A DNA stretch of 51,248 nt, taken from the NCBI GenBank assembly GCA_946886065.1, contig CAMPHU010000005.1, positions 1 to 51,248 of the forward strand, given 5' to 3'. Within the stretch, counting starts at the first letter, position 1. The number at the start of each line of letters is the position of its first letter. Origin of the DNA: an uncultured Massilia sp. GTDB lineage: Bacteria > Pseudomonadota > Gammaproteobacteria > Burkholderiales > Burkholderiaceae. The position numbers were made by a program, and so were the translations under genes. Positions 1 to 51,248 of this stretch are shown piece by piece. Under the pieces are notes generated by a model. It ran no database searches, was not told the DNA's origin, and worked only from the letters and a program-made list of their open reading frames with translations.

Positions 1-14
1 GGTAATTGCCCAAT

Positions 15-208
15 AATTCGACTCTGACCCCCATTATTTTTTTGCTCGGCGGCATCGGAAAACGACGGAAAGCTGGAGTTCAGCAATTTATGTTGTTGGA
101 GCCATGGCGCTAAGGCAAAAACTTGAGCTGGGGCGACAAAATTAATGAGGGTCAGAGTCGAATTGTTGGGAAATTTCTCAAAGTTGCCAAAGAATTCGAC
201 TCCGACCC
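15..208. repeat. Three copies of a 16-bp interspersed repeat (AATTCGACTCTGACCC)
   Basis: A 16-bp unit occurs at 15-30 (forward), 149-164 (reverse complement, exact) and 193-208 (forward, one T-to-C change). The second and third copies face each other across 28 bp and could form a stem. No gene is visible in 1-251. Similar GGGTCAGAGTCGAATT elements are recalled as interspersed palindromes in proteobacterial genomes, sometimes near REP-associated tyrosine transposases; that is general knowledge and was not tested here. No transposase gene is in this window. Confidence 0.6.
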
Positions 209-251
209 TAGTTGGGGTAGCATAGCGTTCTGTCTTGCTTGCATTTGAGCC

Positions 252-1037
252 ATGCCCCAGTTCGCCGCCAACCTGAGTATGCTGTTTACCGAAGTCCCTT
301 TTCTCGAACGCTTTGCGCTGGCGCGGGAGGCGGGGTTCGAGGCGGTGGAATGCATGTTTCCGTATGGGGTGGAGGCCGACAGCATCGCGCAGCGGCTTGA
401 ACGGCATCGGCTTTCACTCGTCCTCCATAACTTGCCGGCGGGAGACTGGGCGGCCGGGGAACGTGGGATCGCCTGCGATCCGCGCCGCGTTGGGGAATTC
501 CAGGACGGCGTCGGGCTCGCCCTGGAGTATGCGGGTGAGTTGGGGTCACCGCGCCTGCATTGTCTTGCGGGCAAGGTGCCGCATGGGGTGGCGCCCGAGC
601 GGGCGCATGCCACCTATGTCGAGAACCTGCGCTTCGCCGCGGCCCGCTGCGCCGATCAGGGCATCGAGCTGCTCATCGAGCCGATCAATGACCGTGATGT
701 GCCGGGATATTTGTTGACCGGGACGGGCCAGGCGGCCCGAATCATCGCGGAATCCGGGGCGCCGAACCTGTTCATGCAGTACGACATCTATCACATGCAG
801 CGCATGGAGGGCGATCTCGCAGCCACCTTGCGCGAACGCTTCGCACTCATCCGCCATATCCAGCTCGCCGACGTGCCCGGCCGCCATCAGCCCGGCACCG
901 GCGAAATCCATTTCCCCTTCCTGTTCCGCCTGCTGGACGAGCTCGGCTATGAGGGCTGGGTAGGCTGCGAGTATGTGCCTCAGGGCGAAACGCTGGCCTC
1001 GCTGGGCTGGCTCGAGGAAGCCCGCCGGGGCCGCTAG
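252..1037 (+). CDS. hyi: Hydroxypyruvate isomerase
   Basis: This 261-residue protein is a TIM-barrel sugar-phosphate-isomerase-like enzyme. Its length and motifs match hydroxypyruvate isomerase, which interconverts hydroxypyruvate and tartronate semialdehyde in glyoxylate metabolism. Conserved metal and catalytic positions are visible: Glu143 in LIEPIN, Asp178 and His181 in YDIYHMQ, Gln204 in HIQLAD, and Glu240 in GCEYVP. The GTGEIHFPFLF stretch before the C terminus is typical of the family. The start ATG at 252 gives a normal N terminus (PQFAANLSMLFTE), although the ribosome site is weak. Usual partners such as glyoxylate carboligase or tartronate semialdehyde reductase are not seen here; they may lie to the left of the window. 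A related xylose-isomerase-like epimerase is possible but less likely. Confidence 0.88.
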   Translation: MPQFAANLSMLFTEVPFLERFALAREAGFEAVECMFPYGVEADSIAQRLERHRLSLVLHNLPAGDWAAGERGIACDPRRVGEFQDGVGLALEYAGELGSPRLHCLAGKVPHGVAPERAHATYVENLRFAAARCADQGIELLIEPINDRDVPGYLLTGTGQAARIIAESGAPNLFMQYDIYHMQRMEGDLAATLRERFALIRHIQLADVPGRHQPGTGEIHFPFLFRLLDELGYEGWVGCEYVPQGETLASLGWLEEARRGR

Positions 1038-1101
1038 ACAAGCTGCTGACAATCCGGCAACATCGCCGCTTCTCACTCACTCATTCACCATAGGAGCTGC
1101 C

Positions 1102-1467
1102 ATGATCCAAGGACTGCGCACCGTCATCTATCCCGTCGCCAACCTGGCCGAGGCCGCCGCCTGGTATGCGCGCGTCGCCGGCAAGGCTCCCTATTTCGAC
1201 CAGCCCTTCTACGTCGGCTTCGAGATCGGCGGCTTCGAGCTGGGCCTGATCCCCGACGGCCAGCCGGGCACCAGCGGCGCCACCGCCTACTGGGGCACCC
1301 AGGACGCCGACGCCGAACTCGCGCGCCTCCTCGAACTCGGCGCCACGGTCGACTCCCCCGTCGCCGACGTGGGCGAAGGCATCCGTGTCGCCACAGTGCG
1401 CGATCCCTTCGGCAACCTGTTCGGCATCATCCAGAACCCGCACTTCGATCCGGCCAAGCTCGCCTGA
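1102..1467 (+). CDS. VOC (glyoxalase/bleomycin-resistance-like) family protein
   Basis: A 121-residue protein with one vicinal-oxygen-chelate fold. It opens with GLRTVIYPVANLAEAAAWY and closes with the typical VRDPFGNLFGIIQNP strand. Single-domain VOC proteins of this size are usually dimers; many are lactoylglutathione-lyase-like or of unknown substrate. The first metal position, usually His or Gln in strand 1, is Tyr10 or nearby, so glyoxalase I activity cannot be assumed. The start at 1102 is chosen because AGGAG lies at 1092-1096. It follows hyi by 64 bp on the same strand and may be co-transcribed. The substrate is unknown. Confidence 0.8.
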   Translation: MIQGLRTVIYPVANLAEAAAWYARVAGKAPYFDQPFYVGFEIGGFELGLIPDGQPGTSGATAYWGTQDADAELARLLELGATVDSPVADVGEGIRVATVRDPFGNLFGIIQNPHFDPAKLA

Positions 1468-1555
1468 GTTGACGATTAGCAAGAACAGGCGCATCCGGGT
1501 TTGAAAGAATGAGGAGGTTCAGGCCGCCCCGTTGCGCGGCCGGGGAGAGCCTTCG

Positions 1556-2407
1556 ATGCGCCAACGCCTTGCTTTGCGCCTGTTGTTTCTGGCCAGCCTG
1601 CTGCTGGCCGGCTGCGCCACCACCGGCCCCGTCAGCCTGCAGGAAGTGCGCGAATTCGCGGACGCTTCCGCCCGCCTGGGCGGCTATGCCGAGCTGGCGC
1701 GCCGCTACCGCGATACCTACGAACGCGAACAGCCCTACCTGTCGCCGCCCGCCGACAAGCTGGCGCGCGACAACGACGCAAAGCGTCGCGCCGTCTACGA
1801 GGACTTCGTCGCCATCCAGAAGACGCTGGTGCTCTACATGCAAACCCTCAGCCTGCTGGCGGGGGATGGCCGCTACGACTTGTCCGATCGTATCGATGAC
1901 CTGGGTAATGGACTGAAGGCCAATGCCGATTCCGGCCTGCAGCAGCGCCATATCGCCGCCTATACCGGCCTGACCCGCCTCCTCACGCGCGTGATCGCCT
2001 CCGGCTACCAGAACCGCAGCGTCGAGACCATGGTGCGCGACGGCGACGCCGACGTCCAGACCCTGCTCGACGCCATGATTTCCCTCACGCGGCTCTACTA
2101 CAAGACCAACGAGAATGAAAAGAAGACCGTGCTGGGCATCTTCGATGTCGAGATCCCGTTCTCGACGCGCACTTCCGACCGCATGCTGGTGACCCTGGCC
2201 AAGGTCCATTACCTGAACAAGTCGACCGAGTACCGGCTGATCGACCGCCGTTATGAACTGGCGCTGCAGGGCCTGACCAAGGTCGCCCTCGGCCACCAGA
2301 AGATGCGCGAGCACCTGAACAAGCTCACCGGCGACGAAGTCCGGCGCCTGCTCGCGAACGTCGGCCGCGACCTGCGCGCCATCCGCGAGAACCTGTCCGG
2401 CGATTGA
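1556..2407 (+). CDS. Putative outer-membrane lipoprotein, function unknown
   Basis: A 283-residue protein with a clear lipoprotein signal: basic MRQR, a hydrophobic Leu/Ala stretch and the lipobox LAGC with Cys20. The start at 1556 is favoured over an upstream in-frame codon because GGGGAGAG lies just before it and the signal peptide begins there. The mature part is largely helical, rich in charged residues and Leu, with no catalytic motif I recognise. It is followed after 10 bp by another unknown gene on the same strand, so the two probably form an operon. I do not recognise the family with certainty. Confidence 0.8.
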   Translation: MRQRLALRLLFLASLLLAGCATTGPVSLQEVREFADASARLGGYAELARRYRDTYEREQPYLSPPADKLARDNDAKRRAVYEDFVAIQKTLVLYMQTLSLLAGDGRYDLSDRIDDLGNGLKANADSGLQQRHIAAYTGLTRLLTRVIASGYQNRSVETMVRDGDADVQTLLDAMISLTRLYYKTNENEKKTVLGIFDVEIPFSTRTSDRMLVTLAKVHYLNKSTEYRLIDRRYELALQGLTKVALGHQKMREHLNKLTGDEVRRLLANVGRDLRAIRENLSGD

Positions 2408-2417
2408 AAGGCATGCC

Positions 2418-3062
2418 ATGACCAGCAATCCTCCCTCTTCCTCCGGCGCGCGCACCGACGCTGCCTCCGTTTCCGCTTCGCCGTCCGCAGGGCCTGCGGC
2501 GGAAGAAAAGCCGGCTCCAGTAACGCCTGCCGCAGGGGCGCCGGCCGCCAACGCGGACCGCGCCCCTGCGCGGACGCCGCCCGCTGCCCCGGCAGCGGCC
2601 CGGTCCGGCGGCCTGTCCAGCGTGGACCAGGTCACCGAACTGGCCGACCAGCTCTCGTCCTGCGCCGACCAGCTCCACGAGCGCATCATGCGCGAGATCC
2701 GCGGCTACCAGGGCGGCCCCGTTCCCGACAGGGTCCAGGCGACGATGCGCAAGCTGCTGGAAGACGAGATCCTGCTGCGCCAGCGCGCCAACGGGCTGTA
2801 CGCCGACGCCGCCACCGTGATCGTGAAGGGATTGGGCAAGCCGCAAGGCCACCTGATGGCGCTCACCGCCGATGCCGCCGAAAAGATACGCAAGATCGGC
2901 CTGATCGCCGAAGTCACCACGCTGGTCGCGGGCCTGCTGGCCTTTGCGGGCGCCGTCGGCACCGGCCAGCCGGCGCCGATCCTGCTTGCCCTGGACAAGA
3001 TCGCCAAGCAGATCAAGATCATCGAGGCGGTCGCGCCGAAACCGCCGTCCGCGGCGGCATGA
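2418..3062 (+). CDS. Hypothetical protein with Pro/Ala-rich N terminus and hydrophobic C-terminal helix
   Basis: A 214-residue protein. Residues 1-65 are low-complexity Ser/Pro/Ala, probably disordered. Residues 70-150 look helical (SSVDQVTELADQLSSCADQL onward). Residues about 160-195 are hydrophobic (LIAEVTTLVAGLLAFAGAVG) and may insert in or lie on the membrane, followed by an amphipathic Lys-rich helix and a Pro/Ala tail. There is no signal peptide. It starts 10 bp after the lipoprotein gene at 1556-2407, which argues for co-expression. The family was not recognised, and function cannot be stated. Confidence 0.7.
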   Translation: MTSNPPSSSGARTDAASVSASPSAGPAAEEKPAPVTPAAGAPAANADRAPARTPPAAPAAARSGGLSSVDQVTELADQLSSCADQLHERIMREIRGYQGGPVPDRVQATMRKLLEDEILLRQRANGLYADAATVIVKGLGKPQGHLMALTADAAEKIRKIGLIAEVTTLVAGLLAFAGAVGTGQPAPILLALDKIAKQIKIIEAVAPKPPSAAA

Positions 3063-3184
3063 GGGTCCAGGGGCGGAGCGCCGCATCGCCGGCCGGCGCC
3101 ACCACAGCCCAACAAAAATGGCGGCGTCGTCCAGGCCACCGGCCATGCACGCCCCCACCCATGCCGGCACCGGCAGCCAGGCCA

Positions 3185-3928
3185 TCAGCACATATGCTGC
3201 CCGCCATTGATCGCGATATTCGCGCCCGTCACATACCCGGCCTGTTCCGACGCCAGATAGGCCACCAGCCCCGCGACCTCTTCCGGCGCGCCCAGCCGCC
3301 CGACCGGAATTTTCGGCAGGATGCGTTCCTTCATGACGGTCTCCGGCACTTCGCGCACCATCTTCGTATCCAGGTAGCCCGGCGAGACCGTATTGACCGT
3401 GATTCCGTGGCGCGCCACTTCGAGCGCCAGCGCCTTGGTAAAGCCGTGCATGCCCGCCTTGGCCGCCGCGTAATTGGCCTGGCCGAAAGCCCCTTGCTGT
3501 CCGTTGACCGAGGAGATATTGATCACCCTGCCCCAGCATCGCTGGATCATTGGTTCGAGCACATGGCGGGTCATGCTGAACACGCTGTCCAGATTGGCGC
3601 CCATGACCGCATGCCAGTCGTCCACACCCATCTTGCGCAGGCTGCGGTCGCGCGTGATGCCGGCATTGTTGACCAGCACGTCGATCTGCGCGGTCTCCGC
3701 CAGCACGCGCTGCACGGCCCTGGCGCAGGCGCCGTCGTCGGCGACGTCCGCCTCGACCACCAGCACGTCCATGCCCTCATCGCGCCGCGCCGACAGCCAG
3801 GCATGACGCTGGCCGTTCGACGGCGAACAGGTGGCTGCGATGGTGAATCCTTCCTGGTGCAGGCGGCGGCACACTGCCGTGCCAAGCCCGCCCAGTCCGC
3901 CCGTGACCAGGGCTACTTGCTTGCTCAT
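3185..3928 (-). CDS. phbB: Acetoacetyl-CoA reductase (PhbB-type SDR)
   Basis: A 247-residue short-chain dehydrogenase, the usual length of PhbB. It would reduce acetoacetyl-CoA to (R)-3-hydroxybutyryl-CoA with NADPH for polyhydroxybutyrate synthesis. Visible elements are the TGGLGGLG nucleotide-binding loop near the N terminus, NNAG at 87-90, and the catalytic Ser140, Tyr153 and Lys157 (YAAAK). The ITRDRSLRKM stretch resembles the PhbB signature after NNAG. The start at 3928 follows GGGGAGGG. An 8-bp hairpin (3951-3971) lies in the presumed leader, between this gene and the stress gene upstream. No PHA synthase or thiolase is in the window. FabG-like 3-oxoacyl-ACP reductase is the main alternative. 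Confidence 0.85.
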   Translation of the reverse strand: MSKQVALVTGGLGGLGTAVCRRLHQEGFTIAATCSPSNGQRHAWLSARRDEGMDVLVVEADVADDGACARAVQRVLAETAQIDVLVNNAGITRDRSLRKMGVDDWHAVMGANLDSVFSMTRHVLEPMIQRCWGRVINISSVNGQQGAFGQANYAAAKAGMHGFTKALALEVARHGITVNTVSPGYLDTKMVREVPETVMKERILPKIPVGRLGAPEEVAGLVAYLASEQAGYVTGANIAINGGQHMC

Positions 3929-4058
3929 ACTTCCCTCCCCTTGGATCAATCGCTGCGCTTCATGCGCAGCGCGAACTCGGGAGTGTAGGGAAGCGTTGAG
4001 ACAGGTCTATTGAGGGCGATCAAACATCGTCCCTATTGCACGGACGTGCAGGACGGAC

Positions 4059-4097
4059 GCGCGCGCCGCACGGGCAGGACGGCAGTGCGGCGCGCGC
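4059..4097 (-). terminator. GC-rich 13-bp hairpin after the stress gene
   Basis: A perfect 13-bp inverted repeat (4059-4071 with 4085-4097, 13-base loop) begins just beyond the stop codon of the minus-strand stress gene. There is no U-tract, so it may stop readthrough only partly, or protect the mRNA 3' end. Confidence 0.45.
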
Positions 4098-4098
4098 T

Positions 4099-4656
4099 TC
4101 AGGCGATGACGTCGGGCCTGCAGGTGGGGTCGAAATCGGCCCAGTCGCCGTCGATGATATTGCCCTGCGCGCGTTCGATGCGCTGCACGCCCAGCTGGCG
4201 CATGATGTCGACGGCCTTGCTTTCCAGGCCGGTGTCGTCGAAGGCGACCGCCACCAGCATGCCGGTCAGGCGCGGCGGGATTTCGTTCTCGTCGCCGCCT
4301 TTCTCGTGCTCCCCGGCTTCCTTCATCTTGCTGAAGCTGAACAGCGAGCCGACGTGGCCGCCGACCAGGCCGCCGACGATCGGCCCCAGCGGCCCGGTGA
4401 CCGGCACCGTGGCTGCGCCGATGGCCGCGCCGACCACGCCGCCGGTAGCGACACCCTTCACCACGCCTTCCGGCGTTTCCCTGGCGCCCGGGGACAGGAT
4501 GTTGTCGCCGCCGATCGGGGTGGTGTCGTGCTGGCCGGGCTGGCTGACGTAGAAGCCGCTGACGCGGTCGGCGTCGAATCCCGCGTCGACCAGCGCGCGG
4601 CGCGCGCGTTCGACGTCTTCCTGAAGCTGTACGTGCCCTGCGATGATGGTGGACAT
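4099..4656 (-). CDS. YflT-like general stress protein with glycine-rich membrane segment
   Basis: A 185-residue protein. It opens with an alpha/beta segment (STIIAGHVQLQEDVERARRA) typical of the heat-induced/general-stress YflT-like domain. A long glycine/alanine/valine stretch at about residues 65-105 (GVVKGVATGGVVGAAIGAAT) resembles glycine-zipper membrane segments. The C-terminal part (MLVAVAFDDTGLESKAVDIM) is a second small domain of the kind that follows such segments in DUF1269-like proteins. The start at 4656 follows AGGAGG. The promoter carries the palindrome described at 4686-4728, linking the gene to the envelope-stress set further right. The biochemical role is unknown. Confidence 0.8.
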   Translation of the reverse strand: MSTIIAGHVQLQEDVERARRALVDAGFDADRVSGFYVSQPGQHDTTPIGGDNILSPGARETPEGVVKGVATGGVVGAAIGAATVPVTGPLGPIVGGLVGGHVGSLFSFSKMKEAGEHEKGGDENEIPPRLTGMLVAVAFDDTGLESKAVDIMRQLGVQRIERAQGNIIDGDWADFDPTCRPDVIA

Positions 4657-4685
4657 AGCGATTCCTCCTGGATCGTGGTGGCTCA

Positions 4686-4728
4686 AGCATGCTCCTGTCG
4701 CGTTCGCCGCTCTGTACGCAGACGCACG
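4686..4728 (-). promoter_or_regulatory. Palindromic operator with -10 box upstream of the stress gene
   Basis: TGTACG-CAGA-CGCACG occupies 4713-4728. On the minus strand, CATGCT lies at 4691-4686, exactly at the -12 to -7 position expected if the palindrome is centred at -41.5. The predicted start of transcription is near 4679, giving a leader of about 22 nt to the ATG at 4656. Confidence 0.65.
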
Positions 4729-4734
4729 CAAGCC

Positions 4735-4782
4735 GCCTGCCCGGTCCCGAGCGAGCGGCGCGGCCCTCGGGACCGGGCAGGC
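4735..4782 (-). terminator. 17-bp perfect hairpin downstream of mtfA
   Basis: The arms 4735-4751 and 4766-4782 are perfectly complementary over 17 bp with a 14-base loop. It lies between the end of the MtfA-like gene (4808) and the operator of the next gene, so it probably separates the two transcription units. It lacks a U-tract. Confidence 0.5.
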
Positions 4783-4807
4783 GCCATGAGGGCGGCCCCA
4801 GGCCTCG

Positions 4808-5698
4808 TCAGCGCCACTGACCGTAGACCATGCCAGGCGGATCCGGTTCCATCGTGATGGCCACCGGTTCGGGCTGCCATTGACGCGGATCGATCCGGTA
4901 GTATTTGAGGAACTCCCCATACAGGGCCGGATGGCGCGCCGACAGCTGGTAGGGCTGCTCGAAGAAGCTCTCGGTGGCGACGGCGAAGAACTCGGCCGGG
5001 CTGCTCGCGCCATAATGGTCGAGCACGCCGCGCATGCCGAACATGGCCTCATGGCGCAGGTTGGCGTAGTCGCGCGACAGCACCTGGGACCAGCTGCGGT
5101 AGCGTTCGCGGCTGCCCAGGTAGGGCGCGCCGTTGGTGCTGCCCGATTCGCTGTCGAGCTGGTGCGCGAACTCGTGCAGCACCACGTTGTGGTTCGGCGG
5201 CTCCGGGTGGCCGGCGCGGCGCACATGGTCCCAGGACAGGATCACGCGGCCGTCGCCCCAGGATTCGCCCAGCAGGTCCTGGCGGGCTTCGGTCACCACG
5301 CCCGCCACGTCAACCTCCTTGCGCGGCACCAGGAAAGCGCCCGGATAGACCAGGATCGTGTGCAGCGCCGGATACAGGACCGCCGGCCCCTGTTCCGCGG
5401 CGCGGCCCAGCAGCAGCAGGCAGGCCTGGCCGGCGATGGTCACGCGCATCTCGTCGGTGAGCTCGAGGCCGGCGCAGCCGACAAATTTCTTTTCGAATAG
5501 GAATTGCCGGACCATGCGCGCCAGCTTGCGGCGCTGGGCCTGGTCCATGCCGGCATACTGCGCCACGTTGCGCGCCAGTACCGCCACCTGCTCCGGCGGC
5601 AAGGGTTGCGCCAGGGCGCGGCGGCGCCGCCACGCCGGCACCAGCCAGGCCAGCAGCACAGCCAGGGCCAGCCCGGCAAGAATCCAGGCGTCCATCAT
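4808..5698 (-). CDS. mtfA: MtfA-like zinc metallopeptidase (M90 family)
   Basis: A 296-residue protein with an N-terminal hydrophobic segment (about residues 4-21) and the zinc motif HEFAHQLD at 175-182. His175, His179 and a downstream Glu (probably Glu236 in AEFFAV) would bind zinc, and Glu176 is the catalytic base. In enterobacteria MtfA interacts with the glucose repressor Mlc and has peptidase activity; whether that link holds here is unknown. The N-terminal membrane segment is common in betaproteobacterial homologues. The start ATG at 5698 overlaps the stop of the peroxiredoxin gene (ATGA), implying translational coupling. A second in-frame ATG follows immediately at 5695. Confidence 0.87.
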
Positions 5699-6444
5699 TG
5701 CGCCCGCGCGCCGAGCCAGCTCGCCACCTCGTCCGCCCCGCCGATCAGGCGGCCGCCGGCGAACACCTGCGGCCAGGTCAGGCGGCCAGTGACGCCGCGC
5801 AGCACGCTTGCCGTGATCTTCTGGTCTTCGGAAATATCGGTAAACACAATGCCCGCCTCGCCCAGCGCCTGCTTGGCGCGCGCGCAGTGGGGGCAGCCGG
5901 GCCGCGAGAACATCACCACCGGCTCCGGCACCACGGCCTCCGGGTTGAGGTAGCGGAGCATGGTGTCGGCGTCCGACACCTCGAAGGGGTCGCCTTCCTT
6001 GTCCGGCTCGATGAAGATTTTCTCGATCACGCCGTCGCGCACCAGCATCGAATAACGCCAGGAACGCTTGCCGAAACCCAGGTCGCGCTTGTCGACCAGC
6101 ATGCCCATTCCTTCGGTAAAGTCGCCATTGCCATCGGGGATGACGGTGATGTTGGCGGCGTCCTGCCCGGCCTTCCACTGGTTCATCACGAAGGCGTCGT
6201 TGACCGAGATGCAGAGGATATCGTCGACGCCGTTGTCGCGCAGCACGGGCGCCAGCTCGTTATAACGCGGCAAATGGGTCGAGGAACAGGTCGGCGTGAA
6301 AGCGCCGGGCAGCGAAAACACGACCACGGTCTTGCCCTTGAACAGCTCGTCCGTGCTCAGGTCGCGCCATTGGTCGTCGGGACGCGCCTTGAACGTCACG
6401 TCCGGCACGCGCTTGCCCTGCAGGGTCTCGGCACTCGGTAACAT
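5695..6444 (-). CDS. Peroxiredoxin-glutaredoxin fusion (Prx5-Grx hybrid)
   Basis: A 249-residue fusion. Residues 1-165 are a Prx5-type peroxiredoxin with peroxidatic Cys53 in PGAFTPTC and a conserved Arg130. Residues 175-245 form a glutaredoxin with the CPHC active site at 184-187 and the TWPQVF cis-Pro region. The hybrid reduces hydroperoxides with glutathione, as in Haemophilus influenzae PGdx. The start at 6444 is preferred over the GTG at 6450 because AAGGAG is correctly spaced from 6444 and overlaps the GTG. It is the first gene of a pair with mtfA (4-bp overlap). OxyR control would be plausible, but no clear site was seen. Confidence 0.92.
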
Positions 6445-6572
6445 CGTCACTCCTTATCGGTTGAACAGGCGGTCCGGAGACCGTCGCATGGCGGACAGGT
6501 GAGGATTATTGACCGGTTTTCAACGTGCTCGATGCAAATAGTTGTTCACGCAAACACTGTGCAAGGACGCCC

Positions 6573-6601
6573 GAAAAAACAAAACCGCGCACGGGGCGCG
6601 G
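6573..6601 (-). terminator. Rho-independent terminator of the winged-helix regulator gene
   Basis: On the minus strand CCGCGC-CCCGT-GCGCGG (6601-6585) is followed by TTTTGTTTTTT. This is a classic terminator after the gene ending at 6672. Confidence 0.85.
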
Positions 6602-6671
6602 TGAAATGACGACAGCGATCGTCGGACCGGAACCGGCGCGGGTCTCTGCCGCGCAGGTTCCGGGGGCGCAC

Positions 6672-7286
6672 TCAGGCGCGTTCCTTGGCAGTCTGGCTCG
6701 GCGCCGGGCCGAACAGTGCGGCCACCAGCGGGTCGCGGGACACCGGGCTGCGGTTCACGCGGATCGCGTAGTGGGTATCGTCGGCCAGGATGTGGAAGTG
6801 GCGGCCGCTGCCGGCCATGTTCTGCTCGCGCAGGCCCGGACGCTCCTTGCGCGGGGTAGTGCCCTCGCGCTTCGGCTGGCAGATCGCCGCCAGGAAGGCC
6901 TTGACGCGCTCCGGATCCGGCGAGATCTGGTACACGGCCTTGCCCAGGTAGGTGGCGGTGCCCTCGATGTAGCGGGCCAGTTCGATCACGCCGGCTTCGC
7001 GCAGGTCACGGATGTATTTGCGGGCGCCCGACGGCGAGAATTTGAGGAACCAGGCGATTTCGTCGGCCAGCATTTCATGGTTCGACAGCTCATTGATCAG
7101 CTTTTGCATGTTCTCGATGCGGCGCTGCGTGGCCGAGGTCGAGCGCACGCGCTCGATGGGCGCCAGCGAGATCGGGGCGCGCTCGGTCGGTTGCGGCGGG
7201 ACGCGTTCGATCAGTGCCGAGTTGCTGGAAGTGTGCACTGCGCCGGTTTCGCCTTGGGCCGCGTTGTGGTGAGTCGTTGCATGCAT
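6672..7286 (-). CDS. Putative winged-helix transcriptional regulator
   Basis: A 204-residue soluble protein. Residues about 55-130 hold a winged-helix-like segment (QKLINELSNHEMLADEIAWF, then SPSGARKYIRDLREAGVIEL) typical of MarR/ArsR-type DNA-binding folds. The N terminus is His/Thr/Ser-rich and probably disordered, and the C-terminal third is basic. No ligand domain is recognised. The start at 7286 was chosen because GGAG lies 9 nt upstream; an upstream ATG would add 25 residues without a ribosome site. It stands divergent from the OmpA gene, with 403 bp between them, so it may act on that promoter, but this is inference. Confidence 0.7.
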   Translation of the reverse strand: MHATTHHNAAQGETGAVHTSSNSALIERVPPQPTERAPISLAPIERVRSTSATQRRIENMQKLINELSNHEMLADEIAWFLKFSPSGARKYIRDLREAGVIELARYIEGTATYLGKAVYQISPDPERVKAFLAAICQPKREGTTPRKERPGLREQNMAGSGRHFHILADDTHYAIRVNRSPVSRDPLVAALFGPAPSQTAKERA

Positions 7287-7689
7287 ATTCTTGAGCTCCA
7301 ATGAAAGAGTGAGACTGTGTGGTCCGGGTCGCTGTGTGTTCGTATGACACCCTGACAACACCTCGGGTTCCGCTTAACTGGACTCAAGATTGCCTGCGCC
7401 AGCCCGTCCGGTCTGTGCGCCATCCAACATTCGACAACATTCCGACAAGCATTTTTGCCCACGTCGGTGGCAGCTTTTCGGCCTCTTTTGTTTCCGCTCA
7501 ACACAAAATGCACCATTTCGGTGCGTTCCGTAGAGAAATGTGGGTTTTCCGTCACTGTTGTAGAATTGCACACGGGCTCCGCTTAGGTGCGCTATCGCAC
7601 CGAAATTGCGGAACTTGCACTGTTAATGTTTATCCAACATCCCTGTCTATTCATGAGATGTCATCTTTTTCAACCTACGGGAGTTACCT
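7287..7689. promoter_or_regulatory. 403-bp intergenic control region with palindromic operator upstream of ompA
   Basis: No gene is seen in this stretch. GGTGCG-CTAT-CGCACC, a perfect-armed palindrome, occupies 7586-7601; GTTAAT at 7622-7627 is one base from the -10 place expected for a site at -41.5. A second palindrome, GCACC-ATTTC-GGTGC, lies at 7510-7524. Its right half (ATTTCGGTGC, 7515-7524) is repeated in inverse at 7597-7606, overlapping the first operator. The region is richer in A+T than its flanks. The predicted leader of about 55 nt ends with GGGAG before the GTG start at 7690. Confidence 0.6.
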
Positions 7690-8727
7690 GTGAATAATTC
7701 GAAGAAAATCGCCCTGGCCATCGCAATGGTGTGCTCGGCCGGCGCCGCCCTCGCCCAGAACGTCAGCCCACAATGGTATGTGCAGCCAAGCATCGTCCAC
7801 GTGAAGCCGGACGCCGACTTCGGCGTGAACGACCGCGACACCGGTGGCGGCCTGCGCTTCGGCCAGGTGGTCAGCCCGCTGTGGGACGTGCAGATCGGCG
7901 GCACCCACACCCGCTTCGACGACAGCGGCGCCCGCTACAACCAGAGCACCATCAGCGCCGACGCGCTGCTGATGCTGTCGCGCGGTAATGTCCGTCCGTT
8001 CGTCCTGTTCGGTATCGGCGTCCAGCGCGACAAGGTCGCCAACGCAATCCGCAACGTCAAGGAAAGCTCCCCGTTCGCCACCGCCGGCATCGGCTTCCAG
8101 GCCGACCTGACCCCGCGCCTGGCCTTCCAGGCCGACCTGCGCAGCGTGCGCGGCTTCCTGAACAGCGACGAGGCCTTCGGCTTCAAGCGCAGCAACAACA
8201 AGTACTTCGCCATCGGCCTGAACTACATGCTGAACCCGCCGCCGGCAGCTGTCGCGACCACCACCACCGTCGCCACCGCAACCGCGCCGGTCGTCGAGGC
8301 CCCGGCTCCGGCCCCCGCCCCGGCACCGGCTCCGGCCCCGGCGCGCTTCGAGAAGATCACCCTGGAAGCGACCAAGCTGTTCAACTTCGACAAGGCCGAG
8401 ATCATCCTGCCGTCGCCGAAGCTGGACGAAATCGCCGCCGCCCTGCAGGCCGACCCGAGCGTCACCGACGTCGACATCACCGGCTACACCGACCGCCTGG
8501 GTTCGGAAAAGTACAACCTGAAGCTGTCGGAGCGCCGCGCCAACTCCGTGCGTGACTATCTGGTCAGCAAGGGTGTGGACGGCAACCGCCTGAAGGCCTA
8601 CGGCAAGGGCGAAGCCAACCCGCTGGTCACCTGCAACCAGAAGAAGCGCGCAGAGCTGATCGCCTGCCTGGAGCCGAACCGCCGCGTCGAGGTCGAGCAG
8701 ATCACCGTCGAGCGCAAGGTGCAGTAA
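7690..8727 (+). CDS. ompA: OmpA family outer-membrane protein
   Basis: A 345-residue protein with a signal peptide (cleavage after about Ala22) and an OmpX/OmpA-like N-terminal beta-barrel to about residue 180. A Pro/Ala repeat linker follows (about 195-218, an AP repeat), then an OmpA C-terminal peptidoglycan-binding domain. The latter shows TGYTDRLGSEKYNLKLSERR and the NRRVEVEQ end. The barrel anchors in the outer membrane and the C-terminal domain holds the cell wall. Translation starts at GTG 7690 with GGGAG six bases before it. Two conserved Cys near the C terminus (TCNQ and IACLEP) are usual in the major OmpA of betaproteobacteria. It is followed by a terminator, so it is probably a single-gene unit. 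Confidence 0.92.
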   Translation: MNNSKKIALAIAMVCSAGAALAQNVSPQWYVQPSIVHVKPDADFGVNDRDTGGGLRFGQVVSPLWDVQIGGTHTRFDDSGARYNQSTISADALLMLSRGNVRPFVLFGIGVQRDKVANAIRNVKESSPFATAGIGFQADLTPRLAFQADLRSVRGFLNSDEAFGFKRSNNKYFAIGLNYMLNPPPAAVATTTTVATATAPVVEAPAPAPAPAPAPAPARFEKITLEATKLFNFDKAEIILPSPKLDEIAAALQADPSVTDVDITGYTDRLGSEKYNLKLSERRANSVRDYLVSKGVDGNRLKAYGKGEANPLVTCNQKKRAELIACLEPNRRVEVEQITVERKVQ

Positions 8728-8738
8728 TCCCGAGCCCT

Positions 8739-8791
8739 GGCAGTCCGTGAGCGGACTGCCGCTCGGACCAAGGGGGCTGCGGCCCCCTTTT
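8739..8791 (+). terminator. Double hairpin terminator after ompA
   Basis: A 9-bp hairpin (8739-8747 with 8752-8760) is followed by AAGGGGGC-TGCG-GCCCCCTT (8770-8789) and a short T run. It separates ompA from the YihY gene. Confidence 0.8.
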
Positions 8792-8808
8792 CATTTGGAG
8801 GAAGGCAC

Positions 8809-9732
8809 ATGGCAGTCAAGAATTGGCTCCCGTATTCGCGCCAGATCGTGCACGTGCTGCGCTGTGCGGTGTCCGAATGGCTGGACCACCGCGCGTCGAG
8901 CAAAGGCGCCGCCCTGGCCTTCTATACCCTGTTCTCGCTGGCGCCCATCCTGGTGCTGGTGATCGCCGTGGCCGGCTTCTTCTACGGCGCCGAAGCGGCC
9001 CAGGGCCAGCTGCTCAGCGAGCTGCGCGGCCTGGTCGGCAAGCAGGGGGCGGAAACCATCCAGGCCATCCTGGCCGGGGCCCAGAACAAGGAAACCGGGC
9101 GCTTCGCCACCATCGTCGCGTCAATCCTGCTGTTCATCGGCGCCACCACCGTGTTCGCCGAGCTGAAGGACTCGCTCGACGAGATCTGGGATGTGCCCAA
9201 GCCCACCCAGTCCGGGGTCTGGAACGTGGTGCGCACCCGCCTGCTGTCCTTCGGCCTGATCCTGGTGCTGGGTTTCCTGCTGATGGTCTCGCTGGTCGTC
9301 AGCGCCGGCCTGGCCGTGGTGGAGCGCTACATCGGCGGCATGTGGAAAGAGGCGGCCGTGGTGCTCGGCTGGGTGGCATCAGGCATCAGCTTCCTGGTCA
9401 TTGCCACCCTGTTCGGGGTGATCTACAAGCTGCTGCCGAAGATTAAGCTGTCCTGGCACGACGTGACCATCGGCGCGCTCGGCACCGCCGCCATGTTCAC
9501 GTTGGGAAAGTTCGGCATCGGCCTGTATATCGGCAACAGCGGCGCGGCCGACAGCTTCGGCGCCGCCGGCTCCCTCATCGCCTTGCTACTGTGGGTGTAT
9601 TACTCGGCCCAGATCTTCTTCCTGGGCGCGGAATTCGCGCGCCAGTACGCGCTCAAGATGGGCAGCCTGCGCCACAAGCCGGCGTACGAGACCGGCGACA
9701 AGAAGAAGGCCCCGATGCCGGGCGGCGCTTGA
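8809..9732 (+). CDS. yihY: YihY/BrkB family inner-membrane protein
   Basis: A 307-residue protein with about six membrane segments. The N-terminal SSKGAALAFYTLFSLAPIL is the hallmark of the YihY/BrkB (UPF0761) family, once annotated as ribonuclease BN. The C-terminal LIALLLWVYYSAQIFFLGAE is also typical. The function is not settled; homologues are linked to serum resistance and cell-envelope stability. GGAGG at 8796-8801 supports the start. It lies after the ompA terminator, with its own leader of under 20 bp, so some readthrough from ompA may drive it. Confidence 0.92.
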   Translation: MAVKNWLPYSRQIVHVLRCAVSEWLDHRASSKGAALAFYTLFSLAPILVLVIAVAGFFYGAEAAQGQLLSELRGLVGKQGAETIQAILAGAQNKETGRFATIVASILLFIGATTVFAELKDSLDEIWDVPKPTQSGVWNVVRTRLLSFGLILVLGFLLMVSLVVSAGLAVVERYIGGMWKEAAVVLGWVASGISFLVIATLFGVIYKLLPKIKLSWHDVTIGALGTAAMFTLGKFGIGLYIGNSGAADSFGAAGSLIALLLWVYYSAQIFFLGAEFARQYALKMGSLRHKPAYETGDKKKAPMPGGA

Positions 9733-9763
9733 GGATACGGCCGGACGCGGAACATGAAAGAGC

Positions 9764-9790
9764 GAAGGGCCGGGCCAGGGCCCGCCCTTC
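9764..9790. terminator. Hairpin between convergent genes
   Basis: GAAGGGC (9764-9770) pairs with GCCCTTC (9784-9790), with further G-C pairing inside. It sits between the convergent YihY and AI-2E transporter genes and may act in both directions. Confidence 0.6.
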
Positions 9791-9816
9791 CCTCCCGGAC
9801 GGCGTGCGCGCCGGCG

Positions 9817-11070
9817 CTATTCGCCCAGCAGCTCGGCCAGCCACTCCATGCCTTCGACGCGTTCGGCCACCACCTTCAGCACCATCACCACCGGCACGCC
9901 CAGCAGCAGGCCCCACACGCCCCACAGCCAGCCCCAGAACAGCAGGCTGACGAACACGGCGGCCGGGTTCATCTTGGCGATCTTGCCGGTCATCCAGGTG
10001 GCGACCACCATGCCGACCAGGGTCGCGATGCCCAGCGAGGCGCCGGCGACCAGGATCACCATGCGCAGCGATTCGAACTGCAGGAAGGCCACCATGCCGG
10101 TGGCGGCCGTGATCAACAGCGGCCCGAAATACGGCATCAGGTGCGCCACGCCCGAGAACGCGGCCCAGGCGCCGGCGTTCTCCAGCCCGATCGCGCGCAG
10201 GGCGCCCCACATCAGCAGGGCCAGCAGTACGTTGGTGACGAGCAGCATGAACATGTAGTTCTGGACCGAGGTGTTGATGTCGTCCAGGATGTGCACCGTC
10301 ACTTTCTTGCGCGTGAGCGAGGGTCCGGTCAGCTTGACCAGCTTGCGCTTGAAGGTATCCCCCGCCAGCAGCAGGAAGAACACCAGGAACACCACCATGG
10401 TCGCCTGCGACAGGAAGGTCGCCAGGCCGACCGAGCCGGCCAGCACCCAGTCCATCACGCGGATATTCGAGCCGGCCGCGGCAGGCGGCAGCTGGGACTG
10501 GCGCTTGGGCGCCGCCTTGCGCGTATCGCTGCCGACATTGTTGGCGGCGCGCTCGATCTCGGCCGCCGCCGCCTGCACCTGCTGGATGGTCGAGCGCTGG
10601 CCGCCGGGGTTGTTGGTCAGGATCTTGGTGATCTTGTGGGTGAGCGTGGGCAGCTCGTCGAGGATGTTGAAGAATTCGTCCTGCAGCCGGTACATGGTGC
10701 CCGCCATCAGGGCGACGATCACGCCGGTGACCAGGGTGGCCCCGACGATGCGGCGCACATGCAGGCGCTCGAGCCACAGCACGACCGGGTTCAGGGTGTA
10801 AGCGATCAGGATGCCGAGCAGCAGCGGCACGAAGAACTTCTGCGCCCATTGCAGGGCGAACACGCAGGCGATGGTGGCCAGGATGCCCAGCGACAGGCCG
10901 CGGGCGTTGACGTGCACCGGCAGGCGCAGGCCGCCGGCGTGGAGGGCCAGGTCCTCCTCGGCATGAGGGGACTCCAGGCCGTCGGGATGCGCGTCCGGGG
11001 CGGCTTGATCTTGGTCAGGCAAGGGAGGGACCGGCGTCTGGGACGCCGGATCGGGTTTGGCTAGCTGCAT
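9817..11070 (-). CDS. AI-2E family transporter (PF01594, PerM/TqsA-like)
   Basis: A 417-residue polytopic membrane protein. After a Pro/Asp-rich cytoplasmic N terminus (1-55) come paired hydrophobic segments (LGILATIACVFALQWAQKFF, FVPLLLGILIAYTLNPVVLW). A large extramembrane region with a helical patch around 150-200 follows, then the conserved C-terminal half with LMPYFGPLLITAATG and GWLWGVWGLLLGVPVVMVLK. Members export autoinducer-2 (TqsA) or act as Na+/H+ antiporters, and the substrate here is unknown. The ribosome site at 11070 is weak, so a slightly different start is possible. Confidence 0.88.
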   Translation of the reverse strand: MQLAKPDPASQTPVPPLPDQDQAAPDAHPDGLESPHAEEDLALHAGGLRLPVHVNARGLSLGILATIACVFALQWAQKFFVPLLLGILIAYTLNPVVLWLERLHVRRIVGATLVTGVIVALMAGTMYRLQDEFFNILDELPTLTHKITKILTNNPGGQRSTIQQVQAAAAEIERAANNVGSDTRKAAPKRQSQLPPAAAGSNIRVMDWVLAGSVGLATFLSQATMVVFLVFFLLLAGDTFKRKLVKLTGPSLTRKKVTVHILDDINTSVQNYMFMLLVTNVLLALLMWGALRAIGLENAGAWAAFSGVAHLMPYFGPLLITAATGMVAFLQFESLRMVILVAGASLGIATLVGMVVATWMTGKIAKMNPAAVFVSLLFWGWLWGVWGLLLGVPVVMVLKVVAERVEGMEWLAELLGE

Positions 11071-11080
11071 GGAAAACGCC

Positions 11081-11106
11081 TGAACAATAAACCGGGCCGC
11101 CCCGGT
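11081..11106 (-). terminator. Terminator after the BON-domain gene
   Basis: On the minus strand ACCGGG-GCGG-CCCGGT (11106-11091) is followed by TTATTGTT. It lies between the BON gene (ends 11116) and the transporter start at 11070. Confidence 0.65.
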
Positions 11107-11115
11107 GACCCGCTA

Positions 11116-11439
11116 TTATTTCACACGGATGTCGTTTTTGACCGACGTCACGCCTTTCACGCCACGTGCGATCTCCACGGCGCGCTGGGCATCGCCCGGC
11201 TGGGCCACGAAGCCCGACAGCTGGACATCGCCCTTGAAGGTCTCGACGTTCACCTCGGTCGCCTTCACGTTCGGGTCGGCGGCCAGGGCTGCCTTCACCT
11301 TGGTGGTGATGACGGCGTCGTCGACATATTCGCCGGCGGTCTTGGTGGTCGAATCCGGGTTGTTCGATGCGCAGCCGACAGCGGTAATGGCGACGGCGGC
11401 GGTGAAGGCGGCGGTGATGAGGCGTTGTGCGATTTTCAT
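11116..11439 (-). CDS. BON-domain periplasmic lipoprotein (OsmY-like)
   Basis: A 107-residue lipoprotein: signal MKIAQRLITAAFTAAVAITA, then VGC with Cys23. A single BON domain fills the rest (YVDDAVITTKVKAALAADPN, VNVETFKGDVQLSGFV, GVTSVKNDIRVK). BON domains bind phospholipid surfaces and occur in osmotically induced proteins such as OsmY. AAGGAG precedes the ATG at 11439. It lies 83 bp downstream of the gene at 11523-12074 on the same strand and probably shares its operator-bearing promoter. It is a paralogue of the BON lipoprotein at 19566-19895: most of the domain aligns without gaps. Confidence 0.9.
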   Translation of the reverse strand: MKIAQRLITAAFTAAVAITAVGCASNNPDSTTKTAGEYVDDAVITTKVKAALAADPNVKATEVNVETFKGDVQLSGFVAQPGDAQRAVEIARGVKGVTSVKNDIRVK

Positions 11440-11522
11440 GATGGCTCCTTGTTGGTGGTCAGTGGTACAGCTGTGCCCTGTCGGGCGGGTTGTGCAGCAC
11501 CGGCGCCGGCCGGCGCGCGGTT

Positions 11523-12074
11523 TCATTTGCCGAAGGCGGCTTTCGCGGCGTTCACGCACTGGTCCTTGGCGGCGCCGGCGAAGGCGTCGCATTTTTCCAG
11601 CGCCACCCTGTATTCGGCGGCAATCTTGTCTTCGCGCGCATCGAGGCGCGCTTCGATGGTCTTGCGGTCGGCCTTGGCGTCGGCCTGGGCCGCCACCAGC
11701 ACGGCCTTGGCCTGTTCCATGCAGACATCGCGGTCGTTGCCGGTCAGGGCCGCGCAGCGCACCTTGTCGCGGTCGTAGTTGGCCGAGGCGATGCGCATCC
11801 GCGCCTGGGTATAGGCGGCCAGGGTGTTCTTGTAGGCGGCAGTGGCCTCTTCATCGACGCGCACGCGGGCGGCGCGCGCCTCGGCCACGCACAGATCGTG
11901 GGGATTGCCGGCGATCAGGTCGCACTTCGCGCGCGCCGCCTTGTAGTTGGCTTCGGCGGACTCGCGTGCCTGTTCGTAGGCCGTCTTCGCATCGGGCACC
12001 GGCTGCTGCGCACGGCTTTGTGCGGTCCAGCTCAGGGCTGCGCCGAGCAGCAATAGCGCATGCGAGGTTTTCAT
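11523..12074 (-). CDS. Secreted helical protein with three Cys-pair repeats
   Basis: A 183-residue protein with a signal peptide (MKTSHALLLLGAALSWTAQSRA). The mature part is almost wholly alpha-helical and rich in Ala, Lys and Glu. A motif of the form K/R-C-x6-7-D-x-C-x4-A-(K/R)-A occurs three times (AKCDLIAGNPHDLC, VRCAALTGNDRDVC, EKCDAFAGAAKDQC), suggesting three helical hairpins each closed by a disulfide. The start at 12074 follows GAGAAG. Its promoter region holds the palindrome at 12136-12151. I do not recognise a named family; small proteins of this look are common in Burkholderiales. The protein at 12954-13373 carries one related Cys pair. Confidence 0.8.
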   Translation of the reverse strand: MKTSHALLLLGAALSWTAQSRAQQPVPDAKTAYEQARESAEANYKAARAKCDLIAGNPHDLCVAEARAARVRVDEEATAAYKNTLAAYTQARMRIASANYDRDKVRCAALTGNDRDVCMEQAKAVLVAAQADAKADRKTIEARLDAREDKIAAEYRVALEKCDAFAGAAKDQCVNAAKAAFGK

Positions 12075-12108
12075 TTTTTCTTCTCCATTTGTCAACACGC
12101 TAAGCCAC

Positions 12109-12151
12109 TTTGTACCAGCCACGCCCGGCGTTTTCTGTTCGGTATCGAACA
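12109..12151 (-). promoter_or_regulatory. Palindromic operator and -10 for the 11523-12074 gene
   Basis: TGTTCG-GTAT-CGAACA (12136-12151) is a perfect-armed palindrome. TACAAA on the minus strand (12114-12109) lies at the exact -10 position for a site at -41.5. The predicted leader is about 27 nt. Confidence 0.65.
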
Positions 12152-12196
12152 CATTCAACAGGACACAACAGTCCGGCTCAGCTGTCTCCAAAGGTG

Positions 12197-12239
12197 GGTG
12201 CGGCAGCGCACAGACCCCCTGTGCCCGCATGGCTAATCT
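12197..12239 (+). promoter_or_regulatory. Palindromic operator and -10 for the 12268-12747 gene
   Basis: GGTGCG-GCAG-CGCACA (12197-12212) is followed by TAATCT at 12234-12239, exactly at the -10 position for a site centred at -41.5. This intergenic region therefore holds two separate sites, one for each divergent gene. Confidence 0.7.
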
Positions 12240-12267
12240 GGCATCATATTTTTGCCAGGAGAACAAC

Positions 12268-12747
12268 ATGAAACCTACCCGCACTCTCGCCGCCGTCGTC
12301 GTGGCCGGCGCCGCCCTGCTCACCGGCTGCGCCAGCAACAGCAGCCAGCCGTACAACGACGGCTATGCCAGCGGCGGCTATGCCAGCGGCACCCGCTACG
12401 ACAATGCCAACATGGGCTACGGCACCATCGAGTCGATCCAGGTGACCCAGGCTAACGGCCGCACCAGCGGCACCGGCGCACTGCTGGGCGGCGTGGTCGG
12501 CGCACTGGCCGGCAACCAGGTCGGCAGCGGCAGCGGCCGTACCGCCGCCACCGTGGCCGGCGGCGTCGCCGGTGCAGCGATCGGCAACCGCGTGGAAGGC
12601 AACCGCAACGCCACCGGCCAGGAGCTGTACCAGATCAACATCCGCATGGACAACGGCGAATACCGCACGGTGACCCAGGACAGCGTATATGACCTCCGTG
12701 TCGGCAACCGGGTTCGCCTGGTCGACGGCCGCGTCTATCGCTACTGA
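12268..12747 (+). CDS. Glycine-zipper 2TM-domain lipoprotein (SlyB-like)
   Basis: A 159-residue lipoprotein with lipobox LTGC (Cys22). The mature protein starts with a short Gly/Tyr/Ser tandem repeat (GYASGGYASG). The glycine-zipper pair follows (GALLGGVVGALAGNQVGSGS, TVAGGVAGAAIGNRVEGN), then a C-terminal beta domain (YQINIRMDNGEYRTVTQD, NRVRLVDGRVYRY). This layout is that of SlyB/PcP-type outer-membrane lipoproteins. AGGAGA before 12268 sets the start. The DUF3309 gene follows after 23 bp and is probably co-transcribed. The gene at 21172-21933 encodes a paralogue of its C-terminal two-thirds. Confidence 0.9.
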   Translation: MKPTRTLAAVVVAGAALLTGCASNSSQPYNDGYASGGYASGTRYDNANMGYGTIESIQVTQANGRTSGTGALLGGVVGALAGNQVGSGSGRTAATVAGGVAGAAIGNRVEGNRNATGQELYQINIRMDNGEYRTVTQDSVYDLRVGNRVRLVDGRVYRY

Positions 12748-12770
12748 CCCGCCTCAGGCGGTAGGCAGCG

Positions 12771-12923
12771 ATGGGCGCGCTTTTGCTCGTCATCCTGCTG
12801 GTGGCCCTGGTCGGCGTACTGCCGACCTGGAGCCACAGCCGTACCTGGGGATATGGCCCGGTTGGCGTGACCGGCGTGCTGGTGATCGTGCTGGTCGTGT
12901 TGCTGCTGACCGGATGGCTGTAG
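12771..12923 (+). CDS. DUF3309 family small membrane protein
   Basis: A 50-residue protein with two hydrophobic helices around a central PTWSHSRTWGYGPVG motif. This matches the small DUF3309 family found across proteobacteria. Its function is unknown. It starts 23 bp after the glycine-zipper lipoprotein gene and probably belongs to the same mRNA; its ribosome site (GGCAGCG) is weak, which would fit translation after the upstream gene. It is easily missed because of its length. Confidence 0.85.
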   Translation: MGALLLVILLVALVGVLPTWSHSRTWGYGPVGVTGVLVIVLVVLLLTGWL

Positions 12924-12953
12924 ACTGAACGGCCCTCGGGGCTGGAGGCAAGC

Positions 12954-13373
12954 ATGGAACACTTGAACCGCCTGGTGCGCGGCGTTTGCGCCTGCGCACT
13001 GGGCACGGCCGCGCTCGCGGCGCAGGCGCAGACCGAGGCGCAACAGCCGCCGCAAGCGCAGGCACAAGCACAGACCCGGTCCGACACCGGCGCCGCCACG
13101 CGCAACACCGATGCCGTGGTCAACCCGACCGTCGCGCGGCAACAGGCGCGCGAGATCGCGCAAGGCGATCCGGCGCGCTGGTACCGCGACGATCCGAGCC
13201 GCCAGGCAAGAATGAAGACCCTGCAAAAGGAAATCGGCGCGGCGCTGCAGGAAGCGCAGAATGCGTGCAAGAAGCGCCCGTCCTCCGAGCGCAGCGCCTG
13301 CATGAAGGAAGCGCGCGCGACCTGGCAGCAGGACATGGCCCAGGCCAAGGCGCAGCTCGACCAGGAGCAATGA
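12954..13373 (+). CDS. Secreted hypothetical protein, Gln/Ala-rich with a C-terminal Cys pair
   Basis: A 139-residue protein with a signal peptide (MEHLNRLVRGVCACALGTAA, cleavage near AQAQ). A Gln/Ala/Thr-rich low-complexity stretch runs to about residue 45. The C-terminal half is helical with ACKKRPSSERSACMKEARA, a Cys pair with the same spacing style as the repeats in the protein at 11523-12074. GGAGG before the ATG supports the start. It is 30 bp after the DUF3309 gene and likely the third gene of that unit. Function is unknown. Confidence 0.75.
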   Translation: MEHLNRLVRGVCACALGTAALAAQAQTEAQQPPQAQAQAQTRSDTGAATRNTDAVVNPTVARQQAREIAQGDPARWYRDDPSRQARMKTLQKEIGAALQEAQNACKKRPSSERSACMKEARATWQQDMAQAKAQLDQEQ

Positions 13374-13799
13374 AGCCGGCGTGAGCCGGGTTCCCGATGA
13401 ACAGGCTGGCCGCCTTGCGGCCGGCCCGCTTGCGTCCGTGCCCGGCGCGTCCGCGCGGCGCCCTCACCGCATCCTTGGCGTCGGTGGACATCGTTCTACG
13501 GGACCAATTTCCCGCCACCGGCGCCGGCGGTCCGTGCCCGCCTCCCCATGTGCCCGCAGGGCGTCGCCACCGAAGCCGCCAGACCAGCCCGCCTGCCGAG
13601 CGCGACATCGGCGAATGCATCAACGGTGGCAGCAATGACGTGACCAAGGACTGCCGCTCCGGCGGCTGAGCCGCCAGGACCGCATCGATGGCGGGCCTTC
13701 TTTCATCCCCACGCAACACCGCGCAGCGACCGCAGCCGCTGCATGCCCGGGTGTCCGTCGGCCGCCGCCGGAGCGGATCGCAGCGCATGCAGGGCGCAC
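13374..13799. other. Intergenic region with no confident gene
   Basis: About 430 bp between convergent units. A GGCCGC-CTT-GCGGCC hairpin lies at 13408-13422. A possible plus-strand reading frame (13397-13669) is Pro/Arg-rich with irregular composition, but ends in a non-random-looking DIGECINGGSNDVTKDC tail; it might be the remnant of a small secreted protein. It has no ribosome site, so I do not call it a gene. Confidence 0.5.
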
Positions 13800-13836
13800 A
13801 AAAAAAGACGGCGTCCAATCCCCGATTGAGACGCCG
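13800..13836 (-). terminator. Strong terminator at the end of the minus-strand yqjDE-like unit
   Basis: On the minus strand a 12-bp stem with one bulge (13836-13824 with 13820-13809) is followed by seven T. It ends transcription coming from 17198 or from internal promoters down to 13898. Confidence 0.85.
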
Positions 13837-13897
13837 CTCAAGCCCCACCATATTCCTGGCAGACTTCTTGTGCTTCTTGTCGCGCAGTGCAGTGCCG

Positions 13898-14284
13898 CTA
13901 GTGCGTCAACTGCTGCCGCGCCTTCCTGCGATTCAGATACCAGCCCAGCGCCCCCACCGCCAATGCCGCGCCCGCCACCGGCTTGCCCAGCCGGCGCTGG
14001 CGGACGAAGTTCACCACGGCCAGCGCGTATGGCATCAGCACCGACACGTTCGTGCCCGTGGGCTTGAGCAGCGCGTCGGCGCGCGCACGCAGAGCCCAGG
14101 TGGCATGGTCGATCGCCGAATGCAGCATCACTTCCGGCCGGGCCGCGTGCCGGATATGGGCCTTCGCGTGCGCCACGCCGGCGCGGAAGAACTCTCCTTC
14201 GCGCAGCAGCTCCTGCTTGCGGGCTACCGGATCCAGGCTATGCCTGTGACCCGCCAAACCAGTCGTTCCGTCATGATTGTGCAT
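13898..14284 (-). CDS. Hypothetical protein in YqjK-like position
   Basis: A 128-residue basic protein. The N-terminal half is helical and polar (HSLDPVARKQELLREGEFFR). A hydrophobic helix at about 88-110 (PVAGAALAVGALGWYLN) is followed by a basic tail (RRKARQQLTH), suggesting a single inner-membrane anchor. GGGGAGGAAT precedes the ATG at 14284. It comes 24 bp after the YqjE-like gene, the place YqjK holds in enterobacterial yqjCDEK clusters, but sequence similarity to YqjK cannot be claimed from what I see. Confidence 0.75.
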   Translation of the reverse strand: MHNHDGTTGLAGHRHSLDPVARKQELLREGEFFRAGVAHAKAHIRHAARPEVMLHSAIDHATWALRARADALLKPTGTNVSVLMPYALAVVNFVRQRRLGKPVAGAALAVGALGWYLNRRKARQQLTH

Positions 14285-14308
14285 GATTCCTCCCCATCGT
14301 GTCGCCGC

Positions 14309-14695
14309 TTAGAGCAGCATGTCGCGGTCGTTCTTCAGTTCCTTCATGGTCGCAGGGAGTGCCAGCTTGTTTTGCTTCAGCATGGACAGTCCCTTCGCCA
14401 CCAGCACCGCAGTGACGAGAAGAAAAATGACGAACATGATCAACAGGATCTTCCAGCCCATGGCGTCCCAGGCCAGCGCCACCACCATGGCCGTGCCGTA
14501 GGCGACGGCGAACCAGATCGAGAGCACGGCGACGGCAAACACCGCCACCAGCTCGATCACGTGGTTGCGCACCTCGGACAGCTCGAGCGCGGCCAGTTCC
14601 ACCCGCGAGACGAGCAGGCCGAACACGCTCTTGCCCAGGCTGGAGATCCCGCCCATGAGGCCGGGGTTGTGCACTACGGTATCGTTTTTTTCCAT
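14309..14695 (-). CDS. yqjE: YqjE-like / phage holin superfamily membrane protein
   Basis: A 128-residue protein. A helical N-terminal region (SLGKSVFGLLVSRVELAALE) leads into two membrane segments (HVIELVAVFAVAVLSIWFAV and ILLIMFVIFLLVTAVLVAKG). This layout fits the YqjE / holin-X superfamily (PF07332-like). It sits 18 bp after the YqjD-like gene on the same strand, as in the known yqjD-yqjE pairing. In E. coli the pair is induced in stationary phase. The exact role is not known. Confidence 0.82.
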   Translation of the reverse strand: MEKNDTVVHNPGLMGGISSLGKSVFGLLVSRVELAALELSEVRNHVIELVAVFAVAVLSIWFAVAYGTAMVVALAWDAMGWKILLIMFVIFLLVTAVLVAKGLSMLKQNKLALPATMKELKNDRDMLL

Positions 14696-14713
14696 GGCAG
14701 CCCCCGGCGCGGA

Positions 14714-15064
14714 TTATTTGGAATTGCGGCTGAGCAGCACACCGAGCAGGATGCCGACACCGGCCGCGACGGCCATGGTGCGCCATGGGTTGTCCTTCAC
14801 GTAGACATCGGCCTCGTGCGCCAGTTCCTTGCTCCTTTCCACGGCCTGACCCTGCATGTAGCTGGCCTTGCCGAGCGCACGGTCCAGCATTTCCATGCCG
14901 CGGTGACGCAGCTCGTCGGCCTTCTCGCCGGTCAGGTTGGCCGCCGCATGCAGCATCGACTGCGCATCGCGCACCAGCGCCTTCATGTCGGACTGGGTGG
15001 CGTAGGTGGCGCCGCTGATCGGGTGCTGGCTGTCGTTGCCGGAAGAGCGGTGAGTGTGATGCAT
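14714..15064 (-). CDS. yqjD: YqjD/ElaB-like (DUF883) membrane-anchored protein
   Basis: A 116-residue protein. A long amphipathic helical region (MKALVRDAQSMLHAAANLTG, later AVERSKELAHEADVYVKDNP) leads to a C-terminal hydrophobic helix (WRTMAVAAGVGILLGVLLSR). The VKDNPWRTMAVAAGVGILLG stretch is the signature of YqjD, ElaB and YgaM. In E. coli these bind ribosomes and tether them to the membrane in stationary phase. It lies 48 bp after the ferritin-like gene. The His-rich N terminus (MHHTHRSS) is unusual. Confidence 0.88.
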   Translation of the reverse strand: MHHTHRSSGNDSQHPISGATYATQSDMKALVRDAQSMLHAAANLTGEKADELRHRGMEMLDRALGKASYMQGQAVERSKELAHEADVYVKDNPWRTMAVAAGVGILLGVLLSRNSK

Positions 15065-15112
15065 GATGTACTCCTTTGTGTCGTTGTGATTGGTGGTATC
15101 GTCCGGCCTGCT

Positions 15113-15646
15113 TCAGGACAGCAGGTCGCGCATGTCGTCGGCGTGCTCCTCCTCGACCGCCATGATGTCGGTGAGCATCTTGACCGTGGTCGGATCCTTG
15201 TCGCCGATGGCCGCGATCATCTGGCGGTAGGATTCGATGGCCACCCGCTCGGCGATCAGGTCGGCGCGCACCATGGCCTGCACGTCCTCGGATTCGTCGT
15301 ACTCGGCATGGCTGCGCGCGGTCAGCGTGGCCGGGTTGAAGTTCGGCGAGCCGTTCAGCTGGACGATGCGCTCGGCGATGCGGTCGGCGTGGTCCTGCTC
15401 CTGCTGGGCATGCTCGAGGAACTCGGCCTTGATGTGGCCGGTGTTGGGTCCGCTCACCGTGTAGTAGTGCCGCTTGTAGCGCAGCACGCACAGCAGCTCG
15501 GTGGCGAGCGCGTCGTTGAGCATCGCGATGACCGCTTCGCGGTCGGCCTGGTAGCCCTCGGTCACTGCGCCTTCGTCGAGGTTGGCCGCGGCGCGGCGGA
15601 TCGCCGCGATGTCGAAGCCGTGCGCCAGCTTGGTCTTCTGTTCCAT
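15113..15646 (-). CDS. Ferritin-like protein (bacterioferritin/Dps-like)
   Basis: A 177-residue four-helix-bundle protein with a complete di-iron set: Glu50, Glu83, His86, Glu133, Glu165 and His168 (ExxH in QEQDHA and VEEEHA). The spacing of the first three equals that of bacterioferritin. No haem-binding Met at the usual place can be assigned, so 'ferritin-like' is safer than bacterioferritin. The start at 15646 follows AAGGA; an upstream TTG is less likely. A 7-bp hairpin (15686-15703) separates it from the OmpA-DUF4398 gene upstream. It probably stores iron or detoxifies peroxide within the stress unit. Confidence 0.87.
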   Translation of the reverse strand: MEQKTKLAHGFDIAAIRRAAANLDEGAVTEGYQADREAVIAMLNDALATELLCVLRYKRHYYTVSGPNTGHIKAEFLEHAQQEQDHADRIAERIVQLNGSPNFNPATLTARSHAEYDESEDVQAMVRADLIAERVAIESYRQMIAAIGDKDPTTVKMLTDIMAVEEEHADDMRDLLS

Positions 15647-15710
15647 AGTCAATCCTTATAAGACGGTAAAAGCCTGCGGTGAACACCGGGCCGGGCGGCC
15701 CGGAACCGCC

Positions 15711-16655
15711 TCAGCGCCCGCCCGCGCGCGGCGGAATCTGCGCGCCCTCGTTCGACAGCACGATCTCGACCCGGCGGTTCAGCTGGCGGTTGCCCGCGCT
15801 ATCGTTCGGCGCCACGGGGAAGGCTTCGCCATAGGCGCGCATCGCGATGCGCTCGCGCGGCACGCCCAGCTGGCCCAGCGCGGTGGCCACGGCGTTGGCG
15901 CGGCGCTGCGCCAGTTCCAGGTTATAGGTCTCGCTGCCGACACTGTCGGTAAACCCTTCGACCAGCACGCTGCGGTTCGGGTTCTGCGCCATCACGTCGG
16001 CCAGCTTGCGCAAGGTCGCCATGCCGTTCGGCGTCAGGCTGGACTTGTCGGTGCCGAACAGCACGTCGCCGATCGTCACCACATAGCCGCGCTCGGTCTT
16101 GACCGCGTGCAGTTCCACCAGCAGGGCTTCGAGCTGGGCTGCGCGCTGGGCCAGCGCCGCGTTCTGCTGCTGGGCGGCCTCGGCCTGGGCCTGGGCGGCG
16201 GCGGCCTGCTGCTGCGCCGTTGCGGCCTGGGCCTGTGCCGATGCGGCCTGGGCCTGGGCGGCCTCGGCTTCGCGCCGGGCGCGTTCGGCCTCGGCGGTGC
16301 GGGCTTCCAGGCGCACGGCGTCGCGTTCGCGCGAGGCATTCGCGATGTCGGCTTCGGCGGCCTTGGTCTTGGCCACTTCCTGGGCGGTGGCGATCTTCTG
16401 CTTGGCCAGGTAAGCCAGGCGGTCGATGTCGTTCAGGCTCTCGCGGCGCGCGGCGGCGGCGTTGGCCTGGTCGAGCGCATCGCTGGCCTGCTTGAATGCG
16501 AGCGGCGCATGGGTGGCGATCTGGGGATTATTGTTGGCGGCGACGAAATCGGCCCTGGCCTGGTCGAGGGTCGGCGTGGTCACCGGGGCGCTGGCGCAGG
16601 CAACGGCCAGCACGGCGGCGGCCAGCATCGAGATCACGGGTTTACGGTTGTTCAT
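15711..16655 (-). CDS. DUF4398 and OmpA-domain outer-membrane protein
   Basis: A 314-residue protein with a signal peptide and a probable lipid-attachment Cys at about 20 (AVACASAP). Residues 30-100 form a DUF4398 helical domain (ARADFVAANNNPQIATHAPL). A long Ala/Gln/Glu coiled coil follows to about residue 180, then a C-terminal OmpA domain (VLFGTDKSSLTPNG, VEGFTDSVGSETYNLELAQR). It would span from the outer membrane to peptidoglycan. The preceding gene at 16749-17198 also carries DUF4398 and lies 93 bp upstream, a pairing seen in many betaproteobacteria. Confidence 0.9.
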   Translation of the reverse strand: MNNRKPVISMLAAAVLAVACASAPVTTPTLDQARADFVAANNNPQIATHAPLAFKQASDALDQANAAAARRESLNDIDRLAYLAKQKIATAQEVAKTKAAEADIANASRERDAVRLEARTAEAERARREAEAAQAQAASAQAQAATAQQQAAAAQAQAEAAQQQNAALAQRAAQLEALLVELHAVKTERGYVVTIGDVLFGTDKSSLTPNGMATLRKLADVMAQNPNRSVLVEGFTDSVGSETYNLELAQRRANAVATALGQLGVPRERIAMRAYGEAFPVAPNDSAGNRQLNRRVEIVLSNEGAQIPPRAGGR

Positions 16656-16748
16656 GGTCTGGTCCTCTTCTTGTTCGGGCGCCTTGGGCGCGGACGCATG
16701 GTGGCCGGCGCGCCGGCCTCCTGCGGCCGGGCGCCGGCGGCTGGACGC

Positions 16749-17198
16749 TTACCGCTGCTGTTGCGGCGGCTGCTGGGTAGTCCCCGACTGGCTGGTGCCC
16801 ATCTGGGTGCTGCCGGCATTGGCGCGGTCGACTTCCTCGCGCAGCACCCGCAGGTCTTCGCTCAGCTGGTTGGCGGCGGCGTTGGCCTTGGCCGAGGTGG
16901 CCTTGCTCTGGGCCAGCTTGGCGTCGGCCTGGGCCTGGATCGCCAGTTCGCGCGCCAGCTTGTAGTCCTTGGCGGCGAGGGCCTGGTTTGCGCGCAGCAT
17001 CTTCGAGCGCGCGGCCGACACCTCTTCGGGGGCCAGCTCGGCGGCTCCGGCGGCCACGGCGTTTTCGACGGCATGGCGCGATACCGCCACGTCGGCAGTC
17101 GCGGGCGCCTTCTGCTCGCTCGCGCAAGCGGCCAGCGCCAGCACCGCGCACAGGCAGCCGAGACGGGCCAGCTGCTTCGTCGGATGATTCTTGTCCAT
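16749..17198 (-). CDS. DUF4398 domain-containing lipoprotein
   Basis: A 149-residue lipoprotein (lipobox LAAC, Cys26). The mature domain is helical: AAGAAELAPEEVSAARSKML and AAKDYKLARELAIQAQADAK, characteristic of DUF4398. The tail is Gln/Pro/Ser-rich. AGGAG precedes the ATG at 17198. It is the first gene of a minus-strand run that continues through the OmpA, ferritin-like, YqjD-like and YqjE-like genes to 13898. Its promoter has the operator at 17260-17275. Confidence 0.87.
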   Translation of the reverse strand: MDKNHPTKQLARLGCLCAVLALAACASEQKAPATADVAVSRHAVENAVAAGAAELAPEEVSAARSKMLRANQALAAKDYKLARELAIQAQADAKLAQSKATSAKANAAANQLSEDLRVLREEVDRANAGSTQMGTSQSGTTQQPPQQQR

Positions 17199-17232
17199 TG
17201 CAACTCTCCTGGTGAAGATAAGTTTAGACAAG

Positions 17233-17275
17233 GTTATAAACCTGTTATCGGAATCACTCGGTTCGCTGGCGCACA
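17233..17275 (-). promoter_or_regulatory. Palindromic operator and -10 for the DUF4398-led operon
   Basis: Read on the minus strand, TGTGCG-CCAG-CGAACC occupies 17275-17260, and TATAAC (17238-17233) lies exactly at the -10 position for a site at -41.5. The leader is about 27 nt. Confidence 0.7.
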
Positions 17276-17309
17276 TTGCCCCAGCGAAGGCTTCCGCCTT
17301 TCCCCTATG

Positions 17310-17352
17310 GGTGCGGCACCGCACATCAATACCGCCCTGCTTGCGCTACGCT
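17310..17352 (+). promoter_or_regulatory. Palindromic operator and -10 for the AsmA gene
   Basis: GGTGCG-GCAC-CGCACA (17310-17325) is followed by TACGCT at 17347-17352, the exact -10 place. As at 12075-12267, each of the two divergent genes here has its own site. Confidence 0.7.
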
Positions 17353-17383
17353 CGGCCCAACAATCCCTACAGGAAGGACCGCC

Positions 17384-19456
17384 ATGGCCGAGACGCCGAC
17401 GCCAGCGGCCACGCATCCCCACGCCGGCCGCAAGAGCAAGAACAAGATCCTCTTGACCATCCTGGGCATCGCCGTGGCGCTGCCCGTGCTGGCCATCGTC
17501 TTCATCCTCACCTTCGACTGGAACCGCGCGCGCCCCTGGATCAACACCCGGGTCAGCGACGCGATCGACCGTCCCTTCGCGATCCGCGGCAATCTCGAGG
17601 TCGAGTGGGAAAGCCCCGCGAAGTCCATGGCGCCCGCCGAGCGCAGCTGGCGCGACCATATCCCCTGGCCCTATCTCTACGCCAACGATGTGTACGTGGG
17701 CAACCCCGCCAGCATGCCGGTGCGCGACATGGCCAGCGTACGCCAGTTCTCGTTCTCCCTCAATCCGTTCGCGCTGCTGCGCAAGACCATCCACATTCCC
17801 CTGCTGCGCTTCGATGCGCCGCGCGTGGACCTGCTGCGCACCGACGAAACGCACAACAACTGGACCTTCAAGCGCAACCAGGAAAAGTCGCGCTGGAAGC
17901 TCGACCTGGAGCGCGTGGTCCTGACCGACGGCGTGGTGCACATCAAGGATGCCGTGACCAAGGCCGACGTCACGGCCCAGGTGCGCACTCTCGACAAGGA
18001 CCCGAAGTACGGCGTCGGCTGGACCCTGAGCGGCACCTACAACGGCGCCCCTGTGAAGGGCGGCGGCAAGGCAGGCGCGGTGCTCTCGCTCAAGCAGCAG
18101 AGCACGCCCTACCCCATCCAGGCCGACATGCGCTCCGGCAAAACGCGGATCGCCGTCGAAGGCACGGTGACGCGCCCGGCGAAGCTGGCGGCGCTCGACC
18201 TCAGGCTCGACCTGGCCGGCCCCAGCATGGACCAGCTGTATTACTTCACCAAGGTGCTGCTGCCCACCACCGGGCCATTCTCGACCTCGGGGCACCTGAC
18301 GGGCACGCTCGGCGAGGACAGCAAGCGCTGGATCTACGAGGATTTCAAGGGCAAGGTCGGGTCGAGCGACATCGGCGGCCGGCTCGAATACGTCACCGGC
18401 GGCAAGCGCCCCACCCTCTCCGGCAACGTGCGCTCGAAGCAGCTGGTGTTCGCCGACCTGGCGCCGCTGATCGGCGCCGATTCCAACAAGGCCAAGCAGG
18501 AGCGCAATGCCGAGACCCTGCAGCCTGAGGGCAAGGTGCTGCCGGTCGAGGAATTCAAGACCGAGCGCTGGACCGTGCTGGACGCCGACGTGCGCTTCGC
18601 CGCCGACCGCGTCATCCGCGACAAGGCCCTGCCGATCAGCAAGCTGTCGACCCACCTCACCATGAAGGACGCGGTGCTCACCCTGGATCCGCTGGAGTTC
18701 GGCATGGCGGGCGGCACGGTGCGCTCCACCATCCGCCTGGACGGCAGCGGGCGCGAAGGCAAGAACGCGATCAAGTCCACGGCCAAGGTCGCGGCGCGCA
18801 AGATCCAGATCAAGCAGCTGTTCCCGCAGGTCGAGCAGATCCAGCAGGCGACGGTGGGCCAGGTCAATGGCGACGCCCAGCTGTCCGCGGTCGGCAACTC
18901 GGTGGCGAGCCTGCTGGCCCGCTCGAACGGCGAGCTGAAGGCCGTGATCGACCGTGGTACGGTGAGCAAGATGCTGCTGGAAATGGCTGGCCTCAATGTC
19001 GGTAACATCATCCTGACCAAGCTGTTCGGCGACAAACAGGTCCAGATCAATTGCGTGGCGGCCGATTTCGCCGTCGCCAACGGCATCGCCAAGACGCGCA
19101 GCTTCGTGGTCGACACCGAGGAAGCCCTGATCACGGTCGACGGCGCCGTCAACCTGGCGGGAGAACAGCTCGACCTGCGCATCAATCCGCAGACCAAGGC
19201 CTTGCGCATCTTCTCGCTGCGCGCGCCGCTCTACGTGCGCGGGCCGTTCAAGAAGCCCGACGTGTCGATCGACAAGGGCGTACTGGCACTGAAGGCCGGC
19301 GGCGCGGCGGCGCTGGCCGCGGCGGCGGCGCCGGTGGCCGCCCTGCTGCCCCTGATTAACGCGGGGCCGGGCGAGGACAGCGATTGCGCCCGCCTGGTGG
19401 CCCAGGCGAAGGAAAAACCGAGCGCTCCGCCGCCGGGCAAGGTCCAGCGGCGCTGA
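17384..19456 (+). CDS. AsmA family protein
   Basis: A 690-residue protein. A basic cytoplasmic start is followed by one membrane helix (about 21-43, ILLTILGIAVALPVLAIVFI) and a long periplasmic beta-rich region. The FDWNRARPWINTRVSDAIDR stretch after the helix is typical of AsmA, as is the C-terminal AsmA domain (VDTEEALITVDGAVNLAGEQ and LRIFSLRAPLYVRGPFKKPD). AsmA-like proteins are thought to bridge the envelope and help carry phospholipid to the outer membrane. AGGAAGG precedes the ATG at 17384. It is transcribed alone or with the BON gene that follows, although that gene has its own operator. Confidence 0.92.
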   Translation: MAETPTPAATHPHAGRKSKNKILLTILGIAVALPVLAIVFILTFDWNRARPWINTRVSDAIDRPFAIRGNLEVEWESPAKSMAPAERSWRDHIPWPYLYANDVYVGNPASMPVRDMASVRQFSFSLNPFALLRKTIHIPLLRFDAPRVDLLRTDETHNNWTFKRNQEKSRWKLDLERVVLTDGVVHIKDAVTKADVTAQVRTLDKDPKYGVGWTLSGTYNGAPVKGGGKAGAVLSLKQQSTPYPIQADMRSGKTRIAVEGTVTRPAKLAALDLRLDLAGPSMDQLYYFTKVLLPTTGPFSTSGHLTGTLGEDSKRWIYEDFKGKVGSSDIGGRLEYVTGGKRPTLSGNVRSKQLVFADLAPLIGADSNKAKQERNAETLQPEGKVLPVEEFKTERWTVLDADVRFAADRVIRDKALPISKLSTHLTMKDAVLTLDPLEFGMAGGTVRSTIRLDGSGREGKNAIKSTAKVAARKIQIKQLFPQVEQIQQATVGQVNGDAQLSAVGNSVASLLARSNGELKAVIDRGTVSKMLLEMAGLNVGNIILTKLFGDKQVQINCVAADFAVANGIAKTRSFVVDTEEALITVDGAVNLAGEQLDLRINPQTKALRIFSLRAPLYVRGPFKKPDVSIDKGVLALKAGGAAALAAAAAPVAALLPLINAGPGEDSDCARLVAQAKEKPSAPPPGKVQRR

Positions 19457-19491
19457 GCGCAGGCCCGCCGCGTGGCGAACTGTGCCGCATC

Positions 19492-19534
19492 GGTGTGTTG
19501 CCGAACAGATCACAATCGTGTGCGCGGCTATGCT
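19492..19534 (+). promoter_or_regulatory. Palindromic operator and -10 for the BON/glycine-zipper pair
   Basis: GGTGTG-TTGC-CGAACA (19492-19507) matches the shared palindrome with one arm mismatch (T instead of C). TATGCT at 19529-19534 is at the exact -10 position. Confidence 0.6.
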
Positions 19535-19565
19535 GGCCTCAAGTCATCGAACATTGAACGCCGGA

Positions 19566-19895
19566 ATGAACGGAAACCGCACCATGCAGCACTTCGGACC
19601 AACCGCCGCCCTGCTGGCTTGCCTGGCGATGGGGGCGCTGCCCGGGTGTGCCTCCACCGCGCCGGGGCGCGGCGTCGCCGAGATCGTCGACGACGCCGCG
19701 ATCACGGCGGGCGTGAAGGCGGCGTTGGTGGGCGATCCGGAATTGAAGGCATCGAACATCAATGTCGAGACCTATCAAGGCGTCGTCCAGCTGAGCGGAT
19801 TCGTGAGCTCGGCGGAGAGCGTGGCGGCCGCTGCAACGGCTGCCCGTACCGTAAGAGGCGTGAAATCGGTCAGGAACGACCTGCGCCTGAAATAG
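19566..19895 (+). CDS. BON-domain lipoprotein
   Basis: A 109-residue lipoprotein with lipobox LPGC. One BON domain follows (EIVDDAAITAGVKAALVGDP, NVETYQGVVQLSGFV, GVKSVRNDLRLK). It is a close paralogue of 11116-11439. The start at 19566 gives the signal a positive charge (MNGNRTMQHF); the ATG at 19584 is possible but would leave an uncharged N-region. The gene is followed after 23 bp by a small glycine-zipper lipoprotein gene on the same strand. Confidence 0.87.
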   Translation: MNGNRTMQHFGPTAALLACLAMGALPGCASTAPGRGVAEIVDDAAITAGVKAALVGDPELKASNINVETYQGVVQLSGFVSSAESVAAAATAARTVRGVKSVRNDLRLK

Positions 19896-19918
19896 AACCC
19901 ACCGATAGGAGATTCACC

Positions 19919-20140
19919 ATGAAAACCATCAAACAGCTCGTCGTTACCGCATCGCTGGCAACCGCCGCCCTCGGCCTGGCCGGCTGCTCGGGCATGTCGC
20001 AGCAGGACAAGAACACCGCCATCGGCGCCGGCGCCGGCGCGGTCATCGGCGGCGCCCTGACCGGCGGCAGCGCGGCAGGCACCGTCGGCGGCGCTGCCGT
20101 CGGCGGCGTGATCGGCAACCAGGTCAAAAAGACCAACTAA
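19919..20140 (+). CDS. Small glycine-zipper lipoprotein (OsmB-like)
   Basis: A 73-residue lipoprotein: signal with lipobox LAGC (Cys23), then a short Gln/Asp linker and a single glycine-zipper hairpin (AIGAGAGAVIGGALTGGSAA, GTVGGAAVGGVIGNQVKK). Size and layout resemble OsmB. TAGGAGA precedes the ATG. It is the last gene before a strong terminator, forming a two-gene unit with the BON lipoprotein. Confidence 0.88.
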   Translation: MKTIKQLVVTASLATAALGLAGCSGMSQQDKNTAIGAGAGAVIGGALTGGSAAGTVGGAAVGGVIGNQVKKTN

Positions 20141-20162
20141 GCCAGCAGTACACCGACAGGCG

Positions 20163-20194
20163 AACGCCCGGCATGGCCGGGCGTTTGTCTTTTT
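20163..20194 (+). terminator. Rho-independent terminator
   Basis: A 10-bp stem (20163-20172 with 20176-20185, loop ATG) is followed by TTGTCTTTTT. It ends the BON/OsmB-like unit. Confidence 0.9.
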
Positions 20195-20247
20195 GTAAGC
20201 GAATGTTAATGACGGAATGACCACATGGCGGCCGCGGGCCGCCCCGG

Positions 20248-20976
20248 CTACATGAAGCTGTGCACCGGCAGCGCCCCCGCTTCCTTGACGATCTCGTAGC
20301 AGGTGCAGGAGGCCGCCGCCAGGCCTTCCGGGTCGAGGATCTCGATATTCCCGCGGCTGTAATTGATCAGCCCTTGCTGCTGCAGGGCGCTGGCCGCCTT
20401 GGTCACGCCCACGCGCCGCACCCCGAGGGCATGGGCCAGGAATTCATGGGTCAGGTGGAATCTGCTCGATTGCAGACGGTCGCGTGTTACTAACAGGGAA
20501 CGCGCCAGGCGCGCCTCCAGCACATGGAAACGGCTGCAGACAGCGATCTGGATCGCCTGCGCCAGCAACTGGTCGGTGTAGCGGTAGAGCACCCGCTGCA
20601 GCGCGGGATTGCGCGCTACTTCCGCATGGAAACGGGCGCTATCCATGCGGCTCGCGTTGCCGGCGCGCTGCACGATCGCGCGCACCTGGGTGGTGTCGTG
20701 GCCCAGCGCGACGGTGGCGCCGAGCATGCCTTCGCGCCCGACCTGGCCCACTTCCAGGGTCATGCGGCCTTCGGCCACGCCGAGCAGCGAAACCAGGCAA
20801 TCGTGTGGGAAATAGATGTGCTGGATAGGGTCGCCGGCTTCGCACAGCACCTCGCCGACCTCCACCTTCACCGGGTCGAGCAGGGGCAGCAGTTGCTCAA
20901 GCTCCTGAGGCGGCAAGGCCGCGAGCAGAAGGTTGCTGTGGTGCCCGGCGAGTTGCGGGGGCACAGCAAAATTCAT
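20248..20976 (-). CDS. Crp/Fnr-type transcriptional regulator
   Basis: A 242-residue protein with an N-terminal cyclic-nucleotide-like beta-barrel (about 15-120), a dimer helix (about 125-160) and a C-terminal helix-turn-helix (173-203, FHLTHEFLAHALGVRRVGVT). Aligned with E. coli CRP, the recognition helix keeps Arg180 (here Arg188) but has Val189 for Glu181 and Lys193 for Arg185. The phosphate-binding cassette of true cAMP receptors is absent (REGMLGATVALG in its place), and there is no FNR-type N-terminal Cys cluster, so the signal is unknown. The start at 20976 has GAGGA; an ATG at 21000 is less likely. Its promoter carries the shared palindrome, suggesting autoregulation. Confidence 0.88.
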   Translation of the reverse strand: MNFAVPPQLAGHHSNLLLAALPPQELEQLLPLLDPVKVEVGEVLCEAGDPIQHIYFPHDCLVSLLGVAEGRMTLEVGQVGREGMLGATVALGHDTTQVRAIVQRAGNASRMDSARFHAEVARNPALQRVLYRYTDQLLAQAIQIAVCSRFHVLEARLARSLLVTRDRLQSSRFHLTHEFLAHALGVRRVGVTKAASALQQQGLINYSRGNIEILDPEGLAAASCTCYEIVKEAGALPVHSFM

Positions 20977-21046
20977 CGTGTCCTCGTGGTGGGATTTCAT
21001 GGGCTGCCTGGCGACATGTCGGATACATTTGCAAACAATTTAGGCC

Positions 21047-21116
21047 AGCGTAACGGCGCGTCCCCTGCGAGTATGTACGGTGACGCACGGAAGTGCAGTT
21101 CGTTCCTAGAGACAAT
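21047..21116. promoter_or_regulatory. Shared bidirectional operator between the Crp/Fnr gene and the glycine-zipper gene
   Basis: TGTACG-GTGA-CGCACG lies at 21074-21089. To the left, TACGCT on the minus strand (21052-21047) is the exact -10 place for the regulator gene. To the right, GACAAT at 21111-21116 is the exact -10 place for the gene at 21172. One site could thus serve both promoters. Confidence 0.65.
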
Positions 21117-21171
21117 GTTTGCTCGAATGGGCAAGCTGCGCTGCCTCGTGGATCAACCGAAAGGACAAGAC

Positions 21172-21933
21172 ATGAACACCACCCCGACTTCCCCCGTGAA
21201 GGGCCGCCTTCACCCATTGATGATCCTGGCCGCGCTCGCCGTCCTGCTGTTCTGCATGATCGGCACCGCGGCGATCATGGGCTGGATCCCCTCTTCCATC
21301 GGCGGCAACGCCAACCGCCAGCTGAGCGAGGCCGACCGCGTGGCCCTGGCCGCAGCCCTGCCGCAGGGCGCGCCGCAACCGGCCCCGGGCGTGGTGCCGC
21401 TGGCGCCCGCGCAGCAGGCCGGCATGGCCCAGGCTTATGCGCCCCAGCCCGGCGCGGCCTATCCGGCGCAGCCTGCGCCGCAGGCCTATGTCCAGCCGCA
21501 GCCGCCGGCCCCCGTGGTGCACGAGCCTGAGCCGGTGAGCAAGCCGGCTCCCAGGAAAGCCACCCAGGTCGCCGCCGCCGACAGCGGCCGCAACTGGTGC
21601 TCGAACTGCGGCAACGTCGAATCGGTCCGCACCATCAAGCAGCGCGCCGAAGGCAGCGGCCTGGGCGCGGCCGGCGGCGCGGTGCTGGGCGGCCTGCTGG
21701 GCAACCAGATCGGCGACGGCAGCGGGCGCAAGATCGCCACCGCCGCGGGCGCCATCGGCGGCGCCGTGGTCGGCAACCAGGTCGAAGGCAACATGAAGGC
21801 CACCACCAGCTATGAAATCCGGGTACGCCTGGACGACGGCACCCTGCGCACCTTCCGCCAGAGCAGCCCGCCGCAATGGCGCTCGGGCGACCGCGTGCGC
21901 ATCGTCAAGGGCCGCCTGCGCTCGGTCGCCTGA
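21172..21933 (+). CDS. Glycine-zipper 2TM-domain protein with N-terminal membrane anchor
   Basis: A 253-residue protein. A membrane helix at about 14-38 (LMILAALAVLLFCMIGTAAI) anchors it in the inner membrane. A Pro/Ala/Gln-rich linker (about 60-130) leads to a CSNCG motif, a glycine-zipper pair (GAAGGAVLGGLLGNQIGDGS, AAGAIGGAVVGNQVEGN) and a C-terminal beta domain (YEIRVRLDDGTLRTF, DRVRIVKGRLRSVA). The last 115 residues are paralogous to the lipoprotein at 12268-12747, but here the anchor is a helix instead of a lipid. AAGGAC precedes the ATG. Confidence 0.88.
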   Translation: MNTTPTSPVKGRLHPLMILAALAVLLFCMIGTAAIMGWIPSSIGGNANRQLSEADRVALAAALPQGAPQPAPGVVPLAPAQQAGMAQAYAPQPGAAYPAQPAPQAYVQPQPPAPVVHEPEPVSKPAPRKATQVAAADSGRNWCSNCGNVESVRTIKQRAEGSGLGAAGGAVLGGLLGNQIGDGSGRKIATAAGAIGGAVVGNQVEGNMKATTSYEIRVRLDDGTLRTFRQSSPPQWRSGDRVRIVKGRLRSVA

Positions 21934-21978
21934 GCCGTCGCACCCCTGCTCCGGACCCATCACGCATGATTAGCACAG

Positions 21979-22013
21979 GGCCGGTTTTCCGCCAGGAGAC
22001 CGGCCAAAATTTT
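21979..22013 (+). terminator. Possible terminator after the 21172-21933 gene
   Basis: GGCCGGT (21979-21985) pairs with ACCGGCC (21999-22005), followed by AAAATTTTC. The loop is long and the T run short, so this is a weak call. Confidence 0.35.
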
Positions 22014-22024
22014 CTAATTGGCAA

Positions 22025-22067
22025 TGTGCGGCAGCGCACGGAAGAACGGATGAGCTACCCCGAAAAT
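22025..22067 (+). promoter_or_regulatory. Palindromic operator and -10 for the 22126-22350 gene
   Basis: TGTGCG-GCAG-CGCACG (22025-22040) is followed by GAAAAT at 22062-22067, at the exact -10 position. The leader is about 52 nt and ends with GGGAGAA. Confidence 0.65.
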
Positions 22068-22125
22068 GGATCCACGCTGAAACAAAGTGGCGGTGAGGCA
22101 ACTAAACCATCGAGGGAGAAGCGAC

Positions 22126-22350
22126 ATGAACAGCCTGGCGTGGATTGGCATCATCATCTGGGGAGTGGTCATCACCGGTTTCGGCCTGCTGTCGGCCGAG
22201 CCCCCGTCGGAAGCGAGCGGCACGCTGCAAGCGCACGACGTCGTATTCCTGGTGGCGGGCGGCCTGCTGACCTGCCTGATCGGCGTCACCGGCCTGATGG
22301 GCCTGATGGGTTGGATCCCCGGATTGCGCACGGAAAAAAGTTGTGTTTAA
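22126..22350 (+). CDS. Small two-helix membrane protein, unknown
   Basis: A 74-residue protein with two hydrophobic segments (SLAWIGIIIWGVVITGFGLL and VVFLVAGGLLTCLIGVTGLM) joined by a short polar loop (SAEPPSEASGTLQAHD). GGGAGAA precedes the ATG. An in-frame upstream ATG at 22087 has no ribosome site. It has its own operator upstream. The next operator, for the lmo0937-type gene, begins one base after its stop codon. The family was not recognised. Confidence 0.78.
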   Translation: MNSLAWIGIIIWGVVITGFGLLSAEPPSEASGTLQAHDVVFLVAGGLLTCLIGVTGLMGLMGWIPGLRTEKSCV

Positions 22351-22393
22351 TGTACGCCATCGTACGGTGCTCGAGTACGGCGGAAAGCATACT
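22351..22393 (+). promoter_or_regulatory. Palindromic operator and -10 for the lmo0937-type gene
   Basis: TGTACG-CCAT-CGTACG (22351-22366) is a perfect-armed palindrome. CATACT at 22388-22393 lies at the exact -10 place. The predicted leader is about 40 nt with AAGGAGG at its end. Confidence 0.68.
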
Positions 22394-22440
22394 GGAATCA
22401 CAGCGCACACAGCGCAAGATACTCTGTCAAGGAGGCCATT

Positions 22441-22587
22441 ATGCTCTACACCATCGCCGTTATCCTCATCGTCCTTTGGCTGCTGGGCCTGGTGACGTCG
22501 TACACCATCGGCGGCTTCATCCACATTCTGCTGGTTGTTGCCGTCATCATGATTCTGGTACGACTGATCAGCGGGCGCGGCATCTAG
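22441..22587 (+). CDS. lmo0937 family small membrane protein
   Basis: A 48-residue protein: two hydrophobic helices (MLYTIAVILIVLWLLGLVTS and GGFIHILLVVAVIMILVRLI) and a short basic end (SGRGI). The pattern of a first helix, the GGFIH turn and the second helix is that of the lmo0937/DUF5670 family, widespread small stress-associated membrane proteins without known function. AAGGAGG sets the start. It is followed by a terminator. Confidence 0.88.
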   Translation: MLYTIAVILIVLWLLGLVTSYTIGGFIHILLVVAVIMILVRLISGRGI

Positions 22588-22626
22588 CGAGGCGACATCT
22601 GATCGATGCGCCGTTTTTGTAAGACC

Positions 22627-22678
22627 AATCCGTTTCGCGGTCGCGCCTGAACGGGGTGCGACTCCGAAACGGATTTTT
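22627..22678 (+). terminator. Terminator with 11-bp stem
   Basis: AATCCGTTTCG (22627-22637) pairs with CGAAACGGATT (22665-22675), with an inner GTCGC/GCGAC pairing, and a T run follows. It ends the lmo0937-type gene only 17 bases before the next ATG. Confidence 0.75.
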
Positions 22679-22695
22679 ATGTTGAGGAGAATTCT

Positions 22696-23364
22696 ATGCA
22701 TAGCAAACTGACCAAATCGGCCGTCGCCGCAGCCCTCGTGGCACTCACCGCCAGCGGCTGCGCCGACATGAGCGCCACCCAGCGCGGCACCGCCACCGGC
22801 GCCGGCATCGGCGCGGGCCTGGGCGCGATCATCGGCGGCACCACCAGCGGCGGCGGCAGCGGCCGCGCGACCCGCGGCGCCGTGCTCGGCGGCGCGGCCG
22901 GCGCAGTGATCGGCAACATCTGGTCCAAGCGCATGGAGGCGCAGAAGCAGCAGATGGAACAGGCCACCCGCGGCACCGGCGTGCAGGTCACCCAGACCCA
23001 GGACAACCGCCTGAAACTGGAAATCCCGAGCGACGTGTCGTTCGATACCGGACGTTCGGACATCAAGTCCAACTTCCAGCCGGTGCTGGAGCGTTTCGCC
23101 CAGACCCTGCAGGAAAATCCGGCCACCACCGTGACCATCATCGGCCACACGGACAGCACCGGCACCCCGGACATCAACCAGCCGCTGTCGGTCGACCGCG
23201 CCGCGCGCACCCGCGACTACCTGGCCGGCCGCGGCGTGAACCCGAACCGCATCACCATCGAAGGCCGCGGCGAGCGCGAACCGATCGCGTCGAACAACGA
23301 TGCGTCGGGACGTGCGCGCAACCGCCGTGTCGAGATTTATGTGGCGGAGCGTGCGCAGGGCTGA
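22696..23364 (+). CDS. OmpA family lipoprotein with glycine-zipper domain (YiaD-like)
   Basis: A 222-residue lipoprotein (Cys22 in ASGC). A glycine-zipper region (about 30-75, GTATGAGIGAGLGAIIGGTT) precedes a linker helix and an OmpA C-terminal domain (PSDVSFDTGRSDIKSNFQPV, IGHTDSTGTPDINQPLSVDR, NRRVEIYVA). Layout and length match E. coli YiaD. TGAGGAG precedes the ATG. No copy of the shared palindrome was found directly upstream; expression might depend on readthrough past the terminator at 22627-22678, or on a promoter I cannot identify. Confidence 0.92.
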   Translation: MHSKLTKSAVAAALVALTASGCADMSATQRGTATGAGIGAGLGAIIGGTTSGGGSGRATRGAVLGGAAGAVIGNIWSKRMEAQKQQMEQATRGTGVQVTQTQDNRLKLEIPSDVSFDTGRSDIKSNFQPVLERFAQTLQENPATTVTIIGHTDSTGTPDINQPLSVDRAARTRDYLAGRGVNPNRITIEGRGEREPIASNNDASGRARNRRVEIYVAERAQG

Positions 23365-23390
23365 TGGCACTGCCGCGATTCGTTGCGCGG

Positions 23391-23422
23391 AAAGCTGCCG
23401 GTGGAGACCGGCAGCTTTTTTT
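23391..23422 (+). terminator. Rho-independent terminator
   Basis: A perfect 12-bp stem (23391-23402 with 23407-23418, loop GGAG) runs into a T run. It ends the OmpA/glycine-zipper gene. Confidence 0.93.
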
Positions 23423-23528
23423 ATTTCCGGCCGCGGTAAGACCGTCGCTCCGGGCTGGCGGCAGCTGGAGCGGTGCGCAAGCGACTGGCGCCCAGGGGTA
23501 TCCTGAGCGCATACGCACAGGAGGCTTT

Positions 23529-24116
23529 ATGACCGCCGACGACCGCATCCGCATCATCAAGGAAGACATCCTCTCCGACAACTACTTCCAGCTCAAGAAG
23601 CTCAGCTACGAACAGCGCCGCCGGGACGGCAGCTGGCAGCGCCAGACGCGCGAAGTCTACGCCAACGCCTCGGGCGTGGCCGTGCTGCTCTACGACCCCG
23701 AACGCCGCACCGTGCTGCTGACGCGCCAGTTCCGCCCGGGCGCGCGCCTGGCGGGCCACGACGGCTTCCTGGTCGAAGTGCCGGCCGGGATACTCGACGA
23801 TGCCAGCCCCGAGGACCGCATCCGCGCCGAGCTGATGGAGGAAACGGGCTTCGAGGCGCGCAAGCTGCGCAAGCTGATGAGCCTGTTCGCCAGCCCGAGC
23901 TCATCGACGGAACAGGTCCACTACTTCCTGGGCGAATACGGCAAGGCCGGCAAGAAGGAGGAAGGCGGCGGGGAACCGGAGGAAGGCGAGGACATCGAAG
24001 TCCTCGAGATGGACATCGACCAGGCCCTGCGGCAGGTGCGGGACGGCGGCATCCGCGACGCCAAGACCGTGATCCTGCTGCAGGCCCTGAACGAAGAACT
24101 CAGGACGCCTCGGTGA
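23529..24116 (+). CDS. nudK: NUDIX hydrolase, NudK-like (GDP-mannose or ADP-ribose pyrophosphatase)
   Basis: A 195-residue NUDIX enzyme. The Nudix box runs from Gly87 to Phe108 with Glu95, Glu101, Glu104 and Glu105; the usual Arg before Glu101 is Ala100, much as NudK has Lys there. The N-terminal beta-strands (YFQLKKLSYEQRRRDGSWQR) and the LVEVPAG motif point to the NudK/ADP-ribose group. An acidic Lys/Glu/Gly insert (about 139-160) interrupts the C-terminal part. AGGAGG precedes the ATG. The last 17 bases overlap the convergent aminotransferase gene. Confidence 0.85.
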   Translation: MTADDRIRIIKEDILSDNYFQLKKLSYEQRRRDGSWQRQTREVYANASGVAVLLYDPERRTVLLTRQFRPGARLAGHDGFLVEVPAGILDDASPEDRIRAELMEETGFEARKLRKLMSLFASPSSSTEQVHYFLGEYGKAGKKEEGGGEPEEGEDIEVLEMDIDQALRQVRDGGIRDAKTVILLQALNEELRTPR

Positions 24117-24936
24117 AGGCCAGGTAGAGTTCGCGGGCGCGGCGCGCCACGGGACCGGCTTCCAGCGAGCGGCCCTCGTAGCGCGTGCACGGCGTCACCT
24201 TGCCGTAGTTGCCGGTGCTGAAGATCTCGCGCGCCGAGTCCAGTTCTTCCGGCTTGACGCTGCGCTCTTCCACCTGCACGCCTTCCTGCGCCAGCAAAGC
24301 GATCACGCGCGCGCGGGTGATGCCGGCCAGGAAGGTGCCGTTCAGGGCCGGGGTCACGAGCTTGCCGTCTCCGGTGACCAGGAACAGGTTCGAGGACGCG
24401 AACTCCGCCACGTTGCCGGCGGCGTCCAGCATGATCGCCTGGTCGAAGCCGCGCTCCTTGGCTTCACGCATGGCGCGGGTGGAGTTGGCGTACAGGGCCG
24501 AGGCCTTGGCGTCGGTCGGGGCCATGCTCGGCTGCGGACGGTGCAGGGTCGACAGGCAGGCCGAGAAACCGGCGAAGGGCGGCAGCGGCGCGTCGAACAG
24601 GGTCAGGGCGAACTGGCTCTTCTCGGCCACCGGGATCAGGAAACCCTCGGAGCCGAACACCAGCGGGCGGATGTAGAGCTCGGCGTCCGCCGGGAACCTG
24701 GCCACGCCTTCACGCACCAGCTGCTCCATCTCGTCCACGCTCAGCGGGCAGCGCAGGCCCAGTTTTTCCGCCGATGCGATCACGCGCTCCAGGTGCGGGC
24801 GCAGGTCCGGCAGCTTGCCGCGGATCGCGCGCGCGCCGTCGAAGACAGAGGAACCCAGCCACAGGCTGTGGTCCATCGCGCCATACAGAGGAGTGTTGCC
24901 TTCGGCCCATTGGCCGTTGAAATAAGTCAGGTACAT
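24100..24936 (-). CDS. Class IV aminotransferase (branched-chain amino acid aminotransferase-like)
   Basis: A 278-residue PLP enzyme of fold type IV. Features include FNGQWAEGNTPLYGAMDHSL, SSVFDGARAIRG and the RPLVFGSEGF strand. The PLP-binding Lys is in TDAKASALYAN, and EFASSNLFLV and FLAGITRARVIALL follow. Class IV enzymes include branched-chain aminotransferase, D-amino-acid aminotransferase and aminodeoxychorismate lyase. The N-terminal pattern favours the first. The start at 24936 follows GGAAG; an ATG seven codons upstream is possible. It stands divergent from the recombinase-family gene. Confidence 0.83.
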   Translation of the reverse strand: MYLTYFNGQWAEGNTPLYGAMDHSLWLGSSVFDGARAIRGKLPDLRPHLERVIASAEKLGLRCPLSVDEMEQLVREGVARFPADAELYIRPLVFGSEGFLIPVAEKSQFALTLFDAPLPPFAGFSACLSTLHRPQPSMAPTDAKASALYANSTRAMREAKERGFDQAIMLDAAGNVAEFASSNLFLVTGDGKLVTPALNGTFLAGITRARVIALLAQEGVQVEERSVKPEELDSAREIFSTGNYGKVTPCTRYEGRSLEAGPVARRARELYLAFTEAS

Positions 24937-25015
24937 GTTCTTCCACGTTGGTAACAAAATCGGTCCAGTGTATCGGCTTCCGCGGCCATCCGTCCAGTCT
25001 GTACAGCCGGCTTAC

Positions 25016-25058
25016 TGTTCGTTGCCGAACCATGTCGACCGCCCTCCTCGCGTACACT
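25016..25058 (+). promoter_or_regulatory. Palindromic operator and -10 for the recombinase-family/cardiolipin synthase pair
   Basis: TGTTCG-TTGC-CGAACC (25016-25031) is followed by TACACT at 25053-25058, at the exact -10 position. The predicted leader to the ATG at 25085 is about 20 nt and has no good ribosome site. Confidence 0.62.
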
Positions 25059-25084
25059 GAGGCTTTCCAACAACGTTGTCTTCC

Positions 25085-27199
25085 ATGCTAGCCATTCTCG
25101 AACAGATCGACCCGGACACCGGCGACATCGACTTGCTGGTGCAGCTCGTCTGCCAGCTGCGGCCGCGCCAGCGCTGGCTGTGGCAGCAGCCGGACGATCC
25201 GGCGAAGAACGTGCGCACCCTGACCCAGCTGCTCAAGGGTAATCCCGAGCAGGCCTGGGCGCTGCGCCGCTACGTCACGACCCTGCTCGAGCGCCGCCGC
25301 CATACCAGCCTGTACAGCGATATCGGGATCCTCTCGAACGATGGCTTCGTCACCGAGCTGAAACGCCGCGTCACCTACCGCTTCCTGCCGCCCGCGCTCG
25401 AGGACCTGTATTTGTCGGACGCCCTGGACCAGGTGCTGTACCGCGAGGACGACTACGAATGGATCCGCGAGGTGCCCACCGCCGACTGGCTGGAGCTGTT
25501 CGACGTGGTCGCCGACGCCCCGCCGCCCCAGGATGCGGCGCCGGACCGCGCGCGCCTGGTGACGGTGATGGGCCTGCTGGACGCGATCCGCACCCTGTCC
25601 TGCCGCATCTGCGCGCTCGGCCTGGAGCCGCGCCTGGTGCACAGCTACAGCCAGATCGAGGATTTCGATTCGCCTTTCCTGATGCAGAACATCGAGGTCA
25701 ACCGCTACCTCGACGAATACGGCCGCTACCTCGAGGGCCGGATCGGGCAGCCCGAGGATGCGCGCCACCTGCTGGTGATGCTCGACCAGTGCCAGGAGGT
25801 GGTGGCCAAGATCCGCCGCGGCGCGCTCTCGTCCGGCACCAGCGTCGCCCTCACCTACCTGCTGGTGGCCCTGCACCAGAGTCTCGAGCGCCTGCACAAG
25901 CTGCTGTACCTGGTGGACGTGAGCGGCGACCTGCCCTCCGCTCCCAGCCTGGACCTGGACGCCCTCGCCACCAGCGCGAGCAGGCCGGGGCCGGCCGAGC
26001 CGGTGGTGAGCGACCGCCGCCTGGCGGCGGTCGACCTGGCCCAGGAACTGATCGAGGCCCACAACACCAAGTACCGCATCCGCGGCCTGCTGCGCGACAA
26101 CGTCGACCTGCTGGCGCGCAACGTGACCGAGAACGCCAGCCGCACCGGCGAGCACTACATCGCCGAAAGCCGCCGCGACCTGCGCCACATGTTCTGGGCG
26201 GCGAGCGGCGCCGGCTTCATCGTCGGCTTCATGGCGATGTTCAAGATCCTGCTGGGCACCCTGCGCAGCGCGCCGCTGGTCGAGGCCTTCCTGTTCTCGA
26301 TGAACTACTCGCTCGGCTTCGTGCTGGTGCACATCCTGCATTTCACCATCGCCACCAAGCAGCCGGCCATGACGGCCCAGCGCATCGCCGCCTCGCTGCA
26401 CCGCGCCGACAACGGGCGCGGGGTCGACGTGGACCGCATGGCGGAGCTGGTCAACAAGGTGTTCCGCACCCAGATGGTCGCCGTGGTGGGCAACGTGCTG
26501 CTGGCCTTCCCGGTGGCCTGGGCCCTGGCCGAAGCCTGGGTCTGGTTCACCGGCCGCCACCTGGTGGACCCGGCCAAGGCCCACCACCTGCTGGCCGATG
26601 TCGACCCGATCCACACCCCGGCCGTGTTCTACGCCGCGATCGCCGGCGTCTGGCTGTTCGTGGCCGGCCTGATCTCGGGCTACTACGACAACAAGGCCTT
26701 GTACACGCGCATGGGCCAGCGCGTGCGCCAGTTGCGCGGCCTGCGGCGCGTGCTGGGCGCCGAGCGCCTGGGGCGCTTCGCCCAGTATGTCGAGGACAAT
26801 CTCGGCGGCCTGATGGGTAACTTCTTCTTCGGCATCCTGCTCGGCACCACCGGCACCGTGGGCTACCTGCTCGGCTTGCCGCTCGACATCCGCCACATCA
26901 CCTTCTCCACCGCCAACGTGGCCACCGCGCTGGTCGGCCTGGACTACGACCTGACCCATGCGCAGCTGGGCAACGCGGCGCTGGGCGTGTTCCTGATCGG
27001 CGCCGCCAACCTGCTGGTGAGCTTCGGCCTGGCGCTGTGGGTGGCCCTGCGGGCCCGCAAGATCCGTTTCAAGCGCGGCATCCTGCTGCTGCGCGCCCTC
27101 GGCCGGCGCTTCGCCTATTCGCCGGTCGAGTTCTTCATCGGCCCCAAGTTCCAGACCTTGCCGCCGCCCGACCCGCACACCCTGAGGGGAACGAAATGA
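25085..27199 (+). CDS. 'Site-specific recombinase' family (PF10136) inner-membrane protein
   Basis: A 704-residue protein. The N-terminal 370 residues are soluble and helical; the C-terminal part holds about six membrane segments (AASGAGFIVGFMAMFKILLG, YSLGFVLVHILHFTIATKQP, AVVGNVLLAFPVAWALAEAW). The family was named after a gonococcal gene (gcr), but nothing here looks like a recombinase active site; it behaves as a membrane protein, and the name may be misleading. ATG at 25085 is preferred over the TTG at 25076. The stop overlaps the cardiolipin synthase start (ATGA), so the two are coupled. Its promoter carries the shared palindrome. Confidence 0.85.
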   Translation: MLAILEQIDPDTGDIDLLVQLVCQLRPRQRWLWQQPDDPAKNVRTLTQLLKGNPEQAWALRRYVTTLLERRRHTSLYSDIGILSNDGFVTELKRRVTYRFLPPALEDLYLSDALDQVLYREDDYEWIREVPTADWLELFDVVADAPPPQDAAPDRARLVTVMGLLDAIRTLSCRICALGLEPRLVHSYSQIEDFDSPFLMQNIEVNRYLDEYGRYLEGRIGQPEDARHLLVMLDQCQEVVAKIRRGALSSGTSVALTYLLVALHQSLERLHKLLYLVDVSGDLPSAPSLDLDALATSASRPGPAEPVVSDRRLAAVDLAQELIEAHNTKYRIRGLLRDNVDLLARNVTENASRTGEHYIAESRRDLRHMFWAASGAGFIVGFMAMFKILLGTLRSAPLVEAFLFSMNYSLGFVLVHILHFTIATKQPAMTAQRIAASLHRADNGRGVDVDRMAELVNKVFRTQMVAVVGNVLLAFPVAWALAEAWVWFTGRHLVDPAKAHHLLADVDPIHTPAVFYAAIAGVWLFVAGLISGYYDNKALYTRMGQRVRQLRGLRRVLGAERLGRFAQYVEDNLGGLMGNFFFGILLGTTGTVGYLLGLPLDIRHITFSTANVATALVGLDYDLTHAQLGNAALGVFLIGAANLLVSFGLALWVALRARKIRFKRGILLLRALGRRFAYSPVEFFIGPKFQTLPPPDPHTLRGTK

Positions 27200-28584
27200 A
27201 CAAGCACCGCTTCAGCGCATGGGCCGCCTTCCTGGCCTTCGTGTGCGTGGTCGCCTCGTGCAAGACCCTGCCCGACGCCGACCGCCTGCCGGACCAGCCC
27301 TCCAAGGCGACCCCGACCGTCGCCACCCCGCGCGGCGCCCTCGACAAGAAAAAGGCCGCCGCCCTGCTGGCGCGGCGCTGGGCCAACGCCACGCCCGACC
27401 TCAAGCAGCTTGCGGTGCTGGAGGAACAGGCCACGGGCGTGCCCCTCATCGCCGGCAACAAGGTGGACCTGCTGTTCGACGGCCCGGCCACGATCCGCGC
27501 CATGATGGACGCGGCGCGCGCCGCCACCACCTCGATCAACCTCGAGACCTATATCTTCGACCAGGACCCGGTGGGCCTGGAGTTCGCCGAGCTGCTGATC
27601 GAGAAGCGGCGCCAGGGGGTAGTGGTGAACATCATCGCCGACGGCGTCGGCACCCTGGCCACGCCCAAGGAGTTCTTCGAGCACCTGCGCGCGGGCGGGC
27701 TCAACGTCCTGATCTTCAACCCGGTGAATCCGGCCCAGCGCCCCGGCAAGTGGCAGCTGAACAACCGCGACCACCGCAAGATCATGGTGGTCGACGGCAA
27801 GGTCGCTTTCACGGGCGGCATCAACATCAGCGAGACCTATGCCAACAGCTCGCTGTTCCGCTCGCGCATGAAGGCCGGCACCGCCGACGCCAGGAAGGTC
27901 GGCTGGCGCGACACCCACATCCGCATCGAGGGCCCGGCGGTGGCGGCCCTGCAGTACGCCTTCATCGACAACTGGATCAGCCAGGAGGCGGGCGAACTGC
28001 CCAAGGTCGACTACTTCCCGCACCTGGCGCCGGCGGGCGACAAGGTGGTGCGCGTGCTGGCCACCACGCCGGAGCGCGATTCCGAGATCTACAAGGCGCT
28101 GCTGCTGGCGATTAACGAGGCCAAGAAATCGGTCCACATCACCTCGGCCTATTTCGTGCCGGACCAGCAGACGGTGGACGCGCTGATCGGCGCCGCCAAG
28201 CGGGGCGTGGACGTGAAGCTGGTGCTGCCCGGCGTGTCGGACCACGACTTCATCAAGTACGCGGGCCAGTCCTTCTACGACCAGCTCCTGAAGGGCGGCG
28301 TGCACATCTACCAGCTGCAGGTGGCGGTGCTGCACGCGAAGACGGCCGTCATCGACGGCGTGTGGTCGACGATCGGCTCGGCCAATATCGACCGCCGCAG
28401 CTTCATTCACAATTACGAGATCAACGTGGTCGTGCTCGATCCGGCCTTCGGGCTCGCCATGGAAAGCGCGTTCAACGAAGACTTGCGCGACTCGAAGGAA
28501 GTCACGCTCGAACAATGGCGCCGCCGCCCGTGGATGGACCGCATTCGTGAGATGCTGTCGCGGCTGACCGAATATTGGATCTGA
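27196..28584 (+). CDS. cls: Phospholipase D-type cardiolipin synthase, lipoprotein form
   Basis: A 462-residue protein with a lipoprotein-like signal (VASC, Cys22) in place of the usual two membrane helices of ClsA. Both HKD motifs are intact: His193, Lys195, Asp200 (DHRKIMVVDG) and His380, Lys382, Asp387 (LHAKTAVIDG), each followed by the G-(A/G)-x-N element. It belongs to the ClsC/YmdC-like branch. It would join phospholipids to make cardiolipin or transfer phosphatidyl groups, probably from the periplasmic side. The ATG overlaps the stop of the upstream gene by 4 bases. The protein may act with that membrane protein in envelope remodelling. Confidence 0.9.
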   Translation: MNKHRFSAWAAFLAFVCVVASCKTLPDADRLPDQPSKATPTVATPRGALDKKKAAALLARRWANATPDLKQLAVLEEQATGVPLIAGNKVDLLFDGPATIRAMMDAARAATTSINLETYIFDQDPVGLEFAELLIEKRRQGVVVNIIADGVGTLATPKEFFEHLRAGGLNVLIFNPVNPAQRPGKWQLNNRDHRKIMVVDGKVAFTGGINISETYANSSLFRSRMKAGTADARKVGWRDTHIRIEGPAVAALQYAFIDNWISQEAGELPKVDYFPHLAPAGDKVVRVLATTPERDSEIYKALLLAINEAKKSVHITSAYFVPDQQTVDALIGAAKRGVDVKLVLPGVSDHDFIKYAGQSFYDQLLKGGVHIYQLQVAVLHAKTAVIDGVWSTIGSANIDRRSFIHNYEINVVVLDPAFGLAMESAFNEDLRDSKEVTLEQWRRRPWMDRIREMLSRLTEYWI

Positions 28585-28622
28585 GGTTCAGGGTCGATGG
28601 TCCAGGCTTCGACCGAGCCGGT

Positions 28623-29459
28623 CTACAGCCCGGCCGCCAGCATGCCGTCGATGTGTGGCGTCCACACATTCCCATTGCGCATGAACTTCTCCGTGTTCAC
28701 CACGTGGAAGTCCTTGTGCACCACGTCCCATCCATAACGGTCGATCTCGACTTTCTGCTGTTCGACCCTGATCACGTTAAAAGAGTTCACCTCGCCGCGT
28801 CCGCGGGTCGAGGTCGCGGTGCCGGCCTGCACCACCAGGGCCGCGTACTCGCTGATCTCGTAGCGCTCCGCCGTGCTGCCGGCGTGGCTGGCGTGCATGT
28901 GCCCGGCCAGCAGGATGTCCACGCCGGTCTCCGCGAACACCTTCATCGCCATCGGCGCGCGGTTCACCAGGTCGCGTTCCTCGAAGTGCTCGGGCAGGTC
29001 GAAGGGATGATGGGTCACGATGATGCGCGTGAGGGACGGCCCCAGGCCGGACAGGCACTTGCGGATGTCCTCCACCTGCCGGCGGCTGACGCGCCCGTCC
29101 TTGATGGTCAGCGAGCGCGCCGTGTTCACGCCCAGCACGGCGATCTCGTCGTCGATGTAGACCGGGTCGAGGTCGTCGGTGATGTAGCGCTTGTAGCGCG
29201 CCAGCGGCAGCACGAAGCGGCGGAACACGTTGTACAGCGAAATGTCGTGGTTGCCCGGCACGATGATCTGCGGCCCCGGCAAGGTGTCGAGGAAGGCGCG
29301 CGCCTCCTCGAACTGCTCGGGGCGGGCGCGCTGGGTCAGGTCGCCCGAGACCACCAGCACGTCCGGCGCGATGCGCTCGACCAGCTCGCGCAGCGGCGCC
29401 AGCAGTTCTTGGTCGACACGGCCGAAATGGAGGTCGGACAGGTGGACGAGGGTACGCAT
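28623..29459 (-). CDS. Metallophosphoesterase (calcineurin-like, CpdA-type)
   Basis: A 278-residue two-metal phosphoesterase. All motifs are present: Asp9 and His11 (SDLHFG), GDLTQ, GNHD, THHP and GHMH. The overall plan resembles CpdA 3',5'-cAMP phosphodiesterase and the class III nucleotide phosphodiesterases, but the substrate cannot be fixed by eye. The start at 29459 follows AAAGGA. It lies 11 bp after the PAP2 gene and is surely co-transcribed. If it degrades cAMP it could touch Crp-type signalling, but that is speculation. Confidence 0.87.
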   Translation of the reverse strand: MRTLVHLSDLHFGRVDQELLAPLRELVERIAPDVLVVSGDLTQRARPEQFEEARAFLDTLPGPQIIVPGNHDISLYNVFRRFVLPLARYKRYITDDLDPVYIDDEIAVLGVNTARSLTIKDGRVSRRQVEDIRKCLSGLGPSLTRIIVTHHPFDLPEHFEERDLVNRAPMAMKVFAETGVDILLAGHMHASHAGSTAERYEISEYAALVVQAGTATSTRGRGEVNSFNVIRVEQQKVEIDRYGWDVVHKDFHVVNTEKFMRNGNVWTPHIDGMLAAGL

Positions 29460-29470
29460 CGGATTTCCTT

Positions 29471-30223
29471 TCAGACTTCCTGAGGGGGCGCGCTGCCGGT
29501 GCGGCGCCGCTGGCGCGCCGCGCTGCGCCGGTTGAAGGTGACGGCGGCGGTGATGCAGACGGCCAGCCATCCGCAGCCCTCGAGCATGCCCGCCAGCACG
29601 TCGGTCAGGTAGTGCGCGCCCAGGTACAGGCGCGAGAACGCCACCGTGAAGATCATCGCCGCGGCCGGCACGAAGGGCAGCACCCTCCCCGGCCAGCTGC
29701 GCGCGCGGCGCGCCGCGTAGCAGGCGAGGAAGCCGTAGAACACGGTGGCGGCCAGCGCGTGGCCGCTGGGGAAGCTGTAGGTGCTCAGGGTCAGGATGGG
29801 CTCGACGAAATGCGGCCTGGCGCGCTCGAAGGTGTGCTTGAGCGCGACGTTGAGCAGCATGCCGCCGGGGACCGAGGCGATCAGGGCCACGATCCAGTAC
29901 CGGTGCCCGCGCCGGAGCAGCCAGATGCCCGCGATGGCGGTCAGCGCCAGCATGCCGGGCGTGCTGTGCATGTGGGTGACCAGCAGCAGCACCTCGCGCA
30001 GCGGGCCGCCCTGGCGCGCGTGATCGTGGAGCCAGTTGGCGACTTCGAGGTCGGTCTGGGTGATCGGGGCGCCTGCGACGACCGCGCCTGCCAGGCGGGC
30101 AAAGACGGCCATGGCGGCCAGCAGCATGGCGACCCCGAGCGTGAGATGGAGTCCGAATTCGCCTTCGGGCGAGAAGCGCGCCGCGGCGAAGCGGTGCAGG
30201 CGGGGGGTGACCTTGTTCAGCAT
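29471..30223 (-). CDS. PAP2 family phosphatase
   Basis: A 250-residue protein with about six membrane helices. The phosphatase motifs are complete: KHTFERARP, PSGH and SRLYLGAHYLTDV. Such enzymes dephosphorylate undecaprenyl diphosphate, phosphatidic acid or phosphatidylglycerol phosphate. The ATG at 30223 is chosen; a GTG at 30259 would add 12 residues and neither has a clear ribosome site. The upstream region is shared with the double LexA box at 30274-30311, so SOS control of this pair is possible. Confidence 0.87.
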   Translation of the reverse strand: MLNKVTPRLHRFAAARFSPEGEFGLHLTLGVAMLLAAMAVFARLAGAVVAGAPITQTDLEVANWLHDHARQGGPLREVLLLVTHMHSTPGMLALTAIAGIWLLRRGHRYWIVALIASVPGGMLLNVALKHTFERARPHFVEPILTLSTYSFPSGHALAATVFYGFLACYAARRARSWPGRVLPFVPAAAMIFTVAFSRLYLGAHYLTDVLAGMLEGCGWLAVCITAAVTFNRRSAARQRRRTGSAPPQEV

Positions 30224-30273
30224 GCTGCGCGATATGGGGCCTATTGGCGAAAAAACCACACAAATATTTTTTT

Positions 30274-30325
30274 ACTGTATGCCTGCACAGTACTGTGGAC
30301 ATATACAGTAGTTGTTGCTATTCTT
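30274..30325 (+). promoter_or_regulatory. Two overlapping LexA boxes on a sigma70 promoter
   Basis: TACTGT-N8-ACAGTA occurs at 30274-30293 and again at 30292-30311, sharing two bases; both arms are perfect. A promoter fits under them: TGGACA (30297-30302), 17-bp spacer, TATTCT (30320-30325), driving the gene at 30365. The second box covers the -35. On the other side, AT-rich sequence at 30260-30273 could hold a -10 for the PAP2 gene. CTGT-N8-ACAG is the established LexA operator of beta- and gammaproteobacteria. Confidence 0.85.
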
Positions 30326-30364
30326 CATTCATCGACAACAAACAACGATAAAAGGAAAAACGCC

Positions 30365-30577
30365 ATGACCACTCTGAACAGCTCCTTCGGCCTGGAATAC
30401 GCACCTGTCCCTTTTATGGCCCGCATCGGCCGCCGCGAAATCCGCGTCACCCGTGATTTCCGCAAGCGCTTCTATGCGGTGAACCCGATCATCGAATGCG
30501 ACACCGGCGTCGATGCAGGCCACGTCGAGATCCTGCTGTTCCGCCGCTGGCTGCTGGTGCTGTCCAAGGCCAAGTAA
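30365..30577 (+). CDS. Small basic protein under probable SOS control, unknown
   Basis: A 70-residue soluble basic protein ([20 protein letters not shown]) with a C-terminal [14 protein letters not shown] stretch that may be an amphipathic helix. AAAGGAA precedes the ATG. The promoter is covered by two LexA boxes. It is too small for SulA-type inhibitors and has no domain I recognise. Other small SOS proteins are toxins, division inhibitors or modulators of repair, so any of these is possible, but none is shown. The following 197 bp hold a TGCCGCC/GGCGGCA hairpin and no gene. Confidence 0.8.
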
Positions 30578-30774
30578 GCTGCCGCCCAGGCACGGCGGCA
30601 TGCAAGGGCCGTAGGCTTCAAGGCCGAACCTCTCAGGAAGCGCGCGCATCAAGCTCCGCACGCGTCCAAAACCGCAGGCAGCAAAATCCGCATATTGTTA
30701 GGCGAAACTATTCGTTCTCTTCGGATGGGCCGGAACTCTACTCTAGCGTTTCCGAACCCACCGAAAGACAGAAC

Positions 30775-31779
30775 ATGTTTCGCAAAACCTTTATCCGTTC
30801 GCTGGCAGTCCTGACGCTGCTGGCCCAGGCCCCAGTCTTTGCGGCCGACGTCACCCTGCTCAACGTATCCTACGATCCGACGCGCGAGCTGTATCAGGAT
30901 TTCGACAGCGCCTTCGCCAGGCACTGGAAGGCCAAGACCGGCGACAACGTGACGGTCAAGCAGTCGCATGGCGGCTCGGGCAAGCAAGCGCGTGCCGTGA
31001 TCGACGGCTTGTCGGCCGACGTCGTCACCCTGGCCTTGGCCTATGACATCGATGCTATCAGCGAACGTGGGCTGGTCGCGCCCGGTTGGGAAAAGCGCCT
31101 GGCCTACCGCAGCGCGCCCTATACCTCGACCATCGTGTTCCTGGTCCGTAAGGGCAACCCGAAACAGATCCGCGACTGGGGCGACCTGGTCAAGCCGGGC
31201 GTGTCCGTGATCACGCCGAACCCGAAGACCTCGGGCGGCGCACGCTGGAACCACCTGGCTGCCTATGGCTACGCGCTGCGCCAGCCGGGCGCCTCGCCGC
31301 AAACCGCGCGCGACTACCTGGCCAAGCTGTACAAGAACGTGCCGGTGCTCGACTCGGGCGCCCGCGGCGCCACCACCACCTTCGTCGAGCGCGGCATCGG
31401 CGACGTGCTGCTGGCCTGGGAAAACGAAGCCTTGCTGGCCCTGCGCGAGCTGGGCCCGGACAAGTTCGAGATCGTCGCGCCGTCGATCAGCATCCTGGCC
31501 GAGCCGCCGGTGGCCGTGGTCGACAAGAACGTCGACAGGAAAGGCACGCGCAAGGTGGCCCAGGCTTACCTGGAATACCTGTACAGCGTCGAAGGCCAGG
31601 AAATCATCGCCAAGAACTATTACCGTCCGGCGGTGGACCGCTACGCCAGGAAGTACGCGACCCAGTTTCCGAACATCAAGCTGTTCCCGATCAGCGAACT
31701 GGGCGGCTGGACGCAGGCGCAGAAGGCCCACTTCGCCGATGGCGGGGTGTTCGATCAGATCTATCAGCCGGGTAAATAA
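30775..31779 (+). CDS. sbp: Sulfate ABC transporter substrate-binding protein
   Basis: A 334-residue periplasmic protein with a signal peptide cleaved near Ala23 (PVFAADV). The mature start ([20 protein letters not shown]), [34 protein letters not shown] and [20 protein letters not shown] are hallmarks of Sbp/CysP. It binds sulfate or thiosulfate for the CysTWA permease. No permease genes follow, so it is an orphan or its partners are elsewhere. It starts at 30775 after a weak ribosome site. The downstream 240 bp hold a GGCTTCTT hairpin (31887-31914) and no gene. Confidence 0.92.
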
Positions 31780-32019
31780 TGGCGTGAACCACGTGGCGGC
31801 GGGGGCAGCTTCCGTTCCGCCCTGCCGCCCGGCGGCCGTGTTCCCCTGCTCCTCCTTCTCTACCTTGCCTGTCGCATCCGCTCGCGGGCTTCTTCGTCCG
31901 TCCAAAAAGAAGCCTTGAAATCCCCCCATCGGCCACGACGTGATTAGTTCGTCAATGCGTGGCCTGCCCGTTTCTCCCCGGCAGTCCTTCCGCACTACCG
32001 CCAAGGAAAGGAACTCGTC

Positions 32020-33042
32020 ATGTCAGTCAAACTCCGCAAGCTCAACGAACAGGTCATGGTCATCACCGGCGCCACCAGCGGCATCGGCCTGACCACGGCA
32101 CGCATGGCTGCCGACCAGGGCGCCAAACTGGTGCTGGCCGCGCGCGCCGCCGAGGCCCTCGACGAACTGGCGAGCGAATTGCGCGTGCGCGGCGTCGAGG
32201 TCGCCACGGTCGCCGCCGACGTCGGCAACCCGGCGGACGTCGAGCGCATCGGCCAGGCCGCGATGGAACGCTTCGGCCGCATCGACACCTGGGTCAACAA
32301 TGCCGGCATCTCGGTCTTCGGCCGCCTGGAGGACGTCGCGCCCGAAGACCACCATCGCCTGTTCCAGACCAACTTCTGGGGCGTGGTCAACGGTTCGCTG
32401 GAAGCGGTCAAGCGCATGAAGACGCGCGGCGGCGGCGCCATCATCAATGTAGGCAGCGAAGTGTCCGACCGCGCCATCCCGCTTCAGGGCATGTACTCGG
32501 CCTCGAAGCACGCCGTCAAGGCCTTCACGGATTCGCTGAGGATGGAACTGGAAAAGGAAGATGCGCCGCTGTCGGTCACCCTGGTCAAGCCGGCGGCGAT
32601 CGACACCATGTTCGTGAAGCATGCGAAGAACTACCTGGACAAGGAACCGGCCCTGCCGCCGCCGATCTACGCGCCGGAAGTGGTGGCCGAAGCCATCCTG
32701 CACGCCGCCCAGGCGCCCAAGCGGGACGTGTTCGCGGGGAGCGCCTCGAAGCTGATCTCGGCCGGCTCGCGCGCCATGCCGCGCCTGTTCGACCGCTACA
32801 TGCGGGCGACCATGTTCCGCCAGCAGAAATCCGACATCGCCACCCAGCCGGGCCGCCGCGACGCGCTGCACGGCCCGAATCCGGCGCATGAACTGCGCCA
32901 GCGCCAGGGCATGCCGGGCCACATCCACGAGCGCAGCCTGTACACCAAGGCCAGCCTGCGCGCGACGCCCCTGCTCACCGCCCTGCTGGGCGGCGGAGCC
33001 TTATTTGCGGCCTGGACCCTGTCCAGGCGGTTTGCTCGATAG
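32020..33042 (+). CDS. Short-chain dehydrogenase/reductase with C-terminal extension
   Basis: A 340-residue SDR. The NAD(P) loop is TGATSGIG (about 17-24), NNAG follows at 93-96, and the catalytic triad is Ser146, Tyr159 and Lys163 (YSASK). Classical SDRs end near residue 250-270. Here about 70 more residues follow (RRDALHGPNPAHELRQRQGM), closing with a hydrophobic helix (TPLLTALLGGGALFAAWTLS) that may anchor it in the membrane. AAGGAA precedes the ATG. Its last 42 bases overlap the convergent gene at 33001-33438. The substrate is unknown. Confidence 0.88.
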   Translation: MSVKLRKLNEQVMVITGATSGIGLTTARMAADQGAKLVLAARAAEALDELASELRVRGVEVATVAADVGNPADVERIGQAAMERFGRIDTWVNNAGISVFGRLEDVAPEDHHRLFQTNFWGVVNGSLEAVKRMKTRGGGAIINVGSEVSDRAIPLQGMYSASKHAVKAFTDSLRMELEKEDAPLSVTLVKPAAIDTMFVKHAKNYLDKEPALPPPIYAPEVVAEAILHAAQAPKRDVFAGSASKLISAGSRAMPRLFDRYMRATMFRQQKSDIATQPGRRDALHGPNPAHELRQRQGMPGHIHERSLYTKASLRATPLLTALLGGGALFAAWTLSRRFAR

Positions 33043-33438
33043 GAAGTCGGTGTCCTCCTCGGTCAGCGGCAGATCGGGGATGGACTCGATATGGTCGGTG
33101 TCGATGTCGGCACCGTCCTTGACCACCGTGTCGCGGCCCGCCGCGGCGCGCTCGCCGGTGCCGCCCACGTCGCTGTCACCCGAGAAGTTGGCGTCGCCCA
33201 CGTCCGGGCCGGCGGTGTCGCCCGCATGGCTCATCTCCAGGTCCGAGGTGGTGCCTTCGTCGAAGTCCAGCATCTGCTCCGGGTCAAGGTTGCCGGCGAA
33301 GCCGGGGCCGCCCACCACGTCGCTGCCGGTGTCGGAAATATCGCTCGGTCCGAGCGCGTCGATGCCATGGCCCTTGCCGAGGCTGCGGTCCGGACGTTCC
33401 GGGAAGTTATCCGGATCAAGTGTGCTAGTTCCAGTCAT
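33001..33438 (-). CDS. Acidic, probably disordered hypothetical protein
   Basis: A 145-residue protein rich in Asp, Gly, Ser and Thr with almost no hydrophobic runs, for example GPSDISDTGSDVVGGPGFAG and IDTDHIESIPDLPLTEEDTD. It is likely disordered. GGAGG before the ATG at 33438 gives good support for translation. It has no signal peptide. It overlaps the 3' end of the SDR gene tail to tail. I do not recognise the family. Confidence 0.7.
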   Translation of the reverse strand: MTGTSTLDPDNFPERPDRSLGKGHGIDALGPSDISDTGSDVVGGPGFAGNLDPEQMLDFDEGTTSDLEMSHAGDTAGPDVGDANFSGDSDVGGTGERAAAGRDTVVKDGADIDTDHIESIPDLPLTEEDTDFLSSKPPGQGPGRK

Positions 33439-33531
33439 GATGCCTCCAGTAGATGATCGTTGAACCATGGAGACAGGGTACTGAAATTTGCCTTGCGGCG
33501 GCGCAGCGCACGCCGCGTGCAGGTGAGCAGT

Positions 33532-34506
33532 TCAGAACGAGCGCCGCATGCCGACGTTGACGGCCAGGCCGTTGCCCGTGGGTGCGCCGGCCGGCGCACC
33601 GTTCAGGTGCTGGATGCGCGAACAGGCGGCATAGAAATCCATGCGCCGCGACACCGCATAGCTGGCGCCGACGGCGATCTGGCGCGCGTCGCGGTTGGCC
33701 GGATCGCGGTCGTTCTTGCGGATGTAGGAAGCCAGCAAGGTGGTCGCATGGCCGAGCGGCACGGCCACGCCGGCCAGCACGTCGCGGCTGTTGGTCGAGG
33801 GCGTGGAGGCGATGCCGGCGCCATAGGGATTGTCGGGATTGAACAGCGGCGAGCTGCCCCAGCCGCGGCTGGCGCTGTAGGCCGCGTAGGCGGTGCCCCA
33901 GCCGAAGCGCATGTTGGCCGCGAGAATGGAATTCTTGGCCGCCATGCTGATGCCGACCTGGTCGTAGCGCGTCACCTTGGCGACGTTGCGGTTCTGGTGG
34001 GCGGCGCGGATGGTCAGCGGGCCGGCGCTGAAGCCGAGCGACATGCCCCAGGCGCGCCCGGACGGCGAGCCGTCGATGTCGCCCTTGTCCCAGGCGGCGC
34101 CGGTGGACAGGCCGGCGAAGCGCCCCTGGTAGTTCATGCTGTCGCCGGCGCGCGGGCCGCTGGGCAGGCTGGCTCCGGCCAGGCCGCCGTGGAAAGGATC
34201 GCCCACGTCATTGAGCGCCGTGTACTCGAGGCTGTACTGGCGGCCGACGGTCAGTGCGCCGCCCTTGCCGCCTTTGCGGCTTTTGGGCGCCTGGTCCCGT
34301 TCGGAAACGGTCTCGACGGTAAAGAGCGCGGGCGCATCCTGGGCCGCGCCCGCGGACGGTCGCGCGCCGTCGCGGCACTTGTCGGTGCAGACATATTCCT
34401 TGACTGCCGTGGCGCCCGCGCTCCCGGCCGGAGCGGCATGGTTCTGCGCCGCGGCGCATGCCGCACTCCCTCCGAGCACGGCACATGCGACGATTGACAT
34501 TCTCAT
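33532..34506 (-). CDS. Gram-negative porin, atypical N terminus
   Basis: A 324-residue protein with a signal peptide and the terminal Phe needed for Bam recognition (MRRSF). The body is that of a betaproteobacterial trimeric porin: LTVGRQYSLEYTALNDVGDP, NSILAANMRFGWGTAYAAYS, VGASYAVSRRMDFYAACSRI. The usual first strands (SVTLYGxxDxG) are missing; a Cys-containing, charged stretch (VKEYVCTDKCRDGARPSAGA and onward, about 36-80) takes their place. It is shorter than the usual 350-400. It may be a diverged or rearranged porin. It stands divergent from the amylase gene. Confidence 0.78.
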   Translation of the reverse strand: MRMSIVACAVLGGSAACAAAQNHAAPAGSAGATAVKEYVCTDKCRDGARPSAGAAQDAPALFTVETVSERDQAPKSRKGGKGGALTVGRQYSLEYTALNDVGDPFHGGLAGASLPSGPRAGDSMNYQGRFAGLSTGAAWDKGDIDGSPSGRAWGMSLGFSAGPLTIRAAHQNRNVAKVTRYDQVGISMAAKNSILAANMRFGWGTAYAAYSASRGWGSSPLFNPDNPYGAGIASTPSTNSRDVLAGVAVPLGHATTLLASYIRKNDRDPANRDARQIAVGASYAVSRRMDFYAACSRIQHLNGAPAGAPTGNGLAVNVGMRRSF

Positions 34507-34698
34507 GGCGTCATCCCTCTCTGACGCTACTTTCCGTCTGTTTGGCGAGCCGATCTGTCTAATACTTCACATAAAACTCAGATTACGCCTAAACGTGAGG
34601 AAGGGCTAGCCGCCGGGCCAAACTTTCAAGCTTCAATGTCGTTCGGCACCGTACAATGACCCCCGTCAACCCAACCGCATAAAGGACAAGGACCTCGC

Positions 34699-36030
34699 AT
34701 GAGACACGCCTCCCGCCCTCTTTCCCTGCTCGCCATCGCCTTGTGCGCGACGTTCGCGCCGCCGCAAGTTTCCGCTCAGCAAGCGAACAGCCCGGCAGTG
34801 GTCGACCATGTGGCGTGGTCGCGCAATGCCAACATCTACGAAGTCAACATCCGCCAGTACACCAAAGAGGGGACCTTCAACGCCTTCGCCGCCCACCTGC
34901 CGCGCCTGCGCAAGATGGGCATCGACATCCTGTGGCTGATGCCGGTGCATCCGATCGGCGAAAAGAACCGCAAGGGCCCGCTCGGCAGCTATTACGCGGT
35001 GCGCGACTACAAGGGCATCAATCCGGACTACGGCAGCATGGACGACTTCAAGCGCCTGGTGCAGCAGGCGCACGGGCTCGGCATGCGCGTGATCATCGAC
35101 TGGGTCGCCAACCACACCGCCTTCGACAACCCCTGGACCGTCGAGCATGCCGACTGGTACCTGAAGAACGAGAAAGGCGAGATCTATCCGGTCACCTATC
35201 TGGAAGGCGCCGAGCCGGAGTACTGGACCGACGTGACCGGCCTCGACTGGAAGCAGCCGGGCTTGTGGAAAGGCATGGCGGACGCCATGGCCTTCTGGGT
35301 GCGCGAAGCCGACATCGACGGCTTCCGCGCCGACGTCTCGGCCAAGGTGCCGCTGGCCTTCTGGGTGCAGGCGCGCGCCGAGCTGGAGAAGATCAAGCCG
35401 GTGTTCATGCTGGCCGAAGCCTGGCAGCCGGACCAGCACCAGGCCTTCGACATGACTTACGGCTGGGATACGCTGGGCATCTTCAAGGATATCGCCAAGG
35501 GCAAGGCCGATGCCCGGGCGCTGAAGGACTTCCTGGCCCAGCCGAAGGTGGCGTATCCGGAGTACGCCTACCGGATGCGTTTCACCACCAATCACGACGA
35601 GAACTCCTGGCATGGCAGCGACAAGGAACATTACGGGCCGGCCTTCAAGGCGATGGCGGTGCTGGCGGCGACCCTGCCCGGCATGCCGCTCATCTATGGC
35701 GGCCAGGAATCGGGCTTGAACAAGCGCCTCGAATTCTTCAAGAAGGATCCGATCGAGTGGAAGGATTATCCGTACGCGTCCTTCTATGCGGGACTACTCA
35801 AGCTCAAGCATGAAAACCGCGCGCTGTGGAACGGTCAGTATGGCGGCGCGGTGCAGGTGCTGGACACCGGGAACGACAAGGTGTTCGCGTTCCGGCGCGA
35901 GAAGGATGGCAATGCGGTGGGCGTGACCGTCAACCTCAGCGGAGTGAAGCAGCAGTACACGCAGCCGGGCAACGCGGCAAAGCGGACGCTCGCGGCCTGG
36001 GATTACCGGATCGAGGCCCCGAAGAAGTGA
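34699..36030 (+). CDS. Secreted alpha-amylase family glycosidase (GH13)
   Basis: A 443-residue protein with a signal peptide cleaved near Ala26. All GH13 regions are present: DWVANHT (region I), DGFRADVS with nucleophile Asp212 (region II), FMLAEAW with acid/base Glu240 (region III) and TTNHDENSW with Asp300 (region IV). A C-terminal beta domain (about 365-443) follows. It is a periplasmic or secreted enzyme acting on starch or maltodextrin. AAGGACAAGG precedes the ATG; TACAAT at 34652-34657 may be the -10. No maltodextrin transporter is nearby. Confidence 0.9.
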   Translation: MRHASRPLSLLAIALCATFAPPQVSAQQANSPAVVDHVAWSRNANIYEVNIRQYTKEGTFNAFAAHLPRLRKMGIDILWLMPVHPIGEKNRKGPLGSYYAVRDYKGINPDYGSMDDFKRLVQQAHGLGMRVIIDWVANHTAFDNPWTVEHADWYLKNEKGEIYPVTYLEGAEPEYWTDVTGLDWKQPGLWKGMADAMAFWVREADIDGFRADVSAKVPLAFWVQARAELEKIKPVFMLAEAWQPDQHQAFDMTYGWDTLGIFKDIAKGKADARALKDFLAQPKVAYPEYAYRMRFTTNHDENSWHGSDKEHYGPAFKAMAVLAATLPGMPLIYGGQESGLNKRLEFFKKDPIEWKDYPYASFYAGLLKLKHENRALWNGQYGGAVQVLDTGNDKVFAFRREKDGNAVGVTVNLSGVKQQYTQPGNAAKRTLAAWDYRIEAPKK

Positions 36031-36051
36031 TGCAGGCGCGGGCCGGCGAGC

Positions 36052-36783
36052 CTAGCGGCGCAACGCGCCGAAGGCGGCCGGCTCCCATTCGCGCAGCGCC
36101 AGCAGCAGGCCGGTCCCCTTCCTCTGCGCCAGCGGCGCCGCCAGGCTCTCCTCGTGCAGCTGGGCGAAGCGCGTCCTCAGCTGCCTCAGCTCGGCGCGCA
36201 GCTTGGCCTGGGCGCTCTCGGTCAGCATGCCATGCGCAAAGTCCAGCGATTCGCCGGCCTGGCCGAAGGCGCCATCGAGGAAGTCCGGCATCCCCTGCTC
36301 GCGGAAATAACGCCGGATCGGCCCATCGGGCAGCCAATCGAAATCGCGCGCCACGTTCAAGCGGATGCGATTCCCCGGCAGCAGCGTGATCAGCTGCAGC
36401 CGGTCCAGGCGCAGCAGGTGCTGCACGCACTCGGCCTCGCTCAGGCGGTACACGGCCTGCATCTCGGCCATGCTCCAGTGATTCAGCGCGCACACGGCCA
36501 CCAGCAGCAGCTTGGCCTCCGACACCATCTCGGTTTCCTGTTCCGCGCTCAGGGTGCGCAGGCGGCGCTGGCCATCCTGTGCTTCCTGCGCCAGCTCGGC
36601 CAGGGTAAAGCCGAGCAGGTTGCAGACCTCGACCACGCGGTCCAGGGTGAACTGCTCGGTCGCGAACAGGCGCTTGACGCTGGGCTCGGACAGGCCGAGC
36701 GAGCGGGCGACGTCGCGGTAGGTCATGCCCTGCAGCTTGAGCTGGCGCTTCAGGGTATGGATGAGGAGGCTGATTTCGGACAT
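36052..36783 (-). CDS. XRE-type helix-turn-helix regulator
   Basis: A 243-residue protein. The N-terminal 65 residues form a Cro/C1-type helix-turn-helix (LIHTLKRQLKLQGMTYRDVA, RSLGLSEPSVKRLFA). The rest is helical and lacks a recognised ligand domain. The ATG at 36783 is preferred; an upstream ATG at 36855 would add 24 residues. It is convergent with the amylase gene, 21 bp apart. Its target is unknown. Confidence 0.8.
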   Translation of the reverse strand: MSEISLLIHTLKRQLKLQGMTYRDVARSLGLSEPSVKRLFATEQFTLDRVVEVCNLLGFTLAELAQEAQDGQRRLRTLSAEQETEMVSEAKLLLVAVCALNHWSMAEMQAVYRLSEAECVQHLLRLDRLQLITLLPGNRIRLNVARDFDWLPDGPIRRYFREQGMPDFLDGAFGQAGESLDFAHGMLTESAQAKLRAELRQLRTRFAQLHEESLAAPLAQRKGTGLLLALREWEPAAFGALRR

Positions 36784-36864
36784 GGCGTCGGCCGCGGCGC
36801 CGGCGGCAGAGCAAAAGATGTCTTGATAATAACCGTTTAACTTGCGAATCGGCAACCTAGCCGA

Positions 36865-38562
36865 TCAGACGGGCACGGCAGCCAGCGCGACCGTGTTCTT
36901 GCCCGAGCGCTTGGCCCCGTACATGGCGTGGTCGGCGCGCGCCAGCCAGGCGTCCAGGTCGCGCGGATCGTCGGGCAGGTGCACGGCGATGCCGATGCTG
37001 GCGCCGACGTGCACGGTGGCCTTGCGCAGGTGGAAGCCTTCCCGCACCCGGTCCAGCAACTTGCGCGCGGTGTCTTCGGCATGGGCGGCGTCGGTCAGCA
37101 TCTCCAGCACCACCACGAATTCGTCGCCCGCCAGGCGCGCCACCGTGTCGGTCTTGCGTACGGCCTGGGCCAGGCGCGCGCCGAACTGGCGCAGCAGCGC
37201 GTCGCCTTCCTCATGGCCATACGTGTCGTTGACCGCCTTGAAGCCATCCATGTCGATGAAGAGCAGCGCCGCCGGACGGCCGACGCGCTGCGCCCGGCTC
37301 ATCGCTTCCGGCAGGGTGTCCAGCAGCGCGCGCCGGTTCGGCAGGCCGGTGAGCACGTCGCGCAGCAGCAGCGCCTGCAGCTCGGCGGTGCGTTCGGCGA
37401 CCGCGGCTTCCAGGCTTTCGTTCATGGCGAGCAGCGCGCGCCGGTTGTCGGCTTCGCTGCGCACCAGGTCGCGCAAGGTGCCGGAGAGCACCGTGGCTTC
37501 GTGGAAGCCGTCCACCAGCGGAATCGGCGGCGGCTCCATGCCCGCCGCGGCGGCTTCGGTCGCCGCTTCGATCGCCCCGCCCAGCTGGGCCATCGGGCGG
37601 CTCAGGCGGCGCGCCAGCAGGCCGGCCGCGAGCGCCAGCAGCAGGGCCAGCCCGGCGCTCCACATCAGCATGCGGCGCTGCAGCTGCTTGGCGCCTTCCA
37701 TGGCCTTGTCTTCGACCTGGCGCACCAGCACCACCCAGCGCAGCGAGGCGGGGTCCCTGGCCGCGCCGGTCTGGCTGTAGCCGGTGAGATAGCTGCGGCC
37801 GTCGGGCCACTCCTCGCGCAGCGCGCCGGTCCGCCCCCGGCGGGCGGCGTACAGGCTGGGGGTGTCGATCTTCTGCTCGACCATGTCCGGCGGGCCAAGC
37901 AGCACGGTGCCGTCGTCGCGCACCACGATGATCTCGGCGCCATAGGCGCGCAGGGCCGGCGTGAGCAGTTCGCGCGCGTGGCGGCGCGCCCATTCCCAGC
38001 TCAGGTGCATGCCGAGCACGCCCTGCAGCTTGCCGTCCATGCCGAACACGGGCGCGGACAGGTCGATGAAGCGCCACGGATCGGTCCCGCGCGGCAGCAG
38101 TCCGTCGAGCAGCTTGGCCGGATGATAATCGGTGGCGCGCACGCCGTGCAGGCCCGCCTGGAACCACGGCCGCCCGCCCACGTTCGCGCCTTCGAGCAAT
38201 GCCTTGGTGGACGTCGTCACGGTGCCATCGGTTGCGGCGATGCCGATCCAGGCGTAGTCGGGGAAGGTGCGCTGCAGGCTGTCCAGTACGCCGCGGGCCG
38301 AGGCCGGGTCATGCGCCTGTCTCACCGCGGGCAACGCGGCCAGCAGGCGGGCATCGCCGGCGGCCTGCTCGACGATGCGGTTGAGCGAGTCGCGCATCTG
38401 CCAAGACAATTGCTGCAGGCGCAGTTCGGCTTCCATGCCGGCATGGCGCACCGCGAAATGGTTGACCAGGGTAAGCTGCAGCGCGACCGTCAGGGCGACG
38501 GTGGTGCAGACTGCCAAGGTCATCAGGGTCGACAACCGCAACTTCTGGAACATGCCCTTCAT
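36865..38562 (-). CDS. Membrane diguanylate cyclase with dCache sensor
   Basis: A 565-residue protein. A first membrane helix (about 8-33) is followed by a periplasmic double-Cache sensor (about 40-285) and a second helix (about 300-317). A HAMP-like linker and coiled coil lead to a GGDEF domain (about 400-560). The active site reads AGDEF (478-482), a common active variant. An RxxD inhibitory site (RKTD, 469-472) lies five residues before it, so product inhibition by c-di-GMP is expected. The start at 38562 is the best guess among several ATGs. The signal it senses is unknown; many dCache domains bind amino acids or carboxylates. Confidence 0.87.
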   Translation of the reverse strand: MKGMFQKLRLSTLMTLAVCTTVALTVALQLTLVNHFAVRHAGMEAELRLQQLSWQMRDSLNRIVEQAAGDARLLAALPAVRQAHDPASARGVLDSLQRTFPDYAWIGIAATDGTVTTSTKALLEGANVGGRPWFQAGLHGVRATDYHPAKLLDGLLPRGTDPWRFIDLSAPVFGMDGKLQGVLGMHLSWEWARRHARELLTPALRAYGAEIIVVRDDGTVLLGPPDMVEQKIDTPSLYAARRGRTGALREEWPDGRSYLTGYSQTGAARDPASLRWVVLVRQVEDKAMEGAKQLQRRMLMWSAGLALLLALAAGLLARRLSRPMAQLGGAIEAATEAAAAGMEPPPIPLVDGFHEATVLSGTLRDLVRSEADNRRALLAMNESLEAAVAERTAELQALLLRDVLTGLPNRRALLDTLPEAMSRAQRVGRPAALLFIDMDGFKAVNDTYGHEEGDALLRQFGARLAQAVRKTDTVARLAGDEFVVVLEMLTDAAHAEDTARKLLDRVREGFHLRKATVHVGASIGIAVHLPDDPRDLDAWLARADHAMYGAKRSGKNTVALAAVPV

Positions 38563-38794
38563 GACCTGAATAGATACTGTGGAAGGGCTCGATGATACCT
38601 CTGTGCAATGACAAATGAACCATGCAAATAGGAATCTTTTGTTTCCAGATAGGCATTTTGGCGCAAATGCAACAGTCTCACCGATGCTCACCACGTGATG
38701 CCGGATGGCGACAATGATGGCCTTGTCGTGATCCTTATCCGAGAAAAAATAATGATACAGTCACAGCACGCATTATTAATTCTTTGAGAATAAT

Positions 38795-39748
38795 ATGACG
38801 AGCCATATGGATCGCTTCCAGGAGATGCAGATTTTCACGCGCATCGTCGAGCGGCGCAGCTTCAGTGCGGCGGCCGAGGACCTGCAACTGCCGCGCGCCA
38901 CGGTCACGAATGCCATCAAACGGCTGGAGCGGCGCCTGGGCGCCCGCCTGCTGGAGCGCACCACGCGGGTGGTCGCACCGACCCTGGACGGCCAGGCCTA
39001 TTACGAGCGCTGCGTGCGCCTGCTGGGCGACCTGGCGGAGATGGAAGGCGTGTTCTCGCGCACGGCCCCGGCCGGTTTGCTGCGGGTGAGCGTGCAATCG
39101 ACCCTGGCGCGCCATGTCGTGGCGCCCGCCCTGCCCGGCCTGCTGGCGCGTCATCCGGCGCTCGAGCTCCAGATCAGCGAAGGCGACCGCCTGGTCGACC
39201 TGGTGCGCGAGGGCATCGATTGCGTGCTGCGCGTGGGCAACCTGCAGGATTCTTCGATGGTCGCCCTGTCATTGGCCCAGCTGGAACAGGTAACCTGCGC
39301 CAGCCCGGACTATGTGGCGCGCTTCGGCCGGCCGCAACAGCTGGACGATCTCGACCGGCATGAGGCGGTCAACTTCGTGTCCTCGGCCACCGGCCGCCCC
39401 TACCCGCTGGAATTCATGCGCGATGGCGCGCTGAGCCAGCGCACCCTGCCGGGGCCGGTAACCGTCACGGGAGCCGACATGTACACCGCCTGCGCCATTG
39501 CCGGGATGGGTATCGTGCAAGTGCCGCGCTACCGCATCGAAGCGGAACTGCGTTCCGGCAGCCTCGAAGTGCTGCTGCCCGAGCTGCCGCCACCGACCCT
39601 GCCGGTGTCGGTGCTGTATCCGCAGAACCGGCAGTTGTCGCCGCGCGTGCGGGTCTTTGTCGAGTGGCTGAAGGGGGTGTTCGCCGGATTCGAGCCGGCG
39701 CAGGCGGCGCCCGCCCAGCGCCCGCGCAGGCGCCAGGATTTTCATTGA
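38795..39748 (+). CDS. LysR-type transcriptional regulator
   Basis: A 317-residue protein: N-terminal winged helix (MQIFTRIVERRSFSAAAEDL, PRATVTNAIKRLERRLGARL) and a substrate-binding domain (GLLRVSVQSTLARHVVAPAL to about residue 300). It belongs to the large 'one helix, AARhaR-like' LysR subgroup that often represses or activates a neighbouring gene. The start could also be ATG 38807. It is followed after 92 bp by an esterase gene on the same strand. An AT-rich inverted repeat (ATTATT/AATAAT, 38772-38794) overlaps the start region. Confidence 0.87.
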   Translation: MTSHMDRFQEMQIFTRIVERRSFSAAAEDLQLPRATVTNAIKRLERRLGARLLERTTRVVAPTLDGQAYYERCVRLLGDLAEMEGVFSRTAPAGLLRVSVQSTLARHVVAPALPGLLARHPALELQISEGDRLVDLVREGIDCVLRVGNLQDSSMVALSLAQLEQVTCASPDYVARFGRPQQLDDLDRHEAVNFVSSATGRPYPLEFMRDGALSQRTLPGPVTVTGADMYTACAIAGMGIVQVPRYRIEAELRSGSLEVLLPELPPPTLPVSVLYPQNRQLSPRVRVFVEWLKGVFAGFEPAQAAPAQRPRRRQDFH

Positions 39749-39840
39749 CGAGCCGGTAAGGCTTCCTTACGATCGAGATCGATCGACGCCGCGGGCGGCC
39801 AGCCCGCCCATCCCCACATCCCACGACAAGGAGACATTCG

Positions 39841-41289
39841 ATGCCCCAGCCCCGCCCCGCCCCGCTGAAGATGTTAGCGGTCACAGCCGCGCTTGCCCTG
39901 CCGCTAAGCACTGCGGCGGCAAACAATCCCGTCATCACGATCGACACCGGCAAGCTCGCAGGCGCCACCCACGACGGCGTGGCCAGCTGGAAAGGCATCC
40001 CCTTCGCCGCGCCGCCGGTCGGCGCCCTGCGCTGGCGCCCTCCGCAGGCGGCCGCTTCCTGGCAAGGCGTGCGCCAGGCCACCAGCTACGGCGCCGACTG
40101 CATGCAGCTCCCCTTCCCCAGCGACGCGGCGCCGCTCGGCACGGCCCCCAGCGAAGACTGCCTCTACCTCAACGTATGGAGGCCCGCCAAGCCCGCCCCG
40201 GCAAAGCTGCCCGTGATCGTCTGGATCTACGGCGGCGGCTTCGTCAACGGCGGTTCCTCGCCGCCGACCTATGCGGGCGCGGCGCTGGCCCGGCAAGGCG
40301 TGGTGCTGGTGAGCTTTAATTACCGCCTGGGACGCTTCGGCTTTTTCGCCCATCCGCAGCTCACGCTCGAGGGCGGCGATGGCGCCTTGCTCGGCAACTA
40401 TGGCTTCATGGACCAGTTGGCCGCGCTGCAATGGGTCAAGCGCAATGTAGCAGCCTTCGGCGGCGATGCCTCGAACGTCACCATCGTCGGCGAATCGGCG
40501 GGCGGCATGGCGGTGAACACCCTGCTCACCTCACCGATGGCGCAAGGCCTGTTCGCCAAGGCGGTCGTGATGTCCGGCGGCGAAGGCAAGACCGCGGATC
40601 CCGGGCTGGCAGGCGCCGAGCAGGTCGGGGTGAACTTCGCCTCGGCCAAGGGCATCGCGCAAGACGACCCGCAGGCCCTGCCCAAGCTGCGCGCCCTGAG
40701 CGCCGGGCAAGTGGTCGATGGCCTCAACCTGGCAAACCGCTCGGTACAGGGCGCGCCGACCTATCTCGGCCCCTTCGCCGACGGCAGGCTGGCGGTCGAA
40801 TCGGGCGCGGCCTTCGCTGCCGGGCGCTTCCACAAGCTGCCGGTCATGATCGGCGCCACCAGCGCCGACATCGGCGGCAAGACCGGCTTCATGGTCGCCG
40901 GTGCGCGCAGCCTGGCCGCGACCCTGGCCGGCCGGGGCGTGCCGGTGTACGCCTACCGTTTCTCCTACGTGGCGGACGCGATCGGCAAGCCGGGCGCCGC
41001 GCATGCGACCGACATTCCCTATTTCTTCGATACCGTCGCGGTCAAGTATGGCCGGCAAAGCACGAAGAAGGACATCGCAATGGGCAAGGCGATCAGCGCC
41101 TACCTGGTGAACTTCGCGAAGCAAGGCGACCCGAACGGCGGCGGCTTGCCGGCCTGGCCGCGCTACCGCGCCGCCGACGACGCGATCATGGATTTCGCCG
41201 GCAGCGGCAAGCCGGAACCGAAGAAGGATCCGTGGGGCGAGGAGATCGAGACGGCCCAGGCCGCCGCTGCGGCGCGCCTGGCCAGGTAG
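39841..41289 (+). CDS. Secreted type-B carboxylesterase
   Basis: A 482-residue alpha/beta hydrolase with a signal peptide (MPQPRPAPLKMLAVTAALAL). Type-B hallmarks: KGIPFAAPPVGALRW, EDCLYLNVW (105-113), the oxyanion loop GGGF (131-134) and GESAGG with nucleophile Ser219. His in AAHATDIPYFF completes the triad; the acid is probably in the TSADIGG region. It hydrolyses carboxylic esters in the periplasm or outside. The LysR gene upstream may control it. AAGGAG precedes the ATG. It is convergent with the YitT gene. Confidence 0.88.
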   Translation: MPQPRPAPLKMLAVTAALALPLSTAAANNPVITIDTGKLAGATHDGVASWKGIPFAAPPVGALRWRPPQAAASWQGVRQATSYGADCMQLPFPSDAAPLGTAPSEDCLYLNVWRPAKPAPAKLPVIVWIYGGGFVNGGSSPPTYAGAALARQGVVLVSFNYRLGRFGFFAHPQLTLEGGDGALLGNYGFMDQLAALQWVKRNVAAFGGDASNVTIVGESAGGMAVNTLLTSPMAQGLFAKAVVMSGGEGKTADPGLAGAEQVGVNFASAKGIAQDDPQALPKLRALSAGQVVDGLNLANRSVQGAPTYLGPFADGRLAVESGAAFAAGRFHKLPVMIGATSADIGGKTGFMVAGARSLAATLAGRGVPVYAYRFSYVADAIGKPGAAHATDIPYFFDTVAVKYGRQSTKKDIAMGKAISAYLVNFAKQGDPNGGGLPAWPRYRAADDAIMDFAGSGKPEPKKDPWGEEIETAQAAAAARLAR

Positions 41290-41303
41290 GCGTCAGGAGC
41301 GCG

Positions 41304-41939
41304 TCAGGAGCCGACATAGCGGCCGGCGCGGTGCCAGGCCATGACCATGCCGCTCATGGCAATGGCGCTCAGGGCCGACCAGCCCACGCGCTCCGGCTCG
41401 ACCAGGCTCAGCGCTACCATGAGGATGACGCTGTCGATCATCACCTGGACGCGGCCCGCGTTGATCGCGTACTGTTTTTGCATCCACAGGGTGAAGATGC
41501 CGGTGCCGCCCAGGCCGGCGCCGTGGCGCGCCATGGCCAGGATGCCCATGCCGCAGAAGGTGCCGCCGCCCAGCGCCGCCACCATCGGATCGACATGGCC
41601 GATCACCAGCCCATTGGGGATAAGCTTGAGCAAGGCCATGATCATCGTGCTGCCGACCAGGGATTTGATGGTGAAGCGCGCGCCCATGAACAGATAGCCG
41701 AACAGGAAGAAGGGCACGTTAATCAGGAGGAACAGCATGCCGACCGACTGCCCCGTCATATAGGACGCGAGCAAGGCGATGCCGGCCACGCCACCCGTGA
41801 TCAGGCCGGCAGCCTGCAGCAGCAGGATGCCGGTGGCGGCGAACAGCACGCCCACGCAGATGCCGTAGACGTCGTCCAGCAGCGAGTGCGGCTTCACCTG
41901 GAAGGCCGGCGCGCCATGCCCCATCACGCCCTGCGTCAT
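41304..41939 (-). CDS. YitT family membrane protein
   Basis: A 211-residue protein with five or six membrane segments (VYGICVGVLFAATGILLLQA, GLITGGVAGIALLASYMTGQ, SVGMLFLLINVPFFLFGYLF). The ITGGVAGIALL and GGTGIFTLW stretches are typical of YitT proteins, but the C-terminal cytoplasmic DUF2179 domain of the Bacillus proteins is absent. The role is unknown. The start at 41939 follows GAAGG. Confidence 0.85.
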   Translation of the reverse strand: MTQGVMGHGAPAFQVKPHSLLDDVYGICVGVLFAATGILLLQAAGLITGGVAGIALLASYMTGQSVGMLFLLINVPFFLFGYLFMGARFTIKSLVGSTMIMALLKLIPNGLVIGHVDPMVAALGGGTFCGMGILAMARHGAGLGGTGIFTLWMQKQYAINAGRVQVMIDSVILMVALSLVEPERVGWSALSAIAMSGMVMAWHRAGRYVGS

Positions 41940-42190
41940 TGCGCCACCTTCAGGCTGAAGGCAAGCGGAACGGCAAAAGACGGAGCAAAGGGAAGCACGT
42001 GGGTCATCGGTGTTTGTAGTGTTTGGATCGGTGGCCCGGCCTATGCGGAGCGGGTCGTCATGACAAAATACGAGAATCCAGACCGTATTCCGGCCTACAG
42101 CCGCCATTATCGCTCATGTTGCACTGCAATGTAAGTGTGGGAAACCACAGTAACGCATAGTCACAGCGCGTCGGCACGGAGCGTGGCGCG

Positions 42191-42643
42191 CTAGCTGCGC
42201 AGCAGCGTCAGGATGGTGGCAATGTTGTAAGGCTTGGGCGCGAACAGGTAGCGCTTGCGGCGGTCCGCCAGGAGGGACGGCAGCGTATAGCCGGAGGTCA
42301 GCACGACCTTGATGTGCGGATAGCGTTCGTCGATCGTGTCCGCCAGGTCGAGTCCGTTCATACCGGGCATCATGATGTCCGAGAACACGGCGTCGATATC
42401 GCTATTGGCCTGCAGCAGCTGCAAGGCTTCCTCGGCCGAATGGGCGACCGCCACGTCCAGGCCATGCGAGCTCAAGAGGGCCTCGGCCAGCTCGGCCAGA
42501 TCGTGCTGGTCGTCCACGACCAGCACCTTGCGCAGCTGCGCGCCCGCATCGGACGCGAGGGCGTCCGGATCCGACGTCGCGCCGGGTGGCGGCGCGCGGC
42601 GATCGTCGGTACTGAAACGGCGCCGGACTGGGGGGCGGTACAC
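42191..42643 (-). CDS. Single-domain response regulator
   Basis: A 150-residue protein. A disordered N terminus (1-36) precedes one receiver domain with Asp44 and Asp45, phospho-acceptor Asp89 (VFSDIMMPG), Thr116 and Lys137 (APKPYN). No output domain follows. The GTG start at 42643 is chosen because AGGAG lies five bases before it; a further upstream GTG at 42706 is possible. It lies 82 bp after the histidine kinase gene on the same strand and is its likely partner. It may act on another protein or pass phosphate on. Confidence 0.85.
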   Translation of the reverse strand: MYRPPVRRRFSTDDRRAPPPGATSDPDALASDAGAQLRKVLVVDDQHDLAELAEALLSSHGLDVAVAHSAEEALQLLQANSDIDAVFSDIMMPGMNGLDLADTIDERYPHIKVVLTSGYTLPSLLADRRKRYLFAPKPYNIATILTLLRS

Positions 42644-42725
42644 GGCATCTCCTGGGTGGCAATCTGCACTGCCATTATCGCTCCTGAGGCCCGCACGAGC
42701 ACGCACGATTGCGGGGCGCTCCGGC

Positions 42726-43877
42726 TCAGCTCGGTTTGCGCAAGGGAATCCGGACGATGAACTCGCTGCCCTTGCCCACGCCTTCGCTGCGCACCTCGAC
42801 CGTGCCCTGGTGCAGCGACACCAGTTCCTTCACGACCGCCAGGCCGATGCCCAAGCCCGCCCCGCGCTGGGCGTCGGTGCCTTCGGCCTGGGTGAACACG
42901 TCGAAGATCCTGGGCTGCAGCTCGGAAGGAATGCCCTTGCCGTTGTCCTTGAGGTAGCAGATGAAGTGGGTCTGGTCCGCCGTCGCGGTGAGCCAGACGT
43001 CGCCGCCGGGATGGTTGTACTTGATGGCGTTGTTGATCAGGTTGACGAAGATCTGGTTGATGCGCCGGCTGTCGACCTCGATCTCGATCGGCACGGTGGG
43101 AAACGACAGGTGGAAGGTGATGTGCTGGGCCTGCGCCTGCCCGCGGCAGCTCTCGACTACTTCGCTCAGCAACACTTGCAGGGGGGTCTTTTCGTAGGCA
43201 ATACTCATCTTCCCGCTCTGCACGCGGGTCAGGTCGACCAGGTCTTCGATCAGCTTTTCGAGAAAGCCCAGCTGGCGGTCGATCACGGCCAGGGGCTGGC
43301 GGCTGCGCTCGGCATCGCCGGCGAACATCTGCAGCAGCTGCTGGGCCGAGCGCAGCGGCGACAGCGGGTTGCGCATCTCGTGGGCGATGGTGCCGATGAA
43401 GACGTCGCGTTCGGCCTGGTCCGCGACCTTGTCCTTCAGTTCGTTCTCGAGGTAGCGGGTGCGCGCGCGCAGGTGGGTGGCGTCGCGGAAGATCTTGACG
43501 AAGCCGGTGACGCGGCCGCCCTCGTCACGGTGCAGCGGCACGCTCACGCCGCTGGCCCAGAAGCACGATCCGTCGCGGCGCAGGTGCCAGCGCTCGTCCT
43601 CGCCCACCCCGACCAGGGCGGCGGTCTGGGCCTCGTGCTCGTCCAGCTTGCGTTCGCGGTCCTCGGAGACGAACAGGATGGAGGTGAACTTGCCGATGAC
43701 CTCGTCGGCGGTCCAGCCGGTGATGAAGGCCGCGCCCTGGTTCCAGCCGGTGATGCGCAGGTCCGTGTCGTAGAACATCACGCCGTACTGCCTGGTCTTG
43801 ACGAGCATGAGCTCCGCGAAGGCATCGGCGTCGCGCTGGGTCCAGGAGGCGTCTTGGCTTGTCGGCACTGTGGGCAT
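42726..43877 (-). CDS. PAS-domain sensor histidine kinase
   Basis: A 383-residue soluble kinase. A PAS domain (about 25-140, YGVMFYDTDLRITGWNQGAA) is followed by HisKA with His166 (IAHEMRNPLSPL) and HATPase with the N box (NLINNAIKYN), DNGKGIP and GLGIGLAVV. There is no membrane helix, so it senses a cytoplasmic signal. The ATG at 43877 is preferred; one at 43907 would add 10 residues. It pairs with the receiver protein gene downstream. Confidence 0.88.
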   Translation of the reverse strand: MPTVPTSQDASWTQRDADAFAELMLVKTRQYGVMFYDTDLRITGWNQGAAFITGWTADEVIGKFTSILFVSEDRERKLDEHEAQTAALVGVGEDERWHLRRDGSCFWASGVSVPLHRDEGGRVTGFVKIFRDATHLRARTRYLENELKDKVADQAERDVFIGTIAHEMRNPLSPLRSAQQLLQMFAGDAERSRQPLAVIDRQLGFLEKLIEDLVDLTRVQSGKMSIAYEKTPLQVLLSEVVESCRGQAQAQHITFHLSFPTVPIEIEVDSRRINQIFVNLINNAIKYNHPGGDVWLTATADQTHFICYLKDNGKGIPSELQPRIFDVFTQAEGTDAQRGAGLGIGLAVVKELVSLHQGTVEVRSEGVGKGSEFIVRIPLRKPS

Positions 43878-44089
43878 AGATTCGCTCGGAACGTGAACCT
43901 GCCGCATCGGCGGCAGTCCGACCTGCCCTTGGGTAAGACTTACCCGTTCTGGGTGGCGGGAAAGCCTCATTATATTTTTACAAATAAATATCTAGCGCAC
44001 GGCTGGCCCGAAATGATGTCCCGCTCCTGAATACAAGCGCAGCCGCCGAACCATGGCGGCTGCGCCCGGCCTCCTGCTTCGTCCACGGC

Positions 44090-46030
44090 TTACTTGTACA
44101 GCACCTCCGGCAGCCACAAGCCAATCGCCGGGAAGGTATACAACAGCACGATCCCCAGAATCTGCAGCCCCATGAAAGGCAGCATACCCAGGAAGATCTG
44201 GTTCAAGGTCACGTGCGGCGGCGACACGCCCTTCAGGTAGAAGGCCGACATGGCCACCGGCGGCGACAGGAAGGCCGTCTGCAGGTTCATGGCCACCAGC
44301 AGGCCGAAGAACAGCGGATCGATATTGAAGTGGGCCAGCAGCGGCACGAAGATCGGCATGAAGATGACGATGATCTCGGTCCACTCGAGCGGCCAGCCGA
44401 GCAGGAAGATCACCACCTGCGCCAGGATCATGAACTGCACCGGGGTCAGGTTCATGCCGAGCACCCAGGCGTTGATGATCTCCTGCCCGCCCAGCAGCGC
44501 GAAGGCCGCCGAGAAGATGCTCGAGCCGACGAACAGCCAGCACACCATCGCGGTGGTCTTGGTGGCCAGGTGGGCGGACTCGCGCAGCATGCCGAAATTG
44601 AAGCGCCGGTAGGCGATCGCCAGGATCAGGCCGCCGAATGCGCCCATTGCCGCCGCCTCGGTCGGCGTGGCCAGGCCGAACACGATGCTGCCGAGGACGG
44701 CCAGGATCATGATCGCCAGCGGGAACAGCGAGCCGAGCAGCATCTTGAAGATCTCGAGGCGCGCGAAGCTGAAGAACAGGTAGAAGATCCCCAGTGCGAC
44801 GACACCCACGGCCAGCACGATCCAGTAGATCTGGGACGCCGGCTTGACGACCGGGTCGGCCGGCGCGGACGGGACCTCCAACCCTGGCGCTTCCGGCACC
44901 CCCGCGGCGACCGCCGCGGCGGGTTGTTCCGACGGGGGCTCGGCCAGCTCGCCCTCCACGGGCGGTTCCTGCAGGCCGCCTTCGACCGGCGGCTCCTGCA
45001 GCCCGCCGGCATCGGCGCCGGAATAGCTGTCGACATCCTGCTGCGCGCCCATCTCCACCAGCTCCGTGGGCGCCGCATCAGGCGCTGTCACGATGCGGTA
45101 GCTCACCCCCATGATGGCGGCAAAGGCGAGCGCCGGCAGCAAGGCGACGAACAGGTGCGACAGCAGGGTGCGCGACGGCACCTCGGCGGCGCGCGGCCCC
45201 TTGATTGCACGTACCAGGCCAGGCACGGCCGGCTTGTTGTACGCATTCGGAATCGTCTCGGCGAATGCCGGCAGCTTGACAATGCGCTCTTCGGCGGGCA
45301 GCGGCGGCGCGGCCGAAGGCTTGAGCTTGGCGACGAGCAGCACATAGCCGATGTACAGGCCGGCCAGCATGATCCCCGGGAAGAAGGCGCCCGCATACAG
45401 CTTGACCACCGAGACCCCGGCCGTCGCACCATACACGATCAGCAGCACCGAGGGCGGAATCAGGATGCCCAGGCAGCCGCCCGCCGTGATGCTGCCGGCC
45501 GAGAGCTGGGTGCTGTAGCCGGCCTTGAGCATGGCCGGCAGCGCGAGCAGGCCCATGAGCGTGACGACCGCGCCGACGATGCCGGTGGCGGTGGCGAAGA
45601 TGGCGCAGGTGACGATGGTGGCCACGGCCAGCGATCCGGGCACGCGCGCCATGGCCAGGTGCAGGCTCTTGAACAAGCGCTCGATCAGGTTGGCGCGCTC
45701 CACCAGGTAGCCCATGAAGATGAACAGCGGGACCGAGATCAGCACATCGTTCGCCATCACCGAATAGGCGCGCTGCACCATCAGGTCGAGGGTGAGCTGG
45801 ATGGCGTTGGCGGGGTCGTTGCTGTGGAAGGCGAACCAGGCGAACATCACGCCCATGCCCATCAGGGTGAAAGCGGTGGGGAAACCGAGCATGATGGCGA
45901 CCACCACCAGCGCCAGCATCAGCAGCCCCAGGTGGCCGTTGGTCATGTCGGCTGGCGCCGGCATCAGGATGAACAGGCCGATCAGGATCAGGACCAGGAT
46001 CGAGAGGCCGAAATAAATCTCTTTTCTCAC
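44090..46030 (-). CDS. dctM: TRAP transporter large permease (DctM) with acidic insert
   Basis: A 646-residue membrane protein; DctM is usually about 430. The two halves of the permease are intact (LISVPLFIFMGYLVERANLI, AGGCLGILIPPSVLLIVYGA, FGLATPTEAAAMGAFGGLIL, LGWPLEWTEIIVIFMPIFVP). Between them an extra region runs from about 240 to 425. It includes a hydrophobic helix (290-314), an acidic Pro/Glu stretch with the repeat GGLQEPPVE twice (342-358), and another helix (400-420). The GTG start at 46030 overlaps the DctQ stop (GTGA). It works with DctQ and the DctP protein upstream to take up an organic acid with sodium or protons. Confidence 0.88.
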   Translation of the reverse strand: MRKEIYFGLSILVLILIGLFILMPAPADMTNGHLGLLMLALVVVAIMLGFPTAFTLMGMGVMFAWFAFHSNDPANAIQLTLDLMVQRAYSVMANDVLISVPLFIFMGYLVERANLIERLFKSLHLAMARVPGSLAVATIVTCAIFATATGIVGAVVTLMGLLALPAMLKAGYSTQLSAGSITAGGCLGILIPPSVLLIVYGATAGVSVVKLYAGAFFPGIMLAGLYIGYVLLVAKLKPSAAPPLPAEERIVKLPAFAETIPNAYNKPAVPGLVRAIKGPRAAEVPSRTLLSHLFVALLPALAFAAIMGVSYRIVTAPDAAPTELVEMGAQQDVDSYSGADAGGLQEPPVEGGLQEPPVEGELAEPPSEQPAAAVAAGVPEAPGLEVPSAPADPVVKPASQIYWIVLAVGVVALGIFYLFFSFARLEIFKMLLGSLFPLAIMILAVLGSIVFGLATPTEAAAMGAFGGLILAIAYRRFNFGMLRESAHLATKTTAMVCWLFVGSSIFSAAFALLGGQEIINAWVLGMNLTPVQFMILAQVVIFLLGWPLEWTEIIVIFMPIFVPLLAHFNIDPLFFGLLVAMNLQTAFLSPPVAMSAFYLKGVSPPHVTLNQIFLGMLPFMGLQILGIVLLYTFPAIGLWLPEVLYK

Positions 46031-46611
46031 GGCGCCTTCCCTTCTTCCATGTGCACGGAGGCCTTGAGCTTGTCGACGTCGACTTCCTCGACATCGGCCT
46101 CGCGCGCCGGCCACTCGCCGTTGCGCAGGCAGATCACGCAGCGCACGATCTCGACGCAGCCCTGGAGCAGGAGCAGGATGCCGGCGAAGGGGATCACCAT
46201 CTTGAAGGGATACAGCGGCGGACCGTTGGCGGTCAGCGTGGAATGCTCGCGGATGGCGAAGGATTCCTCGGCGTAGGTGTAGCCGGCCCAGACCAGGGCG
46301 ACCACGCCGGGGATGAAGAACACGAAGTACAGGATCAGATCGAGGCCGGCCTGCAGGCGCGGCGGAAAGAAGCTGTACAGCACGTCGCCGCGCACATGGC
46401 CGTTCTTGGCCAGGGTATAGGCGCCGGCCATCATGAAGGCGGCGCCGTACATCATGATCATCAAATCGAAGGCCCAGGGATTGGGCTTGTTCAGGACGTA
46501 GCGCGCGAACACTTCCCAGCTGATGAGGAAGGTGAGCGCGACGATCAGCCAGGAAAAGGCCTGGCCGACCAGGCTGCTGACCCGGTCGACGAAAAACAAA
46601 ACTCTTTGCAT
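46027..46611 (-). CDS. dctQ: TRAP transporter small permease (DctQ)
   Basis: A 194-residue protein with four membrane helices (AFSWLIVALTFLISWEVFAR, FDLMIMMYGAAFMMAGAYTL, LDLILYFVFFIPGVVALVWA, FKMVIPFAGILLLLQGCVEI) and the conserved WEVFARYVLNKPNPWAFDLM. An acidic C-terminal tail follows. It overlaps the DctM gene by four bases. The 216 bp between it and the DctP gene hold an inverted repeat and a GTCACCC hairpin (46638-46659). Confidence 0.9.
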   Translation of the reverse strand: MQRVLFFVDRVSSLVGQAFSWLIVALTFLISWEVFARYVLNKPNPWAFDLMIMMYGAAFMMAGAYTLAKNGHVRGDVLYSFFPPRLQAGLDLILYFVFFIPGVVALVWAGYTYAEESFAIREHSTLTANGPPLYPFKMVIPFAGILLLLQGCVEIVRCVICLRNGEWPAREADVEEVDVDKLKASVHMEEGKAP

Positions 46612-46703
46612 GAAACTGCTCCCGGTCGCGACAACGAGTCACCCGTTGGACGGGGTGACGCACAAAGCACTGCGAGGATATGAAGACGTCGCCCGCTTCA
46701 GCG

Positions 46704-46788
46704 CGTCGTTCCGGCGCAGGCCGGAACCCAGGTCAAGCGTCCCGATAGCGCACGCAAAACCTGGGTTCCGGCCCACGCCGGAACGACG
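46704..46788. repeat. 30-bp inverted repeat (REP-like) between dctP and dctQ
   Basis: 46704-46733 and 46759-46788 are inverted copies matching at 28 of 30 positions, with a 25-bp spacer. Each arm is itself partly palindromic (TTCCGGCGCAGGCCGGAA). The core resembles the common proteobacterial interspersed palindrome with the TTCCGGC...GGAACCCAGG pattern. Within the TRAP operon it would fold in the mRNA between the binding-protein and permease genes, a place where such elements often raise the upstream gene's share of transcript. Confidence 0.8.
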
Positions 46789-46827
46789 TTCATGGGCTAA
46801 CTGAACGCCGTCATCGTCCTGCTGTGG

Positions 46828-47982
46828 TTACGCCTTCTTCGGCGCGGGAGCCTTGCGCCCGAAGTAGTGGTTGTAGGCCATGCGGCGCGGATTGTTGGTG
46901 TCCATGTCCCACTTCATCGCGCGTTCGGCGAAGGCGCGCATGGACGCCTCCACTTTCTTGAACAGCGGATTGTCGGCGCCCTTCTTGGCCACCACCTCGT
47001 CCCACACCGCCAACTGGGTCTGCAGCACCGCGTCCGGGGTCTTGTAGAACTTGACGCCGTCCTTGGCCTGCATGTCGCGGTAGTCCTTGGAATACCGGTC
47101 GACCGCCTTCCACGACATGTCGGCCGATGCCGCCTCGACGGCGTTCTCGATGATCGCCTTCAGCTTGGCCGGCAGCGCGTCGTACTTGGTCTTGTTGAAG
47201 GTGATCTCGAACTGCTCGGAGCTCTGGTGGAAGCTTTGCAGCATGCAGATCTTGGAGACGTCCGGGAAGCCGAGCAGGCGGTCGGAGCTGGCGTTGTTGA
47301 ATTCGGCGCCGTCCAGCAGGCCGCGGTCCATGGCCGGGACGATCTCGCCGCCAGGCAGCGCATTCACCGCCGCGCCCATGGCCGTAAACAGGTCGATCGC
47401 CAGGCCGTTGGTGCGGAACTTCAGGCCCTTCAGGTCTTCCTTCCTCGTGACCGGTTTCTTGAACCAGCCCAGCGGCTGGGTGGGCATCGGCCCGGTGAGG
47501 AAGGAAACGATGTTGGCGCCGATGCCCTTGTACAGTTCGGCCAGCAGCTCCTTGCCGCCGCCGTACTTGTGCCAGGCGAGGACCATGTTGGCGTCCATGC
47601 CGTAGGCCGGGCCCGAGGTCCACAGGGCGATGGCGGCCTGCTTGCCGTAGTTGTAGCCCATCACGCCGTGGCCGCCGTCGAGAGTGCCCTTGGAGACCGC
47701 GTCCAGCAAGCCGAAGGCCGGCACCACCGCGCCGGCGGGCAGCACCTCGATTTTCAGTTCGCCCCCGGTCATGTCGTTGACCTTCCTGGCGAAGTCCAGC
47801 GCGTATTCGTGGAAGATGTCCTTGCTGGGCCAGGTGCTCTGGAAGCGCATCTGCTTCGGCGTTTGTGCGGTGGCGATACTCGGGAATGCTAATGCGGCCC
47901 CGGTGCCCGCGGCGGCTGCGGTTCCCAGGAACTTCCTGCGGTTCGGTACTGCTTGCTTCGAATCTTTGTCGCCCTTCTTCAT
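46828..47982 (-). CDS. dctP: TRAP transporter substrate-binding protein (DctP), Tat-exported
   Basis: A 384-residue periplasmic protein with a twin-arginine signal (NRRKFLG, Arg15-Arg16) and cleavage near Ala39 (ATA-QTP). The body is of the TakP/DctP type: QMRFQSTWPSKDIFHEYALD, DLKGLKFRTNGLAIDLFTAM and DGAEFNNASSDRLLGFPDVS. Tat export suggests it folds, perhaps with a metal, before transport, as expected for calcium-containing TakP- and lactate-binding TRAP proteins. AGGAGA precedes the ATG at 47982. L-lactate dehydrogenase is the gene before it on the same strand, so lactate or a related hydroxy/keto acid is the likely substrate. Confidence 0.9.
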   Translation of the reverse strand: MKKGDKDSKQAVPNRRKFLGTAAAAGTGAALAFPSIATAQTPKQMRFQSTWPSKDIFHEYALDFARKVNDMTGGELKIEVLPAGAVVPAFGLLDAVSKGTLDGGHGVMGYNYGKQAAIALWTSGPAYGMDANMVLAWHKYGGGKELLAELYKGIGANIVSFLTGPMPTQPLGWFKKPVTRKEDLKGLKFRTNGLAIDLFTAMGAAVNALPGGEIVPAMDRGLLDGAEFNNASSDRLLGFPDVSKICMLQSFHQSSEQFEITFNKTKYDALPAKLKAIIENAVEAASADMSWKAVDRYSKDYRDMQAKDGVKFYKTPDAVLQTQLAVWDEVVAKKGADNPLFKKVEASMRAFAERAMKWDMDTNNPRRMAYNHYFGRKAPAPKKA

Positions 47983-48213
47983 CGTATGTCTCCTGTCTAG
48001 TTTTGATTACGGACTGATACATGAAATGCACGGACTGAATCGATGACACGCACAACGCTTGGCTTTGAGGACTCCTCCCTGATTGAATAACTTGTAACTA
48101 TTATCTAGAATTCACGCGTTTCCTTACAGATTCCTTACTGCAAGGCTTGTTTCGATGTTACCGCTTTGTTGCAATAAGAGCTAGTTCTCCGATATGCATG
48201 TTGGCTGGGCGCC

Positions 48214-49347
48214 TCACCGGGCCAGCAGATGAGGGCCGATGTCCGCGACGGATTGCACGCCGGTAAGAACCATGTTGGTGCGCAGGTCCTTTTCCATGAT
48301 GGCCAGCAGCTTCTCGACCCCGGCCCGGCCCTGCACCGCCAGGGCGTAGACGAAGGCGCGGCCGAGCAGCACGCCGTCGGCGCCGAGGGCCAGCATGCGG
48401 AACACGTCGGTGCCGGTGCGCACGCCGCCGTCGGCGAAGATGGTCATCTGCCCTTTCACCGCGTCGGCGATCGCGGGCAGCGCCTGCGCGCTGGACATGG
48501 CGCCGTCCAGCTGGCGGCCTCCGTGGTTCGAGACCACGATGCCGTCGGCGCCCAGCTTCAGCGCGTCGCGTGCGTCGTCCGGATCGAGGATGCCCTTGAT
48601 GATCAGCTTGCCCTGCCACTCGTCGCGGATCCACTGCAGGTCGTTCCAGGCGATGCCGGGATCGAAGTTCTCGCCCAGCCAGCCGATGTAGTCGGCCAGG
48701 CCGGTGGCGTGGCCGCGGTAGGTGGAGATGTTGCCGAGATCGTGGGGACGTCCGTGCAGGCCGACGTCCCAGGCCCAGCGCGGGTGCAGCATGCCCTGCA
48801 GCACGCGTCGCCAGGGGCCGTCGGGACCGCTCATGCCGCTGTGGAGGTCGCGGTAGCGGTTGCCGGGGACGGGCATGTCGACCGTGAACACCAGGTTGCG
48901 CGCGCCGAGTTCCCAGGCGCGGCGCATCACGTCGCGCATGAAGGCGCGGTCTTTCAGGACGTAGAGCTGGAACCAGATCGGCTTGGACGCCTGGGCCGCG
49001 ACTTCGGACAAGGGGCAGACCGACACGGTGGACTGGATGAAGGGGATGTGGCGGTGGCAGGCGGCGCGCGCCGCCTGTACCTCACCGCGGCGGGCATACA
49101 TGCCGGCCAAGCCGACCGGGGCCAGTGCGACCGGGAGGCCGTAGCGCTCGCCGAACCATTCGGCGCTGACGTCAAGTTCGGCGGAGCCGCGCAGGACGCG
49201 CTGGCGCAGCTTGACTGCCTGCAGGTCGTCGACGTTGGCGCGCAGCGTTTGCTCGGCGCCGGCGCCGCCGTCGAGGTAGTGAAAAAGAAATGGGGGGAGT
49301 TTACGGCGGGCTGCTTCGCGGAAGTCGGTGGCGGAAGAGATGATCAT
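48214..49347 (-). CDS. lldD: FMN-dependent L-lactate dehydrogenase
   Basis: A 377-residue flavoenzyme of the 2-hydroxy-acid dehydrogenase family. Catalytic residues align with E. coli LldD: Tyr24 ([10 protein letters not shown]), Lys251, His275 and Arg278 ([10 protein letters not shown]). The start [20 protein letters not shown] copies the E. coli pattern and fixes the ATG at 49347. It oxidises L-lactate to pyruvate and passes electrons to the quinone pool at the membrane. The TRAP binding-protein gene follows after 231 bp, in which I see no gene. No LldR-type regulator is present in the window. Confidence 0.92.
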
Positions 49348-49529
49348 GCGCGTAAGGCCTTCTTCAGGGAGCTTCACTCATCAGTAGCACTGGATTTCTC
49401 GTGTCAATCTTGCAAACGAAGTTTGCCGCATTTCTCGGAAACAATCTAAGTTTTTTCGAAGTCTCTTCCGGAGGAGGCAGGTAGCGCAGCACGGGGACGA
49501 GCGGCATTTGCACCAAACGAGGGTAAACG

Positions 49530-49552
49530 AAAAAAGCCCCACATCTGGGGCT
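49530..49552 (-). terminator. Rho-independent terminator after tRNA-Ser
   Basis: On the minus strand AGCCCCA-GATG-TGGGGCT (49552-49535) is followed by a T run. It ends the tRNA transcript 16 bases beyond its CCA end. Confidence 0.92.
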
Positions 49553-49567
49553 CTTGTTCAGTATGCT

Positions 49568-49657
49568 TGGCGGAAGCGGTGAGATTCGAACTCACGAACG
49601 GGTTCCCCCGTCGGCAGTTTTCAAGACTGCTGCCTTCAACCACTCGGCCACGCTTCC
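49568..49657 (-). tRNA. tRNA-Ser (anticodon UGA)
   Basis: A 90-nt type II tRNA on the minus strand with CCA encoded. The acceptor stem is GGAAGCG (49657-49651) with CGCTTCC, discriminator G and CCA (49570-49568). The D arm is GCCGAGTGGTTGAAGGC, the anticodon loop CTTGAAA with anticodon TGA at 49623-49621, a long variable arm follows (GACGGGGGAACCCGTTC region), and the T loop is GTTCGAATC. It reads UCN serine codons. Confidence 0.96.
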
Positions 49658-49812
49658 TGTAGGGAACCGGCATTATACATAAATCATCGCGGCCGGTCAG
49701 GTTCACTGCCGCGGGTACGAAGCGAACTTGGGCCCCGGCCGAGGGGGACGCCGAGTCCCGGGGTGACGGTCTTTAGGCTGTTTGTTTGAATGCACCGTGA
49801 GGGCCGAGCAGC

Positions 49813-51248
49813 TCAGACCATCAACAACCAGTTGTCCCGCAAACTCCGCTCGAAGTCATACGCCGGCAACGGCTTGCTGTACAAGTAACCCTGCACCTCG
49901 TCGCACCCCGAATCGCGCAGGAAGTCCAGCTGCTCCACCGTCTCCACCCCTTCCGCGATCACGCGCAGGCGCAGCTGGCGCGCCATGCTGATGATGGTCC
50001 CCGCGATCGCGCAGTCGCTGGCATCCCCCGGAATCCCGGTCGTGAACGAGCGGTCGATCTTCAGCGTATGGATCGGGAAGCGCTTCAGGTACGACAAGCT
50101 CGAATATCCGGTCCCGAAATCGTCCAGCGACAAGGCCACGCCCAACGCCGTCAGCCTGTCCATGATCCCGGTCACGCGCCCGATGTCATGCATCAGCGTG
50201 CTCTCGGTGATCTCCAGCTCCAGCCACGACGGATCGAGCTGGTAGCGCCGCAGCGTATCCGCCACCCGCGCCGGCAGCGACTGCGTGAACTCGCGCGCCG
50301 ACACGTTCACAGCCAGGCGGAACGGCGGCAAGCCCGCCTTCTGCCACACTGCCGCCTGCGCGCAGGCCTGCTCCAGCACCCACTCGCCCACCTGCACGAT
50401 CAGCCCCGTGCTCTCGGCCAGCGGGATGAATTCCCCCGGCGGCACCAGGCCGCGCTGCGGGTGCACCCAGCGCACCAGCGCCTCCGCGCCGACGATGCGC
50501 CCGCTGCCGATCTCGAACTTCGGCTGGTAATACAGGATCAGCTCACCGTTGCCGAGCGCCTGGCGCAAGCCGGTCTCGATGCGCATGCGCTCCTGCATGC
50601 CCTGGTTCATGTCGTCGCTGTAGAACGCCACGCTGCGGTCCGGATTGGCGTCGCCCTTCTTGGCCCGCTCCATCGCGATGTCGGCCAGTCCCAGCAAGGT
50701 CTCCGCGTCGTTGCCGTTCTGCGGATACACGCTGATGCCGATGCTCGCGCCCACGCGCAGGTCATGCCCGGCGATGTAGAACGGCGCATCCAGCACGCCC
50801 TGCAGCTTCTGGGCCACCGTGGTGGCCTCGAAGTGCTGGCGGATGTCGAACAAGCCGACCGCGAATTCGTCGCCGGACAAGCGCGCCACCACGTCCTCGT
50901 CGCGCAAGGTATCGCGGAAGCGCTGCGCCACCTGGCGCAGCAGCTCATCGCCGATGCGGCGCCCGAGGGTATCGTTGATGCGCTTGAAGCGGTTCAAATC
51001 GATGAACAGCAGGCAGCCGTGCGCCTCGTTGCGCTGGGCGACCATCAGGGCCTGGTCGACCAGGCGCGCGAACAGCGTGCGGTTCGGCAGCCCCGTGAGT
51101 TCGTCGTAATAGGCCAGGTGGTGCAGCTGTTCCTCGGCCTGCTTGCGTTCGGTGATATCGGTCAGGTAGGCGATCAGCCCGATCGGCCGCTCCGCCAGGT
51201 CGCGCAGCGGCGACAGCGACAGGCTGGCCCAGAACACCTCGCCCGACT
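49813..51248 (-). CDS. GGDEF-EAL domain protein, N terminus outside the window
   Basis: At least 478 residues are visible; the frame is open to the window edge, so the protein is partial. It begins inside a PAS domain (VFWASLSLSPLRDLAERPIG, LTDITERKQ). A GGDEF domain follows whose active site reads SGDEF, with the first Gly replaced by Ser. Then comes a complete EAL domain: EALVRW, NVSAREF, ELEITES, DDFGTGYSSLSYLKRFP, KIDRSF, AEGVET and QGYLYSKPL. The EAL half looks catalytically complete, so it probably degrades c-di-GMP; the GGDEF half may be weak or regulatory. Confidence 0.9.
   Translation of the reverse strand, partial: SGEVFWASLSLSPLRDLAERPIGLIAYLTDITERKQAEEQLHHLAYYDELTGLPNRTLFARLVDQALMVAQRNEAHGCLLFIDLNRFKRINDTLGRRIGDELLRQVAQRFRDTLRDEDVVARLSGDEFAVGLFDIRQHFEATTVAQKLQGVLDAPFYIAGHDLRVGASIGISVYPQNGNDAETLLGLADIAMERAKKGDANPDRSVAFYSDDMNQGMQERMRIETGLRQALGNGELILYYQPKFEIGSGRIVGAEALVRWVHPQRGLVPPGEFIPLAESTGLIVQVGEWVLEQACAQAAVWQKAGLPPFRLAVNVSAREFTQSLPARVADTLRRYQLDPSWLELEITESTLMHDIGRVTGIMDRLTALGVALSLDDFGTGYSSLSYLKRFPIHTLKIDRSFTTGIPGDASDCAIAGTIISMARQLRLRVIAEGVETVEQLDFLRDSGCDEVQGYLYSKPLPAYDFERSLRDNWLLMV

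Follow-up and report, generated by a model that had tools for sequence, protein, structure and literature searches.

A palindromic operator at envelope and general-stress promoters of a Massilia sp. and its probable Crp/Fnr-family regulator

The window analyzed here, a 51,248-nucleotide stretch of DNA from an uncultured Massilia sp., raises the question of whether a palindrome recurring upstream of envelope and stress genes acts as an operator and, if so, which protein reads it. A sequence-only reading had listed eleven intergenic 16-bp palindromes near TGTNCG-N4-CGNACA without naming a binder. All eleven coordinates carry a 16-mer at 0–2 mismatches from this pattern, and independent gene calls placed all eleven between genes (Table 1). 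The stricter pattern KGTNCGN4CGNACM matches the window six times, each time in intergenic DNA, in a sequence whose non-coding share is 15.6%; tolerating one mismatch raises the count to 21, of which 15 are intergenic. The TGT.CG palindrome with one mismatch occurs 12 times between genes versus 3 times within them, whereas eleven permuted control palindromes together gave 5 intergenic and 16 coding matches. Once three mismatches are tolerated, the window contains the pattern no more often than chance predicts (261 vs 256 ± 15), and only near-exact matches therefore carry meaning. A further one-mismatch site absent from the earlier list, TGTGCGCCATCCAACA at 7414, is followed by CAATCT at the exact spacing toward the gene at 6672–7286 on the minus strand. 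This site and its -10 hexamer are identical letter for letter in the two relatives checked (L228 and L250), and it is probably a twelfth operator. Three other candidates were dropped: the site at 22655, near an OmpA lipoprotein gene, lies by eye within a terminator-like inverted repeat and has unfit spacing, and the intergenic one-mismatch sites at 23504 and 34640 lack NANNNT at the spacing in both directions.

Table 1. Putative operators and associated genes in the window
Feature	Position	Strand	Remarks
YflT-like general-stress-type protein, 185 aa	4099..4656	(-)	presumed YflT-like, as in the sequence-only reading; Pfam: sub-threshold glycine zipper only
Putative operator, YflT-like gene	4713..4728	(-)	-10 CATGCT
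204-aa protein, divergent from ompA	6672..7286	(-)	no Pfam family
Candidate operator, gene 6672–7286	7414..7429	(-)	one mismatch; -10 CAATCT, exact spacing
Putative ompA operator	7586..7601	(+)	-10 one base off usual spacing
OmpA-family outer-membrane protein	7690..8727	(+)	PF00691, PF13505
183-aa protein	11523..12074	(-)	signal peptide-like start; no Pfam family
Putative operator, 183-aa secreted protein gene	12136..12151	(-)	-10 TACAAA
Putative operator, glycine-zipper lipoprotein gene	12197..12212	(+)	-10 TAATCT
Glycine-zipper lipoprotein	12268..12747	(+)	PF05433
DUF4398 lipoprotein, DUF4398-OmpA, ferritin-like, DUF883, Holin_3_6-type membrane protein	14309..17198	(-)	likely one operon, judged from gene spacing
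Putative operator, DUF4398 operon	17260..17275	(-)	-10 TATAAC
Putative asmA operator	17310..17325	(+)	-10 TACGCT
AsmA-family protein	17384..19456	(+)	PF05170, E=4.6e-95
Putative operator, BON-domain lipoprotein gene	19492..19507	(+)	-10 TATGCT
OsmY-like BON lipoprotein; small glycine-rich protein	19566..20140	(+)	PF04972; PRK10568 OsmY 3.3e-19, below cutoff
Crp/Fnr-family regulator, 242 aa	20248..20976	(-)	PF13545 HTH_Crp_2, AlphaFold model, alignment
Putative operator common to regulator gene (-) and glycine-zipper gene (+)	21074..21089	.	-10 TACGCT at 21047–21052 (-); -10 GACAAT at 21111–21116 (+)
Glycine-zipper 2TM protein, divergent from regulator gene	21172..21933	(+)	PF05433
Putative operator, 74-aa membrane protein gene	22025..22040	(+)	-10 GAAAAT
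Predicted membrane protein, 74 aa	22126..22350	(+)	no Pfam family
Putative operator, lmo0937-family gene	22351..22366	(+)	-10 CATACT
lmo0937-family (DUF5670) membrane protein, 48 aa	22441..22587	(+)	NF033488, PF18919
Putative operator, PF10136-PLDc operon	25016..25031	(+)	-10 TACACT
Overlapping genes: PF10136 ('site-specific recombinase') protein; cardiolipin synthase-like protein with PLD domain	25085..28584	(+)	

The palindromes stand at a fixed distance from a -10 element. The hexamers previously assigned to positions -12 to -7 of twelve promoters were all recovered. Their second base is A in 11 (binomial P = 6.6e-6), and their sixth is T in 9 (P = 3.4e-5). When 60 spacings were compared in the window, this one performed best, yielding NANNNT at 9 of 12 promoters versus 5 for the runner-up. 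As had been noted, the ompA site is one base off; the same shift occurs in L228 and L250, and allowing for it restores NANNNT in the window and both relatives (TAATGT, TAATCT, and TATGCT). Across 328 non-redundant site-gene pairs from the window and 80 related loci, NANNNT lies at exactly -12 to -7 in 152, against a median of 16 over 45 spacings, and the profile of these pairs contains no -35 signal. The promoters thus combine a site centered at -41.5, a spacing deduced from the -10 element, with the presence of a -10 and the absence of a -35. The same profile displays a palindrome in a TGT-N10-ACA frame, as expected of an operator that a Crp/Fnr-superfamily regulator would bind; its fourth position is free save for a rare C, and the CG at positions 5–6 is fixed. 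Of the 152 NANNNT hexamers, 87 have C at -8, which is compatible, if only suggestively, with help from sigma-S.

Conservation was examined in the window and 80 related loci, which extend up to 10 kb from the regulator gene. Here, 515 of 527 operator matches lie outside genes, at a non-coding share of 18.9%. The regulator's own operator is present in 79 of the 80 loci, and its 16 bp show a mean conservation of 99% across those 79, against 59% and 62% for the 40-bp flanks. The glycine-zipper 2TM gene on its other side retains both the exact site and NANNNT at the exact spacing in 75/75 cases. For the lmo0937-family gene (n=67), the site is exact in 58 and within one mismatch in all 67, each with NANNNT at the exact spacing; the PF10136-PLDc operon (n=47) has 36 exact sites and 47 within one mismatch, with NANNNT at the exact spacing in 36 and one base off in 11. 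The exact site also precedes 69 of 73 asmA orthologs (17310 or its neighbor; NANNNT at the exact spacing in 33) and 77 of 78 glycine-zipper lipoprotein homologs (53), some of which may be the other glycine-zipper gene. It is found at 47 of 54 genes for the 74-aa membrane protein (53 within one mismatch) and at 18 of 72 BON lipoprotein orthologs (37 within one mismatch). The sites of the DUF4398 (17260 or its neighbor, 66/70) and 183-aa protein (12136 or its neighbor, 52/55) orthologs are conserved, yet the consensus -10 is mostly absent: only 3 and 5 cases, respectively, show NANNNT at the exact spacing. Overall, orthologous genes retain the site and the -10, while most neighboring control genes lack both. 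YflT, OmpA, M90, and YihY have no ortholog in the 80 loci and are therefore uninformative there. Together with the whole-genome counts below, these loci strongly support the class II activator geometry of the sequence-only reading, from which activation itself would follow by inference.

A probable binder is encoded within the cluster itself. The product of the gene at 20248–20976 matches PF13545 above the cutoff (E=1.5e-15) and PF00027 just under it (7.2e-6; 26.3 vs 27.5 bits). Its AlphaFold model (pLDDT 86.9) finds CRP-family structures as its best PDB matches, among them CRP, GlxR, Vfr, and FNR (best E 2.6e-15). The protein accordingly has the architecture of the Crp/Fnr superfamily, with an N-terminal cNMP-binding-type barrel and a C-terminal HTH_Crp domain, whose recognition helix region reads LGVRRVGVTKAA. 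The Glu and Arg of the phosphate-binding cassette belong to the cAMP pocket; alignment with the cAMP-binding GlxR (4cyd) revealed Ala and Thr in their places, and the regulator probably works independently of cAMP. Cysteines 147, 224, and 226 are conserved in the alignment, as is a C-x-C-Y motif near the C terminus, whereas residues 1–44 contain no cysteine, unlike FNR with its N-terminal cluster. The gene was missing from the earlier gene list, although the site at 21074 serves it. The portions of the open-licence literature searched contained no recognizable description of this operator or protein, and its Crp/Fnr subfamily is apparently undescribed.

We propose, with a probability of about 0.86, that the sites are operators of this Crp/Fnr-family protein, an autoregulated class II activator of envelope and general-stress promoters. 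A dimer of the regulator would bind TnTGTDCGnYRnCGHACAnA centered at -41.5, take the place of the missing -35 element, and, as a class II activator, bring RNA polymerase to the promoters of envelope and general-stress proteins. Through the site held in common with the divergent glycine-zipper gene, it would also govern its own gene. The stress signal may be sensed without cAMP, possibly via the conserved cysteines. The operator, its spacing, the lack of a -35, the conservation, the site at the regulator's promoter, and the co-occurrence of operator and regulator are read directly from sequence; from them we infer that the protein physically binds the sites, that it activates instead of repressing, and that it senses its signal without cAMP.

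The genome-wide distribution bears on which protein reads the sites. In counts from 195 family genomes, which are relatives of the window's own genome and were compared irrespective of kinship, the operator has a density of 3.07/Mb (control 0.80) where an ortholog of the regulator is present, of 2.31/Mb (0.99) where only distant members are found, and of 0.85/Mb (1.02) where no member is found. Its density exceeds the genome's own control in 53/53 genomes with the ortholog and in 14/57 without any member, and an order-level sample agrees that operator density tracks the regulator. In the nearest relative, a 9.6-kb stretch next to the regulator gene contains 5 of the 16 operators. Divergent members carry the operator at up to one mismatch within 450 bp upstream in only 14/26 cases, 4 of them exact; the controls, which covered exact matches only, gave 0/26 for the reversed pattern and 0/26 inside the gene. 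Across the phylum, members with a best E above 1e-45 show little of this surplus (75 vs 65 controls). An unlinked regulator, such as a cAMP-CRP/Vfr-type, FNR-type, or other-family protein, could recognize the superfamily-wide TGT-N10-ACA frame, and in some site-rich genomes no subfamily member was found. Five such family genomes, with 9–13 operators each, and G019 of the order sample, with 53, count against the link. Yet TGTDCG is unlike the CRP (TGTGA) and FNR (TTGAT) half-sites, and the tracking of the subfamily makes this reading very unlikely. A second Crp/Fnr paralog, or several paralogs jointly, might instead be the chief reader. At least one further subfamily member occurs in 15/15 genomes checked; in eight Massilia-type genomes it appears to be an approximately 40%-identical paralog with the helix LGVRRESITAAAGKLQ (LGVRRE), and a related palindrome lies 175–226 bases upstream of its gene. 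The excess in genomes with distant members only also fits. Against this, the sites are closely grouped near the RVG-type gene, the operator of that gene hardly varies, operator density peaks where the ortholog is present, and the paralog's own site deviates in one arm (e.g., GGACT or AGACT). We consider it rather unlikely that paralogs are the main readers, but they may share the sites.

That the regulator acts here as a repressor or dual regulator appears improbable. The Crp/Fnr family does include repressors, and polymerases at the two divergent promoters flanking a single site should exclude each other; however, the sites stand in for a -35 at fixed class II spacing, the profile of the 328 pairs has no -35 of its own, and the spacing drifts by at most one base at the best-conserved promoters. 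An origin of the palindromes in chance, or as structural DNA such as terminators, repeats, or methylation motifs, is scarcely credible. This notion draws on the chance frequency of the three-mismatch pattern and on the many in-gene matches that are due to chance (33 of 50 fetched matches are coding in one genome, G003), and is already contradicted by intergenic placement, fixed -10 spacing, ortholog conservation, and reversed-pattern controls.

With the proposed activator, this Crp/Fnr subfamily gains a putative operator and regulon, along with a site in front of the regulator's own gene. The label of envelope-stress regulon is fair for the gene content of the window, but targets elsewhere in related genomes, which include LigD, a pyridoxamine-oxidase-like protein, and another BON protein, suggest a broader general-stress regulon. 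The cardiolipin synthase-like (PLDc) gene placed behind the site at 25016 is second in its operon, and the PF10136 gene follows the site directly. The operator may help to trace the stress signal to which many small envelope proteins of beta-proteobacteria (lmo0937, DUF4398, DUF883, BON, and glycine zipper) would respond. It is also usable for regulon annotation in genomes with a close member. The subfamily has several copies in Burkholderiales, up to nine in one sampled genome. A tentative and somewhat doubtful extension is that this subfamily, cAMP-independent and marked by an LG-x-RR helix that does not vary and a C-x-C-Y tail that is conserved, is the general-stress switch of these bacteria, in which a network of paralogs with different sensors shares one operator code and converges on the same envelope and stress promoters.

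Among known systems, RedB of Rhodobacter capsulatus is a Crp/Fnr protein of a formerly uncharacterized subgroup; its motif is reported to be a non-palindromic AT-rich 12-mer, and its field of action is energy metabolism (PMC9603854). Judged by the differing motif, RedB was not taken as a member of the same subgroup. The NCBIfam model of the NtcA equivalog scores only 20.7 bits for the regulator against a cutoff of 244.95. NtcA, of the cyanobacterial Crp family, recognizes GTA-N8-TAC, and sites here whose fourth base is A, with its mirror-image counterpart in the other arm, also read GTA-N8-TAC; the free fourth position and fixed CG nevertheless distinguish the present operator. FNR is defined by an N-terminal [4Fe-4S] cysteine cluster and the site TTGAT-N4-ATCAA, which the profile of 328 pairs does not resemble. 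The targets overlap in kind with RpoS-type general stress regulons (OsmY/BON, YqjD/ElaB-like DUF883, ferritin-like, and LigD proteins), but their common mark is a Crp-type operator rather than a sigma-factor promoter alone. Escherichia coli CRP/CAP shares its superfamily and fold with the regulator, and its class II promoters, with a 16-bp TGT-N10-ACA site centered at -41.5 and no -35, are built as those described here. The two differ in the half-site (TGTGA in CRP, TGTDCG here), in the cassette Glu and Arg exchanged for Ala and Thr, and in the envelope and stress proteins that the regulator would control.

All eleven 16-bp palindromes near TGTNCG-N4-CGNACA that the sequence-only reading had placed between 4713 and 25016 are present in the window at those positions, and 11/11 are intergenic according to an independent codon-usage gene finder. 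The exact pattern KGTNCGNNNNCGNACM has six matches in the window, all six in its small non-coding share (only 15.6%), and 15 of the 21 matches with one mismatch are intergenic. With one mismatch, the TGT.CG palindrome gives 12 intergenic versus 3 coding matches in the window, compared with 5 intergenic versus 16 coding for eleven permuted palindromes summed as a control. The twelve promoters carry the hexamers CATGCT, TTAATG (ompA), TACAAA, TAATCT, TATAAC, TACGCT, TATGCT, TACGCT, GACAAT, GAAAAT, CATACT, and TACACT. The claimed spacing, with the -10 hexamer at -12 to -7, ranks first among the 60 spacings scanned (A at position 2 and T at position 6, denoted as NANNNT, in 9/12 versus 5/12 for the runner-up). 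In the ten directions opposite to the assigned genes, 3/10 hexamers end in T, 1/10 has A at position 2, and 0/10 has both. The ompA site, described as one base off, is so in the window and in the related loci L228 and L250, where the hexamers one base on are TAATGT, TAATCT, and TATGCT, respectively. A probable additional site at 7414 recurs unchanged, together with its -10, in both relatives that cover this stretch (L228 and L250). A near-match at 22655 proved false, as it lies inside a terminator-like inverted repeat (22620-22680) after the lmo0937 gene.

The operator, the spacing, and the class II reading were correct and are valid far outside the window. The related loci are the best 80 of 135 from a scan of species-level genomes and come from Massilia, Telluria, Janthinobacterium, Rugamonas, Duganella, and others. 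The window and these loci together contain 527 operator matches, and 515 of them lie between genes, with non-coding DNA making up 18.9%. The profile was built from 328 non-redundant site-gene pairs out of 783 (less than 65% identity downstream; divergent pairs counted in both directions). It reads TnTGTDCGnYRnCGHACAnA followed by the -10 at -12 to -7, with A at -11 in 64% and T at -7 in 52%, and contains no -35 signal. NANNNT occurs at the exact spacing in 152/328 pairs, against a median of 16 over 45 spacings and a next best of 48. Queries with YflT, OmpA, M90, and YihY found no orthologue among the 80 loci; the other genes are listed in the table.

Operator sites before orthologous genes in the related loci, and the additional site of the window. 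A site counts when it comes with a predicted start 0-200 bases before the gene; two sites in one intergenic region are indistinguishable by count. The five genes from the divergent glycine-zipper gene to the regulator are the best cases.
Feature	Position in window	Operator	-10	Case
Additional site TGTGCGCCATCCAACA, facing gene 6672-7286(-)	7414	one mismatch	CAATCT at exact spacing	
Divergent glycine-zipper gene	21172-21933(+)	exact 75/75	NANNNT at exact spacing 75	
lmo0937		exact 58, one mismatch 67/67	67	
74-aa protein		exact 47, one mismatch 53/54	52	
PF10136 (pair with PLD)	25085-28584 (pair)	exact 36, one mismatch 47/47	exact 36, one off 11	
Regulator	20248-20976(-)	74/79	exact 62, one off 12	
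Glycine-zipper gene 12268	12268	77/78	53	middle
AsmA		69/73	33	middle
BON		exact 18, one mismatch 37/72		weaker
DUF4398		exact 66/70	NANNNT at exact spacing in only 3	weaker
183-aa protein		exact 52/55	NANNNT at exact spacing in only 5	weaker
Aminotransferase gene (intergenic region common with PF10136)		exact 20/40, one mismatch 28/40	NANNNT at exact spacing on its side 0	
DUF4398-OmpA		exact 0/73, one mismatch 1/73		control
Ferritin		exact 0/72, one mismatch 7/72		control
Nudix		exact 0/26, one mismatch 8/26		control
AI-2E transporter		exact 0/36, one mismatch 0/36		control
OmpA lipoprotein		exact 3/74, one mismatch 8/74		control

The 'site-specific recombinase' gene (PF10136) and a PLD-type cardiolipin synthase-like gene share one operator and overlap. 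Since the PF10136 protein also weakly matches a transporter family, the name 'recombinase' looks doubtful.

Judged from sequence, the sites are very probably bound by the Crp/Fnr protein encoded within the cluster, whose gene is itself served by the site at 21074. TGT-N10-ACA in a 16-bp operator is the frame of the Crp/Fnr superfamily. The protein matches PF13545 HTH_Crp_2 (E = 1.5e-15), with PF00027 slightly below its cutoff, and its AlphaFold model (40-row alignment; pLDDT 86.9) structurally matches CRP, GlxR, Vfr, and FNR. Across 40 aligned subfamily members, G185, R187, and R188 of the LG-x-RR motif and C226-Y227 never vary, and C147 and C224 are almost as constant. A site lies within 260 bp upstream of the regulator gene in 78/80 loci; in L055 (the same as L167) it is farther out, at -312, and in L019 the upstream region is lost at a contig end. 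Over the 79 loci with this site, mean conservation is 99% across the 16 bp versus 59% and 62% for the 40 bp on either side. Most loci keep the divergent layout, with GACAAT, GAGAAT, GAAAAT, or CACACT as the -10 toward the glycine-zipper side. At 21074 a single dimer would serve both diverging promoters, presumably with no room for two polymerases at once, so the regulator gene and its glycine-zipper neighbour may compete.

The extended operator KGTDCGNYRNCGHACM occurs 16, 16, 15, and 15 times in four Massilia-type genomes, where the reversed pattern has 0, 2, 3, and 3 matches; the nearest relative has 5 of its 16 next to the regulator, within 9.6 kb. Of the 49 of 62 sites outside the loci already analysed, 26 are intergenic, two of these being the ompA site of the cluster, and 23 are coding. 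NANNNT is at the exact spacing in 11 of 23 pairs in which an intergenic site faces a gene 10-120 bases from the predicted start. The targets include LigD, a pyridoxamine-oxidase-like protein, a BON protein, DUF3597, and a TonB-like protein. A 443-464-aa protein, divergent from a small membrane protein, recurs in three genomes; it is YflT-like by eye, and a Pfam search gave no family. In Janthinobacterium LM6, 50 of 59 sites of a wider pattern were examined (17 intergenic, 33 coding), and five of the 17 lie in the 20-kb stretch with the regulator and one in the adjoining stretch. Given these coding counts, many matches outside the cluster are chance, and site selection must therefore use location or the -10.

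By co-occurrence counts, none corrected for relatedness, the operator accompanies the closer part of the Crp/Fnr subfamily. Among 300 genomes from the order of LM6, the 101 with a member (E <= 1e-20) hold 2.14 operators per Mb versus 0.90 for the control, and the 199 without hold 1.02 versus 0.89 (Mann-Whitney P = 1.6e-14). In the family sample of 195 genomes, the 53 that carry an orthologue (at least 69%) hold 3.07 versus 0.80 per Mb (53/53 exceed the control), the 85 with only distant members 2.31 versus 0.99 (73/85), and the 57 without any member 0.85 versus 1.02 (14/57). In 150 genomes of the phylum, operators number 89 versus 38 controls in the 12 that carry a close member (E <= 1e-45), 75 versus 65 in the 14 with a remote member, and 350 versus 359 in the 124 without, including 53 of G019. 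This outlier of the order sample has 53 exact operators in 3.7 Mb versus 2 controls and no clear member; they are perhaps a repeat family or belong to another regulator. Five family genomes with no member above threshold (G354, G377, G453, G463, and G350) have 9-13 sites. A profile search for members in these five, G019, and G145 gave only two weak partial matches (G463 and G019).

Paralogues may read the same operator. At least one further member is present in each of 15/15 genomes checked. Elsewhere in the order, the 450 bp upstream of 14 of 26 divergent members contain an operator with no more than one mismatch, exact for 4 of the 14; the reversed pattern gave no exact match. The ~40% paralogue of eight Massilia-type genomes has the helix LGVRRESITAAAGKLQ and a related but asymmetric palindrome upstream. 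This one-arm-changed palindrome (TGTTCGGCACCGGACT and variants), 175-226 bases upstream in L178, L179, L180, L181, L182, L183, L184, and L185, is perhaps the paralogue's own operator. Cross-reading of the cluster operator by paralogues is less probable than not, though likely enough to count as a serious alternative. One genome, G002, additionally holds a LGVRREGVTEAAGRLQ member. Members often lie near one another in other genomes of the order, with at least two within one 3.7-kb locus (L134, L136, L139, L140, L141, L143, L144, L145, L147, L150, L151, L155, and L156), and nine matches occur in G455, a genome from the family sample.

As for the signal sensed by the cluster-encoded regulator, alignment with the cAMP-binding GlxR shows Ala and Thr in place of the phosphate-binding Glu and Arg, which makes cAMP an unlikely ligand. 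The conserved cysteines C147, C224, and C226 of the subfamily (AAC-x-RFH, C-x-C-Y) could form a metal or redox switch. Within the literature searched, the operator, the subfamily, and the regulon appear undescribed; the kind of system to which they belong is already known.
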